A stretch of DNA of 52,318 bases from Bhargavaea cecembensis. GTDB lineage: Bacteria; Bacillota; Bacilli; Bacillales_A; Planococcaceae. How positions within the stretch are numbered: position 1 is the stretch's first letter; each line of letters starts with the position of its first letter. The DNA lies in assembly GCF_000826125.2 (NCBI RefSeq), contig NZ_LN651373.1, forward strand, positions 440,381-492,698, given 5' to 3'. The notes under the pieces are model-generated. The model searched no databases and had not been told where the DNA came from. It saw only the letters and a list, made by a program, of their open reading frames with translations. The position numbers and the translations under genes were made by a program. Positions 1 through 52,318 of the stretch are shown here, one piece after another.

Positions 1-128
1 ACGTCCCGGATGCCGGTGTCCGCCGCCCCGAGCGTAAGGGCGAGGACGAATGAGGCCGCCAGAAGAGCGGCGCTGATGAGCAGTTGCATCGGAAATGGGA
101 TTTTTCGTCTAAGGGACACGGCAACCAT
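1..128 (-). CDS. FecCD-family iron-siderophore ABC permease, N-terminal fragment
   Basis: Only the first 42 codons or so lie in the window; the gene runs off the left edge. The product begins with a short basic stretch (SLRRKIPFPMQ) followed by a hydrophobic segment rich in L and A (LLISAALLAASFVLALTLGAA), which is the usual first membrane helix of FecCD-type permeases. It lies downstream of and co-directional with the siderophore ATPase and binding-protein genes, so it probably forms the membrane channel of that importer. ATG at 126-128 is taken as start; the GTG three codons later has a better spaced purine-rich site (AAAGAGATGG) and is an alternative. Family assignment rests on a short fragment plus context. 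Confidence 0.6.
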   Translation of the reverse strand, partial: MVAVSLRRKIPFPMQLLISAALLAASFVLALTLGAADTGIRD

Positions 129-200
129 CTCTTTCGTTTGAAATCAATACGGCGGCCCGGTTCCGGTGATGACCGGCCGGGCCGCCTGTTTTAGGGACGC

Positions 201-1133
201 TTATTTTGCGCCGAGAAATTGCTCTTCAAAGAATTCCAGCTGCCAGTCGAGCGTGAGGGAATCATTGAAGTAAGCCTTTTTGGCATCCGACTTGATCAGG
301 CGGCCATTTTTGACGGCGTCGATTTCCTTGAACCAGTCGGCGTCCATGAATGCCGTGCCCTGATCTTCCGCAAGGCTCATGATCACGTAGTCGCCGGTGT
401 AGTCGCCGAGCACTTCCTGGGAGATGGCGAAGTAGCCGGGCTCGAGCGCGACTTCCTTCACTTTTTCAGGCATCTTCAGGCCCATCGCCTGGTAGAGGAT
501 CTCCGTGCCGCGCCCCCAGTTGTCGCCGAACAGGTAGAACTGTTTTTCGAAGTTCTCGACGACTGTGACGGTCGCATCTTCACCGATTTTTTCTTTGATC
601 TTCTTGCCGGCTGCCTCCGCCCGTTTCTTGAAGTCCTCGACCCAGGCGGTCGCTTCCTGCTCTTTGTTGACAGCTTTACTGATTTCGATATGTTGCTGGA
701 GGTAGTCGTTCTTGCCGTATGTGAAAAGGACGGTCGGCGCGATTTTTTCAAGTTTGTCCGCATTCTGGATGTTGTTCAGGCCGATGATCAGATCCGGCTC
801 AAGTTCGATGATCTTTTCGATGTCTTCATTGGAAACGACTTCCGCGTTTTTCAGCCCGTCCTTGAAGTTCGGGTTGTCGGCCGCCCAGGAATCGACGCCG
901 ACGATCGGGACGCCGAGCTGGATCAGGTCGCCCGCATAGGAAGAGAGCACGACGACGCGCTGCGGATCCGCCGGTACTTCGACCGGGCCGGTCTCCGACT
1001 CATAGGTGATCGTTTCTGCGGATTGGTCCGCTTTGTCCGTATTGTCGACGGAATCATCATTTGCTTTCGCTCCGCACGCGGCGAGCGCGATGGCGGCGAG
1101 CAGGGTGAGGACAAGCATCAGTTTTTTCTTCAT
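201..1133 (-). CDS. Iron-hydroxamate-type siderophore-binding lipoprotein of an ABC importer
   Basis: This 310-residue protein has a lipoprotein signal: MKKK, a hydrophobic core and the lipobox LAAC with the modified cysteine at residue 20. The mature part starts with a low-complexity linker and then the periplasmic-binding-protein fold typical of FecB/FhuD/FeuA proteins (EVPADPQRVVVLSSYAGDLI, then IIELEPDLIIGL). It should sit on the outer face of the membrane and hand ferric siderophore to the FecCD permease. Its start codon overlaps the stop of the ATPase gene by four bases (ATGA), with AAAGGAG about 10 bases upstream, so the two are co-transcribed. The FhuD-like hydroxamate specificity is inferred from resemblance to Bacillus iron-hydroxamate binding proteins and is less certain than the family. 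Confidence 0.88.
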   Translation of the reverse strand: MKKKLMLVLTLLAAIALAACGAKANDDSVDNTDKADQSAETITYESETGPVEVPADPQRVVVLSSYAGDLIQLGVPIVGVDSWAADNPNFKDGLKNAEVVSNEDIEKIIELEPDLIIGLNNIQNADKLEKIAPTVLFTYGKNDYLQQHIEISKAVNKEQEATAWVEDFKKRAEAAGKKIKEKIGEDATVTVVENFEKQFYLFGDNWGRGTEILYQAMGLKMPEKVKEVALEPGYFAISQEVLGDYTGDYVIMSLAEDQGTAFMDADWFKEIDAVKNGRLIKSDAKKAYFNDSLTLDWQLEFFEEQFLGAK

Positions 1134-1927
1134 GAAGGTTGGTCTCCTTTGATCAGGTCGTATGTGATGCAGAGCGGGGCATCGGTCCGCGGATCGCGTC
1201 CGATGACCGCATCGATGTTGAACACTTGCTTCAGAACGTCGGGGACGAGCACTTCCTCCGGTGTGCCGGATTTGATGAGGCGGCCTGCCGACAGGGCGAT
1301 CAGATGATCGGAAAAGCGGGCGGCCTGGTTCAGGTCATGAAGGACCATGATGATCGTCCGGCCCTCATCTCGGTTCAGCTTTCTGAGCAGTTCGAGCGTC
1401 TCGAGCTGATGGGCCATGTCCAGGTAAGTGGTCGGCTCGTCGAGGAAGATGATGCCGGTGTCCTGGGCGAGCGCCATTGCAATCCAGACGCGCTGGCGCT
1501 GACCGCCTGACAGGGCATCGACGGGGCGGTCCCGGAACTCGGCCGTCCGGGTCACATCCAGCGCCCAGTCGATCATCCGCCGGTCTTCTTTCGACAGGCG
1601 GCCGAACCCTTTCTGGTGGGGGAACCGGCCGTACGTGACGAGTTCCTCGACGAGCAGGCCGCTTGCATTTTCCGGCGTCTGGGGGAGGATCGCCATCTTC
1701 CGGGCAAGCGCCTTCGTTTCCATCCGGCGTATGTCCAGGCCGTCGAGCGTCACGTGGCCGCCCTGGTGGGGGATGATCCGGGTGAGCGCCTTCAGGAGTG
1801 TCGATTTTCCGCAGCCGTTCGGCCCGATGATCGTCGTGACCCGGCCGGCGGGGAACGTAATATCCATTCCGTGGACGATCGCGCCGGAATCGTATCCGAC
1901 CTGCACACCTTCCGCGAGCAATTGCAT
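1130..1927 (-). CDS. Siderophore ABC transporter ATP-binding protein (FhuC/FecE type)
   Basis: The ATPase subunit (265 aa) powers ferric siderophore uptake. It has Walker A GPNGCGKST near residue 36, the ABC signature LSGGQRQR near residue 137, and Walker B IIFLDEPTTYLD, followed by the switch histidine in MVLHDLNQA. Length matches FhuC-type ATPases. The reading frame is open 60 bases further upstream, but ATG at 1927 is chosen because AAAGGAGC lies seven bases before it, while the upstream codons fall in the promoter/Fur-box region. It is the first gene of the minus-strand operon, which continues into the binding protein and the permease. The Fur-like box just upstream predicts iron repression. 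Confidence 0.92.
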   Translation of the reverse strand: MQLLAEGVQVGYDSGAIVHGMDITFPAGRVTTIIGPNGCGKSTLLKALTRIIPHQGGHVTLDGLDIRRMETKALARKMAILPQTPENASGLLVEELVTYGRFPHQKGFGRLSKEDRRMIDWALDVTRTAEFRDRPVDALSGGQRQRVWIAMALAQDTGIIFLDEPTTYLDMAHQLETLELLRKLNRDEGRTIIMVLHDLNQAARFSDHLIALSAGRLIKSGTPEEVLVPDVLKQVFNIDAVIGRDPRTDAPLCITYDLIKGDQPS

Positions 1928-1987
1928 GTCAGTTGCTCCTTTCTTCCGGTTGGGAACCGTGGTATAGTGATTGATATTGATTATCAT

Positions 1988-2002
1988 TGAGAATGATTTT
2001 CA
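1988..2002. promoter_or_regulatory. Fur box between divergent iron genes
   Basis: TGAGAATGATTTTCA matches the 7-1-7 Bacillus Fur consensus TGATAATNATTATCA at 13 of 15 positions. It is extended on the left by an overlapping TGATTATCATT. It lies in the 140-bp gap between the siderophore ABC operon (minus) and the ycgT-like reductase (plus), so one Fur site could repress both. YcgT is a known member of the B. subtilis Fur regulon, which supports the reading. Confidence 0.8.
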
Positions 2003-2067
2003 TTTTCAAATGATAAAGTGAAAAGGGACGGCTGTCAAACGTTTTTAGAAATGAGGGAGGCGCCAAC

Positions 2068-3123
2068 ATGCGGAAAGCGGAAGTGAAAGATGTGACGATC
2101 ATCGGCGGGGGACCTGCCGGTTTATACTCGGCGTTCTATAGCGGGCTGAGGGGAATGGACGTGCGGCTTATCGAGGCGGGTGAAGAACTCGGGGGCAAGG
2201 TCTGCCTGTTCAAGGAAAAGATGATCTGGGACGCCGGCGGACAGCCGCCTGTCCAGGGCGGCACGTTCGCGGACCAGCTGATCGGGCAGGCGAAGACATT
2301 CGATCCTGAGCTGTTGACGGGCCGCAAAGTGGTGAGAATCGGCCGGGGAGAGGACGGCCTGTTCGAAGCGGAGACGTCGGACGGCATGATCTATCCGTCC
2401 CGGTCGATCATCATGGCGAACGGCGGGGGCATCGTCACACCGCAGAAGCTGAAGCTGTCCGGAGCGCACGCAGCCGAGATGGACAATCTGTTTTACACTG
2501 TCCCGTCGATCGCCCGGTTCCGGGGGGAGACCGTCCTCATTTCGGGAGGCGGGGATGCGGCCGTCGACTGGGCCGCCGAGTTCCTCGGCATCGCGAAGGA
2601 AGTCATCCTCGTCCACCGGCGCGAAAACTTCTGCGCCCACGAAGCCCAGGTGGAAAAAGTGAGGGAAGGCGGCGCCCGTGTCGTCCTGAACGCTTCTATC
2701 AACCGGCTTGTCTCGGACGGATTCAAGCAGCGGATCGAATGCGTGGAGCTCGTCGATTCCCTGACCGGCCGGGTGTTCCCTGTCGCCGTCGACTCGGTCA
2801 TCGTCAGCCACGGATTCGACATGGACGCCACGCTCGATTTTGGAGGGGAGGCGGAGCCGGAAAGGGAAGACGGCCACTTCTTCATCGGGACGGCGGAGGC
2901 GGTGACGACGGTTCCGGGCATCTATGCCGCCGGAGACTGCCTGAAATACGACGGCAAAGTGAATCTCCTCGTCGGCGCCTTCCAGGATGCGGTCAATGCG
3001 GTCAACCGGGCGAAAACGTTCATCGATCCGGACGCCCACGACCGGGGCATGGTCTCTTCCCACAACGACCGGTTTAAGAAACGAAACCGCGAACTCATCC
3101 GGCAGATCGCCGGTGTGGAATGA
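2068..3123 (+). CDS. ycgT: Ferredoxin/flavodoxin-NADP(+) reductase, thioredoxin reductase-like (YcgT type)
   Basis: This 351-residue flavoprotein belongs to the thioredoxin-reductase-like FNR family of Bacillota (YumC/YcgT). It has an N-terminal FAD-binding GGGPAGLY motif at residues 12-19, a second Rossmann motif ISGGGDAAVDWA near residue 157 for NADPH, and the C-terminal GIYAAGDC motif. The CxxC redox pair of true thioredoxin reductases is absent: the FAD-domain region reads GGDAAVDWA without cysteines. It should transfer electrons from NADPH to ferredoxin or flavodoxin, and possibly to ferric siderophores once imported. Start ATG at 2068 follows GGGAGG. It is divergent from the siderophore operon across a Fur box, as expected for the iron-starvation paralogue. 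The symbol is by similarity to B. subtilis YcgT. Confidence 0.85.
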   Translation: MRKAEVKDVTIIGGGPAGLYSAFYSGLRGMDVRLIEAGEELGGKVCLFKEKMIWDAGGQPPVQGGTFADQLIGQAKTFDPELLTGRKVVRIGRGEDGLFEAETSDGMIYPSRSIIMANGGGIVTPQKLKLSGAHAAEMDNLFYTVPSIARFRGETVLISGGGDAAVDWAAEFLGIAKEVILVHRRENFCAHEAQVEKVREGGARVVLNASINRLVSDGFKQRIECVELVDSLTGRVFPVAVDSVIVSHGFDMDATLDFGGEAEPEREDGHFFIGTAEAVTTVPGIYAAGDCLKYDGKVNLLVGAFQDAVNAVNRAKTFIDPDAHDRGMVSSHNDRFKKRNRELIRQIAGVE

Positions 3124-3134
3124 ATCAGGAACGG

Positions 3135-3160
3135 CCGGGCCATCGTGCGCCCGGTTTTTT
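3135..3160 (+). terminator. Intrinsic terminator after ycgT-like gene
   Basis: The stem CCGGGC...GCCCGG with an 8-base loop is followed by TTTTTT, starting 11 bases after the stop codon. Confidence 0.85.
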
Positions 3161-3178
3161 GTGTTCCTTCGTCAAGGC

Positions 3179-3253
3179 GTTATCTTTATCTGATGGAGCG
3201 TGATCTTTATCCGGAGAAACGTTATCTTTATCCCACAGAGCGTTATCTTTATC
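3179..3253. repeat. Array 1: 21-bp-period direct repeats, core GTTATCTTTATC
   Basis: Four copies of GTTATCTTTATC (one is GTGATC...) start at 3179, 3200, 3221 and 3242, exactly 21 bp apart, with variable 9-base spacers. The core is the reverse complement of the core of the array at 9578. The array fills the gap between the ycgT terminator and the rpiR promoter, and the region is not coding. The rest of the 3124-3504 gap holds the terminator, the promoter and the operator listed separately. Confidence 0.9.
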
Positions 3254-3336
3254 CGCCGACAGATTCGTGCAACCGCTTCCAATCCGCACGGCCGGCGATT
3301 CCGGGATTTCACCAAAATAAAATATTCAGAAATATA

Positions 3337-3366
3337 TTGCATACCGTCCGGCCGGCATGATATTGT
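3337..3366 (+). promoter_or_regulatory. SigA-type promoter of the RpiR/racemase operon
   Basis: TTGCAT (-35) is followed after 18 bases by TATTGT (-10). It is the only good promoter-like pair before the RpiR gene. Transcription would begin near 3373, immediately ahead of a perfect palindrome. Confidence 0.5.
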
Positions 3367-3376
3367 AAGAACAACT

Positions 3377-3392
3377 TGAAGGATTTCCTTCA
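3377..3392. promoter_or_regulatory. Candidate operator palindrome for the RpiR regulator
   Basis: TGAAGGA-TT-TCCTTCA is a perfect 7-2-7 inverted repeat at about +4 from the predicted start of transcription. A related half site (CCCTTCAA) follows at 3417-3424. The position suits repression by the adjacent RpiR-family protein. Binding is inferred. Confidence 0.5.
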
Positions 3393-3504
3393 TTCCCGCT
3401 CGGCACTGCAGGAATCCCTTCAAACAGAGGGTCACCAGTTCGGCCGTTGGCGGCGGCTTCTCTTTTCAAGAGGGATTTCATATCGTGTGAACGGAGTGAT
3501 GGGG

Positions 3505-4362
3505 ATGGTATTGAAGGGGCTGGTCCAGCGGAAGATGCTCAAGCTTCCGCGCGGACAGAGGAAAATTGCGGAATATGTGGTCAGGCGGCCGCACGAGGTG
3601 GCGGTCTGTTCGGGCCAGGAGCTCGGGGAGCGGACCGGGACGAGTGAGTCGACAGTCATCCGGTTCAGCTATAGTCTGGGATTCAGCGGATATCCGGCGA
3701 TGCAGAAGGCGATCCGGGAAGAGCTGTTTCTGCCGGAATCCAGCTTCGCACAGTATCAGGACGAGAAGCTGGCGCTCGGTGATGAGACCCATCTGTATGA
3801 GAAAGTGATGGAACAGGATGTGAAGTCGATCACCGAGACGGCGCGCCTGATCGATCCGGCCGATTTCGACCGGGCCGTCCGGGAACTGGTGACGGCAAAG
3901 CAGGTGTCGCTTCTCGGACTCCGGGCGTCTTATCCGGCGGCGAATTGGATGAAACTCATGCTCGGCATCGTCCGGGACGGGGTGTGTGTCATGCAGCCGC
4001 AGTCGGAGGACCTCGTCCAGGAAGTGTGCCGGCTGGACGGCCGCTCGGTTCTGCTCGTCATATCATTCCACCGGTATTTGCGGGAGACGCTCATGATCAC
4101 GGAGCTGGCGAAAAAGCAGGGGGCGTTCGTCATCGGAATTACCGATTCGCCGATGTCCCCGGTTTCGGCCCACTGTGATCTTGTATTTGCGATCCAGTCG
4201 CCGGGGCAGTCGACGATCGACAAGGCGGCGCCGCTGTTTTCATTTATGAATGCGCTCGTTGCCGGAGTGGCCGTGAAAAATCCGGCGGAAGTGAAAAAGC
4301 GCCAGGATGTCGTCCGTGAAGCCGACAGCGGATTTTATTTTCTGGAAGGCATCGATGTTTGA
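3505..4362 (+). CDS. MurR/RpiR-family transcriptional regulator
   Basis: The protein (285 aa) has the family layout: an N-terminal helix-turn-helix (IAEYVVRRPHEVAVCSGQELGERTGTSESTVIRFSYSLGFSGYPAMQ) and a C-terminal SIS sugar-phosphate-like sensing domain (SLLGLRASYPAANWM, then LLVISFHRYLRET). The frame is open upstream to 3376, but ATG at 3505 has GGAG eight bases before it and gives the usual family length; ATG at 3499 is an alternative. The gene is first in an operon with a GNAT enzyme and a MenC/NSAR-family racemase, so the effector is more likely an amino-acid-pathway intermediate than a sugar phosphate; this is inference. The palindrome at 3377 is a candidate autoregulatory site. Confidence 0.85.
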   Translation: MVLKGLVQRKMLKLPRGQRKIAEYVVRRPHEVAVCSGQELGERTGTSESTVIRFSYSLGFSGYPAMQKAIREELFLPESSFAQYQDEKLALGDETHLYEKVMEQDVKSITETARLIDPADFDRAVRELVTAKQVSLLGLRASYPAANWMKLMLGIVRDGVCVMQPQSEDLVQEVCRLDGRSVLLVISFHRYLRETLMITELAKKQGAFVIGITDSPMSPVSAHCDLVFAIQSPGQSTIDKAAPLFSFMNALVAGVAVKNPAEVKKRQDVVREADSGFYFLEGIDV

Positions 4363-4395
4363 ACAAAAGACGGAGAACGGAAAGAGGAGGATATA

Positions 4396-5217
4396 ATGGA
4401 AGGTGTTGCACGGAAGACGGTCATCCGGCCGTTCGCATCAAAGGAAGAGATGAGTCAGGTGGCTGCGCTCGAGCAGGCCGTCTGGGGAATGGATCCGACG
4501 CCGGTTCACCAGCTGTTCACGGCCGTCAAGAACGGCGGGATCCTCCTCGGCGCATTCGACGGCGGCCGGGCGGTCGGATTCCAGTACAGTTTCGCCGGTT
4601 TCGACGGGAAGGGGGCGTATCTCTGCTCGCATATGCTCGGGATCCTGCCGGAATACCGCCATTCCGGACTCGGGGCCGACATGAAGCGGGTGCAGGCGGA
4701 CATCGCCCGGGACCTCGGCTACGACCTCGTGCGCTGGACGTTCGATCCGCTCGAAAGCCGCAATGCCTACCTCAACATCCACAAGCTCGGCGGTGTTGTC
4801 GGCACGTATCTCGAAAACTGCTACGGGGAAATGAACGACGCCCTGAACGCCGGACTGCCGACCGACCGGTTTGAAGTCGACTGGCGGATCCGGGAGGCGC
4901 GCGTGACCGAGGGGAAAAGGCCGGCGCCGTATGATGCGGAGCGGCCGTTCCGGACAGGCGTGACGCCGGACGCATTTCCCGTGCTGGAGACGGAGCATGC
5001 AAAACTGCCGGACGGCCCCGCATTCGCGGTTCCGGTCCCGGCCGACTTTCAGGCGATCAAGAAGGGCGATGCGGCACTCGCGCTCGACTGGCGGATGAAG
5101 ACGAGGGAACTGTTCGTCCGGTCATTCGGGAACGGATACGTACTCGAGGACGTCCGGAGAAAAGATGAACGGATCAACGAGTACATATTGAAGAAACAAG
5201 ACACGGTCCCGTTTTGA
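4396..5217 (+). CDS. GNAT-family acyltransferase, probable D-amino acid N-succinyltransferase
   Basis: This 273-residue protein has a GNAT acyl-CoA-binding region: [18 protein letters not shown] (about residues 78-96) carries the motif A R/Q-x-x-G-x-G/A pattern, and [13 protein letters not shown] follows. It is longer than a minimal GNAT, with a C-terminal extension of about 100 residues. Start ATG at 4396 follows AGGAGG. It lies between the RpiR regulator and the racemase. In Geobacillus kaustophilus a GNAT protein next to N-succinylamino acid racemase was shown to succinylate D-amino acids from succinyl-CoA. The specific function here is inferred from that context; the GNAT fold itself is clear. 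Confidence 0.75.
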
Positions 5218-5245
5218 CGGCGGCCGGCCAAAGGAGAGATGGATG

Positions 5246-6373
5246 ATGAAGATTGAAGAGATCCGGATGAGGCATATGGAAATGAGGATGAAGACGCCGT
5301 TCACGACGAGTTTCGGCACAATGCAGGATAAGCCGTTCCTGCTCATCGAGGTACGGGACGGCGAAGGGAATTCGGGCTGGGGGGAATCGGTCGCATTCTC
5401 GCATCCGTGGTATGCGGAAGAGACGGTTGAGACGAATGCCCATATGATCCGTGACATTCTGAGCCCGCTGATCGTCGGGAAAGAGATCAGCCATCCGGAC
5501 GAAGTGAGTGAAATCTTCGGCGGCATCCGCCGGAACAATATGGCGAAGGCGGCGATCGAAGGCGCGGTGTGGGATCTGTATGCCAAGCGGGAAAAGATGA
5601 CGCTCGCACAAGCGCTCGGCGGGGACAAAGAGAAGATTGACGTCGGCATTTCAATCGGCGTCCAGGACAGCGCGGAGGCGATGATCGAGACGGTCCGCGG
5701 CTTTGTCGAACAAGGCTACAAGCGCATCAAGATGAAAATCAAGCCGGGTGCGGACATTGAAATCGTCCGTGCGGTCCGCGGGGCGTTCCCGGATGTTCCG
5801 CTCATGGCGGACGCCAACTCCGCGTACACTTTGGATGACACGGATCTTTTGAAGCAGCTTGACGAGTTCAACCTGACGATGATCGAACAGCCGCTCGCGC
5901 ACGATGACATCATCGACCATGCCACACTCCAGAAGGCGATCGACACGCCGGTCTGCCTCGATGAAAGCATCCATTCACTGGAAGACGCCAAAAAAGCGGT
6001 CGAGCTCGGAAGCTGCCGGATCATCAACGTGAAAATCGGCCGTGTCGGCGGCCTCACCGAGTCGAAGAAAATCCATGATTACTGCATGGAAAAGGGAATC
6101 CCGCTCTGGTGCGGCGGCATGCTCGAGTCGGGCATCGGACGCGCGCATAACGTCGCGCTCACCACGCTGCCGAACTTCGTGCTGCCGGGAGACACGGCCG
6201 GTTCCGACCGTTACTGGGTAGAAGACATCATCACACCGGAAGTCGTCGCAGTCAACGGGGAGATCACCGTACCGGCAGGCTACGGAATCGGCTACGAGCC
6301 GGACCTTGGGAAAATCGGGAAGTACACGACCGCTGAAGAAGTGTTCACGGCCGAAACCGCCGGAACAAAGTGA
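5246..6373 (+). CDS. N-succinylamino acid racemase / o-succinylbenzoate synthase family enzyme (enolase superfamily)
   Basis: The enzyme (375 aa) has the muconate-lactonizing subgroup layout: capping domain, then a barrel with the KxK motif (IKMKIKPG, lysines at about residues 162 and 164), metal ligands in [15 protein letters not shown] and CLDESI, and the opposite-face lysine in [10 protein letters not shown]. These residues serve 1,1-proton transfer in racemisation and also OSB synthase chemistry. No other menaquinone gene is adjacent, while a GNAT gene is 28 bp upstream, so the racemase role in irreversible D- to L-amino acid conversion is favoured over MenC. ATG at 5246 is preferred over 5243 because AAGGAGAG is then seven bases away. 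An M20-type desuccinylase would complete the pathway and is not in this window. Confidence 0.85.
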
Positions 6374-6399
6374 GTCGGCCGGAAGCCGGATAAAGGAAA

Positions 6400-6428
6400 G
6401 AGCGGTGCTTCGGGCACCGGTCTCTTTT
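6400..6428 (+). terminator. Terminator-like hairpin after the racemase gene
   Basis: CGGTGC-TTCGG-GCACCG, extended by flanking GAG/CTC pairs, ends in TCTTTT. It separates the racemase gene from the YkvI gene and may attenuate read-through, because I see no strong separate promoter before YkvI. Confidence 0.65.
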
Positions 6429-6480
6429 AGAAGATACAGACTGAATATTTCAACTTTGCAAAAGACGGAGGGAAAGCCCA

Positions 6481-7560
6481 ATGAAAGAAAGTATCCGAAT
6501 CGGAGCGGCATTCGCCGGACTCGTCATCGGCGCCGGCTTTGCCTCCGGGCAAGAGATTCTGCAGTTTTTCACCAGCTTCGGCTATTGGGGGATCGCCGGC
6601 TCGATCGTGGCCACGGCGCTGTTCGCATTCGTCGGCGCGAACATCACCCGGCTCGGGAGCCGCATGCGCTCGACTTCCCACAAGTCCGCCATCTACAAAA
6701 TATGCGGACGGCCGCTCGGCATGTTTGTTGACTTCGTCATCACGTTCTTCCTGTTCGGGGTGGCGGTCGTCATGTTCTCGGGAGCGGGCGCCCTGTTCCA
6801 CGAGCAATTCGGCATTCCGGCACCCGTCGGCAGTGCGATCCTCGTCCTCGCCGCCGTGCTGACCGTGCTATTGAACGTACAGAAAGTCATTTCGCTGATC
6901 AGTGCCGTCACGCCGTTTCTGATCCTGCTCGTTCTGGTGCTCGCCGGTTATTCGATCCTGACGGCAGACACATCCGCAGCGGAAATCGCCAGTCTCGCCG
7001 GCGAACAGGACGCAGCCGCGCCGAACTGGCTGCTGAGCGGCGCGCTGTATGTCTCGTTTAACATCGCGTGCAGCGCATCGATGCTCATGGTCATGGGCGG
7101 CACGGAGAAAAACCCGAAAGTCGCCGCAATGGGCGGAGCCATCGGGGGAGCGGTGCTCGGCCTGCTCATCCTGCTGCTGAACATCGCCATGCTGGCAAAG
7201 ATCGACGTGGTCGGCAGCGCATCGATGCCGACGCTCGCCCTGGCAGCCGAAATGTCGCCGGTGCTGTCTTACGTGATGGCGTTCGTGCTGCTCGGAATGA
7301 TCTACAATACGGCGGTCGGCATGCTGTATTCATTTACCGCGCGCATCACGGAACCGGGGACGGCCCGCTTCAAAGGAACCGTCATCACGGTCGGCGCCGC
7401 CGGCTTCGGGCTCAGCTTCATCGGATTCGTCAGCCTCGTCGGAACGCTGTACCCGATCACCGGATACCTTGGATTCACCCTGATCGGCGCCGTCTTCGTC
7501 CACTGGTTCCGCTCGGTTTACGGAAGAAAAGCGGCGGGCCCTGTGCTCACGAAAGGTTGA
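6481..7560 (+). CDS. YkvI-family membrane transporter (APC superfamily)
   Basis: The product (359 aa) is almost wholly hydrophobic with about ten membrane segments. It opens with RIGAAFAGLVIGAGFASGQEILQFF, the glycine-rich first helix typical of YkvI and related amino-acid/cation symporters of the LeuT/APC fold. RBS GGAGG precedes ATG at 6481. It follows the racemase operon in the same direction after a hairpin, so it is a candidate importer of the D-amino acids or acyl-amino acids handled there. The substrate is not readable from the sequence. Confidence 0.75.
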   Translation: MKESIRIGAAFAGLVIGAGFASGQEILQFFTSFGYWGIAGSIVATALFAFVGANITRLGSRMRSTSHKSAIYKICGRPLGMFVDFVITFFLFGVAVVMFSGAGALFHEQFGIPAPVGSAILVLAAVLTVLLNVQKVISLISAVTPFLILLVLVLAGYSILTADTSAAEIASLAGEQDAAAPNWLLSGALYVSFNIACSASMLMVMGGTEKNPKVAAMGGAIGGAVLGLLILLLNIAMLAKIDVVGSASMPTLALAAEMSPVLSYVMAFVLLGMIYNTAVGMLYSFTARITEPGTARFKGTVITVGAAGFGLSFIGFVSLVGTLYPITGYLGFTLIGAVFVHWFRSVYGRKAAGPVLTKG

Positions 7561-7590
7561 TCTTCAAAGTGCATATTTTTTATTATTAGA

Positions 7591-7615
7591 CCGGTCCTGG
7601 GAGGGGCCGGTTTTT
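7591..7615 (+). terminator. Intrinsic terminator after YkvI gene
   Basis: CCGGTCC...GGGGCCGG (one unpaired position) is followed by TTTTT. The 7561-7982 gap holds this terminator, a 21-bp array, and the nan promoter and operator. Confidence 0.75.
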
Positions 7616-7689
7616 GTGTGCGTTAGGAGGCTCCGTGCCGGCAGACGGATTCGGCCGTGTCCGGGCAGACGGGGCAGAGCGGAAGCGGG

Positions 7690-7752
7690 CTGGAGGCGTC
7701 GAATCTAAAGCTGGAGGCGTCGAATCTAAAGCTGGAGACGTCGAATCTAAAG
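7690..7752. repeat. Array 2: 21-bp tandem repeat, core GGCGTCGAATCTAAAG
   Basis: Three nearly identical 21-bp units start at 7690, 7711 and 7732. Unlike the other arrays, the whole unit is conserved, with one change (GGCG to GACG in unit 3), so it looks like the youngest. Flanking sequence has no clear gene. A 75-codon frame through it has no ribosome binding site and is rejected as coding. Confidence 0.9.
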
Positions 7753-7850
7753 AAGCCAAATCCGGGCCTGTCCTTCACCGATCCACCCGCTCCTCAATGC
7801 AGACCCCTCCCCAAGGTTATGATTGTCGATCGTCATTTTGATATAAGGTT

Positions 7851-7879
7851 TTGACACCAAAAACTCATCGTGTTATTCT
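7851..7879 (+). promoter_or_regulatory. SigA promoter of the nanE-nanA operon
   Basis: TTGACA, a 17-base spacer and TATTCT form a near-consensus promoter about 100 bp upstream of nanE. A dyad at 7881-7909 overlaps the expected transcription start. Confidence 0.8.
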
Positions 7880-7880
7880 T

Positions 7881-7909
7881 TGAACGTGAAATCGTTTTCT
7901 TTCAGTTCA
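7881..7909. promoter_or_regulatory. Candidate NanR operator
   Basis: The dyad TGAAC-G-TGAAA...TTTCA-GTTCA has ten-base arms (one extra base on the left) around an 8-base centre. It starts two bases after the -10 box. Repression of nan genes by RpiR-type NanR through such dyads is known in Bacillota. Here the regulator gene lies 6 kb downstream at 14011, and binding is inferred. Confidence 0.6.
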
Positions 7910-7982
7910 CAACATTCCTATCGGGCGTGGCATACTACGGCCATGCGACGATATTTGAGCAAGTCAGGAGATGGAAAGCAAT

Positions 7983-8663
7983 ATGGACGTTTTGGATAAG
8001 ATCAGCGGTTCGTTGGTCGTGTCGTGCCAGGCGCTTGAAGACGAGCCGCTGCACGATCCGTATATCATGGGCAAGATGGCGCTTGCCGCGAAAATGGGCG
8101 GTGCAGCGGGAATCCGCGCGAACACCGTGAAGGATATCCGGGCGATCAAGCAGGAAGCCGGGCTGCCGATCATCGCGATCATCAAGAAGGATTACCCGGA
8201 CAGCCCGGTGTTCATCACGCCGACGATCGATGAAGTGCGCGAGCTTTATGAAGAAGGCGTCGACATCATCGCATTCGACGCGACCAACCGCCGGCGGCCG
8301 GGCGGGAAGGATTTCGGCGAGTTTTTCCGGGAAGTCAAAGAAGCCTTTCCGGATCAGCTGTTCATGGCGGATGCCTCGACCGTCGAGGAGGCCTTGATGG
8401 CCGAAGAGGCCGGCGTCGATATCGTCGCCACGACACTCGCCGGCTACACGCCATACTCCAAGGGGGCTGTGCCGCTCGATGTTCTCCGGGAAGTCACAAG
8501 CCGGGTATCCGTCCCCGTGATCGCGGAAGGCAATATCGACACGCCGGAAAAAGCCGCCGAGGCGCTTGAAATCGGCGCCCATGCGGTTGTCGTCGGCAGC
8601 GCCATCACACGGCCGCAGCTCATCACGAAAAAATTCGCGGATGCCATCGGCCGCCAAGCCTGA
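7983..8663 (+). CDS. nanE: N-acylglucosamine/N-acetylmannosamine-6-phosphate 2-epimerase
   Basis: NanE converts ManNAc-6-P to GlcNAc-6-P in sialic acid catabolism. The 226-residue product shows the family's TIM-barrel segments: [14 protein letters not shown] at the N-terminus, [34 protein letters not shown] with the active-site lysine, and the C-terminal phosphate loop VIAEGNI...[14 protein letters not shown] at 7983 is used because AGGAG at 7966-7970 abuts the earlier in-frame ATG (7971) too closely. It is the first gene after the strong promoter and operator, with nanA 36 bp downstream. Confidence 0.95.
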
Positions 8664-8699
8664 TGCGCACGCTATCAAACAGAATGGAAGGTGAGAATC

Positions 8700-9566
8700 A
8701 TGAACGGAATTTACACAGCGCTCGTCTGTTCATTTGATGAAAACGGGAAGGTCAACGAAGCGGGACTGCGGGAAATCGTCCGCTACAACATCGACGTCCA
8801 ACAAGTGGACGGCCTTTACGTGAACGGCAGCTCGGGTGAGAACTTCCTCATGTCGACGGATCAAAAGAGGAAGGTCTTCGAAATCGTCAAAGACGAAGCG
8901 AAGCAAGACGTGAAGCTGATCGCGCAGATCGGTGCGCTCGACCTCGACGAAGCGATCGCGCTCGGCCAGTTCGCCACTGAGCTCGGCTACGACGCCGTTT
9001 CGGCCGTCACGCCGTTCTACTACCGGTTCGATTTTGAAGAAGTGAAGGATTATTACAATACGATCCTCGAGCACGTCGACAACAAGATGATCATCTATTC
9101 GATCCCGGCGCTCACCGGCGTCAATATGAGCCTCGACCAGTTCGGCGAGCTGTTCCAAAACGAAAAGATCATCGGCGTGAAATTCACCGCGCCGGACTTC
9201 TTCCTGCTCGAGCGGATCCGCCATGCATTCCCGGACAAGCTGATCTTCTCCGGTTTCGACGAAATGCTCCTGTCCGCCGCAGTGCTTGACGTTGACGGCG
9301 CGATCGGCAGCACATTCAACGTGAACGGCCGCCGGGCGAAGCAGATTTTCGAGCTGGCCAAAGACGGACAAATCAAAGAAGCACGCGAAATCCAGAAGCA
9401 GACGAACGACCTGATCGCCGCCATCCTCGCCAACGGCCTGTACCAAACGATCAAAGAAATCCTCAAGAGCGAAGGCGTCGACGCCGGCTACAGCAAAAAG
9501 CCGATGAAAAACCTCAGCCCGGACCGGGTTGAAACGGCGAAGGAGATCGCCAAGACGTATCTTTGA
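8700..9566 (+). CDS. nanA: N-acetylneuraminate lyase
   Basis: NanA cleaves Neu5Ac to ManNAc and pyruvate. The 288-residue protein is of the DHDPS/NAL class I aldolase fold: GSSGENFLMS (about residues 42-51) binds the pyruvate carboxylate, Tyr133 lies in IIYSIPALTG, and the Schiff-base Lys161 in GVKFTAPD. The 28-residue spacing between the tyrosine and the lysine equals that of E. coli NanA (137 and 165). ATG at 8700 is preceded by GGAAGGTGAG; a GTG nine bases upstream overlaps that site. It is co-directional with nanE. A 173-bp gap with a 21-bp repeat array separates it from the symporter gene. Confidence 0.95.
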   Translation: MNGIYTALVCSFDENGKVNEAGLREIVRYNIDVQQVDGLYVNGSSGENFLMSTDQKRKVFEIVKDEAKQDVKLIAQIGALDLDEAIALGQFATELGYDAVSAVTPFYYRFDFEEVKDYYNTILEHVDNKMIIYSIPALTGVNMSLDQFGELFQNEKIIGVKFTAPDFFLLERIRHAFPDKLIFSGFDEMLLSAAVLDVDGAIGSTFNVNGRRAKQIFELAKDGQIKEAREIQKQTNDLIAAILANGLYQTIKEILKSEGVDAGYSKKPMKNLSPDRVETAKEIAKTYL

Positions 9567-9577
9567 TACTTCGGCGG

Positions 9578-9653
9578 GATAAAGATAACGCTCTGTCCGA
9601 TAAAGATAACGTTCGCCCGGATAAAGATAACGTTCCGGCCGATAAAGATAACG
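9578..9653. repeat. Array 3: 21-bp-period repeats, core GATAAAGATAACG
   Basis: Four copies of GATAAAGATAACG start at 9578, 9599, 9620 and 9641, exactly 21 bp apart, with variable 8-base spacers. This is the inverse orientation of the core at 3179. It lies between nanA and its transporter, with no visible terminator, so it is probably transcribed as part of the nan operon. Confidence 0.9.
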
Positions 9654-9738
9654 CTTAACCCATTTCAGACCACGCGCTGCATCGGCAGCCGCGGGGGAGG
9701 CCTCGTTCCATCACACCAACTCCAGAGGGGGGAACCAA

Positions 9739-11235
9739 GTGGACGGAAAGTTCGCAGTCGTTGACTACATTATCCTGGTCGCTTATCTGCTGTTCATCCT
9801 GTATGTCGGGATCGCGGTCGCGAAAAAGGAGATGCAAGGCAAGGAATTCTTCAAGGGGGACGGCTCGATTCCGTGGTGGGTGACGTCGGTCAGTTTGTTC
9901 GCGACGCTCCTTAGCCCGATTTCGTTCCTGTCGCTCGCCGGGAACTCGTACCTCGGCAACTGGGAACTGTGGTTCGCACAGCTCGGGCTGTTCATCGCCG
10001 TACCGATCGCGATCTACCTGTTCCTGCCGGTTTACCGGAAACTGAACCTCGACACGGCTTATGAATACTTGGAGCGCCGGTTCGACGTGAAAATGCGCGT
10101 CATCGGCAGCCTGCTGTTCATCGTCTACCAGATCGGCCGTATGTCGATCATCATGTATCTGCCGGCAATCGCGCTGAGCGCGGTGACGGGGATCCATACC
10201 GTCATCATCATCCTCTTCATGGGCGTCATCGCGACGATCTATTCCGCATTCGGGGGCATCAAATCCGTCCTCTGGACCGACTTCATCCAGGGCGTCGTCC
10301 TGATCGGCGGCGGGATCTTCGCGCTCATCGTACTGCTGTTCTCGATCAACGGCGGCATCGGCGAAGTGTTCCGGACCGGCTCAGCGGACGGCAAGTTCTT
10401 CACGGACATGCCGCTGTTCGACCCGAACTTCGTCAATAGCAGCGTCCTGCTCCTCATCGTCGGCGCCGGGCTGTCGACCGCCTTCTCGTATATCTCGAGC
10501 CAGGACATGGTCCAGCGCTACCTGACGACCGACGACCTGAAGGAAATGAACAAAATGACGCTCATGAACGGACTGCTTTCCCTCGGGACGGCGACGCTCT
10601 TCTTCTTCATCGGGACTTCGCTGTACACATTCTATCTCCAGCAGGGCGGCCCGATGCCGGAGGGCAAGGGTGACCTGATCTTTGCGAACTACATCGTCTC
10701 CGAACTGCCTGCCGGAATTTCCGGCCTGCTGATCGCCGGCCTGTTCGCGGCCGGTCAGTCGACGCTTTCGACGGGACTGAACAGTGTGGCGACAAGCTGG
10801 ACGCTCGATATCCAGAAAGTCATCAAGCCGGGGATGAGCGACGCGAAAAGCACGAAAATCGCGCGGAACGTCTCGACGCTCGTCGGGATCTTCTCGATCG
10901 CGTTCGCCATCATCCTCGCCTATTCCGACGTGAGCTCCGCCTACGAATGGTTCAACGGCCTGATGGGCCTTGCGCTCGGAATCATCGGCGGGACATTCAC
11001 GCTCGGCGTCATGACGAAAAAAGCGAACTCGACAGGCGCGCTGCTCGGATTTGCGGCCACGACGCTCGTGGCCATCTACGTCTCGTACTTCACGAGCATT
11101 TCGCTCTGGGCTTATTCCCTCATCAACCTCGTCGCCTCGCTCTTCTTCGGCTACCTCTTCAGCCTGATCTTCAAAGGCAAGAGCAAGGCGGAGGAAGAAG
11201 AGCTGACGTTCTATGACCGGAATGCGCAAGCCTGA
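9739..11235 (+). CDS. Sodium:solute symporter, probable sialic acid transporter
   Basis: This SSS-family protein (498 aa) has about 13 predicted membrane helices, starting with VVDYIILVAYLLFILYVGIAV. The family stretch GDGSIPWWVTSVSLFATLLSPISFL follows, as does a sodium-site region (LIAGLFAAGQSTLSTGLNSVATSW). GTG at 9739 is chosen because AGAGGGGGGAA stands about six bases before it. It lies between nanA and nanK, as SSS-type sialic acid transporters often do, so Neu5Ac with sodium is the likely substrate. Specificity is inferred from position only. Confidence 0.85.
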   Translation: MDGKFAVVDYIILVAYLLFILYVGIAVAKKEMQGKEFFKGDGSIPWWVTSVSLFATLLSPISFLSLAGNSYLGNWELWFAQLGLFIAVPIAIYLFLPVYRKLNLDTAYEYLERRFDVKMRVIGSLLFIVYQIGRMSIIMYLPAIALSAVTGIHTVIIILFMGVIATIYSAFGGIKSVLWTDFIQGVVLIGGGIFALIVLLFSINGGIGEVFRTGSADGKFFTDMPLFDPNFVNSSVLLLIVGAGLSTAFSYISSQDMVQRYLTTDDLKEMNKMTLMNGLLSLGTATLFFFIGTSLYTFYLQQGGPMPEGKGDLIFANYIVSELPAGISGLLIAGLFAAGQSTLSTGLNSVATSWTLDIQKVIKPGMSDAKSTKIARNVSTLVGIFSIAFAIILAYSDVSSAYEWFNGLMGLALGIIGGTFTLGVMTKKANSTGALLGFAATTLVAIYVSYFTSISLWAYSLINLVASLFFGYLFSLIFKGKSKAEEEELTFYDRNAQA

Positions 11236-11262
11236 CCACTGTTGACCGGGAGGTGTTCTAGA

Positions 11263-12957
11263 TTGGAAATCAACCGGACGATCGAGACGGACGTTCTCGT
11301 GGCGGGCAGCGGACTCGCGGGCATCAAAGCCGCGAAGGAGCTGGCCGGGCAGGGACATCAAGTGTTGCTAGTGACGAAAATGAAAGTGGCGTCCGGCTCG
11401 AGTTTTTATCCGCTGAAGGCCTCGCTCGGCACCCAGGTGACGAAAGACCGGGCGGATGAGCAGGTGTTCCTTGAAGATATCGAAGAACTGAGCCGGGGGA
11501 TGCACCGGCGGGACCTCGCCGAGGCGTACGTCCGGGAAATCCCGGAGCGGGTGGAGGAGTATCCGGAGATCGGCGTGGATGCAAAAAAGCTGGAAGGGGA
11601 ACGGAAGGCCTGTTTCGCGCCTCATGCACGTGACATTTACCTTCTCGCTGACTGGGAGAAAATCCGCCGCAATGTCAGGGAGATCTTTGGCGGATACGAT
11701 AATCTTCGGGTGATGGAGCGCACGGTCGTCCTCACGCTGCTCAAAGACTCGGACCGGATCGCCGGGGCCGTCCTGCTGGATGCGGACAATGAGCTGGTGC
11801 TCGTCCGGTGCAAGGCGGCCGTGCTGGCGACGGGCGGCTTCGGGTCGATCTACAAGCACAACCTGAATCCGAAAGACGTCGACGGCTCCGGTCATATCCT
11901 CGCTCTGGAGGCGGGCGCCCGGCTCGTGAACATGGAGTTCATCCAGTTCATCCCGGGCATCACGAGCCCGAAATACAAGACGCTGTTCGGCGAGCATACG
12001 CTCACTTATTGCCGGGACATCGTCGATTCTGACGGGGAGAGCCTGCTCGACCCGGAACTGCCGGACGGACTGTCGAAGCGGGAGTGCCTCGACATCCGGA
12101 GCACCCACGGGCCGTTCACGCATTCGCTTGACTCCAAATGGTTCGATATTGCGATGATGAAGCGGATCGGGGATACGGGGAATGAAGATGGGTTCCGGCT
12201 CCTGTTCGATCCGGCCCTCTATGACAATGGAGAAGAGTTTTACACGGTTTATCTGGACTGGCTGAAAGAGCGGGGCATCGACCTCGCGCTCGACGAAATC
12301 CGGATCGCCCCGTTTGCGCATGCCAGCAACGGCGGTGTGTTCATCGATCTGGACGGACGTGCGGGGGTCCCCGGCCTTTATTCGATCGGGGAGCTCAGCT
12401 GCAACATCGAAGGCGCGAACCGGCTCGGCGGCAACTCGACGGGCGCCTGCATGGTGTTCGGCAAGCGGGCGGCGGATCATTGCGGCGAGTACGTCCGAAG
12501 CACCGGTTTCGGCCGGGCGGATGCCGGCATGGCGGAAGCCCGTCTGGCGGGCATGTTCGGCGAATTTGACCCGCATGTCTCCGGCGAAGAAGCGGAAGCC
12601 GCGGCGGAGCATGCACGCGAGGTCACGGAACGGATCCGGGAGATCCTCTGGTACAACGCCAATGTCGTCCGGAGTGAGGAAGACCTGTCGGCGGCGCTGT
12701 CCGAAATCCGGAAGCTCGGCGAGGGAGTCCGGGCCGGGCTGCTGTTCAGCCGTCCCGGTTTCCGGAAGCTCGCCGTGAGAACACGGAACTTCCTGAAGCT
12801 CTCGCAGATCCTCCTGCTCGCCATGACGGAGCGCCGTGAAAGCCGCGGAGCCCATTACCGGGAAGACTTCCCGCATGAAGACCCGGCGTTCGGCCGCCGC
12901 CTGTTCGTCTCCGTTTCTGAAGACGGAAGCCCGGATCTTGAATTCCGAAGCGAATAA
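11263..12957 (+). CDS. FAD-dependent oxidoreductase of the fumarate reductase/L-aspartate oxidase family, in the nan operon
   Basis: The 564-residue protein has an N-terminal dinucleotide fold (DVLVAGSGLAGIKAAKE, residues 11-27), a central ATGGFGSIYKHN segment, and near the C-terminus PFAHASNGGV followed by GANRLGGNSTGACMVFGKRAA. The last two correspond to the HYTxGG and ANRLGGNSL motifs of SdhA/FrdA/NadB proteins. A C-terminal helical domain follows, as in that family. TTG at 11263 is taken as start because GGGAGGTG is seven bases upstream; the frame also opens at 11242 without a site. It is 27 bp after the symporter and before a strong terminator, so it belongs to the nan transcript. No such enzyme is in the standard Neu5Ac pathway; the substrate is unknown. 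It is not NadB by context, since no nadA or nadC is near. Confidence 0.8.
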   Translation: MEINRTIETDVLVAGSGLAGIKAAKELAGQGHQVLLVTKMKVASGSSFYPLKASLGTQVTKDRADEQVFLEDIEELSRGMHRRDLAEAYVREIPERVEEYPEIGVDAKKLEGERKACFAPHARDIYLLADWEKIRRNVREIFGGYDNLRVMERTVVLTLLKDSDRIAGAVLLDADNELVLVRCKAAVLATGGFGSIYKHNLNPKDVDGSGHILALEAGARLVNMEFIQFIPGITSPKYKTLFGEHTLTYCRDIVDSDGESLLDPELPDGLSKRECLDIRSTHGPFTHSLDSKWFDIAMMKRIGDTGNEDGFRLLFDPALYDNGEEFYTVYLDWLKERGIDLALDEIRIAPFAHASNGGVFIDLDGRAGVPGLYSIGELSCNIEGANRLGGNSTGACMVFGKRAADHCGEYVRSTGFGRADAGMAEARLAGMFGEFDPHVSGEEAEAAAEHAREVTERIREILWYNANVVRSEEDLSAALSEIRKLGEGVRAGLLFSRPGFRKLAVRTRNFLKLSQILLLAMTERRESRGAHYREDFPHEDPAFGRRLFVSVSEDGSPDLEFRSE

Positions 12958-12978
12958 CCGCAGGCACGGCATCACAGT

Positions 12979-13014
12979 CCGGAAAGTCGCAATCGGCTTT
13001 CCGGGCGTTTTTTT
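12979..13014 (+). terminator. Intrinsic terminator after the FAD oxidoreductase gene
   Basis: CCGGAAAG...CTTTCCGG with a 10-base loop is followed by a run of T (13008-13014). It ends the nanE-nanA-symporter-oxidoreductase unit. Confidence 0.9.
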
Positions 13015-13048
13015 AGGCCCGGCAAAAGAAGGACGGGCCCGGATGGAC

Positions 13049-13054
13049 TATAAT
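13049..13054 (+). promoter_or_regulatory. Possible -10 box for nanK-nanR-nagA
   Basis: A perfect TATAAT stands 23 bp before the nanK start, just after the terminator. No convincing -35 hexamer is seen at 16-18 bp, so a promoter is likely by position but weak by sequence. Confidence 0.4.
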
Positions 13055-13076
13055 GGATTTAATGAGGTGAGCGGAT

Positions 13077-13985
13077 ATGCAGATAGCTGTCATCGACATC
13101 GGCGGCACGAAGATCAAATACGGGGTCCTCACCGGGACGGGCGAACTTCTCCATCATGATTCCGTCCCGACGGAGGCAAAGCGCGGAGGAGAGGCGGTCA
13201 TCCGGACCGTGTGCGGCCTGTGCAATGAACTAAAAGAGCGGTTCCCTGTCGAGGGGGTCGCCATCAGCTCCGCCGGCCAGATCGATCACGAGAAGGGGAC
13301 GGTCGTGTTTGCGACCGACAATATCCCGGGATACACGGGCACCGACGTGGCGGAAATCGTCGGCCGGCATACCGGGCTTCCCGTGACCGTCGAGAATGAC
13401 GTGAACTGCACGGCGCTCGGCGAGCATTGGAAAGGTGCGGCACGGGGGATGGATGATTTCATCTGCCTGACGGTCGGCACCGGGATCGGTGGGGCTTTGT
13501 TCCTCGACGGCCGTTTGTACACCGGCGCCCGGTTCTCCGCCGGCGAGATCGGGCACCTGTGCCTGTATCCGGGCGGACGGCCGTGCACATGCGGCAACCG
13601 GGGCTGCTTCGAACAGTACGCCTCTTCCATAGCGCTCGCCGGACTCGTCAGGGACGAATTCGGTGATGGTTTCAGCCTTGAGGAGTTTTTCGGTAAAGTG
13701 TCGGACGGAGACGAGCGGGCCGTGAAGATTTTCAATGCTTGGGTTGATGATCTGACGACGGGCCTCCAGTCGCTCGTCCATATTTTCAATCCTGAGGGCA
13801 TCATCATCGGCGGCGGCGTCTCCGAACAGGGGGACGTGCTGATCGAGGCCATCCGGAAATCGCTGGACGGAAAAATCATGCCGAACCACCGCAAATCGCT
13901 CACCGTCCGGGCCGCCGAGCAGGGCAACAAAGCCAATCTGCTCGGAGCGGCCGCGCATTTTCTTGAAAGGCGGGCCGGCAGATGA
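13077..13985 (+). CDS. nanK: ROK-family sugar kinase, probable N-acetylmannosamine kinase
   Basis: The protein (302 aa) starts with the ATP phosphate-binding loop AVIDIGGTKIKYG, has VENDVNCTALGE with the catalytic aspartate, TVGTGIGGALFLDG, and the ROK zinc motif: GHLCLYPGGRPCTCGNRGC carries the histidine and cysteines. There is no N-terminal helix-turn-helix, so it is a kinase and not a ROK repressor. RBS GAGGTGAG precedes ATG at 13077. Position with nanE, nanA, nanR and nagA makes ManNAc the likely substrate; a glucokinase-like activity cannot be excluded from sequence. Confidence 0.85.
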   Translation: MQIAVIDIGGTKIKYGVLTGTGELLHHDSVPTEAKRGGEAVIRTVCGLCNELKERFPVEGVAISSAGQIDHEKGTVVFATDNIPGYTGTDVAEIVGRHTGLPVTVENDVNCTALGEHWKGAARGMDDFICLTVGTGIGGALFLDGRLYTGARFSAGEIGHLCLYPGGRPCTCGNRGCFEQYASSIALAGLVRDEFGDGFSLEEFFGKVSDGDERAVKIFNAWVDDLTTGLQSLVHIFNPEGIIIGGGVSEQGDVLIEAIRKSLDGKIMPNHRKSLTVRAAEQGNKANLLGAAAHFLERRAGR

Positions 13986-14010
13986 ATATTCACAAGGGAG
14001 GGACGACCGG

Positions 14011-14850
14011 ATGAAAACCAGTCCCGTGGCGGGCATCAGGCCGTCCATCATCATGGAGCAACACAAGCACAGCTTTACGAAATCCGAACATAAAATCTAC
14101 AACTATATAGAAGAGAACCAGGCGAAGGTCATCTATCATTCGCTGACCGAGTTCTCCGAAGCGAGCGGGGTGGCGGAGGCGACGGTCCTCCGCTTCCTGC
14201 GCAAGCTCGGCTATAAAGGATTTCAGGACTTTAAGTTCCTGCTCGCCCAGGAAGTGGCGGCGGAATCGGTGGAAGACCAGGGGGACACGTATGTCGAGCG
14301 CATCCGGAACAACATGATCCGGGCGCTGGAAGACACGTACGACATGGTCGATCTCGACGCGCTGGAAGGTTCGATCGGGGCGATCCACGGATCGGATGAT
14401 GTCGTCATTTTCGGCATCGGATCATCAGGGATCGCCGGCCTCGACATGCAGCACCGGCTCATGCGGATCGGCAAGAACACACAGGTCGTCACTGACTCCC
14501 ACTTCCAGGTGATGCGCGCCACTTCACTCGACGCCGGATCCGTCGTCGTGGCGATCAGTTTGTCGGGCGGCACGAAAGACATCGTCGACACGGTCCGGAT
14601 TGCAAAGGAACGGGGGGCGGCGATCATCGTCATCACGAACTATGTGAAGTCGCCCCTGACGAAGTACGCCGATTACATTTTGCTGACTTCGGCGAAGGAA
14701 AGCCCGCTCAACAGCGGATCGCTCGTGTCGAAAGTCACGCAGCTTTATTTGATCGATCTGATCTGCACAGGCGTCACGATGAAAAACATCGAATCGGCGG
14801 AAAGCATCAAGCGCGAAGTCTCCGAGAACATATCGGACAAGCTGTACTGA
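14011..14850 (+). CDS. MurR/RpiR-family regulator, probable NanR
   Basis: The regulator (279 aa) has an N-terminal helix-turn-helix domain (FTKSEHKIYNYIEENQAKVIYHSLTEFSEASGVAEATVLRFLRKLG) and a SIS domain (VVIFGIGSSGIAGLDM, then VVVAISLSGGTKDIVDTVRIA) that in NanR homologues senses amino-sugar phosphates such as ManNAc-6-P or GlcNAc-6-P. ATG at 14011 with GGGAGGG eight bases before it is preferred to the upstream in-frame ATG, which lies inside nanK. It lies between nanK and nagA with short gaps. The dyad at 7881 by the nanE promoter is its most likely target. Confidence 0.85.
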   Translation: MKTSPVAGIRPSIIMEQHKHSFTKSEHKIYNYIEENQAKVIYHSLTEFSEASGVAEATVLRFLRKLGYKGFQDFKFLLAQEVAAESVEDQGDTYVERIRNNMIRALEDTYDMVDLDALEGSIGAIHGSDDVVIFGIGSSGIAGLDMQHRLMRIGKNTQVVTDSHFQVMRATSLDAGSVVVAISLSGGTKDIVDTVRIAKERGAAIIVITNYVKSPLTKYADYILLTSAKESPLNSGSLVSKVTQLYLIDLICTGVTMKNIESAESIKREVSENISDKLY

Positions 14851-14868
14851 CGGCAGACGGAGGAAAGG

Positions 14869-16047
14869 ATGAGAGAGATGAAGGCAATGCTGATCAGCAA
14901 CGCCAAAGTGTATGCGGAGGAAGAAACGCTCGAAGGCGGATTCATCGTGATCCGGGACGGAAAAATCGAGTCCGTCTCCGGCAGCCGGCCCGTGGATCTC
15001 CCCGACGGGACGGCCGAAATCGACGGCTCCTCGCTGAACGCCCTCCCCGGGTTCATCGATGGACACATCCACGGGGCGGACGGGGCGGACGTCATGGACG
15101 CGACACCCGAGACGCTCGGACGGATGGCGGATTTCCTGCCGGCCGAAGGGACGACCGCGTTCCTCGCCACGACGATCACCCAGTCAAAGGAAAACATCGA
15201 GCGGGCACTCCGCAATGTGGCGGATTACCCGGGAAGGCCCGGCCAGGCCGAAGTGGCCGGCATCCATCTGGAAGGCCCGTTTGTCGAGAAGTCGAAAGCC
15301 GGTGCGCAGCCCGCGGAGTTCATCATCGAGCCGGACGCGGACCTGTTCAGAAAATGGCAGGAGATCTCCGGCGGGAACATTCGCGCCGTGACGCTCGCAC
15401 CGGAGCATGACCCGAACGGCGAATTCATCGATATGCTGCGGAAGTCCGGCGTCGTCCCCTCCGCCGGGCATACCGGAACGGACTTCGCCGGCATGAAGCA
15501 AGCCGTCGCGCAAGGCGTCAGCCAAGTGACGCATCTGTGCAACGCGATGTCCGGCATCCATCATCGTGACATCGGGGTCATCGGCGCCGCCTTTCTGCTC
15601 CGTGGCCTGAAGGCCGAGCTGATCTCCGACGGCATCCACGTGTCGGACGAAATGCTCCAGCTCATCGTGGACAACGTGGGCACGGAGCGGCTCCTCCTCA
15701 TCACCGACTCGATGCGTGCGAAGGGCCTTCCGCCCGGCGGGTACGAACTCGGCGGGCAGCCTGTCCAAGTGACCGAAGACCGCGCCGTCCTCAACGACGG
15801 CACGCTCGCCGGCAGCATCCTGAAAATGAATGAAGCTGCCCGCCGCATGCTCTCCCTGGATGGAGTGACCATGCGGGACATCGCCGACATGGCCTCCGCC
15901 AATCCCGCCCGGCAGCTCGGCCTGTTCAATCGCAAAGGCAGCATCCGCGCCGGAAAAGACGCAGACCTCGTGCTCGTCGACGATGGACTGAACGTGCGCT
16001 GGACGATCTGCCGGGGCGAGGTGGCGTATGAAAGACATGAAGAGTAA
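14869..16047 (+). CDS. nagA: N-acetylglucosamine-6-phosphate deacetylase
   Basis: NagA removes the acetyl group from GlcNAc-6-P, the last step shared by Neu5Ac and GlcNAc breakdown before NagB. The 392-residue amidohydrolase has the metal motif PGFIDGHIHG (HxH), the bridging glutamate in GIHLEGPFV, histidines in AGHTGTDF and THLCNAM, and the catalytic aspartate in LITDSM. ATG at 14869 has GGAGG five bases upstream; ATG at 14878 is a possible start. It ends the second nan unit at a strong terminator. No nagB is present in the window. Confidence 0.95.
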   Translation: MREMKAMLISNAKVYAEEETLEGGFIVIRDGKIESVSGSRPVDLPDGTAEIDGSSLNALPGFIDGHIHGADGADVMDATPETLGRMADFLPAEGTTAFLATTITQSKENIERALRNVADYPGRPGQAEVAGIHLEGPFVEKSKAGAQPAEFIIEPDADLFRKWQEISGGNIRAVTLAPEHDPNGEFIDMLRKSGVVPSAGHTGTDFAGMKQAVAQGVSQVTHLCNAMSGIHHRDIGVIGAAFLLRGLKAELISDGIHVSDEMLQLIVDNVGTERLLLITDSMRAKGLPPGGYELGGQPVQVTEDRAVLNDGTLAGSILKMNEAARRMLSLDGVTMRDIADMASANPARQLGLFNRKGSIRAGKDADLVLVDDGLNVRWTICRGEVAYERHEE

Positions 16048-16070
16048 AAATAAATCTAGCATAGACAAAA

Positions 16071-16110
16071 AAAGATCCTCCATCAGAAACAAAGATGGAG
16101 GATCTTTTTT
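16071..16110 (+). terminator. Strong intrinsic terminator after nagA
   Basis: AAAGATCCTCCATC pairs fully with GATGGAGGATCTTT around a 9-base loop and ends in TTTTTT. It also marks the left edge of the AT-rich island. Confidence 0.95.
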
Positions 16111-16236
16111 CGAAGATAATTAAACAAACATTAAAAAATATTCTTTTAATTACGAATAGATTATGGTATTATCAAAATTAATTAAATAGAGTCATAATTT
16201 TTACGGTACTACTATTTGTTGATAGGAGCGGTTCAA

Positions 16237-16776
16237 GTGGATGAAATTTATCAGGAGATTAAGCGCTTGCGTCTAGAGCAGGGTTACACTCTCAAAGACT
16301 TAAGTGAGCGCACAGATCTATCAGTAAGTTTTCTTTCTCAAGTTGAAAGGGGGTCTTCCTCTCTTGCAATTACTTCATTGAAGAAGATTGCGGACGCCTT
16401 CGGAGTTCCTATTACCCAATTTTTTCAGACTGAGGCCAATCACAACTATCTGCTGAAAAGAGAAGAGAGAAAGCCTTTCAAGATGGAGGGCTCCCCAAAT
16501 GTCTATGTCAGGTTAAACGGAGAATTTGGGGGACGGAATCTGGAACCAATGGTCGTAAAGTTGGCACCAAAAGAAAAACAGATGCAGGACTCTCATCCTG
16601 GAGAAGAGTTCTACTACATTATGGAAGGGGCAGCTTTGTTCACTGTTGGCGGCAAGGAGTATTTTATGCGAGAAGGAGATTCTATCCATTTTCCTTCTAC
16701 TGTTCCGCATGGTTGGGAGAATCCGCTTAATGAAGAAACCACCATCATTAGCGTCGTAACACCGGTTATCTTCTGA
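16237..16776 (+). CDS. XRE-family regulator with C-terminal cupin sensor domain
   Basis: This 179-residue protein joins an N-terminal XRE helix-turn-helix (LRLEQGYTLKDLSERTDLSVSFLSQVERGSSSLAITSLKKIA) to a C-terminal cupin barrel (HPGEEFYYIMEGAALFTVGGKEYFMREGDSIHFPSTVPHGWENP) that keeps the usual histidines and glutamate. Such proteins usually control an adjacent catabolic operon with a small-molecule ligand. GTG at 16237 is the start: AGGAG lies eight bases before it, and the frame upstream lacks a site. The 125-bp upstream gap is very AT-rich with a weak TATTAT -10 at 16167. It lies 81 bp before the hydantoinase operon and is probably its regulator. Confidence 0.88.
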   Translation: MDEIYQEIKRLRLEQGYTLKDLSERTDLSVSFLSQVERGSSSLAITSLKKIADAFGVPITQFFQTEANHNYLLKREERKPFKMEGSPNVYVRLNGEFGGRNLEPMVVKLAPKEKQMQDSHPGEEFYYIMEGAALFTVGGKEYFMREGDSIHFPSTVPHGWENPLNEETTIISVVTPVIF

Positions 16777-16857
16777 ACTGCCGGATGACTGATGCAATGG
16801 ACCATTGACACGCACTACGGAAGGAAATTGTAAATTGAATGATAGGAGGAAGCAATT

Positions 16858-18903
16858 ATGAGAGTAGCAACGGATATTGGCGGTACGTTTACCGATCTGG
16901 TGTACGTGGACGCAGAAGGAAATGTAGGGGTGGCTAAAAGTCCGACAACACCTCCCAACTTTGAGCAGGGTGTGATCGACGTCATTAAAAAAAGCGAAGT
17001 TGATCCTGTCTCAATAGAAACATTCATTCATGGAACAACAGTGATCATTAATGCCTTAACGGAGCGGAAGGGTGTAAAAACAGGGTTAATTACAACAGCC
17101 GGATTTCGGGATGTGATGGAGATTGCACGCGGGAACCGTCCGGATTTATTCAATCTCCGTTATGAAAAACCGGCACCATTCGTCGAACGTTACTTGAGAC
17201 AAGAGGTGCCGGAGCGGATGAATCAGCTCGGAGAAGTTATTGTCCCGCTGGATGAGAAGAGGATCGAGGAACTGGTTGCATACTTTAAAAAAGAAAAAGT
17301 TGACGCGATCGCTATCGCCTATCTTCATGCCTATAAAAACCCTGAACATGAAATCCGTACAATCGAGTTAATTCAAGAGCTTTGGCCGGAAGTGGCAGTG
17401 ACCGCTTCGCATGAAGTAACAAAAGAATGGCGCGAGTATGAACGGACGAACACGGCTGTTCTGAATTCTTATGTTAAGCCGATCGCCTCTTCCTATATTG
17501 ATCGTCTGAACGGGAGACTAGGAGAGCTTGGAGCAGGTGAACTGAGATATATTATGCAGTCGAATGGCGGGACGACTACGTTTGAACAAGCCAAGAAGAC
17601 CCCGATCAACATGGTCGAGTCAGGTCCAGTCGCAGGAATTTACGGATCTGCATATCTTGGCGAAATCATCGGTGAGAAGAATATCATTGCTTTCGATATC
17701 GGCGGAACAACGGCTAAATGCTCCTTGATTGCCGAAGGGGAAGTCAAAGTCTCTACTGATTACTATATCGAGAAAGATGAGTATAAAGCGGGCTATCCGA
17801 TCAAGACACCTGTTGTTGATATCGTAGAAATCGGTAACGGCGGGGGCTCCATCGCATGGATCGATGGGGGCGGCGCACTGAAGGTGGGTCCTCAATCCGC
17901 CGGTTCTGTGCCCGGTCCGGTGGCATATGGACAAGGCGGAATGGAACCTACGACAACAGATGCTAATTTGCTGACAGGGCGCCTCTCTCCGAAAAACTTT
18001 GATTATGACGTAGACATGGACAAGGTCCGGGAAGCTATTCAGACGAAAGTGGCAGATCGTTTCGGGATGAACCCGGAGGAGGGCGCACTTGGGATTATCC
18101 GCATTGCCAACTCCAATATGCTGAATGCCCTTAAGCTGATTTCAGTCCGGAAGGGGTACGATCCGCGCGACTTTGTACTCGTAGCGTTTGGAGGCGGTGG
18201 GTCGATGCATGCTCCAGCGCTTGCACGTGAGCTGGGTGTTACAAAAGTCATCGTGCCTGTAGCCTCTCCTGTCTTTTCAGCTTGGGGAATGCTCATGACC
18301 GATCTTCGGCATGATTATATCCAGACTAATATTGCCCGAGTTTCAGGGCTCGATTTGAACGAGTTCAACCGGGAGTGGGAGGCGTTGGCGCAAACGGCAA
18401 CAGCTCAGTTTGCGGAAGAAAATATTGCACCGGATCATATTCGAATGATGCGATTCGCCGATATGCGTTACGCAGGCCAGGAGCACACTGTCAAAGTTCC
18501 TATCTCATCCGGAAAAATTACACCTGAAACCATTCGCCAGCTTGAAAAAGATTTCCATTCACTTCATGAGACAAATTACACATTTAAGCTGGAAGACGCG
18601 GAAACGGAAATTGTCAACCTGCACATGACCGCTTTTGGATCTGTCGAAAAGCCGGAACTGAAAAAGCTGGAGGCCGATGGCAGCACGATGGAGGATGCGC
18701 TCAAGGAAACTCGCCCTGTGTATTACGAAGAAAAGGGGTGGGTGACTACCAATGTCTACGATCGAATGAAACTCCAGCCGGGAATGGCATTTGAAGGACC
18801 TGCAATCATTGAAGAACAGGCGGCCGTGACAGTTATCTATCCTGAACAAAAAGCATCCATTGACCTATATGGAAACCTGATCATTGAAACGGAGGTACGC
18901 TAA
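16858..18903 (+). CDS. hyuA: Hydantoinase/oxoprolinase family protein, subunit A
   Basis: The 681-residue protein is the ATP-binding subunit of the HyuA/HyuB (N-methylhydantoinase/5-oxoprolinase/acetone carboxylase-like) family. It starts with RVATDIGGTFTDLVYVD, the ASKHA-type phosphate loop, and contains FIHGTTVIINALTERKG, ESGPVAGIYG and the second phosphate motif IIAFDIGGTTAKCSLI near residue 278, followed by VEIGNGGGSIAW and VAFGGGGSMHA. RBS AGGAGGAAG precedes ATG at 16858. It is the first gene of an operon with HyuB, a small cupin and an NCS1 permease. The exact cyclic amide or ketone substrate cannot be read; the NCS1 permease favours a hydantoin- or nucleobase-like ring. Confidence 0.9.
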   Translation: MRVATDIGGTFTDLVYVDAEGNVGVAKSPTTPPNFEQGVIDVIKKSEVDPVSIETFIHGTTVIINALTERKGVKTGLITTAGFRDVMEIARGNRPDLFNLRYEKPAPFVERYLRQEVPERMNQLGEVIVPLDEKRIEELVAYFKKEKVDAIAIAYLHAYKNPEHEIRTIELIQELWPEVAVTASHEVTKEWREYERTNTAVLNSYVKPIASSYIDRLNGRLGELGAGELRYIMQSNGGTTTFEQAKKTPINMVESGPVAGIYGSAYLGEIIGEKNIIAFDIGGTTAKCSLIAEGEVKVSTDYYIEKDEYKAGYPIKTPVVDIVEIGNGGGSIAWIDGGGALKVGPQSAGSVPGPVAYGQGGMEPTTTDANLLTGRLSPKNFDYDVDMDKVREAIQTKVADRFGMNPEEGALGIIRIANSNMLNALKLISVRKGYDPRDFVLVAFGGGGSMHAPALARELGVTKVIVPVASPVFSAWGMLMTDLRHDYIQTNIARVSGLDLNEFNREWEALAQTATAQFAEENIAPDHIRMMRFADMRYAGQEHTVKVPISSGKITPETIRQLEKDFHSLHETNYTFKLEDAETEIVNLHMTAFGSVEKPELKKLEADGSTMEDALKETRPVYYEEKGWVTTNVYDRMKLQPGMAFEGPAIIEEQAAVTVIYPEQKASIDLYGNLIIETEVR

Positions 18904-18904
18904 C

Positions 18905-20647
18905 ATGGCAACGATTAAAGAGCAGTCAATCGATCCGTTTACGCTGGAAATCGTAAAAGATTCGCTTGTGGCAATTGGTGAGGAGATGTTCCACACATTG
19001 GCCCGCACTTCAATGAGTCCCGTTATTTACGAGGTTCTTGACTATGCAAGCGGATTAACCGACGCAAAAGGACAGCTTCTTACTCAGGGAAATGGGGTTA
19101 CGGGTTTCATCGGAATGCTGACGTTTATGGTCAAAGAAACTCTGAACAAGTTCGGCGGGGAAGGAGATCTGAAGCCAGGGGATGTCATCATTATTAATGA
19201 CTCTTATGGCGGAGGCGGATCCCACCTTTCCGATGTTGGGTTTGTTATGCCGATCTTCGCAGAGGGAGAACTTGTTGCTTTCGCTGCCAACAAAGCTCAC
19301 TGGACAGATGTCGGCGGAAAAGACCCCGGCTCTTTCAGTAACGATGCTACGGATATCTATCAAGAAGGCCTTCAACTTCCTTGTGTAAAACTTTATGAAG
19401 AAGGCCGGCTCAATCAAGCGGTCATTGATATGATCAAGGTAAACATTCGTTTTCCGGATCTCTCCCTCGGAGACCTGTGGGCACAGGTAGCCGCCATTCG
19501 GACAGGAGAAAAGCGGGTTAAAGAACTTTGCGAGAAAAATGGAGTTAAAACAGTCAAGGCAGCAATCGTGAATTATTTGGATCACGGGGAGCAGATGGCA
19601 CGCAAGGAACTGGCAAGGCTGCCTAAAGGAGAATTTTTTGCTGAAGATTTCATAGACGATGACGGTTTCGGAAATGGACCATTTAATGTTTGCGTGAAAG
19701 TCACAATAACGGATGATAAATTCATCTGTGATTTCCGTGGAACTCATGCTCAGGTGCCGGGTCCGGTAAACGTAACGTACACTGGACTGGTTTCTGCGGT
19801 CAGGACCGTTTTCCTGGCAATTACGAACCCGTCTCAGGACGTGAACGATGGTGTCTTCCGCCCGCTCGAAATTATTACGGAGCCAGGATCGATTGTATCA
19901 GCCGAACGTCCGGCCCCTGTCTCCATCTACTGGGAAGCCATGCAGGGCGGCGCTGATGTTGTCATGCAGGCATTGGCTCCGCATCTGCCGGATCGGCTGC
20001 CGGCGGGACAGCTGCTGTCCGTTTGCGCAGTCACTCTCAGCGGTAATCACCATGTGAATGGTGAGCCATTCCTCATCGTTGAACCTTCTGCCGGCGGCTG
20101 GGGAGCAGCCCGCGGACAGGACGGAGCCCGTGGCCAGTTTTGTATTGGCGACGGTGAAACGTATAACGTGCCTGTTGAAGTGGCAGAAACACGGTACGGC
20201 GTCATGATTGATGAATATAGTTTGAAGACGGATGGGAAAGGTGCCGGTGAGTATATCGGAGGCGCCGGTGTTATCCGCAGTTACCGGGCAATGACAGATG
20301 GCCAAGCTGTATCAGCCACATTTGGCCGAAACAAGTTCCATCCATGGGGATTGAATGGCGGCGAAAAGGGTTCACCGAATGAATTTATTATTGAGAAAAA
20401 AGATGGAACAACAGACGGTCCGTTCGGAATGTATCCGAGATACCCTCTGAATAAGGGGGACGTCGTAAAGTTGATGACTGCCACAGGAGGCGGGTATGGC
20501 GATCCGCTGAAACGTCCTGCGGAGCAGGTGGCACGCGACGTAAAGAACGGTTATATGACGCTTGGACAAGCCGAGGAAAAATACGGCGTTAAAGTGAACC
20601 CGGGAACATTTGAAGTCGAAACTGTAACGGAAAAGAGGAAAGCATAA
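18905..20647 (+). CDS. hyuB: Hydantoinase B/oxoprolinase family protein, subunit B
   Basis: The partner subunit (580 aa) opens with IDPFTLEIVKDSLVAIGEEMFHTLARTSMSPVI, the hallmark N-terminus of HyuB proteins. It continues with GDVIIINDSYGGGGSHLSDVGFVMPIF, NKAHWTDVGG, and the glycine-rich C-terminal segment GGAGVIRSYRAMT...ATGGGYGDPL. It completes the ATP-dependent ring-opening or carboxylating enzyme with HyuA. ATG at 18905 follows GGAGGT, which overlaps the end of hyuA; the gap is one base. Its own stop overlaps the cupin start (TAATG), so the genes are translationally coupled. Confidence 0.92.
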   Translation: MATIKEQSIDPFTLEIVKDSLVAIGEEMFHTLARTSMSPVIYEVLDYASGLTDAKGQLLTQGNGVTGFIGMLTFMVKETLNKFGGEGDLKPGDVIIINDSYGGGGSHLSDVGFVMPIFAEGELVAFAANKAHWTDVGGKDPGSFSNDATDIYQEGLQLPCVKLYEEGRLNQAVIDMIKVNIRFPDLSLGDLWAQVAAIRTGEKRVKELCEKNGVKTVKAAIVNYLDHGEQMARKELARLPKGEFFAEDFIDDDGFGNGPFNVCVKVTITDDKFICDFRGTHAQVPGPVNVTYTGLVSAVRTVFLAITNPSQDVNDGVFRPLEIITEPGSIVSAERPAPVSIYWEAMQGGADVVMQALAPHLPDRLPAGQLLSVCAVTLSGNHHVNGEPFLIVEPSAGGWGAARGQDGARGQFCIGDGETYNVPVEVAETRYGVMIDEYSLKTDGKGAGEYIGGAGVIRSYRAMTDGQAVSATFGRNKFHPWGLNGGEKGSPNEFIIEKKDGTTDGPFGMYPRYPLNKGDVVKLMTATGGGYGDPLKRPAEQVARDVKNGYMTLGQAEEKYGVKVNPGTFEVETVTEKRKA

Positions 20648-20976
20648 TGGATATTTTCAAGCTGGCTGACGTGAAGGAAGAAGGAAATGATTCTTACTCG
20701 ATGAAAACAGTTTTCTCCGAACCGGTTGGAGATTCCGAGGTGAAAGTTGGCCGTGTCGTCATCCGCGCAGGTGAAAAGGTCCCGCTAACAGGTGTCTCAA
20801 AACACGCGGAGAATGAATACTCCATCATTCTTAAGGGATCTCTCATCACTGAAATTGGCGGTGAGAAAATCCGTGTTAGTGCGGGAGATGCCACGCTTAT
20901 CCCAAAAGGCGAGGAGCATGTGGCCACTAATGACGGTGATGAGGACTGCGAGCTTGTCTTCGTAATGGTAGGCTAA
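20647..20976 (+). CDS. Small single-domain cupin protein in the hydantoinase operon
   Basis: This 109-residue cupin contains the two conserved barrel motifs: RAGEKVPLTGVSKHAENEYSIILKGSLIT (motif 1, with H and E ligands but not the full HxH) and GDATLIPKGEEHVATNDGDEDCELVFV (motif 2, with one histidine). It overlaps the hyuB stop by one base. It may be an isomerase, a lyase accessory or a stabilising subunit for the ring-opening enzyme; the sequence does not decide. Similar cupins are common neighbours of hydantoinase genes. Confidence 0.8.
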   Translation: MDIFKLADVKEEGNDSYSMKTVFSEPVGDSEVKVGRVVIRAGEKVPLTGVSKHAENEYSIILKGSLITEIGGEKIRVSAGDATLIPKGEEHVATNDGDEDCELVFVMVG

Positions 20977-21001
20977 AATTTAAAAAATGGGGGATCGTGA
21001 A

Positions 21002-22348
21002 ATGGAAGACACAAAACCGTTTGGCGGCGGCAAGGACGAAGCCCTTGCTGCTATTCCTGAAGATAAGCGTCAGCATTGGTTGACACCAGCCATGATATTT
21101 GGAGGTCTTGAATTCACGATTCCCGTTCTCATGGTCGGTGCCACACTCGCAGGTTCCTTCGGCATGTCGGAAATCTTCTGGGTATTACTAGTCTCTCTGG
21201 TTGTTATTCAATGGATCGGCAATGCAATTGCAGGCTATATGGGAGCCAAAACCGGCCGTTCTTCGTCCGTGATTGCAAGATCGAGTTTCGGAGCCGCACA
21301 GGCAAGGTTCATAGTAGGCCTAACTATCTTCATTGTTTCACTCGGTTGGTGGGCGTTGCAGACTGCTGTTGCAGGCAATGCAATCTCCGCTATGTTTGGT
21401 ATCGATTATGAGAATCAGTTCTGGCCATGGGCAATTGTCACAGCTGTTGCAGGATTGGCATTTGCAATCCCTTCAATTATTGGTTATAACTCGATGAAAT
21501 GGACGGATTACATTGCGGTGCCTGCAGGCCTGCTTCTCATTGTGGGAGGAATTTATTTCGCCCTTAAAAACACAGGTCTGCATACAATTATGGCTTGGAA
21601 TCCAGATCCTCAGATTACCTTCCTGGCAGCACTGTCACTTGTTATCGGACTTAATGTCTCGCAGTGGGTGATTGCTTCAGACTATACGAGGTACGCCAAG
21701 CCGAAGGTCAAAGACAACATTCTTATACCGCTGGGGATCGTGGCAGTCGGTTTTCCGTTGTTTTATGTTGGAGCAGTTATGTCCGTAGGGGTAGGCGATG
21801 CGGATATCGTCAATGTGATGATGAATCTTGGTTTCCCGGTATGGGGTTTCTTCATACTCTGGTTTGCAACGTGGACAAGTCAACTCGTCAACAACTACAG
21901 CATGGGGTTGGCTCTCTCCAATTTGTGTAACGTCAACTCAAACCGTGGCCGAGCGCTTCTGACATTGGGCGGTACATTGATTGCGATTGTCATAGCCCTT
22001 GCAGGGATTCTCGACTATTTCATGGACTTTCTCTACATGACAGCGCTTGTCTATCCGGCCATTGCCGGAGTAATGATGGCAGACTTTTTCTTTATCCGTA
22101 AGCGCCAATGGAAGGACCTTTCAGGTTGGAATTGGATGGCGACAATTGCTCTCGTGTTCGGGACGCTAATCGGCTATCTGACCCAATATGTTAGCACATT
22201 CGGAATTCCGGCTGTTCAATCACTAATCGCATCCGGCATCGTATACTTGGTCGCAATGCAACTGAAAGCGAAATTCAAACCGGATCACTTCACTGAAGAC
22301 ATAGGCAAGGAACTGCCTGTTGTTTCTAAACGAGCAAAGGTGGTTTAA
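21002..22348 (+). CDS. NCS1-family nucleobase/hydantoin-type permease
   Basis: The protein (448 aa) has about 12 membrane segments and the NCS1 signature regions: LTPAMIFGGLEFTIPVLMVGATL at helix 1, GYMGAKTGRSSSVIARSSFGAAQARF, and SDYTRYAKPKVKDN. CodB-, PucI- and Mhp1-type transporters of this family import cytosine, allantoin or hydantoins. Start ATG at 21002 with GGGGGAT before it is preferred to the upstream ATG at 20987, which overlaps the site. As last gene of the operon it most likely supplies the HyuAB substrate. Specificity is inferred. Confidence 0.88.
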   Translation: MEDTKPFGGGKDEALAAIPEDKRQHWLTPAMIFGGLEFTIPVLMVGATLAGSFGMSEIFWVLLVSLVVIQWIGNAIAGYMGAKTGRSSSVIARSSFGAAQARFIVGLTIFIVSLGWWALQTAVAGNAISAMFGIDYENQFWPWAIVTAVAGLAFAIPSIIGYNSMKWTDYIAVPAGLLLIVGGIYFALKNTGLHTIMAWNPDPQITFLAALSLVIGLNVSQWVIASDYTRYAKPKVKDNILIPLGIVAVGFPLFYVGAVMSVGVGDADIVNVMMNLGFPVWGFFILWFATWTSQLVNNYSMGLALSNLCNVNSNRGRALLTLGGTLIAIVIALAGILDYFMDFLYMTALVYPAIAGVMMADFFFIRKRQWKDLSGWNWMATIALVFGTLIGYLTQYVSTFGIPAVQSLIASGIVYLVAMQLKAKFKPDHFTEDIGKELPVVSKRAKVV

Positions 22349-22357
22349 CGGAACATC

Positions 22358-22383
22358 ACGGCTCTCTTAGAGGGCCGTTTTTA
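22358..22383 (+). terminator. Intrinsic terminator closing the hydantoinase operon
   Basis: ACGGCTCTC-TTA-GAGGGCCGT forms nine pairs (one G-U) followed by TTTTTA. It marks the right edge of the AT-rich island. Confidence 0.9.
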
Positions 22384-22432
22384 TATTTCGGAAAGTGAAT
22401 GTAAGATAAACTGAAATCAAAAGGAGGAATGT

Positions 22433-23329
22433 GTGTTGGAAACAGATAGAGTTATTGTCCATACACCCCCGGATTTCAGCTTCCCCGAATGTCTGGCGTA
22501 TCTTTCGCGCTCCGCGGATGAGTGCATGTTCCACATAGAAGGGGAGACGGTGACCCGCGCGCTGGAAGTCGATGGACAGCCGGTCGTGTTCAGCATGTCG
22601 GAGGATCCGGACGGAATCTCCGTCGAGTTCAAACAGGGCCGTCCGGATGGAAAAGCCGGTGAGGAAGTATCGGCTTTCATCCGGGACTGGCTCGACCTCG
22701 GCCGGGACCTGACGCCGTTCTACGAGCTGGCGGAGGGGGATCCGCTTTTGCGGCAGGCGGTCCGGGAGCATCGCGGCCTCCGGGTCGTCGGGATTCCGGA
22801 TCTGTTTGAGACGTTCGTCTGGGCGATCCTTGGCCAGCAGATCACCGTTTCGTTTGCCTACGTGCTGAAAAAGCGGTTCGTCGAGACGTTCGGGACGCCG
22901 GTCGAATCGGACGGGCAGACGTTCTGGATATTCCCTGATGCCGGAGCGGTCGCCGGCTTTGACCCGGATGCACTCCGGGAACTGAAGATCACCGGTCGGA
23001 AAAGCGAATACATCATCGACATCGCCCGGATGATCGCGGACGGAGAACTGACGAAGACCGGCCTGCTTGAGTTGAAAGATGACAAACTGATCGAGAAGGA
23101 ACTGACGGCTATCCGGGGAATCGGTCCGTGGACGGCGAACTATGCGCTCATGCGCTGCCTGCACTCCCCGGACGCCTATCCCGCGGCCGACGTGGGGCTC
23201 CATAACGCACTGAAGCTCGCGGCGGGACTCGACCGGAAGCCGACCTTGCCCGAGACGGAGGCATTCGCCGAACCGTGGAAAGGCTGGCGCGCGTACGCGA
23301 CGTTTTATCTATGGCGGCTGCTGCATTGA
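22433..23329 (+). CDS. alkA: DNA-3-methyladenine glycosylase II
   Basis: AlkA (298 aa) excises alkylated purines in base-excision repair. The N-terminal beta domain is followed by FVWAILGQQITVSFAYVLKKRFVETFG, then the helix-hairpin-helix LTAIRGIGPWTANYALMRCL and the catalytic aspartate in PAADVGLHNAL. This is the standard HhH-GPD order. AAGGAGG at 22421-22427 serves either GTG at 22433 or the adjacent TTG at 22436. Composition returns to GC-rich here. There is no Ada-type partner beside it. It is convergent with the purine salvage genes. Confidence 0.92.
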   Translation: MLETDRVIVHTPPDFSFPECLAYLSRSADECMFHIEGETVTRALEVDGQPVVFSMSEDPDGISVEFKQGRPDGKAGEEVSAFIRDWLDLGRDLTPFYELAEGDPLLRQAVREHRGLRVVGIPDLFETFVWAILGQQITVSFAYVLKKRFVETFGTPVESDGQTFWIFPDAGAVAGFDPDALRELKITGRKSEYIIDIARMIADGELTKTGLLELKDDKLIEKELTAIRGIGPWTANYALMRCLHSPDAYPAADVGLHNALKLAAGLDRKPTLPETEAFAEPWKGWRAYATFYLWRLLH

Positions 23330-23385
23330 TGGAAAGAAAAAGAAAAAGGGGCGGTCCGGAAAGCATTGAAACGCCCCGTTAAACA

Positions 23386-23515
23386 GCAAAAAGCAAGGAT
23401 GCCGGAAGACTCCTGCGGGAAAGCCGGCCGGCGAGACCCCGCACGGCTGAAAGCCGGAGGAGGCTTGACGGCTGGCCCGCGGAAAGCGACCAGAGTCCTT
23501 GCTTTTTGCTTTTTC
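23386..23515. repeat. Intergenic structured repeat of the Bacillaceae ACTCCTGCGGGA type
   Basis: A perfect 14-bp inverted repeat (GCAAAAAGCAAGGA at 23386-23399, TCCTTGCTTTTTGC at 23496-23509) encloses about 96 bases with internal stems. They include ACTCCTGCGGGAAAG at the left and GGCCCGCGGAAAGCGA at the right. I recognise this as a family of dispersed intergenic repeats common in bacilli. It ends in a T-run on the plus strand and begins after an A-rich run, so it can act as terminator for both convergent genes, alkA and the phosphoribosyltransferase. A smaller hairpin (GGGGCG...CGCCCC, 23348-23377) precedes it. Confidence 0.75.
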
Positions 23516-23556
23516 TATGAGGGAGCTGACCATACGTCAACTCCTTCTTTCTACCA

Positions 23557-24102
23557 TTAATCCACCGGAAACAGCGGAAGCCGTTCGAGGTAGATGATGT
23601 CTTTGCGTTCGGCGGCGTTGCCTTCGGCCAGGATGGCGGCACGGGCGACGACTTCCGCGCCGGCTTTGGTTACGAGCGCTTCAAGCACGCGGATGGATTC
23701 CCCGGTGCTGATGACGTCGTCGAGCAGGATGACCCGGCGTCCGGCCAGTGCTTCGGCGTCGGTTCCGTCGAGCACGAGGGTCTGCTCGCTCTGTGTGGTG
23801 ATGGAGTACACCGTCTCTTCCATCGGATGGTCCATGTAGGCTTTCACGCTTTTTCGCGCTACGATGTATCGCTTCATGCCGAGCTTGCTCGCCACTTCAT
23901 GGACGAACGGGATGCCTTTCGCTTCGGCGGTGACGAGGAAGTCGGCATCCGGCAGCCTGCCCGCGATGAGCGAGGCGGCCTCGGACACGATTTCCGTGTC
24001 GCCGAGGATAACGAAACTGGCGATCCTCATCTCTTTGGAAACGGGGATGATCGGGAGCTCCCGGATCACGTTGCCGACTTTCAGCATATAGGTCTCTTTC
24101 AA
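23557..24102 (-). CDS. Purine phosphoribosyltransferase (Apt-like type I PRTase)
   Basis: The protein (181 aa) transfers the phosphoribosyl group of PRPP to a purine base. It carries the PRPP-binding loop VILLDDVISTGES (about residues 123-135) and the upstream VTAEAKGIPFVHEVASKLG segment of adenine-PRTase-like enzymes. TTG at 24102 is chosen because AAAGGA is nine bases upstream; the frame also opens at TTG 24120 inside that site, and ATG at 24087 is a weaker choice. It is 21 bp after the purine permease under a guanine-type riboswitch, so guanine, hypoxanthine or xanthine are likelier substrates than adenine. That is inference from control, not from residues. Confidence 0.82.
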   Translation of the reverse strand: MKETYMLKVGNVIRELPIIPVSKEMRIASFVILGDTEIVSEAASLIAGRLPDADFLVTAEAKGIPFVHEVASKLGMKRYIVARKSVKAYMDHPMEETVYSITTQSEQTLVLDGTDAEALAGRRVILLDDVISTGESIRVLEALVTKAGAEVVARAAILAEGNAAERKDIIYLERLPLFPVD

Positions 24103-24123
24103 TCGGATCAGTCCTTTCAATTT

Positions 24124-25200
24124 TTAAGCGGCACCGAACAGGCCGAGGAGGAAATCAGTGACAACACCCGCCAGCATGCCGAAGAACGGGTCGGTCAGCG
24201 CGGTGATGATCATCGTGACGGCTCCGGTGATTCCACTTCCGGCTTCTTCGCCTGTCAGGGAGGCGATGGCATTTCCGGGAAGGGTGACGAACGCGCCGAG
24301 CACGAACAGGAAGCCGGCGATCGATGCGCTCGGGACGAACTTTCCGATTTTCGGAAGCAGGCCGGTAACGAGAATCGCCGCCATGAGGATCATCATGAGG
24401 ACGCCGGACAGCACCGCATGCGGCGCACTCGCCGTGGCGGAGATGACGATCTCGACCGGGGCCCCGCCGAAGAAGGAGGAGGCCATGTCGGCGAGCGAGG
24501 AGATAACGGTGATCGTGTCGACGTTCACGTCGGCGCCGGCGATTTCCCCGTTAATCTTGCCGAAGGCGATGTTGGCGCCGATGTTCAGGCAGACGAGCGC
24601 AAGGGCGCCGCGCAGCACGGACGGGTTCATGACGAGCCGCTGCCGGATGAACCCTTCTTTTATTGAAGGGATGGGCTCTGACTTCGTGCCGCCCTTTTTG
24701 GCAAACGCGTAGGCGATGCTCGACAGGACGACGGACACGGTGATCGTGTACACGAGGTCGGCCGTGGCGATATACGTCAGCAACGCGCTCGCCATCGAGA
24801 CAATTCCGATGAGCCGGTCGGCGCGGGCCATGTCCCAGGCGACTTTTGCCAGCATGATGCCGACGCCGGCCATCATCCCGCTCGTCACGACCGGACCGAT
24901 CCAGTCGATGATGCCTTCAAGGACACCGAACAGGCCGATCACCGCCAGAATCGCGGCGCCGAAAAAGATCATCGAAAGCCGTTCGCGCATATTGCGGCCC
25001 ATCGTCCCGGCGAGCGTGAGCGTCTCGGCCTGATAGGAAATGACCGCTACGTTGCTCGTCGCCATATTGCCGGCCGCACCGACAACAAAGGCAAGCGCTG
25101 TCGGGATGGAGGCGAAGCCGAATGTCATGGCGAGAAGACCCTGGGGCAGCGCGTTGAGAACACCGCTGAGGGCGGCGAGTATGTCTTTCCAGATATCCAT
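24124..25200 (-). CDS. NCS2-type purine permease
   Basis: This 358-residue membrane protein has about ten hydrophobic segments. The region LPQGLLAMTFGFASIPTALAFVVGAAGNMATSN and the later FGGAPVEIVISATASAPHAVLSGV resemble the helix 1 and helix 8 substrate regions of the xanthine/uracil/AzgA permease family. It is shorter than classical PbuX (about 430 aa). ATG at 25200 has AAAGGAGC a few bases before it; the longer frame reaching 25290 runs through the terminator and riboswitch and is rejected. It is first in a unit with the PRTase. The guanine riboswitch in the leader implies a guanine/hypoxanthine-class cargo. Confidence 0.75.
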   Translation of the reverse strand: MDIWKDILAALSGVLNALPQGLLAMTFGFASIPTALAFVVGAAGNMATSNVAVISYQAETLTLAGTMGRNMRERLSMIFFGAAILAVIGLFGVLEGIIDWIGPVVTSGMMAGVGIMLAKVAWDMARADRLIGIVSMASALLTYIATADLVYTITVSVVLSSIAYAFAKKGGTKSEPIPSIKEGFIRQRLVMNPSVLRGALALVCLNIGANIAFGKINGEIAGADVNVDTITVISSLADMASSFFGGAPVEIVISATASAPHAVLSGVLMMILMAAILVTGLLPKIGKFVPSASIAGFLFVLGAFVTLPGNAIASLTGEEAGSGITGAVTMIITALTDPFFGMLAGVVTDFLLGLFGAA

Positions 25201-25222
25201 GTCGTGCTCCTTTTTCCCACAC

Positions 25223-25252
25223 AAAATGCGCCGCTCCGTTCGGGAGGGCGCA
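25223..25252 (-). terminator. GC-rich hairpin before the permease start
   Basis: On the minus strand TGCGCCCTCC-CGAAC-GGAG(C)GGCGCA forms a ten-pair stem with one bulged C, followed by TTTTGTG. It lies between the riboswitch terminator and the ribosome binding site and may be a second stop or an mRNA-stabilising hairpin. Confidence 0.55.
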
Positions 25253-25257
25253 TCATG

Positions 25258-25279
25258 AAAAAACCGCGGAAAGCGGGCT
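25258..25279 (-). terminator. Expression-platform terminator of the purine riboswitch
   Basis: On the minus strand CCGC-TTTCC-GCGG is followed by TTTTTT, starting about 11 bases after the 3' strand of P1. The stem is short but the U-run is strong. Its position is that of the transcription-terminating platform in xpt-type leaders. Confidence 0.6.
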
Positions 25280-25287
25280 TCTGATAG

Positions 25288-25357
25288 CACCCATAGTGGC
25301 GGGGTTAAGGCCCCGTCGTAGAAACATCCGAACCGGATTATCGGACTTATATGGGAG
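25288..25357 (-). ncRNA. Purine riboswitch, guanine-type
   Basis: Read on the minus strand, P1 pairs CCCATA with TATGGG. The 5' side continues as TATAAGTCCG into P2 (TCCGATAATCCGGTTCGGAT region), then the invariant J2/3 TTTCTAC, the P3 stem GGGGCCTTAACCCC, and J3/1 CACTATGGG. The base that reads the ligand (position 74 in the xpt aptamer) is C, as in guanine/hypoxanthine sensors, not U as in adenine sensors. It controls the permease-PRTase unit. Excess guanine should fold the aptamer and allow the terminator. Confidence 0.88.
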
Positions 25358-25375
25358 AGTTATTAGTTCTAAGCC

Positions 25376-25405
25376 AGTGTAACACGGGAAAAACGGATGA
25401 GACAA
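25376..25405 (-). promoter_or_regulatory. SigA promoter of the riboswitch-permease unit
   Basis: On the minus strand TTGTCT (25405-25400), an 18-base spacer and TACACT (25381-25376) stand 19 bases before the aptamer. The remaining gap up to hemY (25406-25623) holds a small TTTCAT-TC-ATGAAA palindrome (25516-25529) and a lone TACACT at 25580 before hemY, and nothing else I can identify. Confidence 0.65.
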
Positions 25406-25623
25406 TGCAATAACTGGGTTGAAAGGGGTTAGATTAGGTAAATAGGCGAATAAAATTACGGAAGGCCCATCAAAACATTCGCCTTTTCACCGGATGCCCA
25501 GTTGATCTTCCCGCTTTTCATTCATGAAACTGTCAATCCGGCTCGGTCCGGCGGGTCGCACGGGCAACGGAAAACGGTGTACACTTGCAGGAGAAGAAAG
25601 TCGCAGAAAAGGAGCGGGTCTGG

Positions 25624-27009
25624 ATGAAAAAAGTGTTGGTGGTCGGCGGGGGAATCACGGGACTGTCGGCGGCGCACCGGCTTCGGAAGCTGGCGGATGA
25701 ATCGGGACAAGAGATCCGCGTCACGCTCGTCGAAGCGGATGAACAGCTCGGCGGAAAGCTGCGGACGGTGAAGAAAGACGGATTCATCATGGAAACGGGG
25801 GCGGATTCCATCGTCACCCGCCATGAGGGGATCCGGACGCTCGTTGAAGAACTCGGCCTCGGGGACCGGGTCGTCCATAATGCGACCGGAATCTCCTACT
25901 TGTACCGGGACGGAGGACTGCACGCCATCCCGGCGGACACGGTGTTCGGCATCCCGATGAGCGAGGAGTCGCTCATGAAGTCGACGCTCGTATCGGAAGA
26001 AGGGAAGCGGACCGCCTTGCGCGATTTCGAAGAGGCCGAGCACTCCTTCACATTGGACAGTCCGGTCGGCGAATTCCTCCGCGCATTCCTCGGAGACGAG
26101 CTCGTCGAACGCCAGATCGCACCGGTGCTGTCTGGCGTGTATTCCGGATCGATCGATTCCCTGACGCTCGGGTCGACGCTTCCGTATCTGCTCGAATATA
26201 AAAACGAATACGGCAGTATCATAAAAGGACTCGGCGCGAACCGGGCGAAGTTCGAAGCACAGGCGAACAAGAAGTTCCTGTCGTTTGACGGCGGGCTGGA
26301 CGTGCTCATCGATGCGCTCGAAGAAGCGATGCCGGACGCGGAGATCCTGAAAGGCGCGAAAGCCGAACGCCTCCGGAAAGTCGGCGGCGGGTACGAACTT
26401 TCGGTCAAGGGAAGCGGGGTGATCAGGGCGGACGCCGTCATCCTGGCGATCCCGGACGGCCAGATCCGCAAACTGCTCGGGGAAGAGGCGCCGGACGATT
26501 TGTTCCGCAAATTCACGAACGCATCGATCCTCACGATGTATCTCGGCTTCGACCTGCCGGATTCCGACCTGCCCGCTGACGGGACGGGCTTCATCACGAC
26601 GGGGGACGGAGCGGTCATCTGTGATGCCTGCACATGGACGAGCCGGAAATGGGCGCATACATCACCGGACGGACGGCTGCTCGTCCGCCTGTTCTATAAG
26701 AACGCCAACCCGGAATTCGAAGAAATCAAAGAGATGGACCGGGATGCGCTCATCTCGCTCGCCCGCCAAGACCTCGAAAAAAGCCTCGGCATCAAAGCGG
26801 AGCCGGCCGTCGTCGAAGTGACTCCGTGGTACGGACTCATGCCGAAATACGGACTCGGCCACCGCACGGCCGTCGAAGAACTGGAAGCCCTGCTTGATGA
26901 GGAGTATCCGGGTGTCGCAGTCGCAGGGGCCTCCTTCCACGGCGTCGGCATCGGCCTCTGCATCGAAGACGGCCGGAAACAGGCGGAGCGCGTGATCGCA
27001 CAACGATAA
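25624..27009 (+). CDS. hemY: Coproporphyrinogen III oxidase (protoporphyrinogen oxidase family), HemY/CgoX
   Basis: This FAD enzyme (461 aa) of haem synthesis has KVLVVGGGITGLSAAHRL at residues 3-20, the family stretch VTLVEADEQLGGKLRTVKKDGFIMETGADSIVT, the substrate-domain region APVLSGVYSGSIDSLTLGSTLP, and the C-terminal FAD segment VAVAGASFHGVGIGLCIEDG. In Gram-positive bacteria this enzyme oxidises coproporphyrinogen in the coproporphyrin-dependent route. ATG at 25624 follows AAAGGAGCGG with an 11-base spacer. It is not beside hemE/hemH as in B. subtilis. The next gene, a PfkB kinase, is 13 bp downstream and probably co-transcribed. Confidence 0.93.
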   Translation: MKKVLVVGGGITGLSAAHRLRKLADESGQEIRVTLVEADEQLGGKLRTVKKDGFIMETGADSIVTRHEGIRTLVEELGLGDRVVHNATGISYLYRDGGLHAIPADTVFGIPMSEESLMKSTLVSEEGKRTALRDFEEAEHSFTLDSPVGEFLRAFLGDELVERQIAPVLSGVYSGSIDSLTLGSTLPYLLEYKNEYGSIIKGLGANRAKFEAQANKKFLSFDGGLDVLIDALEEAMPDAEILKGAKAERLRKVGGGYELSVKGSGVIRADAVILAIPDGQIRKLLGEEAPDDLFRKFTNASILTMYLGFDLPDSDLPADGTGFITTGDGAVICDACTWTSRKWAHTSPDGRLLVRLFYKNANPEFEEIKEMDRDALISLARQDLEKSLGIKAEPAVVEVTPWYGLMPKYGLGHRTAVEELEALLDEEYPGVAVAGASFHGVGIGLCIEDGRKQAERVIAQR

Positions 27010-27022
27010 GAGGAGGGACGCA

Positions 27023-28003
27023 ATGGCGAAAGTTCTGTCTGTCGGAGAAGTGCTGATCGACTTCACGCCGTACGGGATCTCGGACAAGGGCGATCCGCTG
27101 TTCGAACAGAATGCCGGCGGCGCGCCGGCGAATGTCTCGGCGATGATCGCCAGGCTCGGCGGCCAGTCATCATTGATTGCCAAAGTCGGACGCGACGTAT
27201 TCGGGGAGACGCTGATCCGCACGCTCAAAGATGTCGGCGTGGAAACGGCCGGCATCCGGTTCTCGGACGAGGCGAACACGACGCTCGCATTTGTCCACTT
27301 GCACGAAGACGGAGACCGGTCGTTCAGCTTCTACCGGAAACCCGGCGCGGACGCGCTCCTCACGGAAGACGACATCCCGGACTCGGCGATCGGCTGGGCG
27401 GAGATCCTCCACGCCGGTTCTGTCTCGATGACGAAGGAACCGGCCTGCAGCGCGACGCTGTCCGCCATCCGGCGTGCCGCACGGATGGGGAAAGCCGTCT
27501 CGTTTGACCCGAATATCCGGGAAACCCTGATCGGCGACCGGGACCGGCTCATCCGGGATATCCGGAGCATCCTGCCGCTCGTCCGCTATCTCAAAGTCGC
27601 CGAAGATGAACTGGTTCTGATTGCGGATGAGCCCGATGAAGAACGGGCATGCGCGTGGCTGGCCCGTGAATATGGCATCCCCGTAATCGTCCTCACGAGA
27701 GGCGGAAAGGGCAGCGCCTGTTACTCGGAAGGCCGTCTGACGGAAGTCCCGGCATTCCCGGTGAACGCGGTCGATACAACCGGAGCAGGCGACGCATTCT
27801 GGGGTGCCTTCCTCTATCAGCTTTCGGAAGCCGGCCCCGGAGAAGGCACGCTGAACCTCGGCCGGCTCCCCGACTGGCTCCGCTTCGCCAACGCGGCCGG
27901 CGCACTCGCAGTCACAAAACGCGGCGGCATTCCAGCGTTGCCGGGGAAAAAGGAGATTGAGCGGTTGATGCAAGGGAGTTCCGAGGCATCGGATGGCCTG
28001 TGA
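27023..28003 (+). CDS. PfkB-family sugar kinase, probable fructokinase
   Basis: The kinase (326 aa) has the two PfkB signatures: FEQNAGGAPANVSAMIARLGGQSSLIAKVG near residues 28-57 and the catalytic DTTGAGDAFWGAFLYQL near residue 252, with the anion hole GAGD and the catalytic aspartate. The GGAPANVA form of the first motif is typical of fructokinases (ScrK/Frk) rather than ribokinase or 2-keto-3-deoxygluconate kinase. RBS AGGAGGGA precedes ATG at 27023. It follows hemY by 13 bp, an unusual pairing. No sugar transporter is adjacent, so the substrate is uncertain. Confidence 0.85.
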   Translation: MAKVLSVGEVLIDFTPYGISDKGDPLFEQNAGGAPANVSAMIARLGGQSSLIAKVGRDVFGETLIRTLKDVGVETAGIRFSDEANTTLAFVHLHEDGDRSFSFYRKPGADALLTEDDIPDSAIGWAEILHAGSVSMTKEPACSATLSAIRRAARMGKAVSFDPNIRETLIGDRDRLIRDIRSILPLVRYLKVAEDELVLIADEPDEERACAWLAREYGIPVIVLTRGGKGSACYSEGRLTEVPAFPVNAVDTTGAGDAFWGAFLYQLSEAGPGEGTLNLGRLPDWLRFANAAGALAVTKRGGIPALPGKKEIERLMQGSSEASDGL

Positions 28004-28035
28004 CGGCATCCGGAGGATCATTGGCGCTCTGGTTC

Positions 28036-28116
28036 AGATACACAACGTTTCATATGAGATCAACAACGTTTCAGGCCAGATCAATAACGTTTCAGCTGAG
28101 ATACACAACGCTTTGT
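28036..28116. repeat. Array 4: 21-bp-period repeats, core AGATMAAYAACGTTTCA
   Basis: Four units start at 28036, 28057, 28078 and 28099, exactly 21 bp apart. The first three keep ACGTTTCA and the fourth decays to ACGCTTTG. The core shares GAT...AACGTT with the 9578 array. The 28004-28431 gap otherwise holds a terminator (28219) and a promoter (28373). Confidence 0.88.
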
Positions 28117-28218
28117 CCCATAGACGCAAGATCGATCGCAATTGATCCCGAGTGAGTGGCAATCAGAGACAGAACGGAGCTTCATATCCATCAGCTTAGC
28201 TTCCAATAATCCACCGCG

Positions 28219-28258
28219 CGGCGGAGACCCCGAAAGAATCTCGGGTCTTCGCCGTTTT
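28219..28258 (+). terminator. Intrinsic terminator downstream of the PfkB gene
   Basis: CGGCGGAGACCCCGA pairs with TCGGGTCTTCGCCG (single mismatches) around a 7-base loop and ends in TTTT. It lies about 215 bp after the kinase stop, beyond the repeat array, so the array would be transcribed. Confidence 0.8.
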
Positions 28259-28372
28259 GATTTCCCCGGGTCCAAACCGTGCTTTCACAACGTCCAAAAT
28301 CCAATTTTGCCGCAAGTTATCCTGTATTGGACCGATGAAAAACCGGGTTTCCGGCTTCGGTCTTTAGGTCGA

Positions 28373-28402
28373 TTGTCCTGGTCGGGAATCGGCGGATACA
28401 AT
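28373..28402 (+). promoter_or_regulatory. Promoter of the first pRiA4b ORF-3-like gene
   Basis: TTGTCC, an 18-base spacer and TACAAT stand about 30 bp before the gene. The paralogue downstream has the same spacing and nearly the same boxes. Confidence 0.6.
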
Positions 28403-28431
28403 AGGGAAAATGGTGGATAAGGGGGATGCAG

Positions 28432-30015
28432 ATGATCGTCAGGATGGAAGTTGAAGTGGTGGACTATTGGCCGCGGACGAGCCGGGTGCTCGAAGTGGAG
28501 GGGGACTGGTCGCTCGGGAAATTGCATGAAGTGCTGCAGACGGCGTTCGAGTGGGAACGCGGTCATGCGTACCAATTCAGCTTTCCGGCCCGGAGCAGGC
28601 GAAAAGAATGGGAAACGGTCATCGATGAAGTGGAATCGCCCCGGTGGAAGATCCTCGACTGGCTCAAGAGGGCGGGGGCTGAAGGGGTGTACCGCGTGGA
28701 CGCGGGAACAGGCTGGGAACACCGGATCCGGGTTGAGGACGTTTTCGAAATCGATCCGGAACGAGGTTATCCGAATTGCCCGGCAGCCGAGGGGGAGCTG
28801 CCCGAAAAGCTCACCGTGCCGCCGATGTTCGTGCCTGCCGGGACCCGGACGCCATCGGATCTTTGCCTGGATGCGAACAATTCGTTTATCAAGTTCGACG
28901 GCATGCCGGACGCCTACAATCCCGACGTTCACTGGAGCGGCACATTCTGCAGCGAGGATGAAGACGGGGACGGCCCGGCTTCCCTTGAGGACTTCGAAAA
29001 AGTCAGGTCGACCCTCAGAAAAGGAACGGTCAATGCCACCCGGGCGATGAAGGAACTGTATGACGAAAAGCCGTGGGACCGTCTGGACAACCGGCAGATC
29101 ATCGCGATCGAACTGGAAGGAACACGGGAGCCGTTTTTCGTGTCGGTCCTCGGCTCGGACGGCAAGGAGTTCGGGCTCGTCCTGTATTATGGCTGGGACG
29201 GCTACCGGATCCTGCGCCGCGAAATCGCCGGCACCCTCGCCGGCGAGGAGGCGATCCACGGACTGCCCGGCATGTTTGCCACATTCATCCGCCGAAAGGA
29301 GATGTTCCTGCCGGAGCGGAAGATGTTCCGGGAACTCGGCTTCACCTTCCCCGATGACGGCTGGCCGCTGATGCGCGTCCACGAGCCGGGTTATATGCCG
29401 AATCCGCCGATGCCTCATGACTTCATCATGCTGGAGGAGGCGATTAAGGCTGTCAAGACGGTGAGCCGGGCGGCGGCGGAACACGGACTGGAGGTCCCCC
29501 GCCTCGGGGAAGATCCGGATCTGCTCGTTTTCCGTCCGGCGGAACCGGGGACGGGGGAGATGTACCCGGAACTCATTCCGGTGCCGGGGGAGCCAGCCGC
29601 CCACAGGCCGGGACTCCGGGTGAAGGATCATACCCTTTGGCATATCCTGAGGCTGCCGGTCAAAGATGAACGCGTAGAGTTTGACGTCTCCTTTTGGCCG
29701 TCCGCGCTCCGGGAAGAGGGCTGGCCGAGGATGTATCATCCGCTCGCCGTTTTCGGGGCGGATGCCGATTCCGGCGAATTGATTTCCCGGCAGTTCCTGT
29801 CCCGCCCGGCACCGGACGTGATGGCGCAGGCGGTGTTCGCCGATTTTCTGATCTTTAGCTACGGGGCGATCCCTGCCGAAGTCCTGATGACGCAAGAAAC
29901 GGAACGCCGGATCCGCCCGCTCCTCGACAAGCTCGACCTCCGCGGGACCGTCGTCGGCCGGCTGCCGGGGATCGAGGCGGCGAAGGAAAAGATGAGGGGC
30001 GGACTGCCGGTTTGA
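28432..30015 (+). CDS. Plasmid pRiA4b ORF-3-like domain protein, paralogue 1
   Basis: The 527-residue protein begins with a beta-rich domain of the pRiA4b ORF-3/IS1096 TnpR-like family: RVLEVEGDWSLGKLHEVLQTAFEWERGHAYQF, then DAGTGWEHRIRVEDVF and YPNCPAAEGELP. After about residue 200 comes a long region (FFVSVLGSDGKEFGLVLYYGWDGYRIL...) shared with the next gene and not otherwise recognised. ATG at 28432 is preferred to 28426 because GGGGG then sits six bases away. There is no transposase nearby, so despite the family name it need not be mobile. Function unknown. The two tandem copies have diverged strongly, with different acidic content and domain lengths. Confidence 0.75.
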   Translation: MIVRMEVEVVDYWPRTSRVLEVEGDWSLGKLHEVLQTAFEWERGHAYQFSFPARSRRKEWETVIDEVESPRWKILDWLKRAGAEGVYRVDAGTGWEHRIRVEDVFEIDPERGYPNCPAAEGELPEKLTVPPMFVPAGTRTPSDLCLDANNSFIKFDGMPDAYNPDVHWSGTFCSEDEDGDGPASLEDFEKVRSTLRKGTVNATRAMKELYDEKPWDRLDNRQIIAIELEGTREPFFVSVLGSDGKEFGLVLYYGWDGYRILRREIAGTLAGEEAIHGLPGMFATFIRRKEMFLPERKMFRELGFTFPDDGWPLMRVHEPGYMPNPPMPHDFIMLEEAIKAVKTVSRAAAEHGLEVPRLGEDPDLLVFRPAEPGTGEMYPELIPVPGEPAAHRPGLRVKDHTLWHILRLPVKDERVEFDVSFWPSALREEGWPRMYHPLAVFGADADSGELISRQFLSRPAPDVMAQAVFADFLIFSYGAIPAEVLMTQETERRIRPLLDKLDLRGTVVGRLPGIEAAKEKMRGGLPV

Positions 30016-30041
30016 TTATTGCCTATTTTCTTTCCGGATTG

Positions 30042-30071
30042 CTGTCCGCCGCTTCCGTGGACATGTACAAT
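30042..30071 (+). promoter_or_regulatory. Promoter of the second pRiA4b ORF-3-like gene
   Basis: CTGTCC, an 18-base spacer and TACAAT parallel the TTGTCC-18-TACAAT promoter of the upstream paralogue. Confidence 0.5.
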
Positions 30072-30102
30072 AGAATTACATCACGGAACGGGGGGAAGCG
30101 GA

Positions 30103-31722
30103 ATGATCTATGATCTGGAAGTTGTACTGGACGTCGTCGAGCCGCCGGTCATGCGGAGGCTGCTGGTGGAAGGGGAAACGACGTTCGGGGAGCTGCATGC
30201 CATTCTTCAACTGGCCTTCGAATGGGAAGACAGCCATCTGCACTCTTTTTGGGTGATGAAGCGGGAAGGCAGAGAAGGACGGACGGAAATCGGCCCGATT
30301 CCGCCTCCGGGACTGCAGGACGGCCAGCTTCCGCTGGATGAAGAAGAGCAGCGGCTGGACCGGTGGCTCCTCCAGCCCGGTGACGAAGCCGTCTATATGT
30401 ACGACTTCGGTTCGGACTGGAGCCACCGCATCACGCTGAAAGGCGTCGCGAAGGAAAACCCGGAAGAAGTTTATCCGGTATGCATCGGGGCATTCGGCGA
30501 GCCGGCGGAAGAAGACACGTTCCCGCCGGAGTACGACGGAAGCGGCGGGCGGACGCCGGAAGAACTCGTGGCCGACATCAACGATGATTTCAACGAGTTT
30601 ACGGATCTGCTGGATGGCGATCTGCTGGCGGATCTTTTGGCAGGTGCCCCGGACGGCCCGGGTGAAATCTTCAGTTTCGGCGACCCGGACGGTCTTGACG
30701 GGGGGCCGGATGAAGAGGATGTCCGCGAGATCTGGAGTGAGACGCTGTCGACCGTGAAGGAGCTCGGCAAGCTGAAGCCTTGGGAGTTCATCGGGAGCGA
30801 CCAGGTGTTCGCGATCAAGGACCCTCATCTGGCCGAGCCGATTTTCGTTTCCGTCCTCGGTGCGGGCGGGGAAGAGTTTGGAGTCGTGACTTACTATGGC
30901 TGGGAAGGGTACAGCTACCTGCTCAAGCTGTTTGACGGCACGCTCAAAAAAGAGGAGAGCCTCTACGGATTGACCGGCCTGGCGGTCTACCTTGAAAACC
31001 GGGAAGATCTGTCGAAGGAAGATTATCAGCTGATCAAAGACCACGGCTTCTCGTTCCGCGGGAAAAAGCAGTGGCCGTGCTTCCGGAACTTCGAACCCGG
31101 CTTCGCGCCTTGGATCCCGGACCCCGATGAAGCCGCATTGCTGACGAATATCCTGTCCGCCGTTCATTCCACGGTGGAGATCATCAAGGGCGGAAACGAA
31201 GTCCCGGAATTCCACCGGGACGGGGAGATGCTGGCATACATGCCGGACGAAGACGATCCGGAACTGATGGAGCCGGTCATCATCGCGGCACCGATCCTGC
31301 CGCCCGAGCCGGAAATCCCGCTCTTCCTAAACGAGCTGGACGTGAAGCGGCTGCAAAAATTGCCCGCAGTCGATGTTCCGTTTGAATTCGGGCTGTTCCG
31401 GATGCTCGGCGCCGTCCAGGAGCAACCCGGCGACCGTCCGTTCTTCCCGCTCATCGCGCTGGCGCTCCATATCGAAACCGGCATGGTCGCCAGCTATGAC
31501 CTGCTCCCGGCCACCGAGCCGGCCATCGCTGCGCAACCCGCGCTGGCCGATTTCCTGACCCGGATCGAAACGGTTCCCGCCAAACTCCACGTCGATGAAA
31601 AAACCGCGACATATCTGAAACCGCTCACCGACAAACTCGGCATCCGGCTGAACGTGAAAAAGCGGCTGAACGGATTGGAGAAGGTGATGCAAGAGATGGA
31701 AAGCGGAATGGATTTCATGTGA
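30103..31722 (+). CDS. Plasmid pRiA4b ORF-3-like domain protein, paralogue 2
   Basis: This 539-residue relative of the preceding gene keeps the same order. The N-terminal domain has VMRRLLVEGETTFGELHAILQLAFEWEDSHLHSFWV, then YMYDFGSDWSHRITLKGV with the family WxH pattern and YPVCIGAFGEPAEED. An acidic linker (DDFNEFTDLLDGDLLADLLAG...DGGPDEEDV) precedes the shared region PIFVSVLGAGGEEFGVVTYYGWEGYSYLL. Start ATG at 30103 follows GGGGGGAAG; an upstream in-frame start at 30019 precedes the promoter and is rejected. It ends at a strong terminator. It has its own promoter copy, so the pair arose by duplication of gene plus promoter. Function unknown. Confidence 0.75.
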   Translation: MIYDLEVVLDVVEPPVMRRLLVEGETTFGELHAILQLAFEWEDSHLHSFWVMKREGREGRTEIGPIPPPGLQDGQLPLDEEEQRLDRWLLQPGDEAVYMYDFGSDWSHRITLKGVAKENPEEVYPVCIGAFGEPAEEDTFPPEYDGSGGRTPEELVADINDDFNEFTDLLDGDLLADLLAGAPDGPGEIFSFGDPDGLDGGPDEEDVREIWSETLSTVKELGKLKPWEFIGSDQVFAIKDPHLAEPIFVSVLGAGGEEFGVVTYYGWEGYSYLLKLFDGTLKKEESLYGLTGLAVYLENREDLSKEDYQLIKDHGFSFRGKKQWPCFRNFEPGFAPWIPDPDEAALLTNILSAVHSTVEIIKGGNEVPEFHRDGEMLAYMPDEDDPELMEPVIIAAPILPPEPEIPLFLNELDVKRLQKLPAVDVPFEFGLFRMLGAVQEQPGDRPFFPLIALALHIETGMVASYDLLPATEPAIAAQPALADFLTRIETVPAKLHVDEKTATYLKPLTDKLGIRLNVKKRLNGLEKVMQEMESGMDFM

Positions 31723-31776
31723 CAAATAACTTGCAGGAAGCGGAAATTTGATCCGTTCCGAACTGTTTAAATAAGA

Positions 31777-31819
31777 AAAGCCATGCAGCCGATTTTCCGG
31801 ATGCATGGCTTTCTCTTTT
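31777..31819 (+). terminator. Intrinsic terminator after paralogue 2
   Basis: AAAGCCATGCA pairs perfectly with TGCATGGCTTT around a 14-base loop, followed by CTCTTTT. Confidence 0.88.
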
Positions 31820-31845
31820 ATCGAATCCTGGCCGCACGACCTCTT

Positions 31846-32306
31846 ACTATCTATTCGGGGGCTGGTTCTATCTATTCAAGTGATGATTCTATCTATTCAA
31901 GTGATGATTCTATCTATTCGAGTGCTCATTCTATCTATTCATCTTCCATGCCGCGGCCAGCAGTTCCCAGCCGCCTCTCCGATACACGACCTCTTACTAT
32001 CTATTCGAGGGCTGGTTCTATCTATTCGAGTGCTCATTCTATCTATTCATCTTCCATGCCGCGGCCAACCGTTCCCAGCCGCCTCTCCGACACACGACCT
32101 CTTACTATCTATTCGAGGGCTGATTCTATCTATTCGGAGGCTCATTCTATCTATTCATCTTCCATGCCGCGGCCAGCAGTTCCCAGCCGCCTCTCCGACA
32201 CACGACCTCTTGCTATCTATTCGAGTGCTGGTTCTATCTATTCGAGGGCTCATTCTATCTATTCGGAGGCTCATTCTATCTATTCACCCTCACATGCTAT
32301 CTATTC
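31846..32306. repeat. Array 5: 16 units of 21-bp-period TATCTATTC repeats in four blocks
   Basis: TATCTATTC cores start at 31848, 31869, 31890, 31911, 31932; 31998, 32019, 32040; 32106, 32127, 32148; and 32214, 32235, 32256, 32277, 32298. Spacing within blocks is always 21 bp and between blocks always 66 bp. The linkers between blocks are near-identical and contain CCATGCCGCGGCCA and CCGCCTCTCCGA. The core is the reverse complement of that in the 51002 array. Both 21 and 66 are multiples of three, so two long frames stay open, but neither has a ribosome binding site or sensible composition. The rest of the 31723-32419 gap is the terminator and the formamidase leader. Confidence 0.92.
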
Positions 32307-32419
32307 ACGCGCGCTGCCCGGATCTGCTTCCTGGCCGCAGGACCCGTGGCTTTGGCCACAGGGCGCCGATCGGTGATAAGATAGAATAAGAGTCTGAAAA
32401 TTCGAAAGGGGAGCTGGAC

Positions 32420-33742
32420 ATGGTTCATAAAGCAAAGCAGGTCGGAGAGGCGAAAGAACTGTTGCTGGTCAATGAATTCATCGACGGGGTGCTGGATCCG
32501 GAGAAGCCGATGCTCGGACCGGTCAAGGACGGGGGGCATATCGTCGCGCACACCGCACCCGGCTGCTGGGGGCCGATGATCACGCCGTGCATCAAAGGCG
32601 GACACGAAGTGACGAAGCCGGTGTACGTGGAGGGGGCGGAAGTCGGAGACGCCATCGCCATCCGGATCAAGTCGGTCGAGGTGACTTCCCGTGCGACCGC
32701 CTCCGGGAATGACCGCCCGGTGGAAGGCAGATTCCTCGGGGACCCGTTCATCGCGGTGAAATGTCCGGGCTGCGGAACGCTTTATCCTGAGACGGTGATC
32801 GAAGGAATCGGGCAGGAGGCCATCCGGTGCGCGGAGTGCGGGCAGAACGTGACGCCGTTTGAATTCACGAACGGATACACGATGTTCTTCGATGAACAGG
32901 GAGACGTCGGCGTGACCCTTACAAAAGAAGCGGCGGAGGATGTGGCTCGGAGCGGGCGGGAATACATGCAGACGCCGGACAATTCGGTCCAGAATCCGAT
33001 TGTCACGTTCGCGCCGCATGATCTTGTCGGCGTGATCGCCCGGACCCGCCCGTTTCTCGGGCAGCTCGGCACGACGCCGTCAAGGCCGACGCCGGATTCA
33101 CACAACGCGGGCGATTTCGGGTCGTTCCTCGTGGGTGCGCCGCATGAGTATGCGTGCACGGATGAGGAGCTCGAGACGCACCGGACCGACGGACATATGG
33201 ACATCAACCGGGTCCGGGCCGGCGCGGTTCTCGTCTGTCCGGTGAAAGTGCCGGGCGGCGGGGTCTATCTCGGGGACATGCATGCGATGCAGGGGGACGG
33301 GGAAATCGCAGGGCACACGACCGATGTGGCCGGGGTCGTCCATCTGCAGGTCCATGTGATCAAAGGCGCCGGGCTGGCGGGACCGGTCCTGTTTCCGAAC
33401 ACCGACGATCTCCCGTATACCGCGAAGCCGATCACCGTCGCGGAGCGGCGCTCGGCGGAGAAAGTGGCCCGGCAGTGGAACATTCCGGAGCTTGAGGAAT
33501 CGCTGCCGGTCTCATTCGTCGGTTCGGGCCCGACCTTGAACGACGCCACCGGAAACGGCATGCAGCGGGCGGCAGACGCATTCGGCGTGACGGTCGAGGA
33601 AATCATGAACCGCGCGACGATCACGGGGGCGATCGAGATCGGCCGCCACCCGGGCGTCGTCACCGTCACGTTCCTCGCACCGGTTGATTATCTCAAAAAG
33701 GTCGGTCTTCATGAGCTGGCGGCAGGGCAGTACGGGGAGTGA
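32420..33742 (+). CDS. Acetamidase/formamidase (FmdA) family protein
   Basis: The enzyme (440 aa) should hydrolyse formamide or short amides to ammonia and acid. Family features include VAHTAPGCWGPMITPCI, DINRVRAGAVLVCPVKVPGGGVYLGDMHAMQGDGEIAGHTTDVAG with the metal histidines, and a C-terminal TITGAIEIGRHPGVVTVTFLAP. An insertion near residues 113-145 carries C115xxC118 and C137xxC140 (CPGC and CAEC), a zinc-ribbon-like knuckle that I do not recall as a constant family feature. RBS AAAGGGGAG precedes ATG at 32420. It stands alone, without the usual urea/amide transporter. The exact amide is unknown. Confidence 0.85.
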   Translation: MVHKAKQVGEAKELLLVNEFIDGVLDPEKPMLGPVKDGGHIVAHTAPGCWGPMITPCIKGGHEVTKPVYVEGAEVGDAIAIRIKSVEVTSRATASGNDRPVEGRFLGDPFIAVKCPGCGTLYPETVIEGIGQEAIRCAECGQNVTPFEFTNGYTMFFDEQGDVGVTLTKEAAEDVARSGREYMQTPDNSVQNPIVTFAPHDLVGVIARTRPFLGQLGTTPSRPTPDSHNAGDFGSFLVGAPHEYACTDEELETHRTDGHMDINRVRAGAVLVCPVKVPGGGVYLGDMHAMQGDGEIAGHTTDVAGVVHLQVHVIKGAGLAGPVLFPNTDDLPYTAKPITVAERRSAEKVARQWNIPELEESLPVSFVGSGPTLNDATGNGMQRAADAFGVTVEEIMNRATITGAIEIGRHPGVVTVTFLAPVDYLKKVGLHELAAGQYGE

Positions 33743-33814
33743 TCTTAACCGGTAATGCCGGAGGACGGGCAGGATGGTACACTGACAGTATGAATAAAGT
33801 CAGGAGAGAAGACG

Positions 33815-34369
33815 ATGATCTTATCTAAAAAAATCCTGCCGGCTTTCTCCAGCATGAGAGAATTCGAAAGGTTCCTGGAAAGTGATTACGAGGCCGGCAT
33901 CTTCCTGGAGCTGCACGTTTCCCAGCTCAAGCATGTTGCCGGAATGGCGAAGGTGCACGGCAAGAAGATGATTTACCACGTTGACCTGATCCAGGGCCTC
34001 AAGAGCGACGAGTACGCGACAGAGTACTTATGCCAGGAGTTCAAGCCGTACGGGCTGATTTCCACGAAAGCCAACGTGATCCAGAAAGCGAAGCAAAAAG
34101 GGGTCTTGTCCATCCAGCGGATCTTCCTCATCGATTCGCATGCCCTGGAAAAAAGCTATAAACTGATCGAGCGCACAAAGCCGGACTTCATCGAGGTCAT
34201 GCCCGGAGTGGTCCCGTGGATGATCACGGAAGTCAAACAAAAGCTCGGCATCGAAATCTTTGCCGGCGGGCTGATCCGCACCCGGGAAGACGTGGAGACG
34301 GCGATTGCGGCAGGCGCGCGGGCGATCACGACATCGGACACGGAGCTTTGGGACCTATTCTCCGAATAA
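33815..34369 (+). CDS. glpP: Glycerol-3-phosphate-responsive antiterminator
   Basis: GlpP (184 aa) binds glycerol-3-phosphate and prevents early termination in glp leaders. The protein shows the family TIM-barrel pattern: IFLELHVSQLKHVAGMAKVHGKKMIYHVDLIQGLKSDEYATEYL, then STKANVIQKAKQKGVLSIQRIFLIDSHALEKSY, PDFIEVMPGVVPWMI and FAGGLIRTREDVETAIAAGARAITTSD. RBS AGGAGAG is six bases before ATG at 33815. The target hairpin is clear in the glpD leader at 36356. As in B. subtilis it lies upstream of glpK and glpD, but no glpF lies between. Confidence 0.95.
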   Translation: MILSKKILPAFSSMREFERFLESDYEAGIFLELHVSQLKHVAGMAKVHGKKMIYHVDLIQGLKSDEYATEYLCQEFKPYGLISTKANVIQKAKQKGVLSIQRIFLIDSHALEKSYKLIERTKPDFIEVMPGVVPWMITEVKQKLGIEIFAGGLIRTREDVETAIAAGARAITTSDTELWDLFSE

Positions 34370-34410
34370 GGGCAGGATCCGCTCCGGCCGGGTTGTCAAA
34401 GCTTCCATGA

Positions 34411-34439
34411 TTGACGAAAGTGGAAGAAAGCGTTAACAT
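34411..34439 (+). promoter_or_regulatory. Promoter of the glpK leader
   Basis: TTGACG, a 17-base spacer and TAACAT lie about 40 bp after glpP and 350 bp before glpK. The long leader (to 34791) holds a small open frame at 34483, a minor hairpin with TTTT at 34560-34577, and a larger nested dyad TCTGCG...CGCAGA near 34677-34716. I do not see a terminator as clear as the one before glpD. Confidence 0.55.
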
Positions 34440-34482
34440 CGACGATGAAGTTAATACTTTGAAGGAGAACTGGGAGATTCAC

Positions 34483-34560
34483 ATGCAGGCCCGCGATTTC
34501 AGCAGGGCGATGTGGATTTCCTTGTTCTTTTTTGTGTTTATTTTACAGGCGAGGATATAA
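34483..34560 (+). CDS. Possible 25-residue membrane peptide in the glpK leader
   Basis: An ATG frame of 25 codons encodes a peptide with a single hydrophobic stretch (MWISLFFFVFILQ). GGGAG lies six bases upstream and GAAGGAG slightly further. It occupies the place where glpF stands in B. subtilis, but it does not resemble the GlpF N-terminus. It could be a leader peptide, a small membrane protein or chance. No relative is known to me. Confidence 0.3.
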   Translation: MQARDFSRAMWISLFFFVFILQARI

Positions 34561-34758
34561 CGGGATGAATCCGTTTTAGGGAGTATTGATCGGATCGTGA
34601 TCGGCCCGCGGATTGCTCATTTCCTGTTAGGTATAGCATAAGCCATCTGTAGAGAAACCTGACCGCTTACGGTGTCATCTGCGGATTTCTGCTTCTTCTG
34701 AGCAGGGTTTGCGCAGAGAACTGGACACCATCGCATTCGGACCCATGCATGCGAATAA

Positions 34759-36282
<1,524 letters not shown>

Positions 36283-36291
36283 GCCGGGGAT

Positions 36292-36321
36292 TTGATTCCG
36301 GACGTCCGGGTCTGGTATGAT
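36292..36321 (+). promoter_or_regulatory. Promoter of glpD
   Basis: TTGATT, an 18-base spacer and TATGAT lie just after glpK and ahead of the GlpP-type terminator. Confidence 0.65.
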
Positions 36322-36355
36322 AAAGACAAGTTAATCACCACGTCTAGAGTCACAG

Positions 36356-36410
36356 AGAGACCTGAATTGCACGGCGGACTGGCCGCCGTGCATCGTTCAG
36401 GTCTCTTTTT
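36356..36410 (+). terminator. GlpP-controlled leader terminator of glpD
   Basis: AGAGACCTGAA pairs with TTCAGGTCTCT, and inside it GCACGGCGG pairs with CCGCCGTGC. TTTTT follows directly. The hairpin sits 53 bp before glpD and after its promoter, where B. subtilis glpD has the terminator that GlpP plus glycerol-3-phosphate overrides. It also serves to end the glpK transcript. Confidence 0.9.
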
Positions 36411-36462
36411 GTGTTGGTTGTTTTCCAAATAAAGTAATTCAACAGTCAATGGAGGGAACAGA

Positions 36463-38088
36463 ATGGATTTCTCAGCAATGAACCGGGATCAAATTCTAAA
36501 GGACATGGAAGCACGGGAATTCGACTTGCTCATCATCGGCGGAGGGATCACCGGTGCGGGCATCGCCTATGATGCGGTGACCCGGGGCATGTCGGTGGCG
36601 CTCGTCGAAATGCAGGATTTCGCCGCAGGGACTTCGAGCAGGTCGACGAAGCTGGTGCACGGCGGGCTCCGCTACTTGAAACAGTTTGAAGTGAAAATGG
36701 TCGCGGAGGTCGGCAAGGAACGCGCCATCGTCTTTGAAAATGGCCCCCATGTCACGACGCCCGAATGGATGCTTTTGCCGTTTCACAAGGGCGGCACGTT
36801 CGGAACGTTCACGACGAACATCGGCCTCAGGGTCTATGACTTCCTGGCAGGCGTGAAAAAGCAGGAGCGCCGGAAAATGCTGTCGGCCGAAGAAACAGTG
36901 AAAAAAGAGCCGCTCGTCAAAAAAGAGGGACTCAAAGGCGGCGGCTATTACGTGGAATACCGGACAGACGATGCCCGGCTGACGATGGAAGTGATGAAAG
37001 CGGCTGCCGCGCACGGGGCGCTCGCTGTCAACTATATGAAAGCCGAAGATTATATCTATGAAGAAGGCAAGATCAAGGCCGTCCGCGTGCATGATGAGAT
37101 CAACGGGAAGACCGCCGAAATCCGGGCGAAAGCCGTCGTGAATGCCACCGGCCCATGGAGCGATAAGATGCGTGACAAAGACGCCGCGGGCAAAAAGCGG
37201 CTCCGCCTGACGAAGGGTGTCCACATCGTCTTTGACCAGAGCGTGTTCCCGCTCCGCCAGGCGGTCTATTTTGACACGCCGGACGGACGCATGGTGTTTG
37301 CAATTCCGCGCGAAGGCAAAACCTATGTCGGCACGACCGATACGTTCTACGACCAAAATCCCGTGCATCCGAAGCCGCTTGCCGAAGATGTCGACTATCT
37401 GCTGAAAGCGGTCGGGTTCATGTTCCCCGAAGTGGACGTCAAGCCCGAAGATGTCGAATCAGGCTGGGCCGGCGTGCGTCCGCTGATCTATGAAGAAGGA
37501 AGGAACGCCTCCGAAATCTCCCGGAAAGACGAGATTTGGGAATCGGACAGCGGCCTGATCACGATCGCCGGCGGCAAGTTGACCGGTTACCGGAAAATGG
37601 CGGAGACGGTCGTCGATCTCGTTGCCCGCCGGCTTGGCGGTAATTACCGGCCATGCCGGACGAGGCAATTGCCGATTTCCGGCGGGGATGTCGGCGGTTC
37701 GGCCAAGTTTCCGGCTTATGTTGAAAGCAGGGTGGAAGAAGGAGTGGCGGCCGGCCTCACCCCCGGGCAGAGCCGGGCGATCCTCGAGAAATACGGCACG
37801 AATGCCGGTGACCTCTTTGCCTGCGCCAAAGATGGGGGAGAGGACGGGCTGCCGCTGGACGTCTATGCCGTCCTGAAGTACGCAGTGGACCGGGAAATGG
37901 CCGTTAAGCCGGTCGATTTCTTCATCCGCCGAACAGGTGCCCTGTTCTTCGACATCCACTGGGTGCGCCAATGGAAAGAACCGGTCATCAACTGGATGGC
38001 GGACGAATTTTCATGGAGCGCCGATACGGAGAAACAGTATCGGGAAGAGCTTGAAGAAGCCCTCCGCGAAGCCGTGCCGGAAATGTGA
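36463..38088 (+). CDS. glpD: Aerobic glycerol-3-phosphate dehydrogenase
   Basis: GlpD (541 aa) is a membrane-associated FAD enzyme that oxidises glycerol-3-phosphate to DHAP and passes electrons to quinone. It starts with the dinucleotide fold [19 protein letters not shown] (residues 20-38). [19 protein letters not shown] follows, the standard G3P-dehydrogenase segment, then [10 protein letters not shown] and [18 protein letters not shown], and a C-terminal helical domain. RBS GGAGGG precedes ATG at 36463. Expression depends on antitermination at 36356. It is convergent with the XRE-cupin gene across a shared terminator. Confidence 0.96.
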
Positions 38089-38136
38089 CGGCCGGATTCC
38101 CCGGCTATGCCGGCCAGAGAAACCATCATAGAAAGT

Positions 38137-38171
38137 GGACCGTTCCGTGCTTCAGCGGAGCGGTCCTTTTT
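38137..38171 (+). terminator. Terminator between glpD and the convergent regulator gene
   Basis: GGACCG(TT)CCG...CGG(AG)CGGTCC is followed by TTTTT on the plus strand. The minus-strand regulator gene ends at 38152, inside this hairpin, so its last codons form half of the glpD terminator. Confidence 0.8.
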
Positions 38172-38700
38172 GCGTGTCCGATCCGACGCAGAGAAAGACG
38201 GCGTCTTCGCTGTTGCGGTTGTACCAATAATGGGGCCCGCCCGCGTCATAAAAGAGCGACCGGCCCGGCCCCAGTTCATGAAGGCTGCCGCCCAGTTCCA
38301 CTGTGAGCACGCCTTCGAGCACATAGACGAACTCCTGTCCGGCATGGGTGATCGGCCGCCCGCCGTTCTCGCCCGGTTTCAGCCGGACGCGCATCGGCAT
38401 AAAGTCGGGGGCATCGAATCCGGTCGCCAAGTTCTGATAGTGGATGCCGTACGAGGCGATCCGCTCGTACATATAGGATCCGTTATCCGGCTCCGTGCGC
38501 TCATCCTCGAAAAAGTCGCCCGGACTCACGCCGAGCGCAACGGCAATTTTCTTCAGCGATTCGAGTGTGGCCGATGACACGCCGCGCTCCAGCTGGGAGA
38601 TGAAGCTGATCGAGAAGCCGGTCCGGCCGGCCACGTCCTTCAGGGTCATCTTCCTTTCTTTCCTGAGTTTCTTGATCGTCTCTCCAAGTTGGCTCGTCAT
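38152..38700 (-). CDS. XRE-family regulator with C-terminal cupin domain
   Basis: The protein (182 aa) has an N-terminal helix-turn-helix (LRKERKMTLKDVAGRTGFSISFISQLERGVSSATLESLKKIA) and a C-terminal cupin (HAGQEFVYVLEGVLTVELGGSLHELGPGRSLFYDAGGPHYWYNR). It has the same layout as the regulator at 16237 but is GC-rich and only moderately similar. It is divergent from an MFS transporter gene, with a perfect palindrome in the intergenic region, so it probably controls that transporter and the ornithine cyclodeaminase-like gene after it. Ligands of such cupins are often amino-acid or polyamine metabolites; the ligand here is not known. Confidence 0.88.
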   Translation of the reverse strand: MTSQLGETIKKLRKERKMTLKDVAGRTGFSISFISQLERGVSSATLESLKKIAVALGVSPGDFFEDERTEPDNGSYMYERIASYGIHYQNLATGFDAPDFMPMRVRLKPGENGGRPITHAGQEFVYVLEGVLTVELGGSLHELGPGRSLFYDAGGPHYWYNRNSEDAVFLCVGSDTQKGPLR

Positions 38701-38729
38701 ATTATCCTGATCTTCCTTTTAAATTAATG

Positions 38730-38758
38730 TTGACGGAATATTTGTTCTTGTATAGAAT
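38730..38758 (+). promoter_or_regulatory. SigA promoter of the MFS-cyclodeaminase unit
   Basis: TTGACG, a 17-base spacer and TAGAAT lie 55-83 bp before the transporter start. Confidence 0.75.
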
Positions 38759-38767
38759 GATAGCATA

Positions 38768-38786
38768 ATTGAAGTGACGCTTCAAT
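38768..38786. promoter_or_regulatory. Perfect operator palindrome upstream of the MFS gene
   Basis: ATTGAAG-TGACG-CTTCAAT is a perfect 7-5-7 dyad just downstream of the -10 box, where a bound repressor would block transcription. The divergent XRE-cupin protein is the obvious candidate binder; this is inference. Confidence 0.65.
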
Positions 38787-38812
38787 TTAAAAGGGGATTG
38801 GGGGAAATCCAG

Positions 38813-40138
38813 ATGGAAAAGAAGGATATGCGGCGCGTGCTCATCGCGAGCCTTGTCGGAAGTTCGATCGAGTGGTTCGACTACTTCCTGTACGGGACAG
38901 TGGCGGCGCTCGTATTCAATACAGTGTTCTTTGTCGCGGAAGACCCGTCGATCGGGCTGATCCTGGCCTACGCGTCATTCGCTTTGTCATTCTTCATCCG
39001 GCCGCTCGGCGGGGTGATCTTCAGCCATATCGGGGACCGAATCGGCCGGAAGAAGACACTCGTCCTGACGCTCAGCCTGATGGGGATCGCCACGTTCGGG
39101 ATGGGGCTCCTGCCGACGTACTACGCGATCGGCATCTGGGCGCCGATCCTGCTCATCACGCTCCGGCTCATCCAGGGCCTCGGAATCGGCGGCGAATGGG
39201 GCGGTGCGATGCTCCTCGCGGTGGAATACGCGCCGAAGGAAAAGCGCGGGCTGTTCGGTTCCGTCCCGCAGATGGGCGTCACGATCGGGATGGTGCTCGG
39301 TACGCTTGCCCTGTCGATCATGACGCTGCTTCCTGAAGACGCTTTCATGAGCTGGGGCTGGCGGGTGCCGTTCCTTCTGAGTGCGCTGCTCGTCGTGTTC
39401 GGCCTCTGGATCCGTAAAGGGATTGAAGAGACGCCGTCGTTCCGGGAAGTGCAGGCGAAGGGCACGATTCCGAAAGTGCCGGTCGTCGATACGTTCAAAT
39501 ATCACTGGCGTGAAGTGCTCATCGCCATCGGGGCGAAGGTCGTCGAGACGGCGCCGTTCTACATCTTCGGAACGTTCGTCGTGTCGTACGCGACGACGAA
39601 TGTCGGTCACTCGAGCAGCGAGGTGCTGATGGCGGTCATGGTGGCGACGATCATCACGACCGTCCTGATCCCGGTCATGGGCAATCTGTCGGACAAAGTC
39701 GGCCGCAAGCCGCTCTATGTGTACGGGACGGTCGCGATGGCGCTTTATGCATTCCCGTATTTCTGGATGCTCCATCAAGGGTCGAACCTGATGATGTTCG
39801 TCGCGACGATCATCGGGCTCGGCGTCATCTGGGCGCCGATTACGGCCGTGCTCGGGACGATGTTCTCGGAGATCTTCTCAGCAGAAGTCCGCTACACCGG
39901 CATCTCGCTCGGCTACCAGATCGGCGCGGCCGTGGCGGGCGGGACGGCGCCGCTCGTCGCAGCGTCCCTGCTGCTGAAGTTCAACAACTCGTATGTTCCG
40001 GTTGCGCTCTATATCATCTTCACGGCGCTCGTGTCGCTGCTCGCCATCTGGGCGGTTCGCGACAGGAAAGACCAGCACCTCGATGAAGGGATGGAACTGC
40101 CGGAAGAGGCGCGCGTCCCTGAAAAAACGCTCGTCTGA
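38813..40138 (+). CDS. MFS transporter of the metabolite:H+ symporter (MHS) family
   Basis: The protein (441 aa, 12 helices) opens with RRVLIASLVGSSIEWFDYFLYGTVAALVF, the typical MHS start. It has the MFS loop motif GDRIGRKKTL between helices 2 and 3 and RLIQGLGIGGEWGGAMLLAVEYAP in helix 4, with a second loop copy LSDKVGRKPLYVYG. Members import proline, shikimate, ketoglutarate or other organic acids with protons. ATG at 38813 is used because GGGGG lies eight bases before it; the frame open from 38774 begins in the operator. It is followed by the cyclodeaminase-like gene 48 bp later, which suggests an amino acid, opine or imino acid cargo. Confidence 0.88.
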   Translation: MEKKDMRRVLIASLVGSSIEWFDYFLYGTVAALVFNTVFFVAEDPSIGLILAYASFALSFFIRPLGGVIFSHIGDRIGRKKTLVLTLSLMGIATFGMGLLPTYYAIGIWAPILLITLRLIQGLGIGGEWGGAMLLAVEYAPKEKRGLFGSVPQMGVTIGMVLGTLALSIMTLLPEDAFMSWGWRVPFLLSALLVVFGLWIRKGIEETPSFREVQAKGTIPKVPVVDTFKYHWREVLIAIGAKVVETAPFYIFGTFVVSYATTNVGHSSSEVLMAVMVATIITTVLIPVMGNLSDKVGRKPLYVYGTVAMALYAFPYFWMLHQGSNLMMFVATIIGLGVIWAPITAVLGTMFSEIFSAEVRYTGISLGYQIGAAVAGGTAPLVAASLLLKFNNSYVPVALYIIFTALVSLLAIWAVRDRKDQHLDEGMELPEEARVPEKTLV

Positions 40139-40186
40139 AAGAGCGCATGAACAGACAGCAAAGAATGGCGGAAGGTGGAATTTGGT

Positions 40187-41182
40187 TTGATTACAATGAA
40201 TGAACAGCAGATCATGGACATGTACGGGATGGATGATGCCGTCCGCGACGTGGCGGGTGTGCTCCAATCGCTCGCGGCGGGCAAGGTGGAAAATCCGATC
40301 CGGACGGTGATCGAATTTCCGGAACGGAGCGCCTCGGTGCTGTATATGCCGTGTGCGGATCTCGCGGACGGGATTGCGACGAACAAGACCGTCACAATCT
40401 TCCCGGAAAACCCGCAGTCGAACGGCCTCCCGACCACACAGGGAGTCGTCCTCGTGACGGACGCGACGGACGGGCGGCATCTCGCCCTCCTCAACGCGTC
40501 GTATCTGACCCGGCTCCGGACCGGGGCGATGAGCGGGCTTGCGACGGACCGGCTCGCCCGGAAAGACGCCTCCGTCCTCTGCGTGATCGGCACCGGCGGT
40601 ATGGGCTACGAGCAGGTGCTCGGCGTGCTCGCGGTGCGGGACATCCGCGAAATCCTCCTCGTGAACCCGACCGAGTCGAAGGCCCGCGCGTTCGGGGAGC
40701 GGCTGCGGAAGGAAGGGCGGGTCGGGGAAGACGTGAAGCTTGAGATCGTCCGCGACGTGGATGAAGCGGTGAAACGGGCGGACATCATCAACTGCGCGAC
40801 CCGCTCGGAAACGCCGGTGTTCGACGGGGAGGCGGTCCGACCGGGCACTCACGTGAACGGAGTCGGATCGTATCTCCCGCATATGCGCGAAGTCGATTTT
40901 GAGTTCATTTCCCGATGCTCGAAGATCGTGGCCGACGACCGGCACGGCGTCGTCGAGGAAGCCGGCGAGCTCATCCACGCCGACCGGGAGACGGACTGGT
41001 CGTTCGACGACCTCCACGGCGAACTCGTTCATCTCGAGACCGGTCAAGTGCCCGGCCGGGAAAGCAAAGAAGAAATCACGTTCTTCAAATGCGTCGGCGC
41101 TGCCTATTACGACCTCGCCGTCGCAAAGGGCGTCTACCGGAAAGCGGAAAAGGAACATCACGGCGTGCATGTGGAAATATGA
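40187..41182 (+). CDS. Ornithine cyclodeaminase/mu-crystallin family oxidoreductase
   Basis: This NAD(P)-dependent protein (331 aa) has the family's features: PIRTVIEFPERSASVLYMPC, the lysine-bearing segment GIATNKTVTIFPEN, LLNASYLTRLRTGAMSGLATDRLAR, and the Rossmann motif LCVIGTGGMGYEQVLGVLAVR near residue 128. The family includes ornithine cyclodeaminase, alanine dehydrogenase, ketimine reductases and opine-type enzymes; the sequence alone does not choose. TTG at 40187 is preferred: GGAAGGTGGAA lies just before it and the start LITMNEQQIMDMYGM aligns with family N-termini. It shares the operon of the MFS symporter under the XRE-cupin operator. Confidence 0.87.
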   Translation: MITMNEQQIMDMYGMDDAVRDVAGVLQSLAAGKVENPIRTVIEFPERSASVLYMPCADLADGIATNKTVTIFPENPQSNGLPTTQGVVLVTDATDGRHLALLNASYLTRLRTGAMSGLATDRLARKDASVLCVIGTGGMGYEQVLGVLAVRDIREILLVNPTESKARAFGERLRKEGRVGEDVKLEIVRDVDEAVKRADIINCATRSETPVFDGEAVRPGTHVNGVGSYLPHMREVDFEFISRCSKIVADDRHGVVEEAGELIHADRETDWSFDDLHGELVHLETGQVPGRESKEEITFFKCVGAAYYDLAVAKGVYRKAEKEHHGVHVEI

Positions 41183-41197
41183 TGGAAGCAGAGCAGA

Positions 41198-41230
41198 AAC
41201 CGGCCCTTGACATAGGGCCGGTTTTCGTTT
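41198..41230 (+). terminator. Intrinsic terminator after the cyclodeaminase-like gene
   Basis: AACCGGCCCT-TGACAT-AGGGCCGGTT is a perfect ten-pair stem followed by TTCGTTTT. Confidence 0.9.
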
Positions 41231-41360
41231 TGATGAGTGTCTTCGGCGGCGGGCCCGGATGTTTGGCCGGTCTTCCGCGTTGTAGTCAGTGGAAGGTGAA
41301 ACGTTTGAATCCAGCTTGCTTCAATGGTTGAATTACTTTAAAGGAAGGAGCGGTTGCGAT

Positions 41361-42389
41361 ATGGAAAGAACGACAGACCGGCCGGCGCTTTCAGTGCTGG
41401 ATCTGGCCACGATCCAGAACGGCGAATCAGCGACCGAGACGCTCCGGCAATCGACGGAGCTGGCGAAGCTCGCCGACCGGCTCGGCTACACGCGCTACTG
41501 GTTCGCCGAGCATCATAACACGAGGTTCCAGATCAGCACTTCGCCGGATCTTCTCGCCGCCCACACGGCGGCACTCACGGAGCGGATCCGCGTCGGGTCC
41601 GGCGGGATCATGCTGCCGAACCACAGCCCGCTGAAAGTCGTGGAAAACTTCTCGCTTCTGGAGGCGCTGCATCCGGGACGGATCGATCTCGGCATCGGCC
41701 GGGCGCCCGGAACCGACGGGATGACGGCGCTCGCCCTCCGGAGATCGAGGGAAGCGGTCACCGGGGATGACTTCCCGGAACAGCTTGCCGAGCTTCTCGC
41801 ATTCTTCGACCGGGATTTTCCGGAAGGGCATCCATTCGGGAAGATCACTCCTTCGGCGGACCCGTCGCTTCGTCCGGAACTGTTCATGCTCGGCTCAAGC
41901 GACGGCGGCATGCGCTTCGCTTCGCAGTACGGCCTCGGCTATGCATTCGCCGCGCAGATCAATCCGGGGTTTGCCGTTCCGGTCCTCCGGGCGTACCGCG
42001 AGCACTTCAGGCCGTCCCGCTACATGCAGGAACCGTACAGCATTTTGTCGATCATCGTCATCGCCGCGGACACCGAAGAAGAGGCACGGCATCTCGCGGG
42101 GCCTGCGGAACTGCAGTGGGCCCGCTGGGGGACCGGCACATACAAGCTGCCGCCGCCGACTCTGGAAGAGGCCGCTTCCCATCGGTACTCGCCGGCCGAG
42201 GAAGCCGCACGGGAAGAAAGCAGAGGCCGGTTCGTCATCGGCAGCCGCGCGCAGGTCGGCGAAAGACTCCGGGGACTCGCCCGCGAAGCCCAGGTCGACG
42301 AAATCATGGTGCTGAACATGATCACTGAAATGGAGCCGCGTCACCGGTCGTATGAGCTGCTGGCCGAAGAATTCGGACTCCGGGGCTGA
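41361..42389 (+). CDS. Luciferase-like flavin-dependent monooxygenase (LLM class)
   Basis: The protein (342 aa) is a bacterial-luciferase-type TIM barrel of the MsnO8/YceB-like group: LSVLDLATIQNGESATETLRQSTELAKLADRLGYTRYWFAEHHN at the N-terminus is its hallmark. RIRVGSGGIMLPNHSPLKVVENFSLLEALHPGRIDLGIGRAPGTD follows. It uses reduced FMN from a separate reductase. AAGGAGCGG precedes ATG at 41361. The frame continues upstream to 41289 without a better site. Between the preceding terminator and this gene a TTGAA...TTCAA dyad is seen but no firm promoter. It is followed by an MDR oxidoreductase; the substrate is unknown. Confidence 0.87.
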   Translation: MERTTDRPALSVLDLATIQNGESATETLRQSTELAKLADRLGYTRYWFAEHHNTRFQISTSPDLLAAHTAALTERIRVGSGGIMLPNHSPLKVVENFSLLEALHPGRIDLGIGRAPGTDGMTALALRRSREAVTGDDFPEQLAELLAFFDRDFPEGHPFGKITPSADPSLRPELFMLGSSDGGMRFASQYGLGYAFAAQINPGFAVPVLRAYREHFRPSRYMQEPYSILSIIVIAADTEEEARHLAGPAELQWARWGTGTYKLPPPTLEEAASHRYSPAEEAAREESRGRFVIGSRAQVGERLRGLAREAQVDEIMVLNMITEMEPRHRSYELLAEEFGLRG

Positions 42390-42443
42390 AGCGGGCGAAG
42401 TGGATGGTGTCCAAGAGGCGTGTGTGAATCTAGCAACGGTTCC

Positions 42444-42459
42444 GCAAGTTGATACTTGC
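42444..42459. promoter_or_regulatory. Palindrome upstream of the MDR oxidoreductase
   Basis: GCAAGT-TGAT-ACTTGC is a perfect 6-4-6 dyad about 65 bp before the gene. It resembles operators of HxlR/MarR-type regulators of quinone oxidoreductases, but no such regulator is adjacent. Confidence 0.4.
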
Positions 42460-42522
42460 CCTGGTGATATGCATGAAGGAAACCACCGCAAAATGACCGG
42501 ACTGAAGGGAGTTGTCTGGAAG

Positions 42523-43449
42523 ATGAACAGAATGAAGGCTTTCGTGAAAACGGGTCCGGGTGCAGACGACCTGGCAATCGAACAGGCGGCGGTCCCTGAA
42601 CCGGGAGACCGGGAACTGCTGATCCGGATCAAGGCGGTCGGCGTCGGGATCCATGACAGTTATTTTCTGCCGCAGACGATCCGGTACCCGTATGTGATCG
42701 GCATCGAGGCGGCCGGAATCGTTGAGGAAACGGGCAACCGGGTCACCGGGTTCCGGCCGGGTGACCGGGTCGCCTTGGTCAGCTCAATGCATGAGAAAGG
42801 CGGAACCTGGGCCGAGTTCGCCGCCGTCTCCGCCGACTCCCTGATTCTCCCGATCCCGGACGGCATGAGCTTTGAACAGGCCGCCGCCGTCCCGGTTGCC
42901 GGAAATACCGCACTGAAGGCACTCTCCGCCCTGGACTTAAAGCAGGGGGACTCCCTGTTCATCGCTGGTGCCTCCGGGGCAATCGGTACACTCGCGATTC
43001 AACTTGCAACTGGGAAAGGCTGCACAGTGGCCGGCTCGGCGTCGAAGCCGAATCATCCTTATATGAAGTCGCTCGGAGCGGATAGGACGGTCGACTACCG
43101 GGACCCGGACTGGAAAAGGCAGATCCTCGATTGGAAGCCCGGCGGCGTGGATGCCGCCATGGCAGTCCAGCCGGGCACGAGTGAAGATGCATTAGCCGTT
43201 GTCCGGGACGGGGGCCGGCTCGTCACCGTATCCGGAGACAGAGCAGAGCCGGAACGGGGAATCCGATTCCTTCAGATTCCCCACAAAACGGATGTCCGGC
43301 ACGAACTGAACACGATGATCAACCAAATCGCCGACGGAAAGATACACGTGGAAATCGAACAAGTCTACCCGTTCAGCGAAGGATTGCAGGCCCTCCGCAA
43401 AACCCAAACCCGCCATGCCCGAGGGAAACTGATCCTGACATTGGTTTGA
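42523..43449 (+). CDS. MDR-superfamily NADP-dependent quinone oxidoreductase-like protein
   Basis: The protein (308 aa) is a zinc-independent medium-chain reductase: MKAFVKTGPG at the start, the GroES-like region YPYVIGIEAAGIVEETGNRVTGFRPGDRVALV, then the cofactor loop SLFIAGASGAIGTLAIQLATGKGC near residue 143, and C-terminal HARGKLILTLV. Zinc ligands of alcohol dehydrogenases are absent. ATG at 42523 has AAGGGAG 11 bases before it; ATG four codons later is possible. The longer frame from 42352 overlaps the previous gene and lacks a site. Likely role is reduction of quinones or enones; not assignable further. Confidence 0.85.
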   Translation: MNRMKAFVKTGPGADDLAIEQAAVPEPGDRELLIRIKAVGVGIHDSYFLPQTIRYPYVIGIEAAGIVEETGNRVTGFRPGDRVALVSSMHEKGGTWAEFAAVSADSLILPIPDGMSFEQAAAVPVAGNTALKALSALDLKQGDSLFIAGASGAIGTLAIQLATGKGCTVAGSASKPNHPYMKSLGADRTVDYRDPDWKRQILDWKPGGVDAAMAVQPGTSEDALAVVRDGGRLVTVSGDRAEPERGIRFLQIPHKTDVRHELNTMINQIADGKIHVEIEQVYPFSEGLQALRKTQTRHARGKLILTLV

Positions 43450-43455
43450 AGATGA

Positions 43456-43487
43456 AAAGCCGCGCCCCTTTGATGAGGCGCGGCTTT
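43456..43487 (+). terminator. Intrinsic terminator after the MDR gene
   Basis: AAAGCCGCGCC pairs with GGCGCGGCTTT around a 10-base loop. The downstream T-run is short (TTT CGT ATT). Confidence 0.7.
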
Positions 43488-43519
43488 CGTATTGGGAGCG
43501 GCAGGTTCCGGCGGCGCGA

Positions 43520-43833
43520 AACTTGCGTCACTTGTGGCAAAACTCTTCTTACTCGTTTACCTAAGTTAGGATTTTATACTGAAATGGAAGAGTTGGGCCT
43601 CGAAGTGGAAGAGTTGGGCCTCGAAGTGGAAGAATTGGCCTTCGAAGTGGAAGAGTTGCATCGTTTGCGATGGAACTCTCCTCACTCGCGGGGAAACTCT
43701 CCTCACTCGGCCCCAAACTCTCCTCACTCGCAGCGAAACTCTCCTCACTCGTCCTCACAAGTTAGGATCTCACACTGAAATGGAAGAGTTGGTCCTCGAA
43801 GTGGAAGAGTTGCCCCTCGAGATGGAAAAGTTG
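43520..43833. repeat. Array 6: 13 units of 21-bp period in alternating orientation
   Basis: Reverse-orientation cores (AACTCTCCTCACTCG and variants) start at 43520, 43541; forward cores (GAAGTGGAAGAGTTG) at 43581, 43602, 43623, 43644; reverse at 43674, 43695, 43716, 43737; forward at 43777, 43798, 43819. Spacing inside every block is exactly 21 bp. Both reverse-to-forward junctions are 40 bp from core to core and share AAGTTAGGAT and ACTGAAATGGAAG. The two core types are related as imperfect reverse complements. The array fills the gap between the convergent MDR gene and the RlmA gene (43450-43858). Confidence 0.9.
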
Positions 43834-43858
43834 CACTCTGGGCCGAAGTCTCAATCCG

Positions 43859-44719
43859 TCAAACTTCGCCGATCAGGATGTCGAGTTCGACGGTGATGGA
43901 TGCGCGGTCCCGGTTGAGGAATCCTCCGAGCCGGTCGGGATCGGGTGACCATCCGAGCGGGGTCATCCGGGCGAGGTCCGCCAGTTGTGCACGGTCCAGG
44001 TCCGCTTCATATCGGAGGGGGATCGTGCCGCTGCGCTTGAAGTGGCGTTCGAACAGGCCGGCGGTTTCTTCGTTGGAATAGGCGGCCCGGGCACTCCCGC
44101 CGTGCAAGGCTTCGCGCAGTTCCTTCAAGTAGCCGCTTCCCGGGATGACTTTGATGAGCATCCCGCCGGGCGCGAGCATGCGCTTGAACTCCCCGTAGTT
44201 GGACGGGGACAGGAGGTTCAGGATGATGTCGGTCCGCCCGTCGGCAAACGGTGAAGCGGCCAGGTCGCCGACGATCCAGGCGGCGCCGGGATAATTCCGC
44301 GCGGCTTGGATGATCCCTTCTTTCGCGATGTCGAGGCCGGCCCCTTTGAGGCCCGGCCCGCATGTTTCAAGCAGGGCGTGAAGATGGGAGCCTTCCCCGC
44401 AGCCGATGTCCGCCAGCACGGCTTCCCTGTTGGCGAGAATGGGCCGGATCAGATTCGAGAGCGCTTCATGGAGCGGATCATACAGCCCGCTTCCCGTGAT
44501 GATCCTTCTGCGGGATTCGAACAGCTCCTTTGAATAAGATCCAGCCGGCTGCCGGGACAGCAGGTTCACATAGCCCTGCTTGGCCAGGTCGAATGAGTGC
44601 CGGTTTTCGCAGGCGAGGGCCGGCTGTCCATCTACGGATACGCTGCTGCCGCAGACCGGGCAGCGGAGTGCCCCCGCTAGTTTATTCAGACTCTCCGCTC
44701 CTTCCATCCGTCTGTTCAT
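43859..44719 (-). CDS. rlmA: 23S rRNA (guanine-N1) methyltransferase, RlmA type
   Basis: The protein (286 aa) has an N-terminal zinc knuckle: CPVCGSS then LACENRHSFD, i.e. CxxC and CxxxH as in RlmA(I)/RlmA(II). Next comes FDLAKQGYVNLL, typical of the family, and the SAM-binding motif VLADIGCGEGSHLHALLE near residue 103, with ILNLLSPSN replacing an NPPY-type motif. It methylates G745 or G748 of 23S rRNA; the Gram-positive TlrB-type (G748) gives tylosin resistance in some producers. ATG at 44719 is used because GAAGGAGTG lies six bases upstream. Which guanine is modified cannot be told. Confidence 0.85.
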   Translation of the reverse strand: MNRRMEGAESLNKLAGALRCPVCGSSVSVDGQPALACENRHSFDLAKQGYVNLLSRQPAGSYSKELFESRRRIITGSGLYDPLHEALSNLIRPILANREAVLADIGCGEGSHLHALLETCGPGLKGAGLDIAKEGIIQAARNYPGAAWIVGDLAASPFADGRTDIILNLLSPSNYGEFKRMLAPGGMLIKVIPGSGYLKELREALHGGSARAAYSNEETAGLFERHFKRSGTIPLRYEADLDRAQLADLARMTPLGWSPDPDRLGGFLNRDRASITVELDILIGEV

Positions 44720-44747
44720 GCCGTCACTCCTTCTCATCCATCCCTTG

Positions 44748-45113
44748 TCAAAGGATCGCTTCTGCGATGATCTTATCGAGCTTGCGGATGTCGACTCCGC
44801 GGCCGAGGTTGATCTTCATCTGGCCGGCGCGCGTCCACAGCTCGATTTCCGAGTTGAGGTCGAGCCGCCCGGCGTTTTCGGTTGAATACATGTTGATCGA
44901 ATTGAACGGGACCGAGTAGACTTCGACTTTCTTGCCGGTGATGCCCTGCTTGTCGGCGATGATGAACCGCTTGTTCGTCACGACGGCGACGTCCCGCACC
45001 GTCTTGTAGGCGACTTGCGCTTCTTCTCCATTGATAAGCAGTTCACTGATTTCTTCCGGCACCGGCACTTCCTGCGAAAACGTCCATGAGAGCATTCCTT
45101 GCAGATCTGCCAT
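44748..45113 (-). CDS. Bacterial PH-domain protein
   Basis: This 121-residue soluble protein matches the single bacterial PH domain family seen in bacilli (YozO/YvbH-like): EISELLINGEEAQVAYKTVRDVAVVTNKRFIIADKQGITGKKVEVYSVPFNSINMYSTENAG, then a final helix KLDKIIAEAIL. Start ATG at 45113 follows GGAGGG; the longer frame upstream lacks a site. No membrane segment is present. It is 28 bp upstream of the RlmA gene and in the same direction, so they may be co-transcribed. Cellular role unknown. Confidence 0.8.
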   Translation of the reverse strand: MADLQGMLSWTFSQEVPVPEEISELLINGEEAQVAYKTVRDVAVVTNKRFIIADKQGITGKKVEVYSVPFNSINMYSTENAGRLDLNSEIELWTRAGQMKINLGRGVDIRKLDKIIAEAIL

Positions 45114-45218
45114 CTGATTTCCCTCCATCCCTTTGATGCCTATTATTATTCCATAGAAAGGTGCATCTGTCGCCGCCTTCCGCTGAAATTTTTCAGCAAC
45201 ATTCAAGGATTCAACTCG

Positions 45219-45233
45219 TACCCTAATAGGGTA
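45219..45233. promoter_or_regulatory. CsoR-like palindrome upstream of the HrtBA-type exporter
   Basis: TACCCT-AAT-AGGGTA is a perfect 6-3-6 dyad, 36 bp before the permease start. Its TACCC...GGGTA form resembles operators of CsoR/CstR-family metal or sulfide sensors. A direct repeat ATTCAAGG-ATTCAACT lies just upstream (45201-45216), recalling the direct-repeat sites of HssR, the haem-responsive regulator of hrtAB in S. aureus. Neither regulator gene is in the window. Confidence 0.5.
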
Positions 45234-45269
45234 TGAAAAGGAAGATACATAGAAGGGGAGAGTGGATCC

Positions 45270-46340
45270 ATGTTTCTCGCGTGGCGGGAGATCAAGCAGA
45301 ATAAACTCAGGTTTGCGCTGATCATTGCGGTGCTGATGCTCGTGTCGTTTCTCGTTTTCTTCCTTTCGGGTCTCGCAACGGGGCTCGCCGGGCTGAACCG
45401 GGAGGCGGTCGACAAATGGGGGGCGGACAGCATTTACCTGACCGAGGAGTCGGACAAGAGCTTGAACCAGTCGATGATGGAAGCGGAGAAGGCGGATGAA
45501 GTCGAGGGCGATGAGACGGCCGTGCTCGCCGTGATGAATGTCATCGCGGACAACGGAAAAGACAAAAACGGCGTGGCCCTGTTCGGGATCCGGCCGGATG
45601 AATTCATCATGCCGGACGTGACGGACGGCAAGCCGTTCAAAGAGCCATTCGAAGTCATTGCGTCCGATTACCTGAAGGATGAAGGGTTCTCGGCCGGGGA
45701 TGAGCTGTCTTTGTCCTCGACCGACGAAAAAGTAACGATTTCGGGGTTCACGGATGAGGCCCGGTTCAACGCAGCCCCGGTACTTTACATGAGCCTTGCC
45801 GACCTCCAGAAAATCAGGCTCGGAGCGGCCGCGGATGAACTGGAAGAGGGCGAGGAACCCGTCAATGCTGTCGTCGTGAAGGGAGGATCCGACAACGCGG
45901 TTCCGGATGAGCTGGAACGGATCGAGACGGAGACGTTCATCGAGAACCTGCCCGGTTATACCGAACAGAACCTGACGCTCACGCTCATGATCTACTTTTT
46001 GTTCGCCATTTCGGCGGCGGTCGTGGCGATCTTCCTGTATGTGCTCACGGTCCAGAAGATCGGCATGTTCGGTGTCATGAAGGCACAGGGCATTTCGAGC
46101 GGTTACCTCGCATGGTCGGTGATCGCACAGACGTTCATCCTTGCACTCATCGGCGTGCTGATCGGGTTCGGACTCACGGTCGCAACAGGCCAGTTCCTGC
46201 CGAACGCCGTACCGGTCACGTTTGACTATGCCACGATGGCGATTTATGGCGCCGTCTTGGTCGCGGTGGCGGTGGTCGGCGCGCTCGTGTCGGTTTGGAC
46301 GATCGTGAAAATTGATCCGCTGGAGGCGATTTCGGGATGA
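45270..46340 (+). CDS. FtsX-like ABC exporter permease, HrtB type
   Basis: The permease (356 aa) has the MacB/FtsX four-helix plan: a first helix in MFLAWREIKQNKLRFALIIAVLMLVSFLVFFLSG, a large extracytoplasmic domain (about residues 45-225), then three helices (TLTLMIYFLFAISAAVVAIFLYVLTVQK and the C-terminal pair). WREIKQNKxRF and the IDPLEAI end closely follow HrtB proteins, which extrude haem or haem-like toxic compounds. RBS AGGGGAG precedes ATG at 45270. Its stop overlaps the ATPase start (ATGA). Cargo is inferred from family resemblance. Confidence 0.8.
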   Translation: MFLAWREIKQNKLRFALIIAVLMLVSFLVFFLSGLATGLAGLNREAVDKWGADSIYLTEESDKSLNQSMMEAEKADEVEGDETAVLAVMNVIADNGKDKNGVALFGIRPDEFIMPDVTDGKPFKEPFEVIASDYLKDEGFSAGDELSLSSTDEKVTISGFTDEARFNAAPVLYMSLADLQKIRLGAAADELEEGEEPVNAVVVKGGSDNAVPDELERIETETFIENLPGYTEQNLTLTLMIYFLFAISAAVVAIFLYVLTVQKIGMFGVMKAQGISSGYLAWSVIAQTFILALIGVLIGFGLTVATGQFLPNAVPVTFDYATMAIYGAVLVAVAVVGALVSVWTIVKIDPLEAISG

Positions 46341-47083
46341 CGGAGCACGTATTGCAGTTAAATGAAGTGACGAAGACGTTCGGCTCCGGCCGGACGGAAG
46401 TGCAGGCGCTGAAGAAGACGACCCTCGAGGTGGCGCGCGGGGAAGTGGTCGCGATCATCGGCCCGTCCGGTTCCGGGAAATCGACGCTGCTGACAATTGC
46501 AGGCGGACTGCAGACGCCGACGGACGGGGAAGTGCGGATTGCCGGCGAGCGTATCACCGATTTGAATGAAAAGCGTCGTTCGCGAGTCCGGCTGGAGCAT
46601 GTCGGCTTCATCCTCCAGTCATCGAACCTCGTGCCGTTCCTGACCGTATCCGAGCAACTCCGGCTTCTCGACAAGGTGAAGAAAAACAATATGACGGCGG
46701 AGGAGCGGGACGGCCTTCTGGAGGAGCTCGGCATCGAGGAGCTGACGAAGAAATACCCGGGCAGCCTGTCCGGCGGTGAACGCCAGCGGGTCGCAATCGC
46801 CAAGGCGCTTTACAGCAATCCGTCTCTCCTACTCGCGGATGAGCCGACCGCATCGCTTGATTCAGACCGGGCGTTCGAAGTGATGGGACTCCTGAAGAGC
46901 GCGGCGGTGAAAAAGAACGCCGCGACAATCGTCGTGACGCATGACACGCGGCTCATGGATTATGTGGATAAGGTGTACAAGATGGTCGACGGATCGCTCC
47001 GCCTTGAGGAACGGCATGAGGCGGAGCGGCTGCCGGACGGGCGTACCGGGTTTCTGGAAGAGGCGGATCCGGATCACGCTTGA
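46337..47083 (+). CDS. ABC exporter ATP-binding protein, HrtA type
   Basis: The ATPase (248 aa) pairs with the preceding permease. It shows Walker A IIGPSGSGKSTLL near residue 42, the Q-loop in FILQSSNLVPFLTV, the signature SLSGGERQRVAIAKAL, Walker B LLLADEPTASLD and the switch histidine in VVTHDTRLM. It belongs to the MacB/LolD/HrtA group by the SGSGKSTLL...NLVPFLT pattern. Start ATG at 46337 overlaps the permease stop by four bases, so the pair is translationally coupled. No haem sensor two-component genes are next to it. Confidence 0.87.
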   Translation: MTEHVLQLNEVTKTFGSGRTEVQALKKTTLEVARGEVVAIIGPSGSGKSTLLTIAGGLQTPTDGEVRIAGERITDLNEKRRSRVRLEHVGFILQSSNLVPFLTVSEQLRLLDKVKKNNMTAEERDGLLEELGIEELTKKYPGSLSGGERQRVAIAKALYSNPSLLLADEPTASLDSDRAFEVMGLLKSAAVKKNAATIVVTHDTRLMDYVDKVYKMVDGSLRLEERHEAERLPDGRTGFLEEADPDHA

Positions 47084-47191
47084 TCGGCCTTCAAATGTTT
47101 GGATAACCCCGGCATCGGCTTTTTTGTATAAAGCCCGGCGGTCCTCCGCATACTGTTTCTGACCACGAAGTCAGGAATGGAGGAAACAAAA

Positions 47192-47701
47192 ATGGGCGTT
47201 ATGAACGGAAATCCGAAAAACGAGCCGCTGCATTACGGGGAAGTCATCGGAATCTGGTCATATGTTGCGGCCAACAACGGCCTCATCAGTATGTACGAAG
47301 CGTTCGTCAACCATGCGGGCGACCGCGATCTGATATCGCTTCTGGAAGACCAGATCAAGATGATGAAGAACGAAAACACGACCGTTGAGAAGGTCCTGAA
47401 GGAAAACGGCGTCACTCCGCCGCCGTCGCTTCCGTCCCGCGGCAAGGCGTCCGCGGATGAAATCCCGCCGGGTGCGCGCTTCATGGATCCGGAGATTGCC
47501 GCGATCATGGCCGCGAACTCCGGCCTGGGGCTCGTGTCCTGCAGCCAGGTGCTCGGCCAGTGCATGCGCGAAGACGTCGCGATGCATTTCATGAAGTTCC
47601 ACACCGACCGGGCCACTGCAGGCGGACGTCTGCTTGAACTCACGAAAGACAAAGGCTGGCTCATCATGCCGCCGCTCCACGGCCAGAAGAAGGAAGACTG
47701 A
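47192..47701 (+). CDS. DUF3231-family protein
   Basis: This 169-residue protein is a single copy of the DUF3231 helical bundle (full-length members often have two). It contains LHYGEVIGIWSYVAANNGLISMYEAFVNHAGDRDLISLLED and the proline-rich linker GVTPPPSLPSR, followed by helices with FMDPEIAAIMAANSGLGLVSCSQVLGQCMREDVAMHFMKFHTDRATAGGRLLEL. Paralogues of this family are common in endospore-forming bacilli and resemble CotF-like coat proteins and ferritin-like bundles; the function is unknown. RBS GGAGG is eight bases before ATG at 47192. Confidence 0.85.
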   Translation: MGVMNGNPKNEPLHYGEVIGIWSYVAANNGLISMYEAFVNHAGDRDLISLLEDQIKMMKNENTTVEKVLKENGVTPPPSLPSRGKASADEIPPGARFMDPEIAAIMAANSGLGLVSCSQVLGQCMREDVAMHFMKFHTDRATAGGRLLELTKDKGWLIMPPLHGQKKED

Positions 47702-47737
47702 ACACCGGGCATCCCGTTTCTGCGGGGTGTCTTTTTT
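47702..47737 (+). terminator. Intrinsic terminator after the DUF3231 gene
   Basis: ACACC...GGTGT with inner CCCG...CGGG (a bulged left arm) is followed by CTTTTTT. Confidence 0.7.
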
Positions 47738-47774
47738 ATTTTCGGGTCTCTCTATCATTATCCCGACATATCAA

Positions 47775-47803
47775 TTGACAATCGATCGTCCACCCCCTAA
47801 ACT
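47775..47803 (+). promoter_or_regulatory. SigA promoter of the ydgG-ydgH pair
   Basis: TTGACA, a 17-base spacer and TAAACT form a strong promoter. Its -10 box lies inside the long palindrome at 47788-47825. Confidence 0.8.
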
Positions 47804-47825
47804 AATTTTAGTTGAGGGGGTGGAC
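47788..47825. promoter_or_regulatory. 38-bp palindrome covering -10 box and Shine-Dalgarno of the MarR gene
   Basis: Outer arms GTCCACCCCCT/AGGGGGTGGAC (11 bp) and inner arms AACTAA/TTAGTT (6 bp, two-base centre) form one continuous dyad, with only the flanking A and G unpaired. The right outer arm contains the ribosome binding site GGGGGTGG. The inner part resembles a MarR operator. In RNA the hairpin would hide the ribosome binding site. Confidence 0.75.
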
Positions 47826-47829
47826 TATT

Positions 47830-48276
47830 TTGCAGGAGAAGCTCAGAGAAGCGATTGAGCTGTTTGAAGAAGTGATGATCTTCGGGGCGGAGCATGTGAT
47901 GCGTTCCGTTGACATCGACATCTGGCATGAGTATTCGCCGGAGCAGATCCAGGTGCTGAAGATCTTGTCCGCTTCCGGGCCGATGTCGAACGGGCAGCTC
48001 GCTGCCGTCCAGGGTGTGCACAAAAGTGCGGTTTCCACCCGACTCAAGAAGCTCGAGGACAAAGGGCTGGTCAGTTCGGACCGGGACCCTGCCGACCAGC
48101 GGGCGAAAGTGATCCGGGTCACGGAGGCGGGAAGCGAAATTCTGAAAAGGTCGGATGAAGCCATCTACCAGAGCGTGGAGAACCTGTTCGGCGGGAAGAT
48201 CAGCGAACAGGAACTGGATGCGTTCATCGGCACGTTCCGGAAACTGAAGGATATTTTGAGATTCAAGGAGATGTAA
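47830..48276 (+). CDS. MarR-family transcriptional regulator (YdgG-like)
   Basis: The protein (148 aa) has the winged-helix MarR pattern: EYSPEQIQVLKILSASGPMSNGQLAAVQGVHKSAVSTRLKKLEDKGLVSSDRDPADQRAKVIRVTEAGSEIL, with the DxRxxxxxLT-like wing as DPADQRAKVIRVTEAG. TTG at 47830 is the start, with GGGGGTGG seven bases upstream. It stands directly before the MMPL gene (3-bp gap), as YdgG does before YdgH in B. subtilis, and most likely represses the pair through the palindrome at 47788. The effector is unknown, probably a lipophilic or phenolic compound. Confidence 0.9.
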   Translation: MQEKLREAIELFEEVMIFGAEHVMRSVDIDIWHEYSPEQIQVLKILSASGPMSNGQLAAVQGVHKSAVSTRLKKLEDKGLVSSDRDPADQRAKVIRVTEAGSEILKRSDEAIYQSVENLFGGKISEQELDAFIGTFRKLKDILRFKEM

Positions 48277-48279
48277 TAC

Positions 48280-50934
48280 GTGAGGAAAGTATTGAAATTC
48301 AGATGGCCGATCTTCATTGTCCTGCTCGTCGTGACGGTCGTCCTGTTCATTTTGGCGCCGGATCTTGCGAAGCAGGCCGAAGATGCGGGCAACATGCAGC
48401 TGTCGGACACGGCCGATTCCCAGCGCGCCGCGGATCTGCTTGAGAAAGTGGGGGCCTCGGACGAGACGATTTCCCTCGTCTACGCGCTGGACCAGCCGGC
48501 CGATGACGGGAAAAAGACGGCGATTTCCGATGCCGCCAACGAGATCAAGGCGATCGGGGATCCGGTCACCGAAGTTCTGGACCCGTTTGAAAACGAAGAG
48601 ATGGAAAAACAGCTCGTTTCCGAAGACGGAAAAACAATCCTCGTGCCGGTCACCGTGGACGGATCGGACGAGGAAATCGTCGAGCTCGCCGATGAGATCA
48701 AGTCGGATATCCTGACCGGCGACGACGAGGTCTACATCACCGGGGAAGCGATCATCAACAACGACGTGAACATCAGTGCGCAGGAAGGGCTGAAAAAGAC
48801 GGAGCTGATCACGGTCGGCCTGATCTTCGGCCTGCTGCTCATCGTGTTCCGTTCTCCGGTCACGCCGCTCATCCCGCTTCTCGCAGTCGGGATTTCGTAC
48901 CTGCTCAGCCAGTCGCTCGTCGCATTCTTCGTCGACTGGTTCGGCTTCCCGGTATCGAATTACACACAGATCTTCCTCGTCGCCATCCTGTTCGGACTCG
49001 GGACGGACTACTGCATCCTGCTGCTGAGCCGGTACAAGGAAGAACTGCTCGCCGGACATGAAGTCGAAGAAGCGGTCGTCAATACGTACAAGACGGCGGG
49101 CCGGACGCTGTTCATCAGCGCGCTTGCCGTGTTCATCGGATTTGCGGCGATCGGCTTCGCGCAGTTCCCGATCTTCAAGTCGGCAGTCGCGGTGGCGGTC
49201 GGGATCGCGGTTCTGCTGCTCGTCCTGACAACGGTCGTGCCGCTGTTCATGATGCTGCTGAAAGACAAGCTGTTCTGGCCGGCGAAAGGCAGCGCGTCGC
49301 ATAAAGACAGCAAGCTGTGGATCGGCTTCAGCAAGCTGTCCGTCATGCGCCCGCTCCTGTCGATGGGAGTCGTGGCGATCATCACGATTCCGCTCCTGCT
49401 GACATATGACAACGACATTTCGTTCAACACGATCGACGAGATCGACAGCAGCCGGGAATCGGTCATGGGCCTCAACCGGATCTCCGACGCATTCGGCGAA
49501 GGGGATTCCCTGCCGGTCGGCGTCATCCTGAAAAAAGACGACAAGATCGTGAACGAAGCTGACGTCACGTACCTCGAGCGCATCAGCCAGGACCTTGAAA
49601 AGGTGGACGGCGTGAAAAGCGTTCGGACGATCACACGCCCGACCGGTGAGATCATCGGCGACCTGTACGTCGACCGGCAGATCTCCCTCATGGCGGACGG
49701 TCTGGACGATGCCATCCAGGGTCTCCGCGACGTTCAGGACGGCCTCGGCCAAGCGGGCGGTGGGCTCGACCAAATCATCGGTCAGCTTCCGTCCGGCAGT
49801 GCCGCAGCGGGCGGCGGCGACGGACTCCGCCAGGCTGCAAGCGGCATCAGCCAGATCAACGGCCAGCTCGGCCAGATCGCCGGCGGCCTCGGCCAGGGCA
49901 TGCCGGCGGCACAGGCGGCCGGCGGGCTCAACGCCCTGAGCGGGGAACTTGCGAAAATCGGCACTTCCCTCGAAGGCGCAGCCGGCCAGCTGGATGCTTC
50001 CGGCGGGCAGATCGGTGCCTTGTCCGGCGGTCTCGGCGAACTGTCCAAGGGGGTCGCGGCTTCTTCGGAAGGTCTCACCCAGATTGCGGACGGACTGGAC
50101 GACCTGTCCGGCACGATGCACGACATGGGCGATACGAAAAGCGTCCGCGACACCGGCATGTTCGTCCCCGCCGGCACGTTCGAAAATGAAGAGTTCGAAC
50201 CGGTGATCGACCGCTACACGATCGACGGGGAATCCGGCATCCTCATGGAAGTTATCCTGGATGAGGATCCGTACTCCCGCGAGGCGATCGGCACCGTCGA
50301 GGACCTGAAGGATTCTGTCCGGAAGTCGGTGATCGGGACGCCGTTTGAAGACGCGGACCTGTACTTCGACGGCATTTCCGTCATGAACTCCGACCTCCAG
50401 GACATCTCGTCCTCCGACTTCAGCCGGACGGTCACGATCATGCTTGTCGGCCTGTTCGTCGTGCTGTTCATCCTGTTCCGCTCGGCGATCATGCCGCTTT
50501 ATATGATCGGCTCGCTCCTGCTCACGTACTACACATCGGTCTCCGTCACCGAGCTCATCTTCGTGAACTGGCTCGGCTACGACGGCATCAGCTGGGCGGT
50601 CCCGTTCTTCGGATTCATCATGCTGATCGCACTCGGCGTGGACTACTCGATCTTCCTGCTCGACCGGTTCCGCGAAGAGAGCCTCAACCGGCTGAACACC
50701 CGGGAAGCACTCACGACCGCAATGGCGAAGATGGGCACGGTCATCATCACGGCCGCCATCATCCTCGCCGGCACGTTCGGCGCGATGATGCCGTCCGGCG
50801 TGCTCAGCCTCGTGCAGATCGCGACCATCGTCATCACCGGCCTCCTGCTGTACGGCCTCATCATCCTGCCGCTCCTCATCCCGGCGATCACCGTATCGTT
50901 TGGACGCGGCGTCTGGTGGCCGTACCGGGGCTGA
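48280..50934 (+). CDS. ydgH: MMPL/RND-family membrane exporter (YdgH-like)
   Basis: The transporter (884 aa) has the two-half MMPL plan: one N-terminal helix (FRWPIFIVLLVVTVVLFILAP), an external domain, a five-helix bundle with ILFGLGTDYCILLLSRYKEE (the GxxxDY motif of the proton path), a second external domain, and a second bundle with MLIALGVDYSIFLLDRFREE. Between residues 460 and 625 the external domain carries a Gly/Gln/Leu-rich helical repeat (GLDQI, GLGQ, GLGELSKG and similar) predicted to form a long coiled stalk. GTG at 48280 has AAGGAG nine bases before it. Length matches B. subtilis YdgH. Cargo unknown, likely lipids or drugs. Confidence 0.9.
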   Translation: MRKVLKFRWPIFIVLLVVTVVLFILAPDLAKQAEDAGNMQLSDTADSQRAADLLEKVGASDETISLVYALDQPADDGKKTAISDAANEIKAIGDPVTEVLDPFENEEMEKQLVSEDGKTILVPVTVDGSDEEIVELADEIKSDILTGDDEVYITGEAIINNDVNISAQEGLKKTELITVGLIFGLLLIVFRSPVTPLIPLLAVGISYLLSQSLVAFFVDWFGFPVSNYTQIFLVAILFGLGTDYCILLLSRYKEELLAGHEVEEAVVNTYKTAGRTLFISALAVFIGFAAIGFAQFPIFKSAVAVAVGIAVLLLVLTTVVPLFMMLLKDKLFWPAKGSASHKDSKLWIGFSKLSVMRPLLSMGVVAIITIPLLLTYDNDISFNTIDEIDSSRESVMGLNRISDAFGEGDSLPVGVILKKDDKIVNEADVTYLERISQDLEKVDGVKSVRTITRPTGEIIGDLYVDRQISLMADGLDDAIQGLRDVQDGLGQAGGGLDQIIGQLPSGSAAAGGGDGLRQAASGISQINGQLGQIAGGLGQGMPAAQAAGGLNALSGELAKIGTSLEGAAGQLDASGGQIGALSGGLGELSKGVAASSEGLTQIADGLDDLSGTMHDMGDTKSVRDTGMFVPAGTFENEEFEPVIDRYTIDGESGILMEVILDEDPYSREAIGTVEDLKDSVRKSVIGTPFEDADLYFDGISVMNSDLQDISSSDFSRTVTIMLVGLFVVLFILFRSAIMPLYMIGSLLLTYYTSVSVTELIFVNWLGYDGISWAVPFFGFIMLIALGVDYSIFLLDRFREESLNRLNTREALTTAMAKMGTVIITAAIILAGTFGAMMPSGVLSLVQIATIVITGLLLYGLIILPLLIPAITVSFGRGVWWPYRG

Positions 50935-50955
50935 TCAAAATAAGAAAAGCTGAAA

Positions 50956-50991
50956 CCGGACTGTCCGAATTGGGACGGTCCGGCTTTTTTT
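50956..50991 (+). terminator. Intrinsic terminator after ydgH-like gene
   Basis: CCGGACTGTCC pairs with GGACGGTCCGG (one mismatch) around a short loop, followed by a run of eight T after one C. Confidence 0.9.
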
Positions 50992-51001
50992 GTTCGTTGG
51001 T

Positions 51002-51099
51002 GAATGGATAGAAAGCAGGGGTGAATAGATAGAAAGGGGTGATGAGTAGATAGAAAGAGGTGGTGAATAGATAGAAAGAGGCCACGAATAGATAGAAAG
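51002..51099. repeat. Array 7: 21-bp-period repeats, core GAATAGATAGAAAG
   Basis: Five copies of GAATAGATAGAAAG (variants GAATGG and GAGTAG) start at 51002, 51023, 51044, 51065 and 51086, exactly 21 bp apart with variable 7-base spacers. The core contains the reverse complement of the core of the 31848 array. It lies between the ydgH terminator and pxpB. Confidence 0.92.
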
Positions 51100-51193
51100 A
51101 AGTGAGCCGGCTGTGCTTCAGATTGATTCGACAGGTAAGGACAAATTATGAGACAATTCTTCTTGCAGATCGGCAGCAGAAAGAGGGATTGCC

Positions 51194-51892
51194 ATGAAGA
51201 TAGAGTTCACCCCGCTCGGCGACAGCGCGATCGTCGTGGCGGCGGGGGAAAAGATGAATGAAGAAACGACGGCCGCCGTCCGGGCGATCGCCGCGGCCAT
51301 CGAAAAGGCGGCGATGCCGGAATTGATGGACGTCATCCAGGCGTATGTGAATGTGACGGTCTGCTACGACGCGTCCGGCGGGATCACTTTTGAGAAAATG
51401 AAGGAACGGCTCTGCACCATCCTGAAAGACGTGCAGCCGGCTTCTCCGGAAACCGGCCGGACGGTGGAGATCCCGGTCTGCTACGGCGGGGAGTTCGGGC
51501 CGGATCTACCGTTTGTCGCGGCGCATAACGGGCTCACGGAAGAGGAAGTCATCGAGATCCATTCGGGCGGATCCTATGACGTGAAAATGATCGGATTCGC
51601 GCCCGGGTTCCCGTTTCTCGGCGGACTCGATGAGCGGATCGCCGCACCGCGCAGGCCGTCTCCGCGGCTCGAGATTCCGGCGCGGACCGTCGGGATCGCC
51701 GGGAGCCAGACGGGAGTGTATCCGATCGGAACGCCCGGCGGCTGGCAGCTCATCGGCCGGACGCCGGTCGACCTGTTCCTCCCCGGAGAAGAAATCCCGA
51801 GCCTGCTGCGGCCGGGCGACCGGGTGACGTTCCGGCCGATCACACGAGAGGAATACGACCGGAAGGAGGGCGCACGCCATGATCAGAGTTGA
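51194..51892 (+). CDS. pxpB: 5-oxoprolinase subunit B (KipI-type)
   Basis: PxpB (232 aa) forms with PxpA and PxpC the ATP-dependent enzyme that opens 5-oxoproline to glutamate. Family features are LGDSAIVV at the start, VIQAYVNVTVCYD, the RTVEIPVCYGGEFGPDL motif, and IGFAPGFPFLGGLDERIAAPRRPSPRLEIPARTVGIAGSQTGVYPIGTPGGWQLIGRTP. In B. subtilis the same protein (KipI) inhibits the sporulation kinase KinA. RBS GAGGG precedes ATG at 51194. It overlaps pxpC by 14 bases. PxpA (LamB/YcsF) should follow to the right of the window or lie elsewhere. Confidence 0.93.
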   Translation: MKIEFTPLGDSAIVVAAGEKMNEETTAAVRAIAAAIEKAAMPELMDVIQAYVNVTVCYDASGGITFEKMKERLCTILKDVQPASPETGRTVEIPVCYGGEFGPDLPFVAAHNGLTEEEVIEIHSGGSYDVKMIGFAPGFPFLGGLDERIAAPRRPSPRLEIPARTVGIAGSQTGVYPIGTPGGWQLIGRTPVDLFLPGEEIPSLLRPGDRVTFRPITREEYDRKEGARHDQS

Positions 51893-52318
51893 ACAGCCCG
51901 GCCTCCAGACATCCGTCCAGGACCTCGGCCGCCCGGGCTTCCAGCAATACGGCGTCGTCGCGGGCGGGGCGATGGACACCGTCTCCCTCCGGATCGCCAA
52001 CATGCTCGCCGGGAACGCCCCCGGCAGCGCGGCGCTCGAAGCCGCGATCGCCGGACCGGCGCTTTTGTTTGAAGAAGACCGGCTGATCGCGTTGGCCGGG
52101 GCGGATCTCTCGGCCGAAATCGACGGCATGCGGGTGCCGATGTGCCGGCCGGTCGCAGTGAGAAAAGGGTCCGTGCTCCGGTTCGGCCGGCCGGTTTCCG
52201 GCTGCCGGGTGTACATTGCGGTCGCGGGCGGCATCGACGTGCCGGAAGTGATGAACAGCCGGTCGACTTATATGAAGGCGGGAATCGGCGGATTCCGGGG
52301 GCGTCTGCTTCAGAAAGG
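51879..52318 (+). CDS. pxpC: 5-oxoprolinase subunit C (KipA/biotin-dependent carboxyltransferase-like), 5' part
   Basis: The first 146 codons are present and the gene runs off the right edge. The start [41 protein letters not shown] and [16 protein letters not shown] are diagnostic of PxpC/KipA. [34 protein letters not shown] continues the carboxyltransferase-like fold. ATG at 51879 lies inside the last codons of pxpB with AGGAGG nine bases before it, so the two are translationally coupled. Confidence 0.92.
   Translation, partial: [146 protein letters not shown]

Follow-up and report, generated by a model that had tools for sequence, protein, structure and literature searches.

In plasmid iterons and plasmid centromere arrays, core sequences are repeated directly at about two helical turns, and protein is bound side by side along them. 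CRISPR repeats are ~25-40 bp long, with spacers similar in length. REP sequences and BIMEs have an associated Y1 transposase, RAYT. Three papers describe further repeats: REP elements are short and dispersed (PMC3733652); BrickBuilt, a minisatellite-MITE of Porphyromonas gingivalis, has 23-nt tandem units at 19 intergenic loci in strain-variable number (PMC4596501); and the TAACTGA heptamer direct repeats of Beggiatoaceae are contiguous 7-mers located mostly directly upstream of start codons (PMC4679880).

We analysed a stretch of 52,318 nucleotides of Bhargavaea cecembensis (the window), in which an initial annotation had listed seven repeat arrays with 49 units at an exact 21-bp step. We read and measured all seven sites and recovered 48 units within the mismatch limits applied, plus one degenerate unit in array D. 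Each start-to-start distance measured within a block was 21 bp, so the invariant step that had been claimed is borne out. The arrays are as follows.

Array A, 3178-3253, minus strand: 4 units, measured at 3178-3241, with core GATAAAGATAACG on the minus strand.
Array B, 7689-7752, plus strand: 3 units of 21 bp, measured at 7698-7740, almost identical.
Array C, 9578-9655, plus strand: 4 units, measured at 9578-9641, core GATAAAGATAACG.
Array D, 28034-28129, minus strand: 3 units and 1 degenerate, measured from 28044; the minus-strand core resembles GAAACGTTGTGTATCT.
Array E, 31841-32314, minus strand: 16 units in four blocks, measured at 31847-32297, minus-strand core GAATAGATAGAA.
Array F, 43520-43836, both orientations: 13 units (7 forward, 6 reverse), measured at 43520-43820 and forming four blocks that alternate in orientation; its two cores, GAAGTGGAAGAGTT and GAGTGAGGAGAGTT, are related.
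Array G, 50999-51102, plus strand: 5 units, measured at 51002-51086, core GAATAGATAGAAAG.

Array A sits past the terminator of the gene whose end is at 3123, and terminators at 7590-7611 and 50953-50986 precede arrays B and G, respectively. Array C is flanked by a DHDPS-family gene and an SSF symporter gene, and array F by convergent genes. The blocks of array E sit within super-repeats of ~108 bp, with an inter-block distance of 66 bp; same-strand blocks of array F are 133 bp apart. Recent local duplication is visible in array B and in the super-repeats of array E. The view that the arrays have different cores holds in part: there are several, but the core of A recurs in C on the opposite strand, E and G have a second core in common, and the two in F are related and alternate in orientation. 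Likewise, a conserved core with a variable spacer is found in some of the window arrays, but D, the first block of F, and G are not significant alone, and B is too uniform for the test.

In general, an array has ~3-6 copies of a unit made of a 12-17-bp core and a 4-9-bp spacer. Plasmid iterons and centromere arrays are similar in having direct repeats of a conserved core about two helical turns apart, but the arrays here are spread over many chromosomal places and use many core words. No replication or partition gene was found by Pfam beside the seven window arrays (14 flanking genes, 1 without a hit). By BLAST, whose low-complexity filter may hide repeats, array E and a long array of G016 had no match in a plasmid collection, nor the latter in a phage collection. 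CRISPRs share constant repeats, variable spacers and a fixed period, but here the entire unit, repeat and spacer together, is 21 bp, the loci are dispersed and there are several repeat words. Cas1 (PF01867) had no match in this genome (G000) or in any of 7/7 congeners; it was found in 5/25 genomes searched, and 9/14 controls matched. From the absence of Cas1 and the 21-bp whole unit, we reject CRISPR membership for the genus. REP/BIME elements are also short, dispersed, intergenic and placed past gene ends, but the units here are non-palindromic direct repeats at a fixed 21-bp step, and the 12 single-orientation folds of window arrays gave no sign of a REP hairpin (z -2.0 to +1.9). Y1_Tnp (PF01797) had no match in G000 or in 7/7 congeners, whilst it was present in 10/25 genomes searched, all outside the genus, with 5/14 control genomes matching; given its absence and the non-palindromic units, REP/RAYT membership is rejected for the genus.

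BrickBuilt resembles the arrays in its conserved and non-conserved positions within tandem units, its intergenic location and its variable unit number. It differs in having a leader and a tail with terminal inverted repeats and a single sequence, where we find many cores. A leader and tail were not seen at the 15 loci of the GATAAAGATAACG core, and for this core we reject a MITE-borne minisatellite. The TAACTGA repeats are similar as many short intergenic direct-repeat sets in distant taxa with no function assigned, but the arrays here have spacers, a 21-bp step and a position after gene ends. That the arrays belong to a family described under another name and missed by our literature search is unlikely. 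A survey of 7006 prokaryotic genomes does mention interspaced repeats that are periodic, lack a CRISPR annotation and 'remain to be explored' (PMC6344855). However, titles and the starts of abstracts showed no such design, and no array matched Rfam at the gathering threshold, the window's sole match being a purine riboswitch elsewhere. No description of the design was found in the full-text literature searched, a collection covering few subscription papers and no bioRxiv preprints.

Near-identical pairs of arrays lie 0.9-1.5 kb apart at L085, L088, L095 and L100. Since a single N lies in the stretch between the two copies at all four places (4/4), we treated the pairs as contig-end overlaps of the assembly and rejected the alternative of mobile cassettes. 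Five second copies were removed before cores, clusters, column conservation, terminators and stop-free frames were counted; an earlier core count that retained the duplicates gave 140/140 spacings at 21 bp and 15/216 solitary cores, and some pair counts likewise retain them. None of these four stretches was included in the 300-kb period count below.

Within the window, 9-mers recur at a distance of 21 bp in 204 pairs, at 42 bp in 96 and at 63 bp in 55; all remaining distances to 80 bp give at most 9 pairs. There are 13 period-21 segments in the real window and 0 in ten block-shuffled windows at the same threshold; one of the 13 (49821-49896) belongs to an MMPL gene rather than to an intergenic array. 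The initial annotation had called for a genome-wide check, and the excess is there: 300 kb in 15 stretches, picked without reference to known hits, held 26 segments at 21 bp (a few low-scoring ones may be coding) against 3 at 20 bp and 1 at 22 bp. For ten core words, selected for occurring in arrays, the neighbour spacings of <30 bp were exactly 21 bp in 128/128 cases once the duplicates had been removed, and no steps of 19, 20, 22 or 23 bp were found for them in this genome. Fifteen further spacings up to 130 bp were 42 bp (5), 66 bp (3) and 61 bp (2), with 32, 41, 43, 63 and 87 bp once each. Solitary copies made up 12/197, and 7 of these 12 were in or next to a weaker period-21 segment. We propose that a core on its own would do little, which would account for the rarity of solitary copies.

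Within the unit, the conserved columns lie together in one run: of 45 arrays, 20 reached p<0.05 (Fisher p 3e-18 over the set), the split being non-significant singly in 25. The division also holds between species. In nine pairs of orthologous arrays, core differences numbered 44/517 and spacer differences 153/517 (p 2e-18), for pairs that were hand-picked from those at hand and share branches, with a p-value that assumes independent sites and a gap possibly inflated by units aligned one register out and by a core mask that demands near-matches. At one locus (Y), core and spacer did not differ in this respect (8/40 vs 9/42).

These results bear on whether the arrays are a selfish or neutral dispersed minisatellite, segments being copied among intergenic sites by recombination or an unspecified enzyme, with the 21-bp unit expanding and shrinking and being tolerated after gene ends, where nothing is harmed. 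Unit number does differ among congeners by 21-bp steps (5, 4 and 1 at one locus), and in 4 congeners the gap in which array C lies measures just 20 bp, compared with 172 bp here. Arrays C3:29k and C3:472k have two spacers exactly in common, and L088 arrays ~4 kb apart have three identical units in a different order; thus, copying happens. The avoidance of divergent, promoter-bearing gaps described below would also fit. However, neutral decay predicts equal hits at all 21 positions, whereas the conserved columns cluster, and it predicts 1-bp length changes, which the ten cores do not show. Cores are kept across species whilst spacers drift, and the flanks of the 15 GATAAAGATAACG loci have no common sequence resembling element ends (no 10-mer in the 150-bp flanks is common to >2 of the 15). 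We therefore consider a minisatellite possible but somewhat unlikely. Slippage alone, which the initial annotation had raised, is unsupported. It should leave adjacent units more alike and divergence uniform over the unit, and neither is observed: across the 49 units that the GATAAAGATAACG family has at 15 loci, spacer identity is 3.56/8 between adjacent units and 4.05/8 from locus to locus, and a single core recurs at 15 or more loci, even though exact 21-bp gain and loss of units does occur.

The cores are specific to species or clade. Pairs of GATAAAGATAACG are present in this genome and in 0/7 congeners, and arrays with their own core words occur in other Planococcaceae genera and in Lentibacillus. 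One congener, G003, has a degenerate 5-unit array upstream of the gene that follows array G. A CGTGCGR triple was found in 14/200 genomes of the family, covering 5/19 genera, compared with 2/200 for a reversed-pattern control; across 200 genomes of the class it was found in 2, both of the same family. When 36 families of the class outside the window's own were sampled with one stretch each of <=20 kb, a period-21 segment appeared in 0/16 of one set and 4/20 of another; of these four, the L196 segment is of low complexity, those of L193 and L203 resemble coding repeats, and that of L205 is possibly a true array. Among viral contigs, a GAATAGATAGAA pair occurred in 0 and a CGTGCGA triple in 4. 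In two genomes of other genera the step is not uniformly 21 bp: in G057, ATTTGCG steps mix 20 and 21 bp (12 and 11, respectively), and in G129 the ATTTGCG arrays have period 20 whilst CGTGCG recurs at steps of both 20 and 21 bp.

This mixture of steps fits helix phase better than codons. Protein-coding heptapeptide repeats, with 21 bp as seven codons, are in our view next to impossible. The period is a multiple of three, and stop-free frames are slightly raised (mean 3.46/6 vs 2.62/6 when columns were shuffled, 52 arrays), but the 20-bp steps break the frame and three ORFs across arrays E and F have no Pfam match. Moreover, by gene calls from home-made scripts rather than annotation, only 1/41 array clusters overlaps a called gene (L081:12994), the remaining 40 lying outside, few-base overlaps aside.

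Of 39 clusters that could be placed, 23 are in tandem, 14 in convergent and 2 in divergent gaps; divergent gaps are thus avoided (2/39 clusters vs 51/221 gaps, p 0.003; by gap length p 0.015). Terminators, called by the same home-made scripts, were found at the 23 tandem-gap arrays before the array only in 11, on both sides in 1, after it only in 1 and on neither side in 10. The genes adjoining arrays have varied functions and gave no hint of a regulon. Because 10/23 tandem arrays have no terminator found on either side, some arrays are probably transcribed, a point against the phased-site reading given below. In an RNA-level reading, transcripts of the arrays would bind a small RNA or an RNA-binding protein, as tandem sites or as a sponge. 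In keeping with this, a terminator lies solely beyond the array, as seen from the gene, in 9/54 gene-end/array pairs; the two positions directly 3' of the GATAAAGATAACG core are, 1 exception aside, always C or T, an equivalence that would suit pairing with G; and array F, the inverted one, shows good folding for the minus strand (z -5.2 and -4.0), with -2.3 and -0.4 for the plus strand. However, the other 12 of the 16 window-array folds, those of a single orientation, show no consistent excess, the purine-rich strand has a mixed orientation relative to transcription of the upstream gene (9 vs 6 among the 15 clearly biased tandem arrays), terminators in tandem gaps precede the array in 12/23 cases and follow it in 2/23, and RNA binding leaves the fixed helical step unexplained. 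RNA-level binding, as suggested in the initial annotation, accordingly has little support, and we think it very unlikely.

We give an even chance to the reading in which the arrays are phased, cooperatively bound DNA sites at the ends of transcription units, with one or more putative binders. The spacing is fixed in helical turns whilst spacer sequence varies. The two-turn proposal of the initial annotation gains support because 21 bp is kept as the spacers randomise, with 20 bp also used in two genomes, and because the cores change less from species to species than the spacers do. The binders, one or more proteins with sequence specificity, would sit side by side on one helix face, each protein (or dimer) taking up two helical turns, and the spacer would matter in length with its sequence of little importance. 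A bound block after a gene end, often past the terminator, would most likely separate neighbouring transcription units, and candidate effects are that read-through is stopped or supercoils are held. Protein binding, its cooperativity and the insulating role are what we infer from the DNA, and the scaffold of the initial annotation has the same standing. Counting against the phased-site reading, the adjoining genes point to no regulon, 25/45 arrays lack a significant core/spacer split when taken singly, and the at least 10 unrelated-looking core words in this genome mean that several binders would be needed; these words suggest either that the binders are several paralogues or that a single family shifts in specificity. 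A bolder version, which we hold tentatively and think rather improbable, is that Planococcaceae species carry private, fast-changing DNA words that are effective only when repeated in phase with the helix at gene ends, with a separate member of a putative protein family as the reader of each word. Words and readers would co-evolve as a genome-wide insulator or chromosome-address system, the words being replaced as species diverge.

These arrays, found in several Planococcaceae genera and in Lentibacillus, look like a common component of such genomes that has apparently gone undescribed. If a protein reads them, the system would be a widespread one for organising or insulating DNA, its specificity would be changing rapidly, and the idea is directly testable thanks to the fixed 21-bp step. 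Even if the arrays are tolerated parasites, a mechanism is needed for their strict spacing and for solitary copies being so rare.

Measurement of the window bore out the seven array places, about 49 units and a 21-bp step exact inside every block (uninterrupted run of units) that the initial annotation had described (array A at 3178, B at 7689, C at 9578, D at 28034, E at 31841, F at 43520 and G at 50999). Pairs of 9-mers at 21, 42 and 63 bp numbered 204, 96 and 55, with 9 pairs at most at any other distance up to 80 bp. Different cores (the conserved part of the unit) had been claimed for the arrays; in fact A and C share GATAAAGATAACG, on opposite strands, and E and G share GAATAGATAGAA, although at least ten core words occur among the segments printed genome-wide. 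Many of these start with GA on one strand. Array F has two related cores, alternating, in opposite orientations. In some arrays the same core, or a related one, is paired in inverted orientation (window 43520-43836; sampled stretch L105, 15581-15753), and the window example has a strong predicted RNA fold on the minus strand (z -5.2). A low-GC stretch (window ~16000-22000, five 1-kb bins at 42-50% vs 58% for the window) is free of arrays and is possibly acquired DNA. A purine riboswitch lies at 25274-25374, minus strand (Rfam RF00167, 63 bits). Arrays D and E flank neighbouring genes (28426-30015 and 30103-31722) with the same PRiA4_ORF3, DUF7309 and DUF6930 domains.

To sample the B. cecembensis genome (3.16 Mb, four contigs), we used 20 stretches of 20 kb, 15 of which (300 kb) were chosen blind to known matches. 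A maximal-segment scan of the blind sample at periods 10 to 63 gave the genome-wide excess of 21-bp spacing that had been set as a check beforehand: 26 segments at period 21, a few of which score low and may be of coding origin, vs 3 at 20, 1 at 22 and at most 3 at other periods, with 21 at 42 and 16 at 63. Extrapolated from this count, the whole genome would hold a few hundred. We also counted ten array-derived cores without regard to spacing (both strands, one mismatch, window and all 20 stretches, duplicates removed). All 128 same-strand neighbours <30 bp apart were at exactly 21 bp. Only 12 of 197 copies were solitary, i.e. without a same-strand copy within 130 bp (core by core: 0/30, 1/45, 0/14, 1/16, 0/20, 6/26, 2/22, 0/5, 2/10 and 0/9), and a weaker period-21 segment contained or adjoined 7 of the 12. 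At the four places checked (L085 4612-5977, L088 6687-7853, L095 4500-6762, L100 8216-10831), identical stretches separated by 0.9-1.5 kb had a single N between the copies and look like contig-end overlaps of the assembly. A further copy of window array 51002 lies at C3:492854, 1472 bp onward and just beyond the window's right edge; C3:29339/30298 is a further pair grouped with these cases.

Conserved columns formed one run beyond column permutation in 20 of 45 arrays at p<0.05 (Fisher p 3e-18), the other 25, including D, the first F block, the last E block and G, being non-significant singly. For the GATAAAGATAACG family, 30 loci fetched out of 63 matches reduced to 15 different arrays, which together contain 49 complete units. 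In the unit, 13 nearly invariant bases are followed by C/T, T and mostly T/C, and these by loose GC-rich positions. Spacers of adjacent units were no more alike (3.56/8 identical, 34 pairs) than those of different loci (4.05/8, 1115 pairs), and thus the spacer keeps its length but has a randomised sequence. The loci share no flanking sequence (any one 10-mer occurs at 2 of the 15 at most). In units of three separate loci (L001, L005, L029) the core is a triple-base variant, GATAAAAGCAACG or nearly so, a hint of exchange between loci or of a second form that is recognised.

The scan of related Planococcaceae proposed in the initial annotation found arrays in several genera, and several loci without any at threshold. 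Among the 22 named loci of Bacillales (L031-L051, L070), period-21 segments occurred in 10: one from Bhargavaea ginsengi, three from Planococcus, two from Sporosarcina and four from Lentibacillus, with units displayed for nine. None reached threshold in three congeners (L033-L035), Halobacillus, Oceanobacillus, Mesobacillus, two Bacillus species and four other Sporosarcina, each represented by one ~20-kb stretch (4 kb for L045) that can miss arrays. Within the family, arrays built on other words are present in genera g2, g7, g10, g11, g14, g18 and g35. Of 20 family stretches, 17 were chosen blind to known matches; a segment was present in 6 of these, one of which (g16) may be coding, and absent in 11, including one all-N and one 3 kb long. 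In two genomes of other genera the step varies: G057 has ATTTGCG at steps of 20 bp (12) and 21 bp (11), and in G129 the period is 20 for ATTTGCG arrays, and CGTGCG recurs at steps of 21 (3) and 20 (2). Such mixtures preserve helix phase and break reading frame. Across 36 other families of the class, 0 of 16 in one sample and 4 of 20 in a second gave a period-21 segment, of which only L205 looks like such an array. Long arrays, up to ~1 kb, with GTGCG-like words and with two unit types alternating at a 42-bp period were seen in two genomes:

Long arrays with 42-bp alternation
Lentibacillus kapialis: L048 690-1500, 2686-3056, 7470-7900
Genome G016: L137 11202-11938, 18883-19868

A ~0.9-kb array in Planococcus sp. 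(L049 1568-2475) has a ~103-bp super-repeat of near-21-bp units.

As to a described repeat family, another check set beforehand, tests of a defining feature went against each of REP/RAYT, CRISPR, MITE minisatellites and plasmid origins. The arrays would resemble iterons in mode of working, but no initiator gene adjoins those in the window. Our search of the accessible literature, with few subscription papers or preprints, gave no account of arrays phased at 21 bp in these bacteria; a genome-wide survey mentions unexplored interspaced periodic repeats (PMC6344855), and two other papers describe BrickBuilt, a 23-nt element (PMC4596501), and TAACTGA repeats (PMC4679880).

Among the congeners, the core set changes. 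The GATAAAGATAACG pair (≤2 mismatches) occurs 63 times in B. cecembensis (counted with duplicates), in none of the 7 congeners and, among 143 further genomes of the family, only in 1, as a low-complexity match. GAATAGATAGAA pairs number 77 (duplicates included), with 16 in the nearest congener, G003, and 0 in the six others, whose stretches carry 21-bp arrays with a different core set (GAATGACGAAAC, GAGTTTGAAGATTA and more). Unit number in orthologous arrays of these congeners shifts mostly by 21-bp steps (counts of 5, 4 and 1 at one locus; a one-unit difference between G002 and G006 at another), with an occasional 20-bp step. Differing sites were 44/517 in cores vs 153/517 in spacers, for nine hand-picked pairs at seven loci (the G004/G005 array at G005 120175 is among those left out), where register errors and the core mask bias toward this result. 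Locus Y gave no difference (8/40 vs 9/42), and loci 1, X and Z, whose register was judged clear afterwards, gave 18/286 vs 70/293. A copying process certainly also acts on arrays, since two spacers are identical between C3:29k and C3:472k, and in L088 three units of one array reappear, in changed order, in its neighbour. This makes a tolerated parasite, kept in register by some process, the main rival explanation. The most economical account is that selection favours repeated sites bound on a single face of the helix; this would explain why the step is fixed, solitary cores are rare, spacers drift, cores change slowly inside a clade and 20/21 mixtures occur.

Position relative to genes was scored with a home-made codon-usage caller for 41 array clusters (window and all 20 stretches). 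Apart from overlaps of a few bases, 40 lie outside called genes; one of two unassigned clusters overlaps a called ORF. The 39 assigned clusters lie in 23 tandem, 14 convergent and 2 divergent gaps, compared with 125, 45 and 51 of 221 background gaps ≥60 bp. Divergent gaps are avoided (p 0.003 by gap number, 0.015 by length) and convergent gaps mildly favoured (p 0.014). Tandem arrays lie a median 58 bp from the upstream stop vs 106 bp to the next start (p 0.02). Terminators were found only before 11 of the 23 tandem arrays, on both sides of 1, only after 1 and at neither side of 10; for all 54 gene-end/array pairs, the values were 20, 7, 9 and 18. The gap that holds array 9578, between DHDPS-family and SSF symporter genes, is 172 bp vs 20 bp in four congeners (L031, L033, L034, L035; L112, with values identical to those of L034, probably comes from that genome). 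For the symporter (9739-11235), the best matches with a name are four loci of Bhargavaea and one of Bacillus wudalianchiensis at 88% protein identity. On these sequence comparisons the arrays are most economically read as candidate protein-binding sites on one helix face and, because they lie after gene ends, often after terminators, and on either strand, they would act on DNA, for example as a putative bound block between transcription units.
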